A stretch of 64,000 nucleotides of DNA. Source: Cloeon dipterum. Its lineage: Eukaryota > Arthropoda > Insecta > Ephemeroptera > Baetidae. Below are positions 1-64,000 of the stretch, one piece after another. Position numbers and translations under genes: made by a program. How positions within the stretch are numbered: position 1 is the stretch's first letter; the number at the start of each line of letters is the position of its first letter. A model generated the notes under the pieces. That model made no database searches, was not told the origin of the DNA, and worked only from the letters and a program-made list of their open reading frames with translations. Location of the stretch: contig NC_088786.1 in NCBI RefSeq assembly GCF_949628265.1, positions 37,779,681 through 37,843,680 on the forward strand, given 5' to 3'.

Positions 1-1169
1 TGAGACGCCCCGCCAGCAGCCTTGCCAAGGCTGGGAGTCCCCAGGAGCACCTCTGGGGCATGCTGCAGTGAGAGGCGGTTGCCCTGGGCGCCCTGCTAGC
101 CGCCAAACACCTCGAAGCTGGCAGTTGGAGAGTGGTTGGCGACCGAGCTGGGTGGCGAAGGAGTTGTCTGCGTGTGGGGTGAGTGAAAACTGTTTTGCAT
201 GTGCAATATGTGTTTGGCATTCAGCTGTGGCCTTCCTTATTGCGCCATGTTGTGTGTTTTGTGCGCTGTGACTGATTCACTTTGATTTCAGGCATGTGAG
301 AGTCCAGACGGTGGCACGAGAGGTGCAGCAGTCAGTCTGAGACGCCCCGCCAGCAGCCTTGCCAAGGCTGGGAGTCCCCAGGAGCACCTCTGGGGCATGC
401 TGCAGTGAGAGGCGGTTGCCCTGGGCGCCCTGCTAGCCGCCAAACACCTCGAAGCTGGCAGTTGGAGAGTGGTTGGCGACCGAGCTGGGTGGCGAAGGAG
501 TTGTCTGCGTGTGGGGTGAGTGAAAACTGTTTTGCATGTGCAATATGTGTTTGGCATTCAGCTGTGGCCTTCCTTATTGCGCCATGTTGTGTTTTTTGTG
601 CGCTGTGACTGATTCACTTTGATTTCAGGCATGTGAGAGTCCAGACGGTGGCACGAGAGGTGCAGCAGTCAGTCTGAGACGCCCCGCCAGCAGCCTTGCC
701 AAGGCTGGGAGTCCCCAGGAGCACCTCTGGGGCATGCTGCAGTGAGAGGCGGTTGCCCTGGGCGCCCTGCTAGCCGCCAAACACCTCGAAGCTGGCAGTT
801 GGAGAGTGGTTGGCGACCGAGCTGGGTGGCGAAGGAGTTGTCTGCGTGTGGGGTGAGTGAAAACTGTTTTGCATGTGCAAAATGTGTTTGGCATTCAGCT
901 GTGGCCTTCCTTATTGCGCCATGTTGTGTTTTTTGTGCGCTGTGACTGATTCACTTTGATTTCAGGCATGTGAGAGTCCAGACGGTGGCACGAGAGGTGC
1001 AGCAGTCAGTCTGAGACGTCCCGCCAGCAGCCGTGCCAAGGCTGGAGCACCTCTGGGGCATGCTGCAGTGAGAGGCGGTTGCCCTGGGCGCCCTGCTAGC
1101 CGCCAAACACCTCGAAGCTGGCAGTTGGAGAGTGGTTGGCGACCGAGCTGGGTGGCGAAGGAGTTGGGA
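1..1169 (+). repeat. Left terminal tandem array, 337/326-bp units (cut by window edge)
   Basis: About four direct copies of one GC-rich unit. The landmark GAGGCGGTTGCCC recurs at about 72, 409, 746 and 1,072, giving spacings of 337, 337 and 326. The last, element-proximal unit lacks 11 bp (GAGTCCCCAGG) present in the other units. Each unit contains a splice-donor-like GGGGTGAGTG and an acceptor-like TTTGATTTCAGG oriented into the element. The same unit appears reverse-complemented at 18,500-22,310, so the two arrays form a long inverted pair around the intervening genes. Short ORFs on both strands of each unit recur only because the unit recurs. The true left end lies outside the window. Confidence 0.95.
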
Positions 1170-1367
1170 GGAAGGCAGGGTTAGTACGAGCTGTTCGATA
1201 GCAGCGTGCCCTCCCGGTGTGCTTGCCTGCGGTGTTCCTTTTGCTTGTGGTTGACCGACTGAGTGGTAATGCTTTTCTGCGTGACCTAACGTTTAGCAGG
1301 TGGAAATGTGAAATTGTTTTACTCCTGTACGATTTGCTGAAAATGATTTAACCCAGTGTGCCAATGT

Positions 1368-1406
<39 letters not shown>
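1368..1406. repeat. (GT)n microsatellite
   Basis: About 19 GT dinucleotides in the stretch between the left array and the first recognised helicase exon. The rest of 1,170-1,524 shows no clear coding sequence, although at least one upstream helicase exon must exist because the exon at 1,525 starts in mid-codon. Confidence 0.95.
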
Positions 1407-1407
<1 letters not shown>

Positions 1408-1524
1408 TGTGCATTTAGGTGGTAGCTGAAATGGTTGCTGAGCAATTTTCATTTTGCGGGGGATGTATGATATGTGGGGAAACGATTGTTGTGGTATCCT
1501 TTTGAAATAATTGTTTTTCTCCAG

Positions 1525-3717
1525 CGTCATCACCGGCCTGTACCTCGACCTCGCGAAGCTGGAGACCCTCCTGGACAGAGCTGGTGGCATTGCCAAGGTG
1601 ACATGCATTGACCAAGGCCGACCAGACCGACGAGCTGTATGGGAGGCACGACTGGAAGTGGAGCCGACACCTGAAGTCTACGTCTGCCTCGAAGCAACTG
1701 TTGGCGAGTGGTGTCAGCTCGAGGTTATTGGCGGCAGGCCCGTTGGTGGTACGTATCATTTTTTTAATTGACTGCTTAGGTGTAATTGTTGCAACTGCAG
1801 GCAAGATGCTGGTGAGGAGCCATGACCGTGGGACAGTTACGCTCACCGAGGGTGACGGAGCCAAGCTGTTGGACCGGGAGCTCCTTGTTGCCCTGTGGAA
1901 CCAGCGGTGCCGCCTGCAGTTCCTGCCAACCTTGGTGGGGCACCGTCTTAGGGTCACCGGCTCCGTCGATGGATTGAGTGCCCTTGCCGACTACTTCCAG
2001 GGAGGTGGCTTGGGAACAAAGGAGTGCGGCATCCCACTGGTGAGAAATCACTTTGATTGTGTGTTGATAGCTTTACTGACCCAATTGTTTCTGCCGCAGG
2101 TTGACGACCACCATCTTGCAGCGCTGAAGCGAGGAGAGGGATTCATGGACGAGATGCTCAACCAGGAGCAGAGGAGGGCTGTGGTGGAGATCCTGGAGCA
2201 CAGGCGGCCCCACGTCCCATACCTGCTGGTCGGCCCCCCAGGAACGGGAAAATCCGCAACCTTGGACGAGGTCGTGCTTCAGTTGGCTACCCACCACAAG
2301 GAGAAGAGGACACTTGACGCTCTGTGAGATCTTATTGGTTTGTGTAACTTGTTAACTAATTGATTTTCCTTTGTTTTCAGCATCTACTACGTGGTCCCGT
2401 CCAACCTGGGGGTTCGGTCGACCGCCGAAAGGTTGTTGCGGTTGGGAATGAGGAGCGAGCAACTGGTGCGCCTCTACTCGGAGCATGAGCACGTGAAGGG
2501 GACCGACCCCCTCAGAGACATCTCGCAGCGAGCTTCCCGGATGCAACACCTCATCACCACCAGCGTGGTCATCGGGACCCCCATCGCCATTGCTCGCATC
2601 GGGCTGACCCTTGGTGAGAGGAATCCACCGCCCCTTCTGTTGCTGGTAAGTTTTAATCAATTGTACAATTTTGTTTTGATTACATTTCATTTTTTTTTCA
2701 GCTGGACGAGGCAGCCTACATCAAGCTGGGAGAGGCCTTTGCGGCTCTGACGGCGAATGGAGAGCCTGTGCAGACTGTGCTTGCCGGGGACCGGAAGCAG
2801 CTTCGGCCACGCTGTTTCAGCAAGGTGGCCGAAAGCATGCATGGCAAGTACAGTCTGTTCGATTTGGCCGCCGACAGTGGATTCTTCGAGGATGATGGGT
2901 AAGTAGCATTGAGGCTGGATGGAACGGTAATTACCTAATCATGTTTCAGATTGAGGCCGAAGGAGGGGCTTGGTGTGATGCTGCGTCTCAACTATCGGGC
3001 CCACGAGAAGTTGGTGAGGGAGGTCTCCTGCCTGTTTTACAACGGACTGATGGTAAGCATGACATGCTCGAGTGACTGTTTTGTTATGACTTTTGTTTTG
3101 CATTTCAGATCCCTGGCCCAGCTAGCCTCCCCTCCAACAGCCTGCTGCTGCTGCGTTTCGGGCTGGAGAGACTGGGACTCGACGCGAACCAGAGCGCCAT
3201 CCGCTGGGTGGACATTGATGGTGCAATGCAACGCGACCCCCTCACCAGGTCCCTCTTCAACGTAGTGGAAGCCGACGCTGTGGTGTCCGTGGTGGACTCG
3301 CTGTGCCGGTGCATCCCCCCCCAACAGGTTACGGTGCTTGCACCGTACCGTAAGCAGGTATGTTGTGTGCCGAATTGTAACTAGTGGTGCAATGTTGATA
3401 ATTCTTCGTCTATGTTTCAGGTGGCGGTGCTCCGGGAGAAGCTCCCCCGTGACATCACTGTCTTCACTGCGGACGAGGTGATAGGCCAGGAGCGGCCTGT
3501 AATTGTGGTGTCACTGGTACGAAGCGACCGTGGAGAAGACAACGCGCGTGATCATGGGGTGGGCTTCTTGAGGGAGCCAAACAGGGTCAATGTTCTGATC
3601 AGCCGTGCCAAGGAGATCGTGATCCTGGTAGGCTCCAGGGCCCACTTCATCAGGAGTGGTGTTGGCTTTTGGGGAATCCTCCCAACCAGGGCTGAACCCC
3701 TCCCGGCACAGTTCTAA
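1525..3717 (+). CDS. Superfamily 1 RNA/DNA helicase, Upf1/MOV10-like (5' end not resolved)
   Basis: Eight exons encode 598 residues with consistent phases: 1525-1748, 1801-2039, 2100-2323, 2381-2645, 2702-2898, 2950-3052, 3109-3357 and 3421-3717. The helicase set is complete: Q-motif-like NQEQRRAVVEIL, Walker A GPPGTGKS (about 2,233-2,256), Walker B LDEA at 2,702, motif III GDRKQLRP, LRLNYR, TVLAPYRKQ, and motif VI NRVNVLISRAKE near the C-terminus. This order is that of Upf1-like SF1 helicases, with MOV10-type proteins the nearest match I recognise. The first exon begins with one base completing a codon, so an N-terminal exon is missing from this model; it may lie in 1,170-1,510, in the array or beyond. 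Introns are 51-64 nt. The gene converges on the recombinase gene with 376 bp between stop codons. ATP-dependent unwinding is known for the family; a role in replicating or moving this element is inference. Confidence 0.88.
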
Positions 3718-4093
3718 ACATGCTACTTATTTATTTCCAACTTTTCGGGACTTATTGGTGATTTCATATGGCGTGAAACGCTTCCCTTTGAATAATTACC
3801 TCGACACTGTTTTTGATACTAATCTTATGAATTTTGATAACCTTATTTTACATGTAATGATATATAATGTATTTTGAACTGACCATACTTGGTGACCTTA
3901 GACACATAAACTAGTGAATCCTTGAAATAACTGGTTGACGGTTTTTATTACACGTACTTCCTAGGCACAACCATTCACATGAGCATTTAACAGAGGAGGA
4001 AGTAACAATTGGTAACAAATGAAAGGAGAATAAAGCGTGATCCTTACATAACTGGGCATTGGTTGGCAACAAACAAAACTTCTAGTTAGAATA
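3718..4093. other. Convergent 3' intergenic region
   Basis: 376 bp between the helicase stop and the recombinase stop on the opposite strand. It is AT-rich with no ORF of note and presumably holds both 3' UTRs. A minus-strand AATAAA (TTTATT on +) lies near 3,944-3,950. Confidence 0.6.
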
Positions 4094-7000
4094 TTACTGA
4101 ACTTTCTTTGGGCGTCCTCTTTTCTTCTCAGGCAAACTTGAAACCCTGGAGAAACATTGAGTTAACTGAATTTGTTTCAACACTTCTATAAGAAATACCT
4201 GGTAATGCTGGAACTTGCGCGCTTCTTGGGAAACCGTTTTTCCTGGTTTGAGATGTCAGCAGCAGCGTCACTGTCTGCCGTCACAGGGGCAGATGCTTCC
4301 TTTCCTTTGGCAACAGTTTTGTTCTTGGAGCCCCGCGGTCGGCCTGGGCGTCGTTTCTGTGGCACCGTCAACGTGGGAACCTGTACCTGCGCTTCTGCAT
4401 TGCTAGTTTCATGCACGGATCTGTAAGGTGGTGTTAGCTTTGCGAATCTAGTCAGTTGAATTAAATTACCCTGAATCAGCCGAGATGTTGGTCTCTGCGG
4501 CGGACTCATTGCTGCTCGTTTCAGTTTCTTCTGCCTCACTTTCGGACTGCGCTGCTCTGTTAAAGTGATCATTATAAGTTACTCATCCAGCCATCAAGAT
4601 CCCTTGTTATACTTTTTCGTTTTCTTGCGTAGCGTCGGTTTATTCGGAGCTCTGACCTTGTTCTTGCTCCCGGGTTTGCGTCCCCGCCGTGGTTTAGTCG
4701 GCTGTGGTTTCACAGCAAGCTCTGCCTCTGCGGCTTCCTCATCCACGTCCTCAAAGAGAATGGCATCTTGGAGGTCCTCGATGCTGAAGCTGATGGAAGA
4801 AGGAGAAAGGTAATGTTAATACGTGGAATAGGGGGAAACGTGGAAGAAGATTTTTTTCAGCCGGTAAATCATAGGCGGCTGTCCAAGTTTTGTTTACGGG
4901 AAATACACTTACTCGTCTTCCGGGTCAGCATTGTCCGGTTGGGCAGCGGTTGTTCTGATCTCTGCTGCCTGTTCCAAGGTGGTTCCCTTGTGCTTTTGAA
5001 TGTTACCATCTTGGAAAATCTCTAGTGCTCTGCCGACCATCAGATTGAAACCAAGGCCCGTCGGAAGATCGTAGTACTGGTCGTGGACCGTGATTGAGTG
5101 TCCCATCAACAGGCACAGGAGCTTCTTTGAAGGTCCGCTAAGCTCCATCTGGCCCAAAGTTGTCGCGAAGGTCGTCCTGATGGCACGCGCCCTGAGGTCA
5201 TCAGGTCGTTCTGCAAGGCACGCTTCAGCAGCTGCTTTCTGCGGCCCTCTCACGTCCATCGGTTTTCCGTTTTTCGTGCCGAACAGGTAAATGCAACTCT
5301 CCGGAATGCCCGCCGCAGCACGCACTCCTTTGTCAGACAGGGTTGTGAAGTAGTCGCGCCATTCTGGTTTTAAGAGGGAAAGAACTTTGGTAGACCCTTT
5401 CCCGGTGGAGGTAAGCACGTCGTACCGCTCGGCCAGTTCTTGTTGCGCTTTTGATAGCGCATCGCTGTTCTTCCCCGAGTAATTGTTTCTCTCCTCATAG
5501 TTCTGCAGAGTAACGAAGCTTCCCTCAGTCGCCCTGCGAGCGTTGAAGGAACAGAAAGCCAGGTTCAAATGTGTTGCCAACGCCTTGTAGTGACACTCAA
5601 ACTCTGACTCTTTCTTCGCTTTCTGCAGGTGAATGTGGTGGTAGCTGCACATTCCTTCAAGGTGCGCGTTGTAGAGTTGCAGGTCGTGGGGTGACACGTG
5701 CGTCTTGTGGAGCTTCTCGCTGTTTTTCTTCTGCTTTGCAGCCCTTGTTGTCGTATAAATACGGTACCTCTTAGTTTCCAGGTATTCGATCAGCAACCGG
5801 CACTCTTCGGTCCACAATTTACGCTCGGCTTCGTCCTCGAACCGCTCCTGCTGCAACTCACTCGCTACTTGTCTGATGAGTGAGCTGAGCGTCATGACGT
5901 CATTGGGCCGCTTGAAATCTACCCTGTTTTCCTCACCGCCGCAGATGGTGTGGATGACCTCGATGATTCGGTCAGTCTTGCTTGCCGGTCGGTTACTGGG
6001 AAGCCCCTGCCAAACGGACCGCTTGCAGATGTCCCTCAGCGAGGTTACTAATCCAGGGATTTCTGCATGCACCTTGAAAGCGGTGTACAAAGCGTAGAGA
6101 AGGCGGATATTCCTCCGGCTGATTTGCACTCCGTTGTTGCCAGTTTCCTGCTGCAGGCCAAAATTTTTTACCACTCTGATCACCAGCTGATCATCTGTGA
6201 TGATGAAGCTGGCGATCCTTTTGTCACGCATGTTGTTAAGGATTTTGTCCACCGCAACCGTGTAGCTCTGGTCCAAATTTGTCCGGAGTTGCTCAATGCG
6301 GTTCAACTCGAGCAGGTCAACCGGTGGTGCTGGTTCTCGGGCCTCAACGCCTCGCCGAGTGCGGCAAATCTGCAAGTGCCTCTTGAAATTGCGGCTCGTG
6401 TGAAGTGTCAGGCAGTAGGGGCACTTGTTTGTTGTGCGAACGCTGGCTGTCTGGCTGCGCCGCGACGGTACCAGCGTGCCCTGCCTGCACTGCAATACTG
6501 TGGCGTTGTGCTGCTCGTTACCAAGGAGCCGCAATTCACTGAAGAAAGCTCTCATTCGTTCCGCGGATGGCTTCGCAGCGTACAGATCTTGGATTTCTGG
6601 CTCCTGCATGTGGCCCAACCGCAGATGCCTCATGATGTTCCCCCTAAAGTTCTTTCCGCAGAAATAGCAATATTGGTTCTTTTTCACGCCGGCGGCAAGA
6701 GCCAAGATCTTGACGGGCGTGGTCTTCACCTTCTTGTGAGGGGACAGAGTAAGGCATGAACCGCCCATGGCGGCAAATCTTCTCGAACCAGCTGCAATTG
6801 GACAGTTGGTACCGTAAGAAAAAACTGCAGTCATTATTTTTACATTGCCTACCCGCTTTTGTGAATGTTTCGTAAACTTTTCTCGTGTGTTTCTTCAGTA
6901 CCCCGCTGAACAGGTCGAATGCTCGCCACTCCGTGCCAGCATGCACGCCAAAGATGTATACCACTCCCTCTGCAGGATCAATATCCAGGGATTGAAAGGT

Positions 7001-8940
7001 AGATGTCAGGAAAGTGGCGCCTGGTGGCACAGACTGTGCTAGCAGTTGGTCCGCAGAGAGCAGTTCATTCATCAGTGCATAAAGGGCCTCTGTTGTGATG
7101 TACAGCTGGCCTGAAAAATTGCATCTTCACACTCCAAGGAGAGTTTACTTGGTTGCAATACTCACTGTAGACGATTTCAGCCTTACGGAGAACCTTCGGA
7201 TCACCACTTCTGTCCTGGGTCAGCCGATGCAGCTCAGGAAGCGACTGCAGTCCTGGGGACTGGCTGTCTGCGATGAGGAAGAAGTCGGGCATGTCATTCT
7301 TCCTTTCCATAGAGAAGAAAGTAATCTTGATTAAGTGCAACTTGTCATGGGGCACTGAAATGCAAATACAACGCGTGTTAGAACTGGTGTTTCATTCTTT
7401 TAATCGCGGAATGAATTTGCAAGAACCACCAGGAAGATGGAGGTATTACTTACACTCATTGCCTGGCGTCGCAGGCACCGCGTCATTGATCACTTTCTTC
7501 TCAGGTGTTTGTTGATCAGTCCGAGCTAAAAAGTGGAAATTTTAAATGTACTTTCAGTCCAGGAAGCCGAGGAACCGTAGATAGACGCAATTATTCCCTC
7601 GGAAAGACTATTACCAATTATAGCCGCCTGGTTTCCCTGCGGCTTCGAAACTCGGCTGGCAGCCGCCTCATCTGTCATTTCTTGCGACGAGGAGTCATCC
7701 GACTCTGCTGTGTCTGTTGACGACTCGTCGAAGCCGGCTCGGATGGATTTGTGAGCGGCGCCCCATCTTGGGATTGCAACATCAGGGCCTTCCAACGGAC
7801 GAGGCTTCTTCCTCTCGACCGGCTTCCACCCGCTGCATCCCGCTACTGGTTCGACTACAAACGAACGCGACACGAGGGATCGGCTTCCTTGGGTGTGTGC
7901 GCGCCTAGCACTGCCAAACTCGGCCGATTTTGTAGAGTGCGCGATGGCGGGTTCTTCACTCGAAGGCAGATGTCTCCCACACTGGCCACCAGGTGGCACA
8001 GGACTCATCAGTCTAGCGTACTCATAGTCCATTGGAGGGGAATCGAGCAGTGCGCGAGGCAGGAAATCACTTGTTCGACCAAACTGTCCCATGCTGGCGC
8101 CAGGAGTTGACAAAGCTGGCACCTGCTGGCCAGGTGTAGGTTGTGGCGCAGGCACAACCTTAGGAAGAGGCACCTCTAGAGGCGGCTCCGAAGTCATCCG
8201 GGCGCCAACAGACTGCCGAGAACTGTGCGAAATGAATTATTTTATTTTATTCGGTTCATTACATTAATTTTGTTGGCAGCGGCATTCAGCACATCAAAAT
8301 GAGTTTACAGCGATTGCCAAGTAAACGGACAACTTACACTCGGGAGGCGAGCATTGCAATCAACTTCGTTTGGTAGCGGCTGATCTTCACTGCATCGTTC
8401 TTCGTCTTGCTCAGAACGCTGAAGGCGGCGCCAGACTCTGATAAAGAATGAATTGTTTCGTGCACCTTACTTGGAATTAATTCTCAAAACGGAATGTTCT
8501 TACCGCCAGAGAAGACAACCAAACTGTCATGGCCATCTTTGTTCTTGACAACGTCATTAAAGGTCGGGGGGATCGCATTTTTTTCAATCTTCTTCAGTGA
8601 CACAACACCCTCAGTACTGACCAGCACCATGAACTTGAACTGCGCAAATCGGAACAGTTAATTAAATTCTTAAATGATACTGCGAAAGCTAGATTGACAA
8701 TTGATTGCGTTCGAGAAATTAGAAGCAGATGACAATTTTAAAAAATCATTCACTTCACGGATCGCAAACAAGCGAAAGAACAATTATTTTTAGAAAATTG
8801 ACGGTCCAAATCGATGAAACGTGCAAGTCCCAAGCAGAGATGCTTTTTCAGGTCGCTAGTAACTGCTTTCCTTATGAGGATGGCTCAAGAAATTGTTGAA
8901 ATTCTCGATTTCAGAAAATTCTCACCTTGTCGGACTGCAT
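4094..8940 (-). CDS. Tyrosine recombinase-like protein with zinc fingers and three AT-hooks
   Basis: Twelve coding exons on the minus strand, all phases consistent, encode 1,260 aa: 8940-8926, 8639-8504, 8437-8340, 8212-7615, 7525-7454, 7354-7166, 7110-6853, 6791-4913, 4789-4613, 4556-4470, 4420-4199 and 4145-4094. Residues 1-83 form a small unrecognised domain beginning MQSDKFKFMVLVS; 84-307 are Ser/Pro-rich and probably disordered. Two C2H2/C2HC fingers lie at about 497-516 (CYFCGKNF...H...H) and 579-598. The recombinase core is near 860-1,035: FNARR (Arg about 875), TGKGSTK (Lys about 920), AIRTTFATT (Arg 994), LMGHS (His 1,020) and a YYDLP tyrosine (1,028/1,029). The usual box II His before the second Arg is replaced. 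AT-hooks RRGRKP (1,116), RRPGRPR (1,193) and KRGRPKK (1,252) form the tail. It resembles animal Crypton-like YR proteins; activity is not proven. It is divergent from the BEN gene at 9,199. Confidence 0.86.
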
Positions 8941-9198
8941 GGCTGAACCGATTGAGCGGGGCGCGTGTTGCTTGGCGCGTAAATCCGCAAGGGCATTGCA
9001 CATCCGCTGCACATCCACTGCAGATCCACTGCACATCCACTGCCAGAAGGGCCTGGCGCGAAAATCAGTTCTCCAGTTGTTACCAGTTGCAGATAGTAGC
9101 GTGGCCATTGTTGCATCACTCTGACTTGACACGAGGTGCAAATCACACAACTTGGAAATCGCAACTAACGGCCATCCGCTTCTATCTGGCCCTCCAAT
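8941..9198. promoter_or_regulatory. Divergent promoter with four 11-bp iterons
   Basis: 258 bp separate the recombinase and BEN1 start codons. At 8,997-9,040 lie four head-to-tail 11-bp copies of TGCACATCCAC (variants TGCACATCCGC and TGCAGATCCAC), about one helical turn each. Two related boxes flank them: TTGGCGCGTAAATC (about 8,971-8,985) and CTGGCGCGAAAATC (about 9,051-9,065). Read on the other strand, the second contains TTTTCGCGCC, a good match to the known E2F consensus. Coordinated or autoregulated expression of the two genes is inference. Confidence 0.6.
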
Positions 9199-10288
9199 AT
9201 GCTTCGTCGGACCAAGAAACCGTGTAACTGCACCCACTGCCTCGCGAAAGAGGAAACGGTGAGCTGTTATCCATGCAATGTCTGCGTACTGGGGCACAAC
9301 ACGTTGGACTGCTCGCCATTTCAGGTCATTCCAGCCATCCCAGAGAATCTTTGGGAGACCTACAAGGACGCTAGGAGGATGGAGGTCGATGCACAGATGA
9401 AGGTGCTCCACTTGGAAGTTGCAGTTCAGAATGCTACGCAGCGGCAAATGTACGAGTGCGAAGTGGAAATGGCCACGCTGAGACATGAAAGTGAGCAAAT
9501 TTCGCGTACAATCCGGTGTAATTGTAATATAATGTGCGAACATCCCTTTCCAGTTAGAAAAGAGCATGATTTTTTCCAAAACCAGTTGGAATTCAAAACC
9601 CCTGGCGACATCAGCAAGGACGGAACGAAGGTTAGTAAAATTTTGGTTATCCGTCCCTCCATCGAGTATAATTTTTCACTAAATGACGCAACAAAAAATA
9701 TTATATTGTAACACAACGCTCAAACATGTTATAATATTTGCTTACGAGTGAGTCAGTTGTTCAAAATTAGGAGGGGAAAAATTTTATTGGCCTCGTAGGG
9801 TATTCAAAAATAATAAAATCTCAGTCAGAATTGCAAACTCCCTCAAACATGCATTGCTTTCAGGTCTTATTTGTAGAATGTTGTCAAGGGACAGCCTTCC
9901 TCGACAAGGAATATGTCAATCTATGCTCGAGAGGCGCTCGGTCAGCTCGGGAGCTGTTGTGGCGGCTCGTGTGTCGTCATTTCACGGGACCCGCCATTAT
10001 CACCTGCGGCATCGAAGAAGGACACGGCCTGCAACAACTCCATCCTCCTACGATGCACGCCATTTGCTGTCAGTAACAAAATTAATTTTGAATTTCTGTG
10101 CCCTCATTCTGGACTCACTCATGGTTTCAGCCATCGTCAGTGACGTAGCATCGAGTGTTCCGAGCTCGGACCCAAGGAAGGAGAACTTCAGCGAGGACTG
10201 CACGAGCATTTCCACTATCAAGGAAAGCCTGCGGAGGCTCAGGCAGCACATCAGGAGTACAGACAATTATCGAAAATCACTGCACTGA
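9199..10288 (+). CDS. BEN-domain protein (BEN1)
   Basis: Five exons give 221 aa with a clean stop: 9199-9258, 9325-9490, 9554-9630, 9864-10068 and 10131-10288. The N-terminus is Cys-rich (CNCTHC), followed by a charged helical stretch with coiled-coil character (about 25-75). From about residue 102 the protein reads like a BEN domain: FLDKEYVNLCSRG, then ARELLWRLVCRHF, then LQQLHPPTMHAICSIVSDV, matching the family's helices and its terminal pattern (final helix around 'LHPPTMHAI'). BEN domains bind DNA and occur in chromatin repressors and some viral or mobile-element proteins. The first intron is only 66 nt and in frame, so a retained-intron form adding CYPCNVC and more cysteines is possible. 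A DNA-binding partner for the element's repeats is inferred. Confidence 0.75.
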
Positions 10289-11191
10289 TTTTCCGCATTT
10301 AAAATTCAATGTAATCTGATTTCTTCCGAAGGTTTCGTACCGTTCGTGGAACAATAAAATGTGTAATTTCTAATTAATTCGTTTTAATTGAAACTGGGAG
10401 ACGGTTCTAGGAATGAGATTTACTAAAACTTTCAATCACAATTTGCCTAAAGGCACTGGAACTTGGAAGAAACAAAGGAACATGAGCGAAAAACAAAATC
10501 AACACCTAGCTAGGCGGCAGCACTGCCTATGCGGCAAAGCAGGCCAACACTCCCAAGTGAATGCGGTGAAGGAGCATTGCATTGAGGGCGGCAAAATTTT
10601 CACTCTTGACACTCGCGCTATCTCCGGTCCGTCTTTGTCCCTCGGGTGCAGAAAGAGGCTACAGGTATGTAAATTTCCGTCATATAATGAGTAGAAATGT
10701 CAATTACAACAGTTCAACATCAATTTCAACCCAATTGCATTCTTTACAATTAATGCATGTGCGTTATGCATGTCATACATCCAATAAGAAATAGGAATCA
10801 TGTAAGTTAAAGTGATGCATGCCCGCGGAAAAAGCTGAATCGAATGTAATGCACAATTTCATGGCCTGCGTAATTTTGCATCTTTTGACTGCACTGAATG
10901 CGTTAGTGTTATTTATGTGTGTACGTATTTATGCATGTCTGTAGCGAAATTTGGACGAATGTATGCAAATGTAAGGCTGCATGTGAGTGAAAATTAATGT
11001 AGACTAATTTTTTTACATTCATAACGCTCAACAAGTACATTCCGAATTCGTTGGCAAAGGGTGTCAGTCCGCCGTTATGTATCGCAAGTTGTACGATTGC
11101 TACTTTTGTAGAATTTGTGGCAGACAACGCCGCCACTTGCATTGCCGGGGCACGTTGCACTATTTTTTGACATAGGTTTCTCAGTTTCAGC
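10289..11191. other. Intergenic stretch with one possible orphan exon
   Basis: Mostly AT-rich and non-coding. Within it, 10,413-10,663 (+) is open for 84 codons (inner Met at 10,481) and ends at a good donor, CAG|GTATGT. The encoded piece contains HCLCGKAGQHSQ and further Cys/His residues. Its phase (0) does not join usefully to the acceptor at 11,190, which would need a different phase, so I could not place it in a gene. It may be a 5' exon of BEN2 acting as UTR, an exon of a broken gene, or chance. Confidence 0.35.
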
Positions 11192-12871
11192 ATGCAACAA
11201 GAGTCGGAAACCATGGAAGGCCTGGCAGACTCGGTCACCATTGACATGAGTGCGCCCGAAAGGGACCCACTGGCCCTCGACTTCGTCCACAACAGTCCGT
11301 CATGTGAGTTAAAATCAACCCCCCCTATAAGCTGCAATACTCAACTCTCATTTATTTCCACTCAGGTGATCCCCTGCATGATTCGATTACGGAGGTCGTA
11401 GTTGGTCTTGGTCAAGGAAGAGAGTCGGGTGAGTAAAAAAGTTAATTGCATGTTGTCCTATTTGTATTTAAATTTCGCTCATTTCTTTCGAACGCAGTCC
11501 GCGAAGAAACCACAGCACAGTCCCCCACCAGGCCTGACGCAGCTGTCCCCCCCCAAACCAAGCGACGACTATTCCAGGACAAGAAGCCAAGCGAAGAGGA
11601 GGGCCAGGAACAAGAGTCAGAACAGTCTGACGAATACTCCGGCAGTGAGTACGTTCAAGGTAAGCACTCTTATTTTTACTACCCAGATTGCATGACATTA
11701 ATGCTCTTCTATCCAGAAGAAGAAGACAGCCAGTCCGGTGCGTCGACTTCGAGCCACACAGACAGTGAGCGTCAGAAGCGACCTCTCCGACCACCTCCAG
11801 CTTCGGACAGTCCAGAGATGGCAGACGCTCGTATGGAGCCGGCAGAGGACGACGAACTTGCTGCGCAAGTGGCAGGTGAGCTACAGGTTATATTACTGTT
11901 GAGGAAACATCTTTTAATAACTATTGTGCAATTTTCAGCTCTGAGGACGAGGAACGCTGCGTTGGCAGCGGCCAAGTTGGAACTCGTGCAGCGGGTAGCC
12001 TCCCTAGAAGCAAAGAAGGCCCGTCTCATGGAGGAGAACCAAACGTTGCGTGACGAAGCGGCTGTCAACGATCAAAGAGTGGCTCACCTCAAGAAGGCTC
12101 GGAGGGAATTCAAGCACCAGAACCTCGAGACGGTCCACTCTCTCCAACAGGCGGTCGCTGAGCCTGGAACCAGCAAGCACACAGAGGCCACTTACTGGTA
12201 AGACCAAATTTGAAACGCTCGTCATGCTTGTACTTCACAATTCTTGTTCTAGGACCAACATGAACGCTGTCGGCCAACGACTCAGCGAGCACGGTTGGCA
12301 GAAGGTTCTGCTGAATGACCCCAACCTACCAAAAAAGGTGAGTTATACCTAACACTGAATAATTAATGATTTTAATCTTTATTTCTTTTCAGGTTCCATC
12401 GTGTGTCACTTCAAAGAAGGGCAACATCGGCATCGAGCAGGACGACATCGATGAGTGCTACGAGGATGGCAGCGGATCCTTGTACTCGGTGATGCGGCAC
12501 GTGGCAATCAACCTCTTCAGGATCGAGAACCTCCTGTATTTCAGCTACGGAGGCACCAGGAGCACAAGGCGGCAAAAGGCAACCATGGCACTTCCCAAAG
12601 AGCTGAAGAATGAGTTTCTCGGTAAGTCTTTCTTGATTAAAAATTTACAATTAATTGAATAATTCTTTCCTTTGCAGACCTGGCCGGAAAAATCATTGCC
12701 AACACCAAGTACAAGTGGTACATCAGGTCGAAAGAGGTCACCATCAAGGAAATCGACATCAAGCGCATTGCCAAGAAAGCGCTCATCAATCTGATGACGG
12801 AGCGGCGCCCAAAGTTCAAACCTACCAAAGAAGACACAAGTTCCTCAGAGTCCGAAGACGATTCGGATTAA
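11192..12871 (+). CDS. Coiled-coil and BEN-like domain protein (BEN2)
   Basis: Nine exons with agreeing phases give 420 aa: 11192-11303, 11366-11428, 11498-11659, 11717-11875, 11939-12197, 12253-12337, 12393-12621, 12678-12871 (the first ATG sits one base after an acceptor, implying a 5' UTR exon). Residues 1-165 are acidic, Ser/Glu-rich and likely disordered. About 166-245 form a leucine-zipper coiled coil (LRTRNAALAAAKLELVQRV then LEEN-type heptads). From about 280, IGIEQDDIDECYEDG, LYSVMRHVAINLF and ALPKELKNEFL resemble a diverged BEN domain. A Lys-rich segment and an acidic SSSESEDDSD tail follow. A polyadenylation-like AATAAA occurs near 12,963. A dimeric DNA-binding protein is the likely reading; the BEN assignment is weaker than for BEN1. 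Confidence 0.72.
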
Positions 12872-13164
12872 TTTCCATGTCCGATACTGATTGGCAGCTA
12901 CCTTCAGTTACATTTTGCATTGTAATTATTTTCATATGCGTGATACACTGCTTGTTACCACAAATAAATTAACCATTCCAAAAATTTCATTGTTTTCTTT
13001 AACATTCCATGGCATTGCTCGCAGCAAACACGATTTTAATTTCTACAGTTTGTCGCAATTTCCATATTGCTCTAATACAATTTTTTCAATTGTTCGTGCA
13101 ACACGTTTCGTTATAAACAAAATCACGCTACGTTAACCCTTTCCCTCCGTTGCTGATTGTTTTC
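12872..13164. other. Spacer between BEN2 and the internal satellite
   Basis: 293 bp of AT-rich sequence with the BEN2 3' UTR at its left. I see no gene or clear motif in the remainder. Confidence 0.6.
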
Positions 13165-15350
13165 CGACAGTTAAATTGAACTGGATCTGCATTGCCGTGG
13201 CAGCGTAACCGCCATGGCCGAAACAGTAATTTTCGGATTTTGGCCGACGATTTCGATAAAAATTGCTTCGCGAATTATTCCGCGAATAATTACACAAAAA
13301 TTAAGTGGATGTGGTGCGGAATTAAATTTTTTTTTTCCGACAGTTAAATTGAACTGGATCTGCATTGCCGTGGCAGCGTAACCGCCATGGCCGAAACAGT
13401 AATTTTCGGTTTTTGGGCGAAATTTCCACGTCAACTTGCTTCCCGAGTGATTCCTCAACTAACTTTACAAAAATTTTTAATGAAACAGTGAAATTTGAAT
13501 TTTTTGAGCGACAATAGAAATTACACCATGCAACGCGACTAGGATCGCACTCAGCTTTATTTGGCGATCAAAGTGCTAAACTGGCAGCGGATCTGCATTG
13601 CCGTGGCAGCGTAACCGCCATGGCCGAAACAGTAATTTTCGGATTTTGGCCGACGATTTCGATAAAAATTGCTTCCCGAATTATTCCGCGAATAATTACA
13701 CAAAAATTAAGTGGATGTGGTGCGGAATTAAATTTTTTTTTTCCGACAGTTAAATTGAACTGGATCTGCATTGCCGTGGCAGCGTAACCGCCATGGCCGA
13801 AACAGTAATTTTCGGATTTTGGCCGACGATTTCGATAAAAATTGCTTCGCGAATTATTCCGCGAATAATTACACAAAAATTAAGTGGATGTGGTGCGGAA
13901 TTAAATTTTTTTTTTCCGACAGTTAAATTGAACTGGATCTGCATTGCCGTGGCAGCGTAACCGCCATGGCCGAAACAGTAATTTTCGGTTTTTGGGCGAA
14001 ATTTCCACGTCAACTTGCTTCCCGAGTGATTCCTCAACTAACTTTACAAAAATTTTTAATGAAACAGTGAAATTTGAATTTTTTGAGCGACATTAGAAAT
14101 TACACCATGCAACGCGACTAGGATCGCACTCAGCTTTATTTGGCGATCAAAGTGCTAAACTGGCAGCGGATCTGCATTGCCGTGGCAGCGTAACCGCCAT
14201 GGCCGAAACAGTAATTTTCGGATTTTGGCCGACGATTTCGATAAAAATTGCTTCGCGAATTATTCCGCGAATAATTACACAAAAATTAAGTGGATGTGGT
14301 GCGGAATTAAATTTTTTTTTTCCGACAGTTAAATTGAACTGGATCTGCATTGCCGTGGCAGCGTAACCGCCATGGCCGAAACAGTAATTTTCGGTTTTTG
14401 GGCGAAATTTCCACGTCAACTTGCTTCCCGAGTGATTCCTCAACTAACTTTACAAAAATTTTTAATGAAACAGTGAAATTTGAATTTTTTGAGCGACAAT
14501 AGAAATTACACCATGCAACGCGACTAGGATCGCACTCAGCTTTATTTGGCGATCAAAGTGCTAAACTGGCAGCGGATCTGCATTGCCGTGGCAGCGTAAC
14601 CGCCATGGCCGAAACAGTAATTTTCGGATTTTGGCCGACGATTTCGATAAAAATTGCTTCCCGAATTATTCCGCGAATAATTACACAAAAATTAAGTGGA
14701 TGTGGTGCGGAATTAAATTTTTTTTTTCCGACAGTTAAATTGAACTGGATCTGCATTGCCGTGGCAGCGTAACCGCCATGGCCGAAACAGTAATTTTCGG
14801 ATTTTGGCCGACGATTTCGATAAAAATTGCTTCGCGAATTATTCCGCGAATAATTACACAAAAATTAAGTGGATGTGGTGCGGAATTAAATTTTTTTTTC
14901 CGACAGTTAAATTGAACTGGATCTGCATTGCCGTGGCAGCGTAACCGCCATGGCCGAAACAGTAATTTTCGGTTTTTGGGCGAAATTTCCACGTCAACTT
15001 GCTTCCCGAGTGATTCCTCAACTAACTTTACAAAAATTTTTAATGAAACAGTGAAATTTGAATTTTTTGAGCGACATTAGAAATTACACCATGCAACGCG
15101 ACTAGGATCGCACTCAGCTTTATTTGGCGATCAAAGTGCTAAACTGGCAGCGGATCTGCATTGCCGTGGCAGCGTAACCGCCATGGCCGAAACAGTAATT
15201 TTCGGATTTTGGCCGACGATTTCGATAAAAATTGCTTCCCGAATTATTCCGCGAATAATTACACAAAAATTAAGTGGATGTGGTGCGGAATTAAATTTTT
15301 TTTTCCGACAGTTAAATTGAACTGGATCTGCATTGCCGTGGCAGTTGATC
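13165..15350 (+). repeat. Internal higher-order satellite (A-B-C units of about 580 bp)
   Basis: Monomers share a core of TGCATTGCCGTGGCAGCGT followed by AACCGCCATGGCCGAAACAG, at about 13,185, 13,360, 13,590, 13,765, 13,940, 14,168, 14,346, 14,578, 14,750, 14,922, 15,155 and a terminal part-copy at 15,326. Three monomer types alternate: A (about 173 bp, with TTCGCGAATTATTCCGCGAA), B (about 240 bp, with a GCGACATTAG/GCGACAATAG stretch and AACGCGACTAGG) and C (about 165 bp, TTCCCGAATTATT). The order is ABC-ABC-BC-ABC-a, so one A monomer has been lost. Copies are nearly identical, implying recent homogenisation. Long minus-strand ORFs inside (about 95-102 codons) recur with the repeat and are not evidence of a protein. 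Confidence 0.92.
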
Positions 15351-15543
15351 TGCAAGCCCAAACGGTTACTGCAGTGGGCGTGGAGTGCATCTGCAAAATC
15401 TCATGAATCACTTTCAGCAACTCTGCTCAACCTTCCAATTTTGGACTTTTACTGCAATTCTCCAAGGCTGTCCTTCGTGCTTACACTAATTCTGCGCATA
15501 AATTGCTTCAAGTGACACACTGTTGCCACGCAATTTCTCAAAA

Positions 15544-18352
15544 ATGCGGCCACTTGGATCATATGCCCAATTTGGCAATCAGTTCTGCAAAATTGTCAGT
15601 GCAGAGGAAGATCAGGCATTCAGGTCCCCGGCAATTTACCACATCACAGTGCTCGAGTGAGTCTTTTCGAACGAACCATTACAATATCTCGCAGCTCTAA
15701 TTTATTCCCATAGGCGAGTTGCTAAGACTCTCATCCAGAACGGACCGCCAAATGAGTTGGTCCAAATTAAAGGATGCCATTACGTGGAAGACAGGGCCCT
15801 CCGTGATACTATTCGAGTTCTACCATCCATGCAGGAGGCTTCTACAGATGCTTCATATTTCTGCAGACTCTAGTACTTATAATACACTTAAACAACAAGT
15901 TTTGCCTAATTAGCGATTAAACACTCGTGCAGTTTTGATGGATCCTCGTTCCTACCAACAATGATTTTCAACGAACAAGACAAGTGGTGCCCTTGCAGGT
16001 ATTCAAGCAAACGAAAGATGCTGGCGCACGTCACAACGGACGGATTGAATGGCCTAACTTCTGTAACACATCATTTTAATATTCAAAAGGCCAACAAAAA
16101 CTCTATCAAATGTTTCATTATGGTGTCACAGGTGCGGTTCGGCTCGTCCGTTGCTATTGAGAAGGGGACATGCTTAGCCACAACACTCAAATCAGAGCAA
16201 TTGCCAGAAGTGCCTGGACAAAAATTACTCCGCGTTGTCCGCGTTGACAAAATCAAGGTCAAAAAAACCGGTGACAAAAAATCAGACCAGGTACTCGCTG
16301 CATCAAAGATTCGGTTGGCTGTCACTTGCTTTGTCAGACCTCCTGAGACCAACAGTTGTTCGCAAGAATCGCCTGCAAATCTTCTACACTTGTCTTCATA
16401 CAGTGAATATACTCATTTAACAAAACCCTCCGCTTTTTTTAAAACCATCTTCACTACCATTCACAGAAACTGAAATTTCTGGTGCACTTTTCGTCGCGGT
16501 CGTTAACGTCTCGTTCCATAACACACTGGAAGTGAAGTACACAACCGACATCGATCAATACGGAACGGCCACATACATCTGCAACAGTCTCCTAGACATG
16601 CAAACCAACCAAGTTGTATTGCCTGCTTCCATCCCAAAATTAGTAATTGAATTCATTTATGCTAACAGCTTTCGATGCTTGATGGCTCCCTTGCTTCAAC
16701 AAAGAGTGTTACTCCGTCACTCGAATCAAATCCACTCCGATGCCTAGATCTGTTCTGCGGCTGCGGAGGATTATCCCTAGGGTTGGAGATGAGCCACCTG
16801 ACAACCTGCCTTTGGGCAGTTGACGCAGACCCTACAGCGTGCAAATCCTTCGCTGCCAACTTCAGACAAGCAACAGTGTACCAAAGTTCAGCCATTGACT
16901 GGTTGAAAGAACTAAAAACGGTAACTTGTTCGAGCACAACACCAAGGAAGATTAATACTCCTAAATCCAAAATAGGGAGCATTGTTCACAAAAAAGGGAC
17001 AGAAGCTGCCACAAACCGGCGAGGTGGAAATGATTATTGGAGGACCGCCGTGCCAAGGATTCTCCAAATTAAATAGATTCAAAAACAACAACACCTCAGT
17101 CACAAACGTAACTACTTAGAATTCACTAAAATCAACTTTCCATTGTTTCTTTCATGCCATTCTTCAGAAATCACAAGTTCCAGTGTTTCTGGAAATCGTC
17201 GCCTACTTCAGGCCTAAGTGCTTCTTGATGGAAAATGTCAAATCCTTCATCACAGAGGATGGTGGAAAACACTTTCTGGCAGCGCTGCAGGCAACCAAAG
17301 ACTTGGGTTATTATTTCAACTTCAATGTCTTACAGGCTGCTGATTTCGGCGCACCTCAACAACGCCCTAGGTTGTCCTCTCCAAAACTTCACTAATCCCA
17401 CTAACAACATTTCCCAATCTGCTAGGTTCTTCCTGTTTGGCACCCTCGACAGCAGACGGCTGGCTGCAGCACCAATAAGCACCCATTACTCTGGTCTGGA
17501 AGTCACAAGTGTCAAAGCAGCCAGTCATACTCTGGTACCAATTCATGCTTTCCACCACTGCCTAATTCGTAGCTTCCTTCCCCCTACAGTCATTCACGGA
17601 CAAACAGGAAGCTTACTTTCAAAAAGTTACTGTGCACCACGCCATTGCTGATTTGCCAGATGTTGAGCCACAAGAGAGCGGCAACAAAATCAGCTACAAC
17701 TCAATCAACTCAACTTTCCAATTCAAAGTGAGTATAACAATCATTTCAATCCGAAACTATTAATAACATTTCTTCACAGATGAGGAATGGCAGTGACACT
17801 TTGCGATTGCATAAGCTCCCCACGTCACTGAATCCAGATGACCAAAAAAGGATCACAATGATCCCGCCAGGGTCAGACTGGCGATGCCTACCTCAGTCAG
17901 AACACGAGGAATGCTTCAAAACGTTTGCGCTAACTTCGCTTAAAATTTATTTAAAATTAATCTTCCTCTTCTCTACTTCCATTAGAGGCATGCCCCTTGC
18001 ACCTAAGTCACTGGTAAAGTCCTCTCGCTCTAATGGTGACTGGAAAGGAGCTTATGGCAGACTGCGATGGTCCGACCTCTTCATGACAGTTTTAACAAGA
18101 CCAACCCTTGCTTCTAAGACTGGGACAATCATCCATCCTATCTACAATAGAACCCTGACAATACGAGAGTTTGCACGAGCACAGACCTTTCCAGACAACT
18201 TCAAATTCAAAGGGACCATAGCTCAAGTTCAGCGACAGGTAGCCTATCTAAGTCATTAAAGCCCTTTGATAATTAATAATATTGCTCTACAGATTGGAAA
18301 CGCGGTACCCCCCCTTCTGGCTGAATCACTCGGACGTGCATTCAAAATCTAA
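15544..18352 (+). CDS. DNMT1-type DNA (cytosine-5) methyltransferase
   Basis: Twelve exons with consistent phases give 725 aa: 15544-15656, 15714-15872, 15933-16402, 16467-16612, 16669-16920, 16976-17107, 17168-17370, 17426-17534, 17590-17727, 17780-17922, 17986-18238 and 18293-18352. The N-terminal 290 residues look like diverged BAH modules (for example [12 protein letters not shown] and FVRPPETN). The catalytic half has motif [13 protein letters not shown], motif [11 protein letters not shown] with its catalytic Cys, motif VI MENV, motif VIII QQRPR and motif X IGNAVPP. The stretch [10 protein letters not shown] just before motif IV is characteristic of DNMT1 rather than DNMT3. There is no RFTS or CXXC region, and the target-recognition segment is short. 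It transfers methyl groups from SAM to cytosine, presumably in the nucleus. Base composition is more AT-rich than the helicase and recombinase genes, suggesting separate origin. The ATG at 15,544 is the first in frame after a stop; an upstream exon cannot be excluded. Confidence 0.88.
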
Positions 18353-18499
18353 CAAAACGTACGCCTCATTCTCCTCTTTCATAACAACACGAGTCATATT
18401 CAATAAAATTTTTACTTCATAACTGTGTATTTATTTCCATTCATTACATTCCATTCCTGCACAGTCCCTCCAATGGCTGCCACCAGCATGAAGACCGAA
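18353..18499. other. DNMT 3' flank
   Basis: Short AT-rich stretch with a polyadenylation-like CAATAAAATT near 18,401 followed by the first base pairs leading into the right array. No gene seen. Confidence 0.6.
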
Positions 18500-21400
18500 G
18501 CATGGCCGGCGAGCAGGGCGCCCAGGGCAACCGCCTCTCACTGCAGCATGCCCCAGAGGTGCTCCAGCCTTGGCACGGCTGCTGGCGGGGCGTCTCAGAC
18601 TGCCTGCTGCACCTCTCGTGCCACCGTCTGGACTCTCACATGCCTGAAATCAAAGTGAATCAGTCACAGCGCACAAAAAACACAACATGGCGCAATAAGG
18701 AAGGCCACAGCTGAATGCCAAACACATATTGCACATGTAAAACAGTTTTCACTCACCCCACACGCAGACAACTCCTTCGCCACCCAGCTCGGTCGCCAAC
18801 CACTCTCCAACTGCCAGCTTCGAGGTGTTTGGCGGCTAGCAGGGCGCCCAGGGCAACCGCCTCTCACTGCAGCATGCCCCAGAGGTGCTCCTGGGGACTC
18901 CCAGCCTTGGCAAGGCTGCTGGCGGGGCGTCTCAGACTGCCTGCTGCACCTCTCGTGCCACCGTCTGGACTCTCACATGCCTGAAATCAAAGTGAATCAG
19001 TCACAGCGCACAAAAAACACAACATGGCGCAATAAGGAAGGCCACAGCTGAATGCCAAACACATATTGCACATGTAAAACAGTTTTCACTCACCCCAACA
19101 CGCAGACAACTCCTTCGCCACCCAGCTCGGTCGCCAACCACTCTCCAACTGCCAGCTTCGAAGTGTTTGGCGGCTAGCAGGGCGCCCAGGGCAACCGCCT
19201 CTCACTGCAGCATGCCCCAGAGGTGCTCCAGCCTTGGCACGGCTGCTGGCGGGACGTCTCAGACTGACTGCTGCACCTCTCGTGCCACCGTCTGGACTCT
19301 CACATGCCTGAAATCAAAGTGAATCAGTCACAGCGCACAAAAAACACAACATGGCGCAATAAGGAAGGCCACAGCTGAATGCCAAACACATATTGCACAT
19401 GTAAAACAGTTTTCACTCACCCCACACGCAGACAACTCCTTCGCCACCCAGCTCGGTCGCCAACCACTCTCCAACTGCCAGCTTCGAGGTGTTTGGCGGC
19501 TAGCAGGGCGCCCAGGGCAACCGCCTCTCACTGCAGCATGCCCCAGAGGTGCTCCTGGGGACTCCTAGCCTTGGCAAGGCTGCTGGCGGGGCGTCTCAGA
19601 CTGACTGCTGCACCTCTCGTGCCACCGTCTGGACTCTCACATGCCTGAAATCAAAGTGAATCAGTCACAGCGCACAAAAAACACAACATGGCGCAATAAG
19701 GAAGGCCACAGCTGAATGCCAAACACATTTTGCACATGCAAAACAGTTTTCACTCACCCCACACGCAGACAACTCCGTCGCCACCCAGCTCGGTCGCCAA
19801 CCACTCTCCAACTGCCAGCTTCGAGGTGTTTGGCGGCTAGCAGGGCGCCCAGGGCAACCGCCTCTCACTGCAGCATGCCCCAGAGGTGCTCCAGCCTTGG
19901 CACGGCTGCTGGCGGGGCGTCTCAGACTGACTGCTGCACCTCTCGTGCCACCGTCTGGACTCAGACATGCCTGAAATCAAAGTGAATCAGTCACAGCGCA
20001 CAAAAAACACAACATGGCGCAATAAGGAAGGCCACAGCTGAATGCCAAACACATTTTGCACATGCAAAACAGTTTTCACTCACCCCACACGCAGACAACT
20101 CCGTCGCCACCCAGCTCGGTCGCCAACCACTCTCCAACTGCCAGCTTCGAGGTGTTTGGCGGCTAGCAGGGCGCCCAGGGCAACCGCCTCTCACTGCAGC
20201 ATGCCCCAGAGGTGCTCCTGGGGACTCCCAGCCTTGGCAAGGCTGCTGGCGGGGCGTCTCAGACTGACTGCTGCACCTCTCGTGCCACCGTCTGGACTCT
20301 CACATGCCTGAAATCAAAGTGAATCAGTCACAGCGCACAAAAAACACAACATGGCGCAATAAGGAAGGCCACAGCTGAATGCCAAACACATATTGCACAT
20401 GCAAAACAGTTTTCACTCACCCCACACGCAGACAACTCCTTCGCCACCCAGCTCGGTCGCCAACCACTCTCCAACTGCCAGCTTCGAGGTGTTTGGCGGC
20501 TAGCAGGGCGCCCAGGGCAACCGCCTCTCACTGCAGCATGCCCCAGAGGTGCTCCAGCCTTGGCACGGCTGCTGGCGGGACGTCTCAGACTGACTGCTGC
20601 ACCTCTCGTGCCACCGTCTGGACTCTCACATGCCTGAAATCAAAGTGAATCAGTCACAGCGCACAAAAAACACAACATGGCGCAATAAGGAAGGCCACAG
20701 CTGAATGCCAAACACATATTGCACATGCAAAACAGTTTTCACTCACCCCACACGCAGACAACTCCGTCGCCACCCAGCTCGGTCGCCAACCACTCTCCAA
20801 CTGCCAGCTTCGAGGTGTTTGGCGGCTAGCAGGGCGCCCAGGGCAACCGCCTCTCACTGCAGCATGCCCCAGAGGTGCTCCTGGGGACTCCCAGCCTTGG
20901 CAAGGCTGCTGGCGGGGCGTCTCAGACTGACTGCTGCACCTCTCGTGCCACCGTCTGGACTCTCACATGCCTGAAATCAAAGTGAATCAGTCACAGCGCA
21001 CAAAAAACACAACATGGCGCAATAAGGAAGGCCACAGCTGAATGCCAAACACATTTTGCACATGCAAAACAGTTTTCACTCACCCCACACGCAGACAACT
21101 CCGTCGCCACCCAGCTCGGTCGCCAACCACTCTCCAACTGCCAGCTTCGAAGTGTTTGGCGGCTAGCAGGGCGCCCAGGGCAACCGCCTCTCACTGCAGC
21201 ATGCCCCAGAGGTGCTCCAGCCTTGGCACGGCTGCTGGCGGGACGTCTCAGACTGACTGCTGCACCTCTCGTGCCACCGTCTGGACTCTCACATGCCTGA
21301 AATCAAAGTGAATCAGTCACAGCGCACAAAAAACACAACATGGCGCAATAAGGAAGGCCACAGCTGAATGCCAAACACATATTGCACATGTAAAACAGTT

Positions 21401-22310
21401 TTCACTCACCCCACACGCAGACAACTCCTTCGCCACCCAGCTCGGTCGCCAACCACTCTCCAACTGCCAGCTTCGAGGTGTTTGGCGGCTAGCAGGGCGC
21501 CCAGGGCAACCGCCTCTCACTGCAGCATGCCCCAGAGGTGCTCCTGGGGACTCCCAGCCTTGGCAAGGCTGCTGGCGGGGCGTCTCAGACTGCCTGCTGC
21601 ACCTCTCGTGCCACCGTCTGGACTCTCACATGCCTGAAATCAAAGTGAATCAGTCACAGCGCACAAAAAACACAACATGGCGCAATAAGGAAGGCCACAG
21701 CTGAATGCCAAACACATATTGCACATGTAAAACAGTTTTCACTCACCCCAACACGCAGACAACTCCTTCGCCACCCAGCTCGGTCGCCAACCACTCTCCA
21801 ACTGCCAGCTTCGAAGTGTTTGGCGGCTAGCAGGGCGCCCAGGGCAACCGCCTCTCACTGCAGCATGCCCCAGAGGTGCTCCAGCCTTGGCACGGCTGCT
21901 GGCGGGACGTCTCAGACTGACTGCTGCACCTCTCGTGCCACCGTCTGGACTCAGACATGCCTGAAATCAAAGTGAATCAGTCACAGCGCACAAAAAACAC
22001 AACATGGCGCAATAAGGAAGGCCACAGCTGAATGCCAAACACATATTGCACATGTAAAACAGTTTTCACTCACCCCAACACGCAGACAACTCCTTCGCCA
22101 CCCAGCTCGGTCGCCAACCACTCTCCAACTGCCAGCTTCGAAGTGTTTGGCGGCTAGCAGGGCGCCCAGGGCAACCGCCTCTCACTGCAGCATGCCCCAG
22201 AGGTGCTCCTGGGGACTCCCAGCCTTGGCACGGCTGCTGGCGGGGCGTCTCAGACTGACTGCTGCACCTCTCGTGCCGCCGTCTGGACTCTCACATGCCT
22301 GAAAACAAAG
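18500..22310 (-). repeat. Right terminal tandem array, alternating 326/337-bp units
   Basis: Twelve reverse-complement copies of the left-array unit. The landmark CCGCCTCTCA occurs at 18,531, 18,857, 19,195, 19,521, 19,858, 20,184, 20,521, 20,847, 21,184, 21,510, 21,848 and 22,175. Spacings alternate strictly between 326-327 and 337-338, because units with and without an 11-bp segment alternate. The true repeat period is therefore a dimer of about 663 bp. Small shared variants (CACATATTGCACATG versus CACATTTTGCACATG) also move in blocks. The donor- and acceptor-like sites point leftwards, into the element. Confidence 0.95.
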
Positions 22311-22560
22311 TTAATCAGTCACTGTCCATAAAATACATGATATAGCGCAATAAGGAAGGCCAAAAATCAATGCCTTACACATATTTCAATTTTAAAACTG
22401 TTTCCACTCACCCCGCCACGCAGCCAACTCCGTCCTCACCCAGCTCGGTCCCCTAACACTCTCCAACTGCCAAGTTAGCGGTGCTTGGCAGCAAGCAGGG
22501 CGCCCAGGGCATACACCTGGCCCTGCTGCATGCAACGCTGGGCGCCTACGGGGACTTAAA
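22311..22560 (-). repeat. Degenerate outermost array unit
   Basis: A thirteenth, strongly diverged copy: the CAATAAGGAAGGCC core, the donor-like region (AAACTGTTTCCACTCACCCC) and the AGCAGGGCGCCCAGGGCA block are still recognisable. It ends near a GC-rich imperfect inverted repeat (GGGCGCCCAG ... CTGGGCGCCT at 22,498-22,547). This is the best candidate for the outer right end of the element. Confidence 0.7.
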
Positions 22561-23280
22561 ACTTTGCCCGCGGCATAAATTCAGGGCATAAACTCAGACA
22601 ACAATGGCGGCGACTTTTAGAAAAGCACTCATGGCACAATCACAAATGATGTCAAGGCGCATGCGCCAGATGGTCTGTAATCACTACCGCGCAGCGCTCA
22701 CAACACCACTCGTGCTGCCACCTTCCCATACCACACTCGAAAAACCGGTTGTTTTGGCACCATCCCCACCCATTTACAACCGTCCAGCTTGGATGACGCC
22801 CATCACCTTGATAATGCCAACCTCTGAAATTCGTCAACTTTGACCATTTTTTTCACCCCCAACCCCAACCCCAAAAAATCCAAAAAAATATTTTTTAACA
22901 CCCCCCCAACCGCATTGACGCCCACAGCAAGTATGAAGCGAATTCATTACTATCATTTTTGTAAACAAAACAATAAAAATATTCAGAAGGATGCCATAAG
23001 TGACGCTATTCTGTTTATAGAGTATTTTAGACAGTTAAAATTTAATCAAAGTCGCAGTGATAGGTCAACATACATAAAAAATCATTGATTGAGTGTTAGT
23101 TAAATTAAGTAGAACTTATCAGTCCGTTAAAGAGTAAAAATATTTTTGCATTGTTGGCTATAGCAACCAAGTTGTTACTTATGTCAATTGTTTTTTAATT
23201 AAGCAACAGTTATAACTTCCGCAATAATTAATAATGAAATCAGGTCTGTCAAACAATTATTAAAGCTGAGATTTTTTAAA
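22561..23280. other. Unassigned sequence between the element and the LRR cluster
   Basis: About 700 bp that match neither the array nor any LRR gene copy in the window. There is one 79-codon open frame at 22,604-22,843 with no recognisable motif, and a C/A-rich homopolymer-like stretch at 22,850-22,910. The right boundary is where homology to LRR intron 1 begins. Confidence 0.5.
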
Positions 23281-25494
23281 AGCTGAAAAAAATGCCATCC
23301 TGCCTATAGAAATACGGTAAAGGAGGAACCTGCCCTGCAAAGGGCGCGCCTTGTCTTGAACAAAATTCAACCCCGCGGCAGAGCAAGTTAATATTAAAGG
23401 ACAAATGACTAGCGGCGCCTTGCCCTGCTCGCACTCTCGCACCCTCGCCCCTACGACCGTCGAGAGAATCGAGTCACACGCGTCGGGCCGCGAGGTCAGG
23501 TTCAGGTGGCGCGACACGGCGAAGGTTGGTGATATTTCGAGATGCACAAATTTTGACGTGCTTGAACTGCATAAAAACCAAGATTAGCACGTCACAAAAC
23601 CCACACAAGGTGAGAGTTCAAAATCGTCGCTGTGTGTCGTCAATTGTGCCAGAAACTGCGGGAAAAGAATTAAAAATGCTCCGTGGAAAGGATCTCAGGT
23701 CGTCAAGGCATTGCCACTGAAAGCCGAGCCCAAGGCCTATCTGATGAGGAGGATTGGTCGAGCGGACGAAGTTGGAGAAAAATAAAACCACTGTCGGCCG
23801 CGCAATCGTCGAGAGGGAAGGCTCAAAAACCCGAAAAATCGAATTTTAATTTTTCTACGGGCTCCAAAAGGCTCAAAATTGGTATGCAGATGTGCGGTGG
23901 TCCTTCTGGTTGGTTAAATCAGGTGGAAATATATTATGGGTCCGCTTTTCGAAAAAAAATCGTTAATTTTCAATTTCCCACGTTTATCCATAAAGGGGAA
24001 ATTTCAAAATTTACGTTTTTTAATTTTCACATTCGGTCTTTTAAAAATATTGAAACGGGATCGGGTCGTAATTAGTCTTAAAAGATTGCCAGATAAATTT
24101 CGCGTCAATCTATCGTGAGCTTTCCTCGATTTTTGCCAGCAACGCGGCGCAGGGGCCGCCAAAAAAGTGTAATCGACCCTTCCGGCGTGCCTTGCCTCTC
24201 TCACGAGGTCGAAAAACCTGTTGCTCCCGCCATAATTAATGTTAAGGGGTGCAGGTTGGACAAAAGCGTACGAGAAAGAAATCGACCTGAATACAACACC
24301 ACAGTAGTGGCGAGAGAAGAGAACTGCTTTTGGCTACCCAAATAAGGGGCGAGCGGGAGAGCGAGAGAATTATACCCTCTTCTTGCTCGCGTGTCGTCAG
24401 TGAGAGCGAATGTTTGTGCGAGTGTGTGCGAGCAGGTGTGCGCTCGCGAGAGAGGCTCTTGGCTCTTCGCGCTGCCTTCCCTGTGAGCGCCCGAAAATTT
24501 ACGTCGTTACAAATTTTATCATCACTTAAAACCTTGACAATTTTGTTCCCCAACCGCGAGTTAGCGCGACCAAAATTTGCAAGTTTTCGAAAAAACGCGA
24601 ATTTTCCTCTTCCTCAAAACTCAAACTGCGATTTAAATGTTTTGAAGCTCTCACAAAATGCTCAACTGGATAGATGGCATATCAGAATAAAACCTGGGCC
24701 TATGTAAAAAAAAACTAAAATTTTGATTTTTTTTAAATTTCGTGGAAATAAATCCCGTATTTTGAAAAATTTATTTTACAAAACAGCGCACGGGCGTACG
24801 CATCTCATTAAGGCACACCGACTGGCACAAAAAACACCACCCTCGGGCCCACGGGGCATCCGCTCGGCCCCGAAAGCTAACAATTTGACTTGTATTGTCC
24901 CAAATCACGTCACTTTTAAATATTCATAGCTCGGATCATGTGGGTCGTACCGTAAAATTTCAATGTTGGTTATTCTTGCCGTAAAATTCTGCGTATGTGG
25001 GGACCATCACCACCAGCTCCCGCCCCGTCCTACCCCCAAAAATTGACGCAGAGGGCAAGAAACAGCCAGCATGCACGCCGCATTTGAAGTAAATTAGGGA
25101 AAATAACAGTTCTAAAATTGTTCAACAAAATATTTTACACTAAACACTGACAACAACCGTAACAACACCTATTTTTCTTTGCATTTAATAATATTTATAA
25201 TAATTTAGGAAACACAAAAACAAACTTGCCAACAATTAATTTATTTAATTTAAAACAAGGCAAGTGCACGCTTTCATTTGCGCTCATACTAAAGGCAACT
25301 AAATATAATTGCACAGAATAAAACAATTTATTTCGCAGACCGTGTGCTCTACCCAACTTAAATTGGACGCTCGGATTCTTAATTGTACGAAAATACGCCT
25401 CAAAATTATTAACAGGCACGGTTTTGATATTTTTATCTTGTATAAATTAGGGAAAGGAACTCTAATGCGAGTTCTTAAAAGCTATTCTTACCAT
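23281..25494 (-). pseudogene. LRR gene 0: 5' remnant (exon 1 and part of intron 1 only)
   Basis: The single-Met first exon (ATG at 25,494-25,492, directly followed by GTAAGAATAG) and long stretches of intron 1 are present in minus orientation. Segments near 24,120-24,490, 24,780-24,890 and 23,285-23,400 match intron 1 of genes A, B and C. Homology stops at about 23,281, before the position of exon 2, and no exons 2-6 follow to the left within the window. The gene is therefore broken, with the giant element only about 700 bp beyond the break. Whether the missing exons lie left of position 1 cannot be seen here. Confidence 0.75.
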
Positions 25495-26179
25495 TTCTGT
25501 TGCTTGTGCAGCGGCAGCGGGAGAGAGAACAGAACACACACGTAGCGAGCGAGCGAGGGCGAACGCACGACTGCGAGTCTCCTCACTGTTAGGGGAGAAT
25601 CCACAGGTACCTCTTTTCAGAGCGCATGTGAGTGAAAAGGTTGCTTTTGTTGTTACAGCTGCATGGCGGAGGCCTCAACTGCATTCGTAATATATGTTGT
25701 GAAATCCTCCCTCAATTTTCTCTGCAATCCTCGACCATTAAATCACCTTTTGCGCAATTTAAACAATATTTTCATCATAGCTCAAAACAATAAATATTTT
25801 TACTCAGCACAGAATTTTGTATTAAGCTCTTTACAAGCAGGCGTTAAATTGCGCGGGGAGCAACAGGCTAAAAGAATAACTGAGCATATAATTCCATAAT
25901 ATTTTTACTCGAGGCGAAATCAGGTTCTCTATTAAAATATTAAATTATTTTAAGTGAGCGAGCCCGTTTTCCAGATTTGGGTTTTTTCCTGTCGTCGCAT
26001 CTCACTGCTTCAATAAAGGCCAGTGGCATCTTTGTTCTGTTTTCCTTGTTCGGGGCACGGCAAAATGCATCAATCACAAAATATGGTCCAGCGGCTACAG
26101 CGACGAAGAAAATCAGTGCAAAGGAGAATAGAGAGACGGACCGCGCGATGCATTGTGTGATGCACAATCAAGGTTTTTA

Positions 26180-26890
26180 ATTACCTGCTCCAATTTTGAA
26201 ACCTTTTCTTGTAAGGAGTAAGTTGAGTTTCCTAAATAAAATAGTTTAAAATGATTTGAGGCGCGAAGTTTCCGTCATTAAATAATTGAGGCGTAAAATA
26301 ATCGCCGGTGTCTATATTTATTCATATTTATACTTATTAATTTTTGTCACATCAAGAAATAAAAAAATATTTTAATAGCATTGAGTAAATCTAACCCGAA
26401 TTAATCACTGGATTTAATCATTAGAATGTCACAGACGCTCATTTAATTTTGCTGAGCTGGGTGGTCTTCGCAGCTCCGAGAGAAAGATTTACGAGACAAG
26501 CTGATCATCAAATACGCTTTTCCACCTGCTGGCTAAGGGGTGCAAGGTCGGTTTCGAGGGAAATAAAAGGTTGTTGTCCACTGAAAGAACGGCGTGGGCG
26601 AAAATAAAGCAGAAGAGGGAAAAGAGGCTGGTGAATGGAGCGAGCAAGAAATCGGGTAGCAGGATTATAGCGCGAGCGCGGGTTTAGGAAAATAATAAAT
26701 AATGAAGAAATTTAGCAGTTCAAAATAAAAACACGCATTTGCGGTATGTTTTAAATAAAATAATAAGGTTTAAATCATGATGCCAATTTAATAATAATTA
26801 AGTCAAGTAAATATTCAGATTAAATTCATTTTTTCAATTTTAAGCTAAAATTAAAACACTCATTGAATAAATTTAATTTTTCTCGAACCA
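26180..26890 (+). repeat. Dispersed AT-rich repeat R, five copies
   Basis: A block starting near GGAGTAAGTTGAGTTTCC and ending near TTTTTCTCGAAC recurs at about 36,480-37,150 (inverted), 44,930-45,640, 52,930-53,620 and 61,370-61,900 (truncated). Each lies upstream or downstream of an LRR gene copy, so it has probably been duplicated with the genes rather than transposed. Confidence 0.75.
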
Positions 26891-27248
26891 ATAGAATAAA
26901 ATCTGCTCGTGAAAACTGTTAGTTCACGAAGAAAATGTTTGACCAAGGCGCCATATCTCCTCGGGCTGCTTCACCAGTGGCGGCGTCGGCGTCGTGATCG
27001 TGGCCGCCGGCAGAGTCACGTGCATCGCCGCATCACCAAACTCAAGGTTGCCTTCAATAGAGCTCTTTCAGCTCGCTTGTCGTTGTGTCCACCGTCGCCG
27101 CCACCGCACTGACTGGTGGCAGCGCCATTTTCCTTTTCCAAGTCTCCTTCTTCTCTGACTTCAATTTCACCGCGAGCTTCTCATCCATTTACCTCCGATG
27201 AAATTAAATAAATCCCAATACAGAGTATGGCTTAAAGCCAGAAAAAGG

Positions 27249-28611
27249 TTCTGCATTAAAGGACACGTCAACTTTCCGCCATTTTTGAATTTTTTCCTTA
27301 TAAAACGGTCTGATTAACATATGAATTCCATTATGATTTCCAATTAATGGAAATTGAGTCTCGAAAATGGTCAAAAAAATTCATTTCATGGTCCGCCATC
27401 TTGGATTTTTGATTGATGTCAGAAGAAACAGGGCTGTTTCTTTATCAAAAGGATTCTTATTTGCAATGAAAAACTCCGTCATTCGATCTATCATATTAAA
27501 TAATTTGCCGAAAATGGTTACTTTCCCCACGTTAAATATATAATTAGCAAAATCAACCATTCTTTAAGTTCAAGACCTTGACCAAAGTGAAAATTTTAGT
27601 TCAAAAATAATCCACGGAGCTGCGGCTCTCGTGTAACGATTACTTTTTCTTAAAGGACCTATCAACGTTCCACCATGGTGAATTTCAGTTAAAACATCAA
27701 CAGAACTTATCCCAGTTTAGACCCACAAAAATGTATTCCGTTTGAAAAAAATTACCAAAATTATGTTTCTGAACATACCCGCACTAAAGGACTGCTCAGC
27801 GGCACAGTTTCCGTCCCTCTGCAAGGCGTATGTGACAGCAAGATTTTAGTGTGATTACAGTGATTTATTTATGATTTAACTAGTCTGGGCTCACTTCGGC
27901 TATGTCCTCTTGGACAAAGTCTTAGAAACTTGTTTTCCAGAAGTGTCGCCCTTTCTCACATGCTTTTCTTCCTATTTGTAAACTGACCTGTTATAACATG
28001 AATGTACTTTGACAAATTGTGAGAATAAACAGCTAAGCGATAAGCGGTAAGCTGAATTTGAGGAATGGAATCATCACGGTTTAAGCAAAAAAGCTATTAT
28101 TTATAAGATCTTTAAAGAGCGTCTTTGCCGAAGATTCTAAGCACACCAATCAACTCTTGAGGTATTAGGTAAAGTGGATATTTTTTCCGTCCAAAAAGTC
28201 GAGCTTTCTTCCCGCCAAAACAATATGAGTGCGGAAACTGCGCGTTCGTGAGAGCTGGCTGGATGTGACAAAGAATTCATCCGTACAGGCGGTCTCTCTG
28301 CAAGTCCAGTGCTCAAAGGAGCTCTGACGCATGCGCATTTCTCGCATTCATTATTGTGTTTTGGCGAGATAAAAGTTCACACGCCACGCTCGACTTTTTA
28401 CCTCAAGAGTTGATTGGTGTGCTTAGAAACTTCGTCAACATGCACATTTATTGTTTTAAGATGGCGGACCTTGTTATGAATTTTTTTCAATCATTTTCGG
28501 AACTAATTTTCCATTAATTGGAAATTTGAGTGACTTGATGGGTTAATCAGACCGTTTTATGGAGGAAAAATTCCAAAATGGCGGAGAGTTGACGTGTCCT
28601 TTAATGCAGAA
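27249..28611. mobile_element. Non-autonomous inverted-repeat DNA transposon
   Basis: The ends are TTCTGCATTAAAGGACACGT and its reverse complement, and the inverted similarity continues inward for over 100 bp (CGCCATTTT, AAACGGTCTGATTAA). No transposase ORF remains. A second, shorter copy lies at 53,948-54,719 and a single end at about 44,090-44,392. Confidence 0.8.
28137..28426. mobile_element. Nested MITE inside the 27.2-28.6 kb element
   Basis: About 290 bp with near-perfect terminal inverted repeats CTAAGCACACCAATCAACTC and its complement. The same insertion is in the second copy at 54,249-54,536, so it jumped in before that copy formed. Confidence 0.8.
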
Positions 28612-30409
28612 AATGTTTTCCATTGCTTAACGCAATTCTGTAATGCGATATATAATTTAATTTTTTGTTAGTCATTAAGCTAGAAGTTCAAACGCTCACT
28701 TCGCCCTTTTTGTCCCTTCTGTCCGTTGAGACATAAAAATATGAATACAACAATATTGCCAGAATGGTACGGCAACTAGACTCATGTTTTGGTGTAGAGG
28801 AAAGTAAAAAACAAAAAACTCTATCACTACTCCGGGAAGGAACAACTGAACTGGCGGAAATGGCCGGGCTGCAGCTGCAAATGCTTTGGCTCGTCAACCG
28901 ATGATAAAACATTATTTTGCAGCACAGCAAAAAACACATCCCGGTTAACAGCGACTTGTCAATATAAAGGAAGAGGAATGTAGCCACCCTGAGCGCTGCT
29001 GGCGAGGTGGCTCGGTTCAGGGTCACTAGCATTGTGTAAAAAGGTTATTTTTGTTGCGCTGCACGCATTTGGGAATTCACAAATAATTCCCTGGGATTCG
29101 AGAGGCGAGAGAGGGCAACTGTGGCCGAGGCAAAGAAAAATAGGAAAAATAGGAGAATAAAAGAGCAGGCGATCGCGGCAGAGGAGAGACGAATTTTCTT
29201 TTTATTTGTTAGCAGGGAGATCTGAACGCCAGCTGCATGCGTAAATTTATTTATGTGGCTGAATGGCCGCACCGGCATGGTGGCTGCGGCCTGCAAAAAT
29301 ATAAAATGGGATAAAAATATTTTTAATTCAATGCAGACAAGATTCTTCTGATGGATTTTCTTTTTCAAGCATTTTTGTGGAAGACGAACACAAAATATAC
29401 TGCATGGAAAACTCCATCGTAATTTTTTAAACCTGGTTTGTTTACTCCTGCGTTAAACTGACGCAGAGCAGGGACCAAATCAGCCCTGCCGGCGCGCCTA
29501 ATTCCCTCACTCACGAGGTCAAAGTTTATTCCACTCGCCATAATCGACGTTATAAGGGTTGCGGGGTGGACAAAAGCGGCCGAGAAGGAAAACGTCCTGT
29601 TTATTGATGAGAGCAGCGAAAGTACAGCTTGGCAATCTAAAGGGACGAGCGGGGGAGTGAGAGAATTAACCCTCTTGGCTCGCGTGCCGTCAGGAGAGTG
29701 TGTGTGAGTACGAAAAGGTCGCATGCTCGCGAGAGAGGAAGGCTCGGTTGAGCTTTTTTGACCGATAGCAGTCGTCGGCACGTCGGAGTGGACATTTCCC
29801 TGAATTACTGGAGAAATAATTTTAATTCTATATAGCTAATTTAAAATTGAAAAAAATTTGCCTGCTTTTTTAACAATTAATTATATATATTAAATTCCTT
29901 TTTTTTATTGGGATACGAACGGCGTGATGAAATTGGAATTTTCAGCGGCAAAAAGCCATTGAATATTGGATAAATTTAATGCGTGAAGCAAACAATGCGA
30001 CTAAATGAGAAGTGAGAATTCGAGCAACCTTTTGCCGCGCTGCTGGAGATGGAGAGGCGGCTTGCTCGCTCGGGATCTGTCGCATTGTGTGAAAGGTTAT
30101 TGTTGTTTCCCTGCACGCACGTGAAAATCACAAAAAATGTGCTGGAATGCAACAAGATAAACAGCTCGGGAGGATAAATAGGGTCAGCCTCGGAAATAGG
30201 AGGGAAGATTTCACCATTCATCGCGAGGGCGTTTGAGGCCGCCGCCAGATTTACCACCTGCGGCAACAAAAATACCCGAACTCGCCATGCGCGCACGGAA
30301 AAGAGACCTCTGGATTCTCCCCTAAAAGCGAGGAGACGCTCAGTCGTGCATTCACCCTCGCTCGCTCGCTACGTGTGTTTCTGTTCTCTCTCCCGCTGCA
30401 CACGCAAAA

Positions 30410-33400
30410 ATGGTAAGAATAGTTTTTTAAGCTCTCATTCGAGTTCCTGTCCTTAATTTATAGGAGATTAAATATAAAAAATGTGGCTGCTATTCATTTC
30501 GAGTTTGGTTTTAGTACATTTAATCAGCCAAGCGTCCCAGTTCACTTGGTTCACGTGAAATATATTTTTTAATTTGTGATGATTGTGCATAATTGGGTCA
30601 GCGGGGGCGGCCGGGTCAAGTTATTGTTGTTTATGTTCGCAGAATTTTGCTGTTAGAACAGCCAACATTTTGTGTTTCACCATGCGATCAATTTAAGCCG
30701 AGTTTGAATTTTTTTTTTGCGATATGTGACATTTCAAAATTTTCGGTTTTTGGGGCGTGGCCGGGGCCCCGCGTTCCCCAGGGTGGTGCTTCTGGTGCCA
30801 GTCGATGCGCGCATTTGAGATGCGACGCTCATGTGTAATTTTTTTAATTCGGACCAATTTTCGAAACACAGGGAATTTATTTCTGCGAAATTTAAAAAAA
30901 ATGTCAATTGCGCGCAGGGCGAAAAGCCCCCCGAAGCGGATGTTCGAGGGCACGAGCAGCCGGTCGACACTTCTTGTCCATTCATAATATCTTGCGGTAC
31001 TTTTTTTAAAACGCACGTAATTTATTTCGGCACATTGAAGAAAAAATATCAAAATTTTTGGATTTTACCCTTCGACCCAGTTTTTAGTCGGATATTCCAT
31101 CTAGCCATCTGAGCTAAGGTATCATTTTGTGAGAGTTTCTTTTACTCTCAGTTTATTTTTGCAAATTTCGGTCGCCCTAACTCGCAATTGGGGGGAAAAA
31201 ATTTCAGGGTTTTCCTGACGAGATTACGATCGCATTAATAATTGTTCTGTACCGATATGTAATTTTCGGGCGCCCACAGGAGAGGCAGCGCAAGAGTCAA
31301 GAGCCTCTCTCTCTCGCGAGCGCGCACCTGCCCGCACACGCACACACACACACACACACACTCGCTCTCCTGACGAAACGCGAGCCAAGAGGGTTATTCT
31401 CTGGCTCCCACGCTCGTCCCTTTAGATAGCCAAGCTGCGCTTTCGCCGCTATTATCAATAAACTGACGCTCGGCCGCTTTTGTCCACCCCGCACCCCTCA
31501 TAACGTCAACTATGGCGAGAGGAACAGTCTTTTCGACCTCGTGAGAGAGGCAAGGCACCACTTTGGCGGCCCCTGCGCCGCGTTGCTGACAAAAATCGAA
31601 CAAAACTCACGATGATTTGACGTAAAAATTACATTTGGCAACATTTTTTCGACCAATTACGACCCAATCCCTCTTTCATATTTTTATAAGAACGAATGTG
31701 AGGATTGAAAAACGTGAATTTTGAAATTTCCTGAAAAAGAATAACACAGGAAAAATAAAAATAACGGTTTTTTTTTTCGAAAAGCGGGTCCATTATATTT
31801 CGCCTCCTGTTTCACACAACAACGCGTCTTTGTACCGATTTTGAGATTGTTGGAGCCCATACAAAAATTAAAAATCAATTTTTTTCTTCTTTTTAAGAAG
31901 AGTGTGCAGCCGACGAAGGGTTTATTTTATTCCAATGTCATTCACCCATCATCAAATAAGGATTTGGCTCGGATTTGATGGGTAATACCCTAATAACCTT
32001 TTTCAGGGTACCCCTACCCGAGATCCTTTCCACGCCGCGTTCTTAATTCTTTTTCCGCTCTTTTTCTGGCACTTTTCAAAATATATTGCGATAATTTTGA
32101 ACACTCACCTTGTTCGGGTTGTGGCGTGCGGTACAGTGGCGTGGGGGTGGTTCGTTCCTGTGGCACACGTTGTGGTGGAGCGCCGTGCGACACAGCCAAC
32201 ATTTTTGTACCGAATATATAAATTAAATTTTACGCTTTTTCGACACGAAAATGGATTTTTCTTCAAGCGTTCGTCCCATCAAAGACCACGATCCCTCGTT
32301 GAAAACGTCTTGGTCTTGGTTTCAACCTACCTTTTTCAGGGTAATCAACCTAACCTCCGCCCCGAAAATATAGCTCTCGACGGTAACTCGCCCGACGGAC
32401 TGGAGGTCGGAGGGTTGGAGCAGCCAGGTGGGCCGCTCGCAGCTTGTCCGTCAATACTAACTTGCGGTGCCGTGGGGATGAATTTTCTCGAGACACGGCC
32501 CGCCCTTTGCAGAGCACGAGTTGACTTGCTGATTACCATATTGTGATATCGGTCAATAGGCAAATGGCACCAATTTTTGCATTAGTAGTGCACCCTTGGT
32601 GTGGCAATTCTTTATTTTCAAAATAATATTTCTGCTGAATTTCCTGAAAATTCGGTAATTTTGACAACTTTTGCCGACAATCCGCTTGCTTCAACCTTTC
32701 TCGACGCACAGTCACCTGCGTTTTTATTTATTTATGTTTTTTAGCATTTTTATTGCTTACTTGAAATTTTTGTGCAGGTCAGTTCAGTTCAAAAAAGCAG
32801 AGAATTTTGGATCAATAGGTCGCCTAACAATTTTATTTCTGCCTCTCATCCTCGTTGCCACGAGAAATATTTCTGCGCCTCAAATCAAATGTTATTTTCC
32901 TCTTATACACGCTTCACTTCTTGCTAAAAAATCTTGATATCGTTTTTTCTTACAGGAGCCACCCAAACTCTTGGACCTGGCTATCAAAGCTCTGGTTGAC
33001 AACATCGACAACTACGACAAGGACCTTGTTAAGACTATTATTGGTAAGCAAAGACAGATCAAAAAATTTTATGGACTTAACTAAATTTCAAAATTTGTTT
33101 GCTTTTAAACTTCCATAAAAAATTATTGGAACAGAATGTCAGATGAACAGTAATACTATTTAAATATTTTCATTTAAGAACTATTACCAGTTACTTATTA
33201 GCAGTTACTGGAATTTTTAAGGCAATCAAAGGATTGTCAAAGTGATGGGAGTTTTTATTAAGCAATTCTGTATCTAATACACTCGTTATCTAGTGTCAGT
33301 GATGCCAAATAGAGTGGTAATTAGTTATTTCTGGCGTTTCAATTAAATGACCTCTTTGCGTGGAGGCAAAATGATGGCCACGTTGGGTCCAAGCTCCTCT

Positions 33401-35038
33401 TCGGCCACTCGGGCCCCATGTTATCCGCTCAGCGGTGTTCTTGGCCATTCAGTGTACAGAAGTTTAAAAAAAATTATATGACGTTAAAACTGTATCACAT
33501 TAATAAAATGAATTGATGAATTGATTAATTTTCAGGACCATTTCGACAGAAGATGCTTAAAGAAATGTTAGAAATGGTAGAGAACCATCATTTGAAATGC
33601 AACGGTCAAGAGAATCTCCTTGAAAAAATCTGGGCTCTCCTGCCTTTCCTGATCAGCTCTAAAATCTACACAAAACTTGACATCAATGATTTAATGCCGC
33701 GCATTTACTGCCATGCTTCCTCCACTGTGACCAACTCTCGCTTTCAAGAGGTAAATGCATGAATTAAATACTTAATTACAAAATATTTATAATTACGATT
33801 TCAGTTCATCAGGTGTTTGGGGGCGAACACTCCTAACCTGAGGGAATTAAAAATCCGTAAACCAATAGCCCAAAATGAAGAATATTCGCTTGAAGAACGC
33901 GAATTGAATTCGATTGTGCAGCTGAAGAATTTGGCCATCCTTGAGATATATTACGTGCATGTTACACTGTCAGGAATTTTTGGAATTACTCGCGAATGCG
34001 AAAAATTGGATCGCATCTTTGTTCATAAAGTCAGAATTGACGTGGAACTCTCATGTGCTGCCTTCGGAGATGACTTTGCGTACGTCTGCATAAACGCGCA
34101 AGAATTTTACCTTGGAAGGATGTCCCTGAACATGGAGCGTACGATTCCAACATGGGGATTGAAATTTAAAGATAATACGCATTACATTAATTTGACACTC
34201 CAGCCAAAAACGAATCAAGAGTTATTTCTTCTAGTACAACGGTTTGCTGAGCAACTAAAGCACATACATGTAAGACTTTATTTACGTAATATTTTATATT
34301 TACTACCATCAAGTAATTTTAAAAATTAATTAATATCTTAATATTTCAGATTATTTCCACTGACCTGGAGGATTTTGAAGAAATTGACGAATTTCCGCAC
34401 CTTCCACAAATAGAGAGCGCATGGATTGCATGCTTCAGCAAATCGGCGCACGTTTTAAGGTGCTTCCTGAAAAGAAACGGAGCGAGTCTTCAGGAGTTGA
34501 CTCTACAGGGTGTTGGTATCAAGGAGACGATGGCCTTCAGCGAAATCTTCAACTTCTGCCCTAACCTCCAGTCGTTGAGATTAGATCGATGCACATTGTC
34601 TGCGAATGACGCACCTGTTGATGCGATGCTTCGATTGAAAGAATTTGCATGGGGCTCTTTAAACGAGTAAGATATTCCCGCCTTTAAAAATGTTCCATAG
34701 TTAACATTAAGTAATTTGACATATTTCTCGTCGTTATGTATCTCATTGTTGCTTAATATCATTCCAGATATGACTCTGAAGAAGTCGCTTTTTCGAGCAT
34801 TTTGTCTGCGCCGCTCCTGGAAGACGTCAACATTTGGCTACCCAAAATTGACTTCAGAGACAACGCCACCATCATAGCTCGGATTCAGAGACGCGAAATC
34901 TTGCGTAATCTGAAGAAAATAGAAATGGATGAAAGCATGATAATAATCCCTTCCGAGGATGACTATTACTCTTACTTGACGAGTTTCACTGAGTTAAAGA
35001 ACGCTCTTGAGTCAGTAATTTCCGCGGTACCATTATAG
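30410..35038 (+). CDS. LRR gene A (452 aa, intact)
   Basis: Six coding exons with matching phases: 30410-30412 (Met only), 32956-33043, 33536-33750, 33805-34269, 34350-34666 and 34768-35038. Residues 1-100 are helical ([17 protein letters not shown], then [14 protein letters not shown] and [11 protein letters not shown]) and could be an F-box-like adaptor module, although I cannot confirm that. The rest carries leucine-rich segments such as [42 protein letters not shown] and APLLEDVNI, the ribonuclease-inhibitor-like fold type. No signal peptide or membrane helix is visible, so it is probably intracellular. Intron 1 is 2.5 kb and largely repetitive. The function is unknown; protein binding is the general property of the fold. 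The start codon is supported by the identical ATG|GTAAGAATA in all paralogues. Its promoter block is shared with gene C. Confidence 0.83.
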
Positions 35039-37851
35039 TTATACAAAAGGCTTTATAGCATCATTCTTTATTAAACATAATTAATATGTATTAAAATTGT
35101 TCTATTCACATATTTTACACATTTTCTAAGTGAAATCCTTTAGAAGGGACTGTAGAAATTTTGGAATTATTTCCCTAAACTTCCAATCAATATAAATTTA
35201 CTTGCTAGAAAAAGGAGAGGTTAAAGCAGCCAAATAATTGTTACGTATATTCACCTCTTTCCAGAACCATTTCAATAATGAGTGTGCGAATATGGGAGAA
35301 AATCAAAAGAAACCCGATGGCGAAAAATGTAATTAATTGTTGTAATTTTTAATAAAGAAAAAGTGTAAAATATCACTCCCTCTGATTTTGTTTGATCAAC
35401 TAAGCATAGGCGACGTGTTTGCCTTCTATAATACAAACAAATAGTATGCGGTCAAAGTTCTGGCTTTCATTATCTCGGCGATACAAAAGTGACGAGTTCC
35501 TCCTCGCCCATCACTTCATAGCTATATTAATACATATTATATACAGTTTCCTGTTAAGAAGAAAAGTAAATCGATTTATTGAGTAAAGAATTTATAGCTA
35601 ATTAAAATAGTTAAATCTTTAAATATTGACAATCGTCAGTAAAAACAAAATTAGGGATGTTATTTATTGCAGGAAATGTTAATTAATTAAATTAAATACA
35701 ATGTAAACATTTATTTTTCGTCTTTAACACAAATAAACTATGTAAAATATTTCTAAAGTTATTTCCTGATAATCCATTCATAAGTTTGATGCTTTTCTAA
35801 TTAAGTTTTTAATTGAAATTGCAATAATTGAAATTCTGAAAAAATATATGCCTGAGAAACGTTGTCGCATATGTTTCAAAAAGGGAAATAATTATAAATC
35901 TGAGCAGAATGGCAAATTCTGATTATGTGCTGAATTTATTCCTTGTTTTCTATTAAAATTTTGTGATACAAATCAATATTCATTTTGCCCCGCCCTCGTT
36001 TATAATACTTTTGTGTCAGTCAGCTGCTAGGCTGCAGTTTTTGTTACTGCGTAGTCTTCTGTGCGATTCTCCCTGTTCCTTAGTTTGATTAAAAATCAAT
36101 TTTTGTTTAGTTCAAAATTGTTATCAAATAAAACTTCCACTAAAAATTTAACTAAAAATTATTTTGACCGGCTTTTTTAATATTGTTGCAACCTCTTTTC
36201 ATTATTTTCTCGTTTTCCTATACTCATGTTCCTGCACTTTTTTCTCTCTCCCGCCGTTCTTCTGCATGGAAAAACATTTTTTCCCTCGAAACTGACTACC
36301 ACCCCTCTGCCCCCTAGCCGAAAGCTCAGAGGCACCATCTTTTTTTCATCTGGTGAGTTTCTAACCAGCGGGATAATAATTATGATAAGTGAGTGATTTT
36401 TAACCAGAAACAGGCCAAGTTGACCGATAGTTGATTTTTTATTCCCTTCCTGGTGTGCTCGAGAAAAACTAAAATATATTCAATGAGTGTTTTAATTTTA
36501 ACTTGAAATTGAAAAAAATGAATTTAATCTGAATATTTTCTTAATTTAATTATCATTTAATCAGCATCATGATTTAAATCCTATTATTTGATTTAAAACG
36601 TACCAAATGCGTGTTTTCAATTTGAACTGCTAATATTCTTCATTATTTATTATTTTCCAAAACCCGCGCGCGCTATAATCCTCTTACCCGATTTCTGGCT
36701 CGCTCCATCCTCCAGCCTCTTATTTTCCCTCTTCTGCTTTACTCTCGCCCTCGCCGTTCTTTCGGTGGACAATAACCTTTTATTTCCCTCGAAACCGACC
36801 TTGCACCCCTCAACAGCGCAGATGGAAAAAGCGTATTTAACGCTCAAATTGTCTCATAGTAAATCTTTCTCTGAGCTGCGACGACCACCCAGCTCAGTAA
36901 AATTAAATGAGCTTCTGTGACATTCTAATGATTAAATCCAGTGATTAATTCGGGTTAGATTTACTCAATGCTATTAAAATATTTTATTTCCTGATCTGAC
37001 AAAAATTAATAAGCATAAATATGAATAAATATAGACACCGCCGATTATTTTACGCCTCAATTATTTAATGACGGAAACTTCGCGCCTCAAATAATTTTAA
37101 ACTATTTTATTTAGGAACCTCAACTTACTCCTTACAAGAAAAGGTTTCAAAATTGGAGCAGGTAATTAAAAAAAATTGATTGCGGTTAACCGCATGCATC
37201 GCGCGGTCCGTCTCTCTATTCTCCTTGCCGCCGATTTTCTTCATCCCTGCGCCGCTGCACCCACCAAATATTTGTGATTGATGCATTTTGCCGTGCCCCC
37301 CGAGCAAGGGAAACAGAACAAAAACGCCACTGGCCTTTATAAAAGCAGCGAGATGCGGCAGGAAAAATCACACATCTGGTAAACAGGCTCGCTCACTTAA
37401 AATAATTTTATTTTTTAATAAGAGAACCTTCTGATTTCGCCTCGAGTAAAAATAATATGGAATTATGCTCAGTTATTCTTTTAGCCTGTTGCTCCCCGCG
37501 CAATTTAACGCCTGCTTGTAAAGAGCTTTAAACAAAATTCTGTGCTGAGTAAAAATATTTATTGTTTTGAGCTATGATGAAAATATTGTTTAAATTGCGT
37601 AAAAGGTGATTTAATGGTCAAGCGTCGCAGAGAAAAATGAGGGAGGATTTCACAACATATTACGAAAGCAGTTGAGGCCTCCGCCAGCTGTAACAACAAA
37701 AACAACCTTCTCACTCGCCATGCGCTCTGAAAAGAGGTACCTGTGGATTCTCCCTTAACAGCGAGGCAGCTTGCAGTCGTGTTTTCGCCCTCGCTCACTC
37801 GCTACGTGTGTTTCTGTTCTCTCTCCCGCTGCCGCTGCACAAGCAACAAAA
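35039..37851. repeat. Intergenic region between LRR genes A and B
   Basis: No intact gene. 35,530-37,150 is an arm of a large inverted repeat whose other arm is at about 44,880-46,545, and it includes an inverted copy of repeat R. From about 37,150 the sequence matches, in reverse, the upstream region of gene 0 (25,500-26,180), so gene B has inherited the gene 0/D type of promoter. TCTCTCTCCCGCTGC just precedes the start codon. Confidence 0.7.
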
Positions 37852-40800
37852 ATGGTAAGAATAGCTTTTTAAACTCTCATTCGAGTTCCTGTCCTTTATT
37901 TATAGAAGATTAAATATAAAAAACGTGGCTGCTATTCATTTCGAGTTTGGTTTTAGTACATTTAAACAGCCAAGCGTCCCGGTTCACTTGGTTCGCGTGA
38001 AATATATTTTTTAATTTGTGATGATTGTGCATAATTGGGTCAGCGGGGGCGGCCGGTTCAAGTTATTGTTGTTTATGTTCGCAGAATTTTGCTGTTAGAA
38101 CTAACTCGCAATTGGGGGGACAAAATTTCAGGGTTTTCCTGACGAGATTACGATCGCATTAATAATTGTTCTGTACCGATGTGTAATTTTCGAGCGCCCA
38201 CAGGAGAGGCAGCGCAAGAGCCAAGATCCTCTCTCGCGAGCGCGCGCGACCTTCTCGCACACGCACACATTCGCTCTCGCTGACGAAACGCGACCAAGAG
38301 AGTAATTCTCTCGCTCCCCCGCTCGTCCCTTTAGATTGCCAAGCTGCGCTCTCGCCGCTATCATCGTCTTCCTTCTCGGCCAACTTTGTTCGCTCCGCAC
38401 CCCTTATAACGTCGATTATGGCGAGAGGAACAGTCTTTTCGACCTCGTGAGAGAGGCAAAGCACAACTTTGGCAGCCCCTGCGCTGCGTTGCTGACGAAA
38501 ATCGAGCAAAATTCACGATGGTTTGATGTGAAAATTATATCTGGCAACATTTTGTGACCAATTACGACCCGATCCCTCATTCAAATTTTTATAAGAACGA
38601 ATGTGAGGATTAAAAAACGTGAATTTTGAAATTTCCTGAAAAAGAATAACACAGGAAATAAAAATAAATGTTCTTTTTCCGCTCTTTCTGGCACTTTTCA
38701 GAATATATTGCGATAATTTTGTACACTCACCTTGTTCGGGTTGTGGCGTGCGGTGCAGTCGCGTGCAGGGGAGGGGGTGAAGGGTGGTTCGGTTCTGTGG
38801 CGCACGTTATGCCAGAGCGCCGAGCGACAGAGCCAACATTTTTGTACCCAATATATAAATTAAATTTTACGCTTTTCGACACAAAAATAGATTTTTCTTC
38901 AACCGTTCGTCCCATCAAAGATCCCTCGTTGGAAACGACTTGGTCTTGGTTTCAACCTACCTTTTTCAGGGTAATCAACCTAACCTCCGGTCAGGAAATA
39001 TAGCTCTCGACGGTAACTCGCCCGACGGACCGGAGGTCGGAGGGTTGGATCAGCCAGGTGCGCCGCACGCAGCTTGTCCGTCAATACTAACTTGAGTTAC
39101 CGTGGGGTTGAATTTTTTTCGAGACAAGGCCCGCCCTTTGCAGAGCAGTTGACTTGCCAATTACATATTGTGATATCGGCCTATAGGCAGGACGGCACCA
39201 ATTTTTGCATTAGCAGTGCACCCTTGAAGTGGCAATTCTTACTTTCAAAAAATTATTTCTGCTGAATTTCCTGAAAATTCGGAAATTTTGACAACTTTTG
39301 CCGACAATCCGCTAGCTTTAACTCGATCCGCGCACCTTTCTCGATGCACAGTCACCCGCGTATTAAATTAATTTTTGTTTTTTACCATTTTTATTGCTTA
39401 CTTGAAAATTTTGTGCAGGTTCAGTTCAAAAAAACAGAGAATTTTGGATCAAAAGGTCGCCTAATAATTTTATTTCTGCCTTTCATCCTCGTTGCCACGA
39501 GAAAAACTTCTGCGCCTCAAATCAAATGTTATTTTCCTCTTATACGCTTTACTTCTTGCTAAAAAAATCTTGATATCATTTTTGCTTACAGGAGCCACCC
39601 AAACTCTTGGACCTGGCAATCAAAGCTGTGGTTGACAACATCGACAACTACGCCAAGGACCTTGTTAAGACTGTTATTGGTAAGCAAAGCCAGATCAAAA
39701 AATTTTATGACTAAACTACATTTCAAAATTTTTTTGCTTTTAAATTTCCATGAAAAATTATTAGAACAGAATGTCAGATGGACAGTAATACTTTTTAAAT
39801 ATTTTCATTTAAGAACTATTACCAGTAGTTGACTTGAATTTTTAAGGCAATCAAAGGATTGTCAAAGTGATGGGAGTTTTTATTAAGCAATTCTAGTATC
39901 TAATACACTTGTTATCTATAGTGTCAGTGATGGCAAAGAGAATGGAAATTAGTTCTTTGTAGCGTTTCAAATGACCTCTGTGCGTGGAGGCGAAATGATG
40001 GCCACGTTGGCCCCATGGTATCCGCTCAGCGGTGTTCTTGGCCATTCAGTGAACAGAAGTTTTAAAAAAAATTATATGACGTTAAAACTGTATCACAATA
40101 ATCAAATTAATTGAAGAACTGATTAATTTTCAGGACCATTTCGACAGAAAATGCTTAAAGAAATATTAGAAATGGTAGAGAACCATCGTTTGAAATGCGA
40201 ATGTCAAGAGAATCACCTTGAAAAAATCTGGGCTCTTCTGCCTTTCCTGATCAACTCTCAAATCTACACAAAACTTGACACCCGTGATATAGAATTCATG
40301 TACTGCCCTCTCTCTACTGTGACCAACTCTCGTTTTCAAGAGGTAAATGCATGAATTAAATACTTAATTACAAAATATTTATAATTACGATTTCAGTTCA
40401 TCAGGTGTTTGGGGGCGAACACTCCTAACCTGAGGGAATTAAAAATCTATGGACCAACCGCCAATGGAGAATATTCGCTTGAAGAACGCGAATTGAATTC
40501 GATTATTCAGCTGAAGAATTTGGCCATCCTTGAGATACATAACGTACATGTTACACTGTCAGGAATTTACGGAATTACTAGCGAATGCGAAAAATTGGAT
40601 CGCATCTATGCTCGTAAAGTTAGAATTGACGTGGACCTCTCATGTGCCGCCTTCGGAGATGACTTTGCGTACGTCTACATAGACGCGCGAGAATTTTACC
40701 TTGGGTGGATGTCCCTGAACATGGAGCGTACGATTCCAACATGGAGATTGAAATATAAAGATAATACGCATTACATTAATTTGACACTCAAGCCAAAAAC

Positions 40801-41619
40801 GAATCAAGAGTTATTTCTTTTAGTAGAACGGTTTGCTGAGAAACTAAAGGAAATACAGGTAAGACTTTATTTACACAATATTTTATATTACTACCATCAA
40901 GTAATTCTAAAAATTAATTGTTATCTTAATATTTCAGATTATTTCCACTGACCTGGAGGATTTTGAAGAAATTGACGAATTTCCGCACCTTCCACAAATA
41001 GAGAGCGCATGGATTGAATGCGGCAGCAAATCGGCGCACGTTTTAAGGTGCTTCCTGAAAAGAAACGGAGAGAGTCTGCAGGAGTTGTCTCTACAGGGTG
41101 TTGGTATCAAGGAGAAGATGGCCTTCAGCGAAATCTTCAACTTCTGCCCTAACCTCCAGTGGTTGGAATTATATCGATGCACATTGTCTGCGAATGACGC
41201 ACCTGTTGATGCGATGCAACAACTGAAACGATTTTCATGGTACTCTTCAAACGAGTAAGATATTCCCACCTTTTAAAATGTTCCATGCTTAACATTAAGT
41301 AATTGACATTTTTTCCGTCGTTATGTATCTTGTTGTTTAATATCATTGCAGATTTGTCTCTGAAGAAGTCGCTTTTTCCAGCATTTTGTCTGCGCCACTT
41401 CTGGAAGAGGTCCACATTGATTTAACGAAAATTGACTTCAGCGACAACGCCACCATCATAGCTCGGATTCAGAGACGCGAAATCTTGAGTAATCTCAAGG
41501 GAATTCGTATGATTCGAACGATGGATTATATTTCCGAGGATGAATATCCCTCTTACGTGACGAGTTTCAATGAGTTAGATAACGCTCTTGAGTCAGTAAT
41601 TTCCGCGGGACATTTATAG
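37852..41619 (+). CDS. LRR gene B (448 aa, intact)
   Basis: Exons 37852-37854, 39592-39679, 40134-40342, 40397-40858, 40938-41254 and 41352-41619, all phases consistent. Same architecture as gene A: a Met-only first exon, a helical N-terminal module in exons 2-3, and LRR-like segments in exons 4-6. Relative to gene A, exon 3 is six bases shorter, exon 4 three and exon 6 three, all in frame. Exon 3 differs most in the stretch following KLDTRDIEF, while introns 3-5 are nearly identical between paralogues, hinting at gene conversion or recent duplication. It is convergent with gene D. Confidence 0.82.
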
Positions 41620-41804
41620 TTATACAAAATGCATTATAGCATCATTCTTTTTTGTACATAATTAATATATATTAAATTTTTTCTATTCACATATTTTACA
41701 CATTTTCTAAGTGACATCCTTTAGTAGCAAATGTTGAAATTTTGGAAATATTTCCCTAAATTTACTTGCTAAAAAAGGAGGTTGAAGCAGCCAACTAATT
41801 GTTA

Positions 41805-42326
41805 TGTAGGGTACCTACATTCCGTCAAACAATGACCATTCTGCAACACACAAATTCACACAACAGACTAATCACATTGTTTGACGAGCATATATAAACC
41901 GACGCGACGCAATTCAAAAAGAGAGAATTCCTGCAGCAGCCTAGACGACCGGACCATTCCTGATTGTGAGGACAAACTGGACGAGGACCCTGTAAGACGT
42001 AAAGATCTCCATCGCAGCAGGACGATGTAGCTTCCGTCCCCGATGTTGTCGATCGCACGCCTGGGCTTAAGCGGTACCACACTTCGGATGCTGCGCCACG
42101 CTTCACCGAAGTCCCTGACGAACCCACTCGGACGCGTCCCGAGTCTTTAATCCGTCCCATTCTCCGAGCCTCACAATTCCACATTATACAGCACGCAGCC
42201 AAGTCTACACTTTTCCGATGTCGTCCCATCTACCACAAGTCGCAGTCAACACACGCAGCCAACAGCAACAACTTTAATAAAGTTCTTAATATAGGAAACC
42301 ACTGCGCATCATAATTCCTTCCTATA
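41805..42326 (+). mobile_element. Probable solo LTR (522 bp)
   Basis: This block interrupts the gene B 3' flank exactly where genes C and D read TAATTGTTATATATTCACC. It is flanked by GTTA/GTTA (or GTTAT/GTTAT), a target-site duplication. It begins TGTAGGGTACC, has a TATA box (CATATATAAACC at about 41,888) and a late AATAAA (about 42,275), and ends CCTATA. No coding region is attached. The lack of a canonical CA end keeps confidence moderate. Confidence 0.65.
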
Positions 42327-42630
42327 GTTATATATTCACCTCTTTCCAGAACCATTTCAATAATGAGTGTGCGAATATGGGAGAAAATCAAAAGCTATCA
42401 TATCTTCGCTGTTTTGCGGCAAAAGATTTGGGAAATCACAAAATGAGGTGCTGAAATATGGCAGAGGAAAACTTCTGTAGGGAAAAATTTCTAAAAGGGG
42501 CGAACAATGCGGAAGAAAGCCAGCTTTTGGTACGTTTCGTTGCATATTGCCGCGGCACATCCTGATTATTCTCGGCTCGCGGCCTCACGTTGAAGATTTA
42601 AGATTTGCTCCTGAAGCTTATTCCAACATA

Positions 42631-43075
42631 GATGGTGCGCAACCATAGACTATCTTAAAAATTTAGTTTTAAGGCACTTCTGCCGCGATTCTAGGCTCAA
42701 CCCTGCCAAGATGTGCGATAATATTCCAGTTTGCACTGCGCAGATCCAAGACGGTGTCTGAATTTAGGAAAGAAACAAAAGCTCCCTTTGGATTGCCGTA
42801 CACGAGTGTCAAGAGTTTGTTTTTAAGATCCAAAAGACACAATGCAAATTATGTCACAACACATTGACCAAAACGTGCTTCTTTTCGCGCATTTTCACGT
42901 GACCGTTTTTTCCCGCCATTCTCCACCGGACGCCATGTCTGCGCGTCGCACGAATCTGGCCCCCGCTGCTGCTACTGTGGATTCTAAATTAAATAAACTC
43001 TCTTTTCAAGTGTTGAAAACAAAAATTGTGCCTTTAAACTAAATTTCTAAGTAAGTAAAAATGTGGTGGCGCCAT
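42631..43075. mobile_element. MITE with GATGGYGCG-type ends, B flank copy
   Basis: Terminal inverted repeats of about 45 bp (GATGGTGCGCAACCA ... AATTTAGTTTTAAGGCAC and its complement). Related copies are at 46,762-47,196 (inverted context), about 59,930-60,090 (one end) and about 62,339-62,690. No ORF of significance. Confidence 0.7.
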
Positions 43076-43794
43076 CTGTTGGCGGCTTCGAACACTAAGA
43101 GTTTTAAACAACTGGTCAATTAAGCCATAATTTTCCCTTTCTCCAAAATTAAATCAAAGGCTTTTTAATGAACCAGGGAAAGCTTATTTTAAACGATATG
43201 TCTTCATTAATTTTACAGATAATATGATTTTGGATACGATGAGAATGGGACATAGGCCGGAAGAGACAAAAATTTGATGCAGCCGCAGTGTTATTATATA
43301 CAGTTTCCTGTTAAGAAGAAAAGTAAATCGATTTATTGAGTAAAGTATTTATAGCTAATTAAAATAGTTAAATCTAAATTTTGATGATCGTCTGTGCAAA
43401 CAAAATTAAGGATATTATTTAATGCAGGAAATGTTTATTAATTAAATGAACTAAAATGTAAACATTTATTTTTCGTCTTGACACAGATAAATTATGTAAA
43501 ATATTTTTGAAGTTTTTTCCTGTTTATGTTACCCATTCATAATTTTGATGTTTTTCTAATAGAGTTTTGAATTAGACTTGCAATAATTGAAATTCTGTAA
43601 AATTATATGCCTGAGAAAAGTTGTCACACTACGGGTCTTGATCTTGATTACTGATAAAAAAATTTTGAATTTGCACTACCAAAGACGCATTTCTCTGTCA
43701 CGGCTCGCCTCGTACCCACACTATTGTTGCGCCATCTGTTGGCGGCCTCGAACACTTAGGGTTTATGCAACTGGTCAATTGGGCCTGAACTCAT

Positions 43795-44050
43795 CTGCGG
43801 TCACTCGGGTCCCATGTTATTGGGCATCCGCGACAACGCCACCGTCATTGCTCGGATTGCGCGACGCGATATTTTGCAAAATCTCAAGAGATTTGGCATG
43901 TATCAGAGCACGAGATTCATTTCGGAGGATGAATTTGAAAACCCTTCCTTGTACTTAAAAAGTTTCGTTGAACTGAGAAAAGCTATTAGTTCAGCAAACT
44001 CTGGTGTAGAAAGAGCTGAATATTGGCATTTGGCATTGGTGATTGTTTAA
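43795..44050 (+). pseudogene. LRR C-terminal exon relic
   Basis: In-frame remnant of exon 6 (DNATVIARIARRDILQNLKR then ISEDEFENPS, ending in VIV) without exons 1-5. It is fused upstream to a piece reading CTCATCTGCGGTCACTCGGG that resembles part of intron 2 of the intact genes. It is closer to the relic at 60,594 than to genes A-E (IARIARRDI in both), so both come from a separate, lost paralogue. Confidence 0.7.
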
Positions 44051-46761
44051 ATAAAACATTTTTACATATTGATGAGATTATTTATTAAATTTCCATTTCA
44101 TGGAAAATTAAACAGTATATATTTTTAACGTGGGGAGCGTAACCATTTTCGGCAAATTATTTAATATGATAGATCGTACGATGGCGTTTTTCATTGCAAA
44201 TAAGAAACGGCACTCTGTTTCTTCTGACATCAATCAAAAATCCAAGATGGCGGACCTTGAAATGAATTTTTTACCATTTTCGAGACTCAATTTCCATTAA
44301 TTGAAAATCATAATGACTAGATATCCTAATCAGACCGTTTTATAAGGAAAAATTCAAAAATGGCGGAAAGTTGACGTGTCCTTTAATGCAGAACTTTTTT
44401 CCCTGGCTTAAGCCATAATCTGTATTGGGATTTATTTAATTTCATCGGAGGTAAATGGATGAAAAGCTCCCGGTGAAAGAGAAGTCGGAGAAGGACTTGG
44501 AGGAGGGAAAGTGGCGCTGCCACCAGATAATGGAGAGGCGGCGACGGTGGACCCGACGACAAGCGAGCTGAAAGAGGCCTCTGTTGAAGGCAGCCTTGAG
44601 TTTGGTGATGCGGCGACGCGCTTGACTCAGCCGGCGGCCACGATCAAGACGACGCCGACACCACCGCCGCTGGAGAAGCAGCCCGAGGAGAGGGCGCCTT
44701 GATCAAAATCGGGGTCTGCAACCCTGTTTCAGTCAAAATCACATTTTCGATTTATGCATCATAGATTCTGGGTTTTCCTTGGGCCTTCATCAATAATTAA
44801 AGGTCAGGCTATTTTGGTTGAGAAAAGTGGTGTCGTAAATTTAGTCCAGTGGCTACAGCGACGAAGAAAATCAGTGGCAAGGAGAATAGAAAGACGGACC
44901 GCGCGATGCATTGTGTGATGCACAATCAAGGTTTTTAATTACCAGCTCCATTTTTCATCTTTTTCTTGCAGGAGTAAGTTAAGTTTCCTATATAAAATTA
45001 TTTAAAATGATTGGAGGTGCGGAGTTTCCGTCATTAAATAATTGAGGCGTAAAATAATCGGCGGTGTCTATATTTATTCATATTTATGCTTAATTTTTGT
45101 CAAATCAGGAAATAAAATATTTTAATAGCATTGAGTAAATCTAACCCGAATTAATCACTGGATTTAATCATTAGAATTTTACAGAAGCTCATTTAATTTT
45201 GCTGAGCTGGGTGGTCTTCGCAGCTCAGTGAAAGATTTACTATGCGACAAGCTGATCATCAAATACGCTTTTTCCACCTGCTGGCCTGGAGGGTGCAAGG
45301 TCGGTTTCGAGGGAAATAAAAGGTTGTTGTCCACTGAAAGAACGGCGAGGGCGAGAATAAAGTAGAAGAGGGAAAATAAGAGGCTGGAGGATGGAGCGAG
45401 CAAGAAATCGGGTAAGAGGATTATAGCGCGCGCGGGTTTAGGAAAATAATAAATAATGAAGAATAATAGCAGTTCAAAATAAAAACACGCATTTGGTACG
45501 TTGTAAATCAAATAATAAGATTTAAATCATAATGCCGATTTAATAATAATTAAATCAAGTAAATATTCAGATTAAATTCATTTTTTTCAATTTCAAGTTT
45601 AAATTAAAACTCTCATTGAATAAATTTTAGTTTTTCTCGAACACACCAGGAAGGGAATAAAAAATTAACTATCGGTCAACTTGGCCTGTTTCTGGTTAAA
45701 AATCACTCACTTATCATAATTATTATCCCGCTGGTTAGAAGCTCACCAGATGAAAAAAAGATGGTGCCTCTGAGCTTTCGGCTAGGAGGCAGAGGGGTGG
45801 TAGTCAGTTTCGAGGGAAAAATGTTTTTCCATGCAAAAGAACGGCGGGAGAGAAAAAAAGTGCAGGAATATGAGCATAGGAAAACGAGAAAAGAATGAAA
45901 AGAGGTTGCAGCAATTTTAGTTTAATTTTCAGTGGAAGTTTTATTTGATAAAAATTTTGAACTAAACAAAAGTTGATTTTTAATCAAACTAAGGAACAGG
46001 GAGAATCGCACAGAAGATTACGCAGAAACAAAAACTGCAGCCTAGCAGCTGACTGACACATAAGTATTATAAACGAGGGTGGGGCAAAATGGATATTGAT
46101 TTTTATCAAAATTTTTTATAAAACAAGGAATAAATTCAACACATAATCAGAATTCGCCATTCTGCTCAGACTTATAATTATTCCCCCTTTTGAAACATAT
46201 GCGACAACTTTTCTCAGGCAATAGGCATATCATTTTTCAGAATTTCAAATATTGCAAGTTTAATTCAAAACTTGATTAGAAAAACATAAAAATTATATGA
46301 TTGGGTTATCATAAACAGGAAATAACTTTAGAAATATTTTACATAGTTTCTTTGTGTTAAAGACGAAAAATAAATGTTTACATTGTATTTAATTTAATTA
46401 ATTAACATTTCCTGCATTAAATAACATCCCTAATTTTGTTTTTACTGACGATTATCAAAATTTAAAGATTTAACTATTTTAATTAGCTATAAATTCTTTA
46501 CTCAATACATCGATTTACTTTTCTTCTTAACAGGAAACTGAATAATAATATGTATTACTGCTGCTGCATCAAATTTTTGTCTCTTTCGGCCTTTGTCCCA
46601 CTCTTCATTGTATCCAAAATCATATTATCTGTAAAATTAATGAAGACAAATTGTTTTAAAATACGCTTTTCTTGGTTAGTTAAAAAGCCTTTGATTTAAT
46701 TTTGTAGATAGGGCTTAATTGACCAGTTGCATAAAACTTTTAGTTTTCGAAGCCGCCAAAA
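44051..46761. repeat. Repeat-filled region between the convergent genes B and D
   Basis: It holds one end of the 27.2-kb transposon type (about 44,090-44,392), a short open piece (44,511-44,702, ELKEASVEGSLEFGDAA) that recurs at 60,939 and, antisense, near 27,000 and 53,750, a copy of repeat R (44,930-45,640), and the inverted-repeat arm 44,880-46,545. No intact gene. Confidence 0.65.
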
Positions 46762-47196
46762 GATGGCGCCACCATACTTTCTTAAAAATTTAGTTTATAG
46801 GCAACATTTTTGTTTTCAGCATGTCAAAAGAGAGTTTATTTCATTAAGAAAGCAGAGTGGCAGCAGTTTGGGCCAGATTCGTGCGACGCGCAAATATGGC
46901 GTCCGGTAGAATGTGGCGCGAAAAAACGGTTATGCGCGAAAAGAAGCAAGTTTTGGTCAATATTGTGACGCATAATTTGTACTAATAATTGTATCTTTTG
47001 GGTCGTAAAAACAAACTCTTGTCACGCTCGTACGGCAATCCAAAGAGAGCTTTTTCTTTCCTACATTCAGACGCCATCTTGGATCTGCGCAGTGCGAACC
47101 GGAATTTTATCGCACATATATGCAGGGTTGAGCCTAGAATCGCGGCAGAAGTGCCTTAAAACTAAATTTTTAAGAAAGTCTATGGTTGCGCACCAT
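46762..47196. mobile_element. MITE with GATGGYGCG-type ends, D flank copy
   Basis: Same family as at 42,631, at the corresponding place in the 3' flank of gene D. The inverted ends are AGATGGCGCCACCATACTTT and a matching complement ending near CGCACCATCT. Since both gene flanks carry it, it predates the duplication. Confidence 0.7.
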
Positions 47197-47690
47197 CTAT
47201 GTTGGAATAAGCTTCAGGAGCAAATCTTAAATCTTCAACGTGAGGCCGCGAGCCGAGAATAATCAGGATGTGCCGCAGTATTATTTACATGCAACGAAAC
47301 GTACCAAAAGCTGGCTTTCTTCCGCCATATTCGCCCCTTTTATACATTTTTCCCCACATAAGTTTTCATCTACCATATTTCAGCACCTCATTTTGTGATT
47401 TCCCAAATCTTTTGCCGCAAAACAGCGAAGATATGATAGCTTTTGATTTTCTCCCATATTTGCACACTCATTATTGAAATGGTTCTGGAAAGAGGTGAAT
47501 ATATAACAATTAGTTGGCTGCCTTAACCTCCTTATTTTAGCAAGTAAATTTAGGGAAATATTTCAAAAATTTCTACAGTCGCTACTAAAGGATTTCACTT
47601 AGAAAATGTGTAAAATATGTGAATAGAAAATTTTTAATACATATTAATTATGTACAATAAAGGAATGATGCTATAATGCCTTTTGTATAA

Positions 47691-50600
47691 CTATAATGGT
47701 CCCGCGGAAATTACTGCCATCTCAAGAGTGTTCTTTAACTCATCGAAACTCGTCAAGTAAGAGTAATAAAAGTAGTCATCCTCGGGAAGGAAATCCATCC
47801 TTCGAATCATACTAATTTCCTTGAGATTTCGCAAGATTTCGCGTTTCTGTATCCGAGCTATGATGGTGGCGTTGTCACTGAAGTCAATTTTTGTTAAGTT
47901 AATGTAGATGTCTTCCAGGAGCGGCGCAGACAAAATGCTCGAAAAAGCGACTTCTTCAGAGTCATATCTGCAATGATATTAAACAACAATGAGATACATA
48001 ACGACGGAAAATATGTCAATTACTTAATGTTAACTATGGAACATTTTTAAAGGTGGGAATATCTTACTCGTTTGAAGAGTACCATGAAAATCGTTTCAGT
48101 TGTTGCATCGCATCAACAGGTGCGTCATTCGCAGACAATGTGCATCGTTCTAATCCCAACGACTGGAGGTTAGGGCAGAAGTTGAAGATTTCGCTGAAGG
48201 CCATCGTCTCCTTGATACTAACACCCTGAAGAGTCAACTCCTGAAGACTCGCTCCGTTTCTTTTCAGGAAGCACCTTAAAACGTGCGCCGATTTGCTGAA
48301 GCATTCAATCCATGCGCTCTCTATTTGTGGAAGGTGCGGAAATTCGTCAATTTCTTCAAAATCCTCCAGGTCAGTGGAAATAATCTGAAATATTAAGATA
48401 TTAATTAATTTTTAAAATTACTTAATGGTAGTAATATAAAATATTACGTAAATAAAGTCTTACATGTATTTCCTTTAGTTTCTCAGCAAACCGTTGTACT
48501 AAAAGAAATAACTCTTGATTCGTTTTTGGCTTGAGTGTCAAATAAATGTAATGCGTATGATCTTCAAATTTCGGACTCCGTGTTGGAATCGTACGGTCCA
48601 TCCTCAGGGACATCCGCCCAAGGTAAAATTCTCGCGCGTTTATGTAGATGTACGGAAAGTCATCTCCGAAGGCGTCACATGAAAGTTCCACGTCAATTCT
48701 GACTTTATGAGCAAAGATGCGATCCAATTTTTCGCATTCGCGAGTAATTCCAAAAATTCCTGACAGTGGAACATGTACGTTATGTATCTCAAGGATGGCC
48801 AAATTCTTCAGCTGAATAATCGAATTCAATTCGCGTTCTTCAAGCGAATATTCTTCATTGGCGGTTGGTGTATCGATTGTTAGTTCCCTCAGGTTAGGAG
48901 TATTCGCCCCCAAACACCTGATGAACTGAAATCGTAATTATAAGTATTTTGTAATTAAGTATTGAATTCATGCATTTACCTCTTGAAAACGGGAGTTGGT
49001 CACAGTAGAGGAAGCACGGCAGTACCTCATCATGCGCGGCATATCATTGATGTCAAGTTTTGTGTAGATTTTAGAGCTGATCAGGAAAGGCAGAAGAGCC
49101 CACATTTTTTCAAGGTGATTGTCTTGACCGTCACATTTCAAACGATGGTTCTCTACCATTTCTAACATTTCTTTAAGCATCTTCTGTCGAAATGGTCCTG
49201 AAAATTAATCAATTCATCAATTAATTTGATTATTGTGATACAGTTTTAACGTCATATAATTTTTTTTTAAACTTCTGTTCACTGAATGGCCAAGAACGCC
49301 GCTGAGCGGATAACATGGCACCCGAGTGGCCGAAGAGGAGCTTGGACCCAATGGACCCAACGTGGCCATCATTTCGCCTCCACGCACAGAGGTCATTTAA
49401 TTAAAACGCCAGAAATAACTAATTACCACTCTATTTGGCATCACTGACACTAGATAACGAGTGTATATAAGATACTAGAATTGCTTAATAAAAACTCCAA
49501 TCACTTTGACAATCCATTGATTGCCTTAAAAATTCCAGTCAACTGACTATTGGTAATAGTTCTTAAATGAAAATATTTAAAAAGTATTACTGTCCATCTG
49601 ATATTCTGTTCCAATAATTTTTATGGAAGTTTAAAAGCAACAAAAATTTTGAAATTTTGTTTAGTCATACAATTTTTTGATCTGTCTTTGCTTACCAATA
49701 ACAGTCTTAACAAGGTCCTTGTCGTAGTTGTCGATGTTGTCAGCCACAGCTTTGATAGCCAGGTCCAAGAGTTTGGGTGGCTCCTGTAAGAAAAGATGAT
49801 ATCAAGATTTTTTAGCAAGAAGTGAAGCGTATAAGAGGAAAATAACATTTGATTTGAGGCGCAGAAATTTTTCTCGTGGCAGCGAGGATGAGAGGCAGAA
49901 ATAAAATTATTAGGCGACCTTTTGATCCAATATTCTCTGCTTTCTTGAACTAAACTGACCTGCACAAAAATTTCAAGTAAGCAATAAAAATGCTAAAAAA
50001 CATAAATAAATAAAAACGCGGGTGACTGTGCATCGAGAAAGGTGCGCGGATCGAGTTAAAGCTAGCGGATTGTCGGCAAAAGTTGTCAAAACTACCGAAT
50101 TTTCAGGATATTCAGCAGAAATATTATTTTGAAAATAAAGAATTGCCACACCAAGGGTGCACTACTAATGCAAAAATTGGTGCCATTTGCCTATTGACCG
50201 ATATCACAATATGGTAATCAGCAAGTCAACTCGTGCTTTGTCTCGAAAAAAATTCAACCCCACGGCACGGGGGGTTGAAACTGGCGCCATCGCCCACAGA
50301 ATTTAACGGCGGATTTTACGAACACCGGTTTTTTGCCGCAAGTCCCATAGGGGCCGAGATATAAAATTCTTAAGGCCGAAAAACATGGCTTGGACAAAAA
50401 TTTTTTTTTTGATGAGCCCCCGCAAAGTCCCAATACGTCCGATGGCCCGCCGCGAACTCTCATTCGAAAGAGGCTGCATTTAGCTTCATTTTTTTGTGCG
50501 AGTTTGCCATCCTACTCAAACCGCGCGGAAGGTGGAAGGGCCGAAAGGGTTAAAAACAGGCAAAAATCGAAGCTGCCATAACACGGCCCGAGACATGGAA

Positions 50601-52213
50601 AGCTAAAAGTCTAAAAACCCCATCAAAAATCAATTTTGCCCATCCTAAGACTTCCGAGCGAGTTTTAGGCCTGTGCTACCTCCTCAAGGTCAACGGTGAC
50701 CTGTCAAAGGTACAAAACGCGATTTTTCGGTACTCGCCGTCCCCCCGCGGGGTCCCTATGGGCCCCAGCGCCCCCAAACTCGAGATTCGAACAGGCGACG
50801 TGTGGACCAAGTCAACGGTGTGCAGAAAACATTTTTCCGCCCAATAGCGAAAAAGTTATTAAGCGGGAAAATTTTGCCCATTTTCCATTCCGTACCTTTC
50901 GGCAGGCCTATCTTCGAACCTGGGGAAAAAATTGAAAAAAATGGCTCTAGAGTCGATGCGGAATTTATCTGCGAACATTATAAGACCAATTTCAACCCGA
51001 TCGGATGAAAAACCTTGGAGGAATAGTCTTTGGTGCGCGGCGCGGAACGGTTTTTTCGCCGCCCATAAGCGTAACATGGGAATTTAGAATTCGGATTTCG
51101 GGCGGAAAAAAAATTCATTTCGCCCGCGACTGCTGTACCACGCTCTTCCGCCCGGCCAACAGTCCCTGCAAACCGATTTTGGCGGAAATCCGGCCCATAG
51201 GCGAATTACGGCGGCGCATCGAAAATCCGCGATTTGCCCAGCTCGCAAATGGGCAGGCTGAAAATACGCGCGGCGGCGCCGCGGAGCCGCCGCGCATTTA
51301 ATCTCCAATTTTACCATTGGACACGCACGACTGAGATCGCGGGGGTCTGAAACCAAATTTTAACGGGTCTAGCTCTTTCCAAATTCATTTTATAGGCGAT
51401 TTTCAATTTTTGGAGTGTGAAGGAGCGTGCGGTGCGGCACCGAGCCAAACAGATTTATTTTTGCCAAAATTCGAGTTTTCACCGCAGCGACGACCGCGAA
51501 CCCTCAATCGAAAGCGCCCGCCGAGCGCTTCAACCTGGCGTTCCCAAACGACCTTCCCCAGGGTCCCCCGACCTGAGACCCTTCCGCAGGCCGAATTTAA
51601 TCGCGATTTCAGCGTTTTGAGGCATGTTTGACGCTGCATTGCGTTATCCAGCCGCACTTCGAACCACCAACCTTCCTCAGGTCGCCCACCCTGAGCACTT
51701 TTACTGCGCCATTGTGCCGGCCGCAACGACTCATTTCGCTTCCTTCGTCGCATTTAGAGTGCGTCTCCGGCGCCGCAGGCGCCGGCACGCCGCCGCCCGG
51801 CGGTCGCCGCCCGTTACCGCTATCGGGGGCGACTCCGAGATGGCCCCCGCCATGAGTTAGCATTTACATCGGAGCTCAAGTGCGAAGCGCTTGTTCTCTG
51901 CATTTAATAATATTTATAATAATTTAGGAAACATAAAAACAAAATTGCCAACAATTAATTTATTTAATTTAAAACAAGGCAAGTGCACGCTTTCATTTGC
52001 GCTCATACTAAAGGCAACTAAATATAATTGCACAGAATAAAACAATTTATTTCGCAGACCATGTGCTCTACCCAACTTAAATTGGACGCTCGGATTCTTA
52101 ATTGTACGAAAATACGCCTCAAAATTATTGACAGGCACGGTTTTGATATTTTTATCTTGTATAAATTAATGAAAGGAACTCTAATGCGAGTTCTTAAAAA
52201 TTATTCTTACCAT
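47691..52213 (-). CDS. LRR gene D (454 aa, intact)
   Basis: Six coding exons on the minus strand, phases consistent: 52213-52211 (Met), 49783-49696, 49197-48980, 48925-48464, 48384-48068 and 47967-47691. Same family and domain plan as gene A. Exons 3 and 6 are the longest of the set, by in-frame insertions (DMPRMMRYC in exon 3, YFYYSYL in exon 6). Intron 1 is 2.4 kb, but its middle (50,263-51,898) is replaced by GC-rich unrelated sequence. The promoter side matches gene 0, and the gene is divergent from gene C. Confidence 0.82.
50263..51898. other. GC-rich foreign block in intron 1 of gene D
   Basis: About 1.64 kb with high G+C and many CpGs between two stretches that match other LRR introns (CAACCCCACGGCA on the left, CATTTAATAATATTTATAA on the right). 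It replaces, rather than adds to, about 1.8 kb of intron kept in gene 0. It holds loosely repeated phrases such as CGCGAACTCTCATTCGAAAG (about 50,451) and CGCGAACCCTCAATCGAAAG (about 51,491). Several short ORFs on both strands show no recognisable domain. Confidence 0.6.
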
Positions 52214-55200
52214 TTCTGTTGCTTGTGCAGCGGCAGCGGGAGAGCAGAGAACAGAACACACACTTAGCGAGCGAGCGAGGGCGAACACACGACTGCGAGT
52301 ATCCTCGCTGTTACGGGAGAATCCACAGGTATACGTCTTTTCAGAGCGCATGTGAGTGAGAAGGTTGCTTTTGTTGTTACAGCTGGCGGAGGCCTCAACT
52401 GCTTTCGTAATATGCGTTGTGAAATCCTCCCTCAATTTTCTCTGCAATCCTCGACCATTAAATCACCTGTTACGCAATTTAAACAATATTTTCATCATAG
52501 CTGAAAACAATAAATATTTTTACTCTGCACAGAATTTTGTTTAAAGCTCTTTACAAGCAGGCGTTAAATTGCGCGGGGAGCAACAGGCTAAAAGAATAAC
52601 TGAGCATATAATTCCATAATATTTTAACTCGAGGCGAAATCAGGTTCTCTATTAAAATATTAAATTATTTTAAGTGAGCGAGCCCGTTTTCCAGATTTGG
52701 GTTTTTCCCTGCCGCATCTCGCTGCTTCAAAAAAGGCCAGTGGCGTCTTTGTTCTGTTTTCCTTGTTCGGGGGGCACGGAAAAACGCATCAATCACAAAA
52801 TATGGTTGGTGCAGCGGCGCAGGGATGAAGAAAATCAGCGGCAAGGAGAATAGAGAGACGGACCGCGCGATGCATGCGGTTAAGCGCAATCAATTTTTTT
52901 TAACTACCTGCTCCCATTTTACAACCTTTTCTTGAAAGGAGTAAGTTGAGTTTCCTAAATAAAATAGTTTAAAATGATTTGAGGCGTGATGTTTCCATCA
53001 TTAAATAATTGAGGCGTAAGATAGTCGCTGGTGTCTATATTTATTCATATTTATGCTTAATTTTTGTCAAATCAGGAAATAAAATATTTTAATAGCATTG
53101 AGTAAATGTAACCCGAATTAATCACTGGATTTAATCATTAGAATGTCACAGAAGCTCATTTAATTTTGCTGAGCTGGGTGGTCCTCGCAGATCAGAGAAA
53201 GATTTATGAGACAAGCTGAGCAATAAATACGCTTTTTCCACCTGCTGGCCTGGAGGGTGCAAGGTCGGTTTCAGGGAAATAAAAGGTCGTTGTCCACTGA
53301 AAGAACGGCGAGGGCGAGAGTAAAAGAGTAGTAAAGAGTAGAAGAGGGAAAAGAGGCTGGTGAATGGAGCGAGCCAGAAATCGGGTAACAGGATTATAGC
53401 GCACGCGGGTTTTGGAAAATAATAAATAATGAAGAATTTTAGCAGTTCAAAACGAAAACGCGCATTCGGTATGTGTTAGATAAAAAATTAAGATTTAAAT
53501 CATGATGCCGATTTAATAATAATTAAATCAAGTAAATATTAAGATTAAATTCATTTTTTTTCAATTTTAAGCTAAAATTAAAACTCTCGTTGAATATATT
53601 TTAGTTTTTCTCGAACCAATAGAATAAAATCTGCTCGTGAAAACTGTTAGTTCACTAAGAAAATGTTTGACCAAGGCGCCATATCTCCTCGGACTGCTTC
53701 TCCAGCGGCGGTGGCGTTGGCGTCGTGATCATGGCCGCCGGCAGAGTCAAGTGCGTCGCCGCATCACCAAACTCAAGGCTGCCTTCAATCGCTTGTCGTC
53801 GGGTCCACCGTCGCCGCCATCATTAACTGGTTTCCTCCTCCATGTCCTTCTCCGACTTCGCTTTCACCGCGAGCTTCTCATCCATGTACCTCCGATGAAA
53901 TTAACTAAATCCAGATACAGAGTATGGCTTAAAGCCAGGAAAAAAAGTTCTGCATTAAAGGACACGTCAACTTTCCGCCATTTTGAACATTTTTTCCTTA
54001 TAAAACGGTCTGATTAACATATGAAATCCATTATGATTTTCAATTAATGGAAATTGAGTCTCGAAAATGGTCAAAAAATTCATTTCAAGGTCCGCCATCT
54101 TAGATTTTTGATTGATGTCAGAAGAAACAGGGCCGTTTGTAAAAAATTACCAAAATTATGTTTCTGAATTTCATGAATGGAATCATCACGGTTTTAGCAA
54201 AAAAGCTAATATTTATAAGATCTTTAAAGAGCGTCTTTGCCCAAGTTTCTAATCACCAATCAACTCTTGAGGTATTAGGTAAAGTGGATATTATTTCCGA
54301 CCAAAAAGTCGAGCTTTCTTCCCGCAAAAACAGTATGAGTGCGGAAACTGCGCGTTCGTGAGAGCTGGCTGGATGTGACAAAGAATTCATTGGTACAGGC
54401 GGTCTCTCTGCAAGTGCTCAAACAAGCTATGACGCATGCGCACTTCTCGCATTCATTATTGTGTTTTGGCGGGAAAAAAGTTCGCACGACACGTCACGCT
54501 CGACTTTTTACCTCAAGAGTTGATTGGTGTGCTTAGAAACTTCGTCAACATGCACATTTATTGTTTTAAGATGGCGGATCTTGTTATGAATTTTTTTCAA
54601 TTATTTTCGGAACTAATTTTCCATTAATTGGAAATTTGAATGACTTGTGGGTTAATTAGACCGTTTTATGGAGGAAAAATTCCAAAATGGCGGAGAGTTG
54701 ACGTGTCCTTTAATGCAGATATTGTTTTTTCATTGCTTAACGCAATTCTGTAATGCGATATATAATTTAATTTGTTAGTCATTAAGCTACAAGTACAAAC
54801 GCTCACTTTGCCCTTTTTGTCCCTTCTGTCCGTTGAGACATAAAAATATGAATACAACAATATTGCCATAGTACGGCAACTAGACTCATGTTTTGGGGTA
54901 GAGAAAAATAAAAAAATCTATCACAACTCCGGGAAGGCACAACTGATCTGGCGGAAATGGGCTGCAGCTGCAAATGCTTTGGCTCGTCAATCGACAATAA
55001 AAAATTATTTTGCAGCACAGCAAAAAACACATCCCGGTTAACAGCGACTTGTCAATATAAAGGAAGAGAAATAGAAACCCTGAGCGCTGCTGGCGAGGTG
55101 GCTCGGTTCAGGGTCACTAGCATTGTGTAAAAAGGTTATTGTTGTTGCGTTGCACGCATTTGGGAATTCACAAATAATTCCCTGGGATTCGAGAGGCGAG

Positions 55201-56009
55201 AGAGGGCAACTGTGGCCGAGGCAAAGAAAAATAGGAGAATAAAAGAGCAGGCCATCGCGGCAGAGGAGAGACGAATTTTCTTTTTATTTGTTAGCAGGGA
55301 GACCTGAACGCCAGCTGCATGCGTCAATTTATTTATGTGGCTGAATGGCCGCATCGGCATGGTGGCTGCGGCCTGCAAAAATATAAAATGGGATACAAAT
55401 AATTTTAAAAGATAGCAGCCGTCGGCACGGACGGAGTGGAGTGGACATTTCCCTGAATTACTGGAGAATAAATTTTAATTCTATCTAGCTAATTAATTAT
55501 TTATATTGAATTCCTCTTTTTTATTGGGATACGAACGGCGTGATGAAATTTGAATTTTCAGCGGCAAAAGCCATTGAATATTGGGTAAATGCGTGAAGCA
55601 AACAATGCGACTAATTGAAGAGAGAGAACTCGGGCACCCTTTTGCCGCGCTGCTGGAAACGCGGCTGGCCTGGCCGAGGGATCCGTCGCATTGTATGAAA
55701 GGTTATTGTTGTTTCCCTGCACGCTGTGTGAAAACACGAAAAATACTCTGGAATGCAAGAAAAGAAAAAGCGCGGGAGGATAAATAGGGTGAGCGTCGCA
55801 GCGATAAAGGAGGGAAGATGCGAGGACGTTTGAGGCCGCCGCCGGATTTGCTACCTGCGGCAACAATAAATCTTGCACTCGCGATGTGCGCATTGAAAAG
55901 AGGCCCCTGATGGATTCTCCCCTAAAAGCGAGGAGACTCGCAGTCGTGCATTCACCCTCGCCCGCTCGCAACGTGTGTTTCTGTTCTCTCTGCCGCTGCA
56001 CACGCAAAA
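52214..56009. repeat. Divergent intergenic region between LRR genes D and C
   Basis: Second copy of 25,495-30,409, shorter by about 1.1 kb, chiefly because the transposon at 53,948-54,719 lacks much of the interior present at 27,249-28,611. No intact gene. Confidence 0.7.
53948..54719. mobile_element. Shorter copy of the 27.2-kb inverted-repeat transposon
   Basis: Same TTCTGCATTAAAGGACACGT ends, deleted interior, and the same nested MITE (54,249-54,536). Confidence 0.78.
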
Positions 56010-59000
56010 ATGGTAAGAATAGTTTTTTAAGCTCTCATTCGAGTTCCTCTCCTTAATTTATTGGAGATTAAAATATAAAAAACGTGGCTTCTATTCATTT
56101 CGAGTTTGGTTTTAGTACATTTAAACAGCCAAGCGTCCCAGTTCACTTGGTGCGCGTGAAATATATTATTCAATTTGTGATGATTGTGCATAATTGGGTC
56201 AGCGGGGGCGGCCGGGTCAAGTTATTGTTGTTTATGTTCGCAGAATTTTGCTGTTAGAACAGCCAACATTTTGTGTTTCACCATGCGATCAATTTAAGCC
56301 GAGTTATGAATTTTTTTAAGGAGGAAAACGCGATATGTGACATTTCTAAATTTTCGGTTTTTGGGGCGTGGCCGGGGCCCCGCGTGCCCGAGGGTGGTGC
56401 TTCTGGAGCCAGTCGATGCGCGCATTTGAGGCGCGATGCCCATGTGTAATTTTTTTAATTCGGATGAATTTTCGAAACACAGGGAATTTACTTCTGCGAA
56501 ATTTAAAAAAAATTACAGTGGCGCGCAGGGTGAAAAAGGCCCCACGAAGCGGATGTTCGAGGGCGCGAGCAGCCGGTCGACACTTCTTGTCCATTCATAA
56601 TATCTTGCGGTACTTTCTTTTTAAAGCACACGTAATTTATTTCGGCACATTTAAGAAAAAAAAATCAAAATTTTCGGATTATTTTCCCTTCGACCCAGTT
56701 TTTAGTCGGACATTCCGCCTAGCCATCTGAGCGAAGGTATCAGATGAAGATCATTTTGTGACAGTTTCTTTTACTCTCAAGTTTATTTTTGAAGCGAAAA
56801 CTTGCAAATTTCGGTCGCCCTAACTCGCAATTGGGGGAAAAAATTTCAGGGTTTTCCTGACGAGATTACGATCGCATTAATAATTGTTCTGTACCGATAT
56901 GTAATTTTCGGGCGCCCACAGGAGAGGCAGCGCAAGAGCCAAGATCCTCATTCTCGCGAGCGCGCGCGACCTTCTCGCACACGCACACATTCGCTCTCGC
57001 TGACGAAACGCGACCAAGAGAGTAATTCTCTCGCTCCCCCGCTCGTCTCTTTAGATTGCCAAGCTGCGCTCTCGCCGCTATCATCGTCTTCCTTCTCGGC
57101 CATTTTTGTCCGCCCCGCACCCCTTATAACGTCGATTATGGCGAGAGGAACAGTCTATTTATTTTTGTTTTTTAACATTTTTATTGCTTATAATTGAAAT
57201 TTTTGTACAGGTCATTTCAGTTCAAAAAACAGAGAATATTGGATCAAAAGGTCGCCTAACAATTTTATTTGTGCCTCTCATCCTCGTTGCCACGAGAAAT
57301 ATTTCTGCGCCTCAAATCAAATGTTATTTTCCTCTTATACGCTTCACTTCTTGCTAAAAAAATCTTGATATCATCTTTTCCTACAGGAGCCACCCAAACT
57401 CTTGGACCTGGCTATCAAAGCTCTGGTTGATAACATCGACAATTATGACAAGGACCTTGTCAAGAGCATCATTGGTAAGCAAAGCCAGATCAAAAAATTT
57501 TATGGACTAAACTAAATTTCAAAATTTTTGTAGCTTTTAAATTTCCATAAAAAATTATTGGAACAGAATGTCAGATGGACAGTAATACTATTTAAATATT
57601 TTCATTGAAGAACTATATTACCAGTAGTCCGTTGACTCGGATTTTTAAGTCAATCAAGGGATTTTCAAAGTGATGGGAGTTTTTATTAAGCAATTCTAGT
57701 ATCTAATACACTCGTTATCTAGTGTCAGTGATGCCAAATAGAGTGGCAATTAGTTCTTTGTAGCGTTTCATATGACCTCTGTTGAGGCGAAATGATGGTC
57801 ACGTTGGGTTCAAGCTCCTCTTCGGCCACTCGGGCCCCATGGTATCCGCTCAGCGGTGTTCTTGGCCATTCAGTGAACAGAAGTTTAAAAAAAATTATAT
57901 GACGTTAAAACTGTATCACAGAGTAATCAAATGAATTGATGAAATGATTAATTTTCAGGACCATTTCGACAGAAGATGCTTAAAGAAATGTTAGAATGGG
58001 TAGAGAACCATCGTTTGAAATGCAACGGTCAAGAGAATCTCCTTGAAAAAATCTGGGCTCTTCTGCCTTTCCTCATCAACTCTAAAATCTACACAAAACT
58101 TGACATCAATGATATAGGGTTCATGTACTGCCGTTTCTCTACTGTGACCAACTCTCGCTTTCAAGAGGTAAATGCATGAATTAAATACTTAATTACAAAA
58201 TATTTATAATTACAATTTCAGTTCATCAGGTGTTTGGGGGCGAACACTCCTAACCTGAGGGAATTAAAAATCTGGGGACCAACCGTCAATGGAGAATATT
58301 CGCTTGAAGAACGCGAATTGAATTCGATTATTCAGCTGAAGAATTTGGCCATCCTTGAGATACATAACGTACATGTTCCACTGTCAGGAATTTTCGGAAT
58401 TACTCGCGAATGCGAAAAATTGGATCGCATCGAAGCTGATAAAGTCATAATTGACGTGGAACTCTCATGTGCCGCCTTCGGAGATGACTTTGCGTACATC
58501 TACATAGAGGCGTTTGATTTTTACCTTGGGCGGATGTCCCTGACGATGGAACGTACGATTCGAACACGGAGTCCGAAATTTAAAGATTTAAACATTCATT
58601 TGAGACTCAAGCCAAAAACAAATCAAGAGTTATTTCTTTTAGTACAACTGTTTGCTGAGAAACTAAAGGAAATAGAGGTAAGACTTTATTTACACAATAT
58701 TTTATATTTCTACCATCAAGTAATTCTAAAAATTAATTATTATCTTAATATTTCAGATTATTTCCACTGACCTGGAGGATTTTGAAGAAATTGAAGAATT
58801 TCCGCACCTTCCACAAATAGAGAGCGCATGGATTGCATGCGGCAGCAAATCGGCGCACGTTTTAAGGTGCTTCCTGAAAACAAACGGAGAGAGTCTTCAG
58901 GAGTTGTCTCTACAGGGTGTTGGTATCAAGGAGAAGATGGCCTTCAGCGAAATCTTCAACTTCTGCCCTAACCTCGAGTGGTTGGAATTATATCGATGCA

Positions 59001-59444
59001 CATTGTCTGCGAATGACGCACCAGTTGATGCGATGCAACAACTGAAACGATTTTCATGGTACTCTTCAAACGAGTAAGATATTCCCACCTTTAAGAATGT
59101 TCCATACTTAACATTAAGTAATTGACATATTTTCCGTCGTTATGTATCTCATTGTTGCTTAATGTCATTTCAGAGAATCCCTTCCTGACAGTGTCGCTTT
59201 TTCGAGCATTTTGTCTGCGCCACTCCTGGAAGAGCTCGACATTGATTTAACGAAAATTGACTTCAGCGACAACGCCACCATCATAGCTCAGATTCAGAGA
59301 CGCGAAATCTTGCGTAATCTCAAGGGAATTCGTATGGGTCGAAGGATGGATTATATTTCCGAGGATGAATATCCCTTTTACGTGACGAGTTTCAATGAGT
59401 TAGAGAACGCTCTTTTGTCAGTAATTTCCGCTGGACGTTTATAG
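56010..59444 (+). CDS. LRR gene C (447 aa, intact)
   Basis: Exons 56010-56012, 57387-57474, 57959-58167, 58222-58677, 58757-59073 and 59174-59444, phases consistent. Same architecture as genes A, B and D. Intron 1 is only 1.37 kb because part of the block retained in A and B is missing (a junction near 57,150 jumps directly to the pre-exon-2 sequence). Exon 4 is six bases shorter than in B, around RSPKFKDLNIHLRL. Exon 6 starts with ESLPDSVAF, a variant shared only with gene E, which marks C and E as the closest pair. Confidence 0.82.
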
Positions 59445-60593
59445 TTATACAAAATGCATTATAGCATCATTCTTTATTGTACATAATTAATATATATTAA
59501 AATTGTTCTATTCACATATTTTACACATTTTCTAAGTGACATCCTTTACTAGCGAATGTTGAAATTTGGGAAATATTTTCCTAAATTTACTTGCTAAAAA
59601 AGGAGGTTAAAGCAGCCAACTAATTGTTATATATTCACCTCTTTCCAGAACCATTTCAATAATGAGTGTGCAAATATGGGAGAAAATCAAAAGCTATCAT
59701 ATCTTCGCTGTTTTGCGGCAAAAGATTTGTGAAATCACAAAATGAGGTGCTGAAATATGGTAGATGAAAACTTCTGTGGGGAAAAATTTATAAAAGGGGC
59801 GAACAAGGCGGAAGAAAGCCAGCTTTTGGTACGTTTCGTTGCATATTGCCGCGGCACATCCTGATTATTCTCGGCTTGCGGCCTCACGTTGAAGATTGAA
59901 GATTTGCTCCTGAAGCTTATTCCAACATAGATGGTGCGCACCCATAGACTTTCTTAAAAATTTAGTTTTAAGGCACTTCTGCCGCGATTCTAGGCTCAAC
60001 CCTGCCAAGATGTGCGATAAAATTCCGGTTCGCACTGCGCAGATCCAAGATGGTGTCTGAATGTAGGAAAGAAAGAGCTGTCTTTGGATTGCCACGTATT
60101 ATACCCACACTATTGTTGCGCCATCTGTTGGCGTCTTCGAACACTTGGGGTTTATGCAACTGGTCAATTGGGCCTGAACTCATCTGCGGTCACTCGGGTC
60201 CAATGTTATTGGGCATCGGTGAGCTCCCCGCACCGAGGTCTTTAATTGAAACGCCAGACATTTGTCCCTAATGCCGCTGGAAAGGTGCGAAATCCAGAAA
60301 GTGGCTAGTCCCCTCCCTGCCCGTTGAGCAATTTGGGCTTTTCGCGTCACTAAACAAGCCACTTTTTGCCATACTTACATTGGGTGGAGCAAATAAGTAT
60401 TATTAGATACCCGAACTGCTCAATAAACTCCTATTGCTTTGACACTCATGAGAAATGCCTTTAAAATGAGGGCCAACGGGCTGGTTTTTATTTTATTAAG
60501 TTAATTTGAAAAGATAAAGAGAAATAGCCCATAATAAAATTTTTACATGATTATTGTTGTTATAAGCCTCATTTTTATTATAAATAATTTCAG

Positions 60594-60830
60594 AGATTCC
60601 AACGATGAAGTCGCTTTTTCGAGCATTTTGTCAGCGCCGCTGCTAGAATACGTCTTCGTGAACCTTCCCAAAATTGACTTCAGCGACAACGCCACCGTCA
60701 TTGCTCGGATTGCGAGACGCGATATTTTGCAACATCTCATGACATTTGGCATGTATCAGACCACGAGATTCATCTCGGAGGATGAATTTTTTCTTGGCTT
60801 TAAGCCATACTCTGTGTTGCAATTTATTTA
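60594..60830 (+). pseudogene. LRR C-terminal exon relic with splice acceptor
   Basis: Preceded by a good acceptor (AATTTCAG) and reading [19 protein letters not shown], then IARIARRDILQ and ISEDEFF, before running into unrelated sequence and a stop. No exons 1-5 nearby. A fragment at about 60,180-60,480 resembles intron 2 of the family. Sister of the relic at 43,795. Confidence 0.7.
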
Positions 60831-61943
60831 ATTTCCTAAAAATGGCAGAAGCCTGTGGTAAGTGGATGAGAAGCTCGCGGTGAACGAAAATTCATAGAGG
60901 ATGGACTTGGAGGAGAAAAGGGGCGCCGCCACCAGTTAATGGAGGCGGCGACGGTGGACACAACGACAAGCGAGCTGAAAGAGGCCTCTATTGAAGGCAG
61001 CCTTGAGTTTGGGGATGCGGCGACGAACGTTACTCTCTGCCGGCGGCCACGATCAAAACGCCACCGACGCCACCGCCGCTGGAGAAGCAGCCCGAGGAGA
61101 GGCCGCCTTGATCAAAATCGAGTTCCTCCACCCTGTTTCAGTCAAAAGCACATTTTCGATTTAAGATTCTGGGTTTTCCTTGGGCCTTCATCAATAATTT
61201 TATTAAAGGTCGGGCTATTTTGGTTGAGAAAAGTGGTGTCGCAAATTTAGTCCAGCGGCTACAGCGACGAAGAAAATCAGTGGCAAGGAGAATAGAAAGA
61301 CGGACCGCGCGATGCATTGTGTGATGCACAATCAAGGTTTTTAATTACCTGCTCCATTTTTCATCTTTTTCTTGCAAGGAGTAAGTTGAGTTTCCTATAT
61401 AGAATTATTTAAAATGATTTTAGGCGCGAAGTTTCCGTCATTAAATAATTGAGGCGTAAGATAGTCGGCGGTGTCTATATTTGTTCATATTTATGCTTAA
61501 TTTTTGTCAGATCATGAAATAAAATATTTTAATAGCATTGAGTAAATGTAACCCGAATTAATCACTGGATTTAATCATTAGAATGTCACAGAAGCTCATT
61601 TAATTGTGCTGAGCTGGGTGGTCCTCGCAGCTCAGAGAAAGATTTATTAGACAAGCTGAGCAATAAATACGCTTTTCCATCTGCTGGCTTGGAGGGTGCA
61701 AGGTCGGTTTCGAGGGAAATAAAAGGTCGTTGTCCACTGAAAGAACGGCGAGGGCGAAAATAAAGTAGTGGAGGGAAAAGAGGCTGGAGGATGGAGCGAG
61801 CCAGAAATCGGGTAAGAGGGTTATAGCGCGCGCGGGTGTAGGAAAATAATAAATTTTGACGAATTAACGCATTGAATATGAAATCTCGCATTTGGTAAAT
61901 GTTTTGAATAAAATAATAAGATTGGAATCTTGATGCTGATTAA
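60831..61943. repeat. Repeats between the relic and the nested transposons
   Basis: Contains a copy of the ELKEASIEGSLEFGDAA short repeat (60,939-61,110) and a copy of repeat R (61,370-61,900). No gene. Confidence 0.65.
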
Positions 61944-63160
61944 TAGGGTTTAGACCGTTTTTTTTTCCTAAATAGTCGACTATTTTTAGACGCTTTTTGC
62001 CCTCAAAAATACCGTTTTTTAGACTGTTTTTGGTGATTTAGACGGTTTTAGACTGTTTTGAGAAGGCTGATTTCTGGTGCCAATTTCATGCACTTTCAAT
62101 ATTTTTTTCAGTTTTTCTTTCAATTATTCAAATTATGGGCTAAACAATTCACTTAAATTTTACCAAAGTTCCTTGGAAAAAGCAAGAAAATATCTAATTT
62201 AGAGCCCTCCACGCATGTAGTGCGGGTTTAAACCCGCGGTTAACCGCACCGCGGGGCGGGTTGGTTTAATTTTTTGTCATTTCTGGTGGGCACGGTGCGG
62301 TTGCGGGTACATACACTAAAAACCATGAAATATTTTGTGAAGCCACCAACAGATGGCGCCACCGTATACTTTCAATTTTAAGGCACTACTTAATCCTATA
62401 CCACTGTGCATTCTTCACTTAACATTTTTTTCTTCTAATTAACGCGCTGAAAACCAATATCGGTTAAGCTGATCGGTGTAGAATCGTGAAAAACTATTTT
62501 ATAAATTTAAAATATTTTCCGACGTTTCTACGGCAAATGGCTGGACTGATTTTGGTTTTCAGCACGTCAAAAGAAAATATATTAAGTGAAGAATACATAG
62601 TAGCAGGATTGAGTCTGAAATCGCAGTGGAAGTGCCTTAAAATAAAATTTATTACGAAAGTATCCGGTGGCGACATCTGGTGACGGCTTCGAACACTAAG
62701 GGCTTAATGCAACTGGGGAATATCAAAATTTATAATATGAAGTTTCCGGTTTAAAAACCCGTCGATGCGGGGTTTGGTAATGTGGTTGCGGGTTTTTAGA
62801 ACACACGTCACCGCGGGTGCGGGTTAAAATTTATAATTCCGTGGCTGGGTGCGGGCGAAAAAAATCCACCCATGCAGAGATGGCTCTGGGAGCCTAGATA
62901 ATCGCGGCAAATCAACGTTACATTCTGTTATATTTTATAAATTAGAATTTCCCCAGCAAACGGCCAATTTTGGAGGATTTTAGACGGGTTTAGACTGTTT
63001 CAGGCGGGTTTAGACGATTTTTGGCAATTTAGACGGTATTTTAGACGATTTTAAGTGGGTGTCAATCGTCATCATTTTTCATGATTCGTGAAGATTTCAT
63101 GTTTTTGGAAAGAAATAGAGCACAGAAAAAAATAGTCGATCGTCTAAGTTTCCCAACCCT
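61944..63160. mobile_element. Three DNA transposons nested in one another
   Basis: The outer element has ends AGGGTTTAGAC... and ...GTTTCCCAACCCT with repeated TTTAGACGGTTTTAGAC motifs inside both ends. The middle element (about 62,205-62,885) has GC-rich ends carrying GCGGGTTTAAACCCGCGGTT and CGTCACCGCGGGTGCGGGTT and resembles hAT-type MITEs. The innermost (62,339-62,690) has GAAGCC...CAGATGGCGCCACC ends and belongs to the MITE family at 42,631. None encodes a transposase. Confidence 0.6.
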
Positions 63161-63260
63161 TGGAGTCACTTAGAAAATGTGTAAAATATGTGAATAGAAC
63201 AATTTTAATATATATTAATTATGTACAATAAAGAATGGTGCTATAATGCATTTTGTATAA

Positions 63261-63948
63261 CTATAAACGTACCGCGGAAATTACTGACAAAAGAGCGTTA
63301 TCTAACTCATTGAAACTCGTCACGTAAGAGGGATATTCATCCTCGGAAATGAAATCCATCGTTCGAAGCATACGAATTTCCTTGAGATTTCGCAAGATTT
63401 CGCGTCTCTGAATCTGAGCTATGATGGTGGCGTTGTCGCTGAAGTCAATTTTCGTTAAATCAATGTGGACCTCTTCCAGGAGTGGCGCAGACAAAATGCT
63501 CGAAAAAGCGACACTGTCAGGAAGGGATTCTCTGAAATGACATTAAGCAACAATGAGATACATAACGACGGAAAATTTGTCAATTACTTAATGTTAAGTA
63601 TGGAACATTTTTAAAGGTGGGAATATCTTACTCGTTTGAAGAGTACCATGAAAATCGTTTCAGTTGTTGCATCGCATCAACTGGTGCGTCATTCGCAGAC
63701 AATGTGCATCGATATAATTCCAACCACTGGAGGTTAGGGCAGAAGTTGAAGATTTCGCTGAAGGCCATCTTCTCCTTGATACCAACACCCTGTAGAGACA
63801 ACTCCTGAAGACTCTCTCCGTTTGTTTTCAGGAAGCACCTTAAAACGTGCGCCGATTTGCTGCCGCATGCAATCCATGCGTTCTCTATTTGTGGAAGGTG
63901 CTGAAATTCGTCAATTTCTTCAAAATCCTCCAGGTCAGTGGAAATAAT
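63261..63948 (-). CDS. LRR gene E, 3' part (cut by window end)
   Basis: Exon 5 (63948-63632, 317 bp as in all paralogues) and exon 6 (63531-63261, 271 bp) are intact with correct splice sites and stop. By comparison with gene D, exon 4 would begin about 80 bp further, just outside the window. It shares the ESLPDSVAF variant with gene C. Full-length status cannot be judged. Confidence 0.8.
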
Positions 63949-64000
63949 CTGAAATATTAAGATATTAATTAATTTTTAGAATTACTTGATGGTAGTAATA

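Follow-up and report, generated by a model that had tools for sequence, protein, structure and literature searches.

Animal Cryptons carry little beside a tyrosine recombinase (YR) gene. As a group, Cryptons are YR-built DNA transposons that occur in insects; the passages of PMC3212892 on their termini describe direct repeats of 4-6 bp in some of them and report that no terminal repeats were detected in animal Cryptons. Starships are giant transposons of Pezizomycotina fungi with diverse cargo, and the captain YR of a Starship is of the DUF3435 kind. Foldback-type elements (FB, Galileo, and Tetris) have inverted end regions containing tandem repeats, and Tetris is described with long TIRs that include an outer flanking domain (PMC4079207); Galileo belongs to the P superfamily (PMC4168063). 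The retrotransposons known to carry a DNMT in dinoflagellates and charophytes belong to the LINE, DIRS-like, or Gypsy retroelements, for which the relevant sections of PMC5890265 name Dnmt3-related enzymes and no Dnmt1. Finally, crustacean nimavirus/decapod YRs include some with a C2H2 region and some that are multi-exon (PMC10871703), and they are described mostly as parts of large viral genomes, those of pemoniviruses measuring 300-360 kb.

The window (the whole stretch of 64,000 nucleotides of Cloeon dipterum DNA that was analyzed) contains most of what is very probably a recently active giant DNA transposon of the YR type, 24.7-28.4 kb in length. Like Cryptons, it is a YR-based DNA transposon with a short direct repeat at its termini; by description, it is set apart from animal Cryptons by its size of 25-28 kb, five genes, inverted end motifs, and inverted arrays. 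It resembles Starships in being giant, YR-based, and gene-carrying, but its tested genes are kept over large divergence and its YR is internal. None of four YR members gave a Pfam match to DUF3435 at E <= 1, which leaves room for a remote relationship to captain YRs. As in Foldback elements, the inverted end regions hold tandem repeats; unlike Foldback and Galileo, the mayfly element has a YR and lacks long TIRs running to the termini, and no P-superfamily-type transposase was found in its Pfam-scanned pieces. A sequence-only reading of this DNA had regarded long inverted arrays at the ends as apparently without precedent in animals, a view that does not hold in light of the described Foldback-type inverted ends with internal tandem repeats (PMC4079207). 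The element shares with DNMT retrotransposons the encoding of a cytosine methyltransferase by mobile DNA, and differs from them in that it is a DNA element, its enzyme is of the DNMT1 type, and its host is an animal; the protein pieces scanned gave no match to a reverse transcriptase of the sort found in DIRS and other YR retroelements. Compared by description, its YR is similar to the nimavirus/decapod YRs in its arthropod host, C2H2-like fingers, and multi-exon gene. We recognized no paper describing the element in the open-licence PubMed Central literature, Repbase and subscription journals being outside that scope.

Searches of the mayfly genome (190 Mb, 10 contigs) identified five copies on four contigs, namely two on C1 and one each on C2, C3, and C5, which gave equal best methyltransferase matches. 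All five were fetched with their flanks and their ends located by mutual comparison, yielding full lengths of 24,693-28,355 bp. The copy in the window begins at coordinate -5,332 (C1:37774348, 5,333 bp before window base 1) and ends at 23,022, so that the extent of 1-22,560 given by the sequence-only reading needs to be enlarged on both sides. All five copies are near-identical and have identical ends at unrelated sites, which identifies a mobile DNA element and bears out the earlier proposal that the five genes form one transposing unit. Any two copies differ by 3-13 substitutions (ten pairs; 16.8 kb of unique sequence). The YR exon is open and 100% identical over 626 aa at all five loci, all five gene models are open in every copy (for the methyltransferase, the catalytic part), and each copy agrees exactly with the window copy at 68-70 of 70 exon/intron border stretches. 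Insect substitution rates are about 3e-9 per site and generation, at which the divergence among copies would correspond to roughly 30,000-130,000 generations. These data indicate a recently active element that appears to be a very recent arrival at five places of one genome. The five young copies sit outside regions crowded with older relatives. Beyond the element, the remainder of the window (23,023-64,000) shows a cluster of segmental duplications, with about 84-97% identity between the long blocks, surrounding repeated LRR-like open frames with weak LRR matches; it has the appearance of a common type of gene family that has expanded. Scans for Rfam families and tRNAs gave no matches in the window, which also contains no tandem TTAGG telomere repeats. 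Features of the element are given in the table.

Table. Features of the element within the window (window coordinates)
Feature	Position	Strand	Basis or remark
Element part inside window	1..23022	+	28,355 bp in all; comparison of five copies
Left tandem array, inner end, 337/326-bp unit	1..1195	+	Unit profile
SF1 helicase (Upf1/SMUBP2-like), exons 5-12	1525..3717	+	Exon chain, Pfam, PDB
Tyrosine recombinase gene, 11 exons, about 1,256 aa	4094..8639	-	Exon chain
YR active-site residues	5071..5535	-	Invariant in 4/4 aligned sequences (window and three relatives)
R420; K465; R539; H565; Y574	5533-5535; 5398-5400; 5176-5178; 5098-5100; 5071-5073	-	Numbered in window:4914-6792:-
Gene 'BEN1', 221 aa, 5 exons	9199..10288	+	BEN-like by eye alone
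Gene 'BEN2', 413 aa, 8 exons	11213..12871	+	BEN-like by eye alone
Internal 173/406-bp satellite	13160..15344		CpG o/e 1.66, not CpG-depleted
DNMT1-type cytosine methyltransferase, catalytic domain, 8 exons	16669..18352	+	PF00145, PDB
Right tandem array, 337/326-bp unit inverted	18505..22566	-	About 12 copies
Right copy of 15-bp end motif GTCACTTRTRGCATC	22990..23004	-	
Right terminal AG	23021..23022		Common to left terminus and, for copy D, to target

The termini were defined by the points at which similarity among the copies ceased. Shared sequence continues beyond the arrays for 1.29 kb on the left and 0.46 kb on the right, then stops abruptly at one point in all five copies, beyond which the flanks are unrelated. 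The arrays are thus subterminal, lying 1.3 kb (left) and 0.46 kb (right) inside the ends, and are not the ends themselves as had been proposed. The left terminus is AGTATTTGAGTAGTGTCACTTATAGCATC and the right terminus GATGCCATAAGTGACGCTATTCTGTTTATAGAG, with one base different in copy B, and the dinucleotide AG is found at both ends in five of five copies. At the left end, the first 140 bp contain six copies of the motif GTCACTTRTRGCATC, in both orientations, and a single inverted copy lies close to the right end; genome-wide, 35 of its 85 exact sites fall inside the five copies, and the reversed pattern had no site. When the ends were joined in silico, the two motif arms agreed at 14 of 15 positions, inverted around the junction. 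The outer 1,292 bp (left) and 456 bp (right) have only motif-sized matches in common, of 25 bp or less. A 79-aa open frame, read by eye, is present at 22,604-22,843 (+), between the right array and the right end.

Copy D lies within an 81-bp satellite, which provided an empty site. Joining its flanks via a single AG gives a sequence with 51 exact matches in the surrounding satellite; joining them without AG or with AGAG gives none. This test covers copy D alone, for which it demonstrates that the element inserted precisely around one target AG and that no target sequence was lost. In copies W and C, two of the five, different bases precede AG at the left and right junctions, which limits the shared part in them to AG itself. 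The AG pattern fits a recombination crossover at AG.

Opposite-facing arrays of one 337/326-bp unit had been described from the letters of the window, and we found both. The left array extends about 4 kb further left of the window and is contained in intron 4 (5.7 kb) of the helicase gene model; between the arrays lie the genes and satellite described earlier, apart from four helicase exons that lie outside the left array. Full units are 98.2-99.7% identical across the arrays (3 left versus 11 right units) and 97.2-100% identical within the right array, the outermost unit of which is 83% identical and is much older than the others. Elsewhere in the window the unit profile had no match, except for two sub-threshold ones inside the right array. 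Genome-wide, 128 of at least 134 unit matches fall in the arrays of the five copies, so the arrays are part of the element and not a free satellite. The six other matches (C2:36.40 Mb, C2:36.92 Mb, and C5:1.18 Mb) are near recombinase, methyltransferase, or end-motif matches. A 25-base stretch of the unit had no exact match in viral contigs. Mostly CpG decay as the source of array variation was rejected, since none of the 11 variable columns of 338 was in CpG context. An 11-bp tandem repeat (TGCACATCCAC, 4.3 copies) at 8,997-9,043, between the divergent YR and BEN1 genes, is possibly a promoter element.

Next, we focused on the recombinase. The exon chain comprises 1,259 codons, 1,256 of them from the first ATG, and its C-terminus bears C2H2-like fingers and three AT-hook-like motifs, both read by eye. 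The active site of tyrosine recombinases follows the motif R...K...(H/R)xxR...H...Y. All five active-site residues are present at normal spacing (R420-R539, 119; R539-Y574, 35), with Arg536 replacing the usual His of HxxR. The sequence profile was weak (Phage_integrase, E 0.052, below cut-off). A protein search with the whole YR exon retrieved no relatives; a region search yielded three metagenome proteins, 41-48% identical over residues 300-600, and a profile search a fourth relative, a partial Cloeon dipterum protein (P0004) 82% identical over a third of the query, for which this genome has no intact counterpart (best, 83%). Residues 1-84 of this partial protein are a different sequence that is repeated at many places in this genome. 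AlphaFold prediction of the YR exon gave a useless single-sequence model (pLDDT 35) and, with the four-sequence alignment, a partial model of low confidence (45.7). Foldseek produced no placement of the partial model; VIA-align placed Xer recombinases, a transposon integrase, and type IB topoisomerases in its first 14 rows, and on the basis of this model the YR is predicted to have the tyrosine recombinase catalytic-domain fold. No YR relatives were found in viral or bacterial/archaeal contigs, and PHROGs gave nothing useful.

The gene models have GT-AG introns, mostly of 49-123 bp, and the chains are open in all five genes; for the three tested (helicase, YR, and methyltransferase), none of 2,000 letter shuffles each left the chain open, in agreement with the in-frame exon chains noted before. 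The identities earlier assigned to these three proteins were likewise upheld, by Pfam and PDB for helicase and methyltransferase and by the active site and structural comparison for the YR. Helicase exons 1-4, at window coordinates -4889 to -4206, lie inside the left terminus but outward of the left array; with them, the open frame grows from 598 aa in the window to 755 aa. The protein matched AAA_12 (E 1.4e-33) and AAA_11 (E 4.4e-14), its nearest solved structures were SMUBP-2 and Nam7/Upf1, and we classify it from these matches as an Upf1-like SF1 helicase with both AAA_11/AAA_12 halves present; viral contigs held no relatives of it. The catalytic part of the methyltransferase (420 aa; PF00145, E 2.4e-60) is closest to DNMT1: in PDB, the 26 best rows were named DNMT1 (E 1.9e-69 to 8.3e-44), and DNMT2 followed at 1e-11. 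Further N-terminal exons, seen by eye, probably lie between 15,549 and 16,660. The N-terminal domains of DNMT1 are RFTS, CXXC, and BAH, none of which had a Pfam match in this tentative exon region (window:15910-16473 and 16466-16660). The BEN label of the two small proteins was not confirmed, as neither had a Pfam BEN match or, for its relevant part, a PDB match at E <= 10. Methyltransferase matches at C1:5,543,547, C2:6,904,444, and C3:34,442,396 have no helicase or YR match nearby and are probably host DNMT genes.

The methyltransferase led us to consider base composition. CpG o/e was 0.74-0.81 in the five copies and 0.88-1.75 in nine of ten flanks (0.70 in the tenth); TpG and CpA were raised in the copies (about 1.3), and GpC was within the flank range. 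Single units of three unrelated arrays had CpG o/e values of 0.52, 0.43, and 0.60. The CpG content of the internal satellite is opposite to that of the rest of the element. Since these copies are young, they must have received the depletion from an active lineage, and as a compositional trace it fits long-term germline methylation, for which the element's own DNMT may be responsible. CpG transitions account for only 2 of 20 variable columns among copies and 0 of 11 among array units, which counts against a strong present effect of methylation. Fewer CGs are also reported for SymbioLINE-DNMT elements (PMC5890265).

To place the element among its relatives, we examined other loci in this genome. 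The older relative F (C2:35,676,659 to about 35,703,050, the right end set by analogy) lies 1.3 Mb from the C2 copy, has end motifs GTCACTTRTRGCATC at both ends, and retains the gene order of the window element for the four genes tested: helicase, YR on the opposite strand, BEN1, and methyltransferase. F has its own inverted arrays of a 377-bp unit (10 matches left, +; 5 right, -) that shows no significant similarity to the 337-bp unit. The left terminus of F shows CAG, as does the right if the placement by analogy is correct; the window family has NAG on the left and GAG on the right. The dN/dS between the window element and F was 0.085 for the YR and 0.152 for the helicase, with synonymous sites near saturation and the helicase pairs, taken from translated matches, possibly including short intron pieces. 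The aligned YR and helicase parts contain no stop, and these comparisons indicate that the YR gene has been under strong purifying selection. Near residue 546, the YR exon of F is broken by 55 bp with a GT start and AG end, taken for an intron, or alternatively a disruption. Among the seven remaining 377-bp unit matches, four, two per strand, are at C5:1.166-1.174 Mb, which with the window family and F makes up the inverted array pairs observed. That locus (C5:1,166,251-1,174,211) is probably an internally deleted relative: between its units, two on each strand, are matches to helicase and methyltransferase and none to the YR.

A diverged family, with YR pieces 36-52% identical to the YR of the window, was found at C4:6.63-6.65 Mb, C2:36.86-36.87, C2:36.19-36.20, C2:36.41-36.42, and C5:1.13-1.15 Mb, each locus having helicase, methyltransferase, and YR matches. 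Two of its loci are 99.94% identical over 3,192 bp, so recent movement or copying applies to this family as well. On one side the family terminates in an array of a 368-bp unit, present at three of its loci only; inverted arrays had been expected, but all 16 matches at these loci are in one orientation. Representative matches (helicase, 45 of 103; YR, 34 of 46; methyltransferase, 21 of 35), hand-picked so that every locus noticed had one, were clustered within 15 kb, which gave 33 groups. All three genes were present in 11 of them, a number that includes at least two mergers of neighboring elements; 5 groups had two genes and 17 had one. Most older relatives crowd into C2:35.67-37.1 Mb and C5:1.05-1.2 Mb, near contig ends. 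The checks of co-occurrence and of ends that the sequence-only reading had proposed came out in its favor in this genome. The genes co-occur at other loci, the ends of all five copies share one stop point with AG on both sides, and the finding it named as fatal, unlinked genes beside an ordinary satellite, was not obtained, as the genes travel together and the array unit is concentrated in the copies.

Based on these data, we propose the following mechanism. The element's YR would bind the 15-bp motifs lying inverted near both termini and join the two ends at AG, giving an excised circle that would insert at an AG within AT-rich DNA; we thus infer movement via such a circle. The helicase and two small proteins would aid replication, DNA binding, or expression, and the DNMT1-like enzyme would maintain germline methylation of the element, particularly of its arrays, and so quiet the element or tame it for the host. 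That the AG pair and the YR are linked in this way is not the only reading of the ends. The element could be a real transposon moved by a non-YR transposase, with AG as a 2-bp target duplication and the YR serving, for example, to resolve dimers or arrays; AG on both sides in all copies would also suit a fixed 2-bp duplication, and the YR gene is internal and on the opposite strand. We consider this unlikely, as no other transposase or integrase domain rose above cut-off in the pieces scanned against Pfam (the Tc5 C-terminal match of one YR relative was sub-threshold, E 0.07), the YR has an intact active site in a strongly constrained gene, and the end motif is inverted around the joined ends, as are YR sites in the description of PMC3212892.

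A spliced YR with C2H2-like fingers together with a helicase might also belong to an endogenous large DNA virus or its remnant. The six protein pieces scanned, however, passed Pfam cut-offs for helicase and methylase families only, and the viral contigs lacked relatives of YR and helicase alike, making such an origin very improbable. A segmental duplication or ordinary gene cluster beside a satellite, with no transposon involved, might be suggested by the crowding of old relatives at C2:35.7-37.1 Mb and C5:1.05-1.2 Mb and by the duplicated blocks that fill the flank in the window itself; we give this practically no credence, since the five sites are unrelated, boundaries are identical, flanks are not co-duplicated, copy D has its exact empty site, and the array unit is nearly confined to the element. 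For the five young copies, we hold it refuted because their sharp ends are shared. The transposon moved by its own YR remains our preferred reading. The chances appear about even that it represents, more broadly, a new superfamily of giant animal DNA transposons, mobilized by a YR and carrying a fixed multi-gene set, with inverted subterminal arrays replaced wholesale in sequence between relatives while the architecture is kept, and with its own DNMT1-type enzyme methylating the element in the germ line.

Giant cargo-bearing YR transposons are known from fungi; an equivalent in animals, active recently and constant in its gene set, would mean that this lifestyle is not confined to fungi. Comparison of two relatives with unrelated inverted arrays, and of a third family with another, one-sided array, suggests that structure rather than sequence has been kept, raising the question of what use the array is to the element. 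Because the copies have diverged so little, living animals can be searched for insertions that still segregate and perhaps for activity. An element-borne DNMT1 makes it testable whether mobile elements maintain their own methylation, and whether element or host benefits. If the proposal of a new superfamily is true, an animal DNA transposon would here be writing its own epigenetic state.
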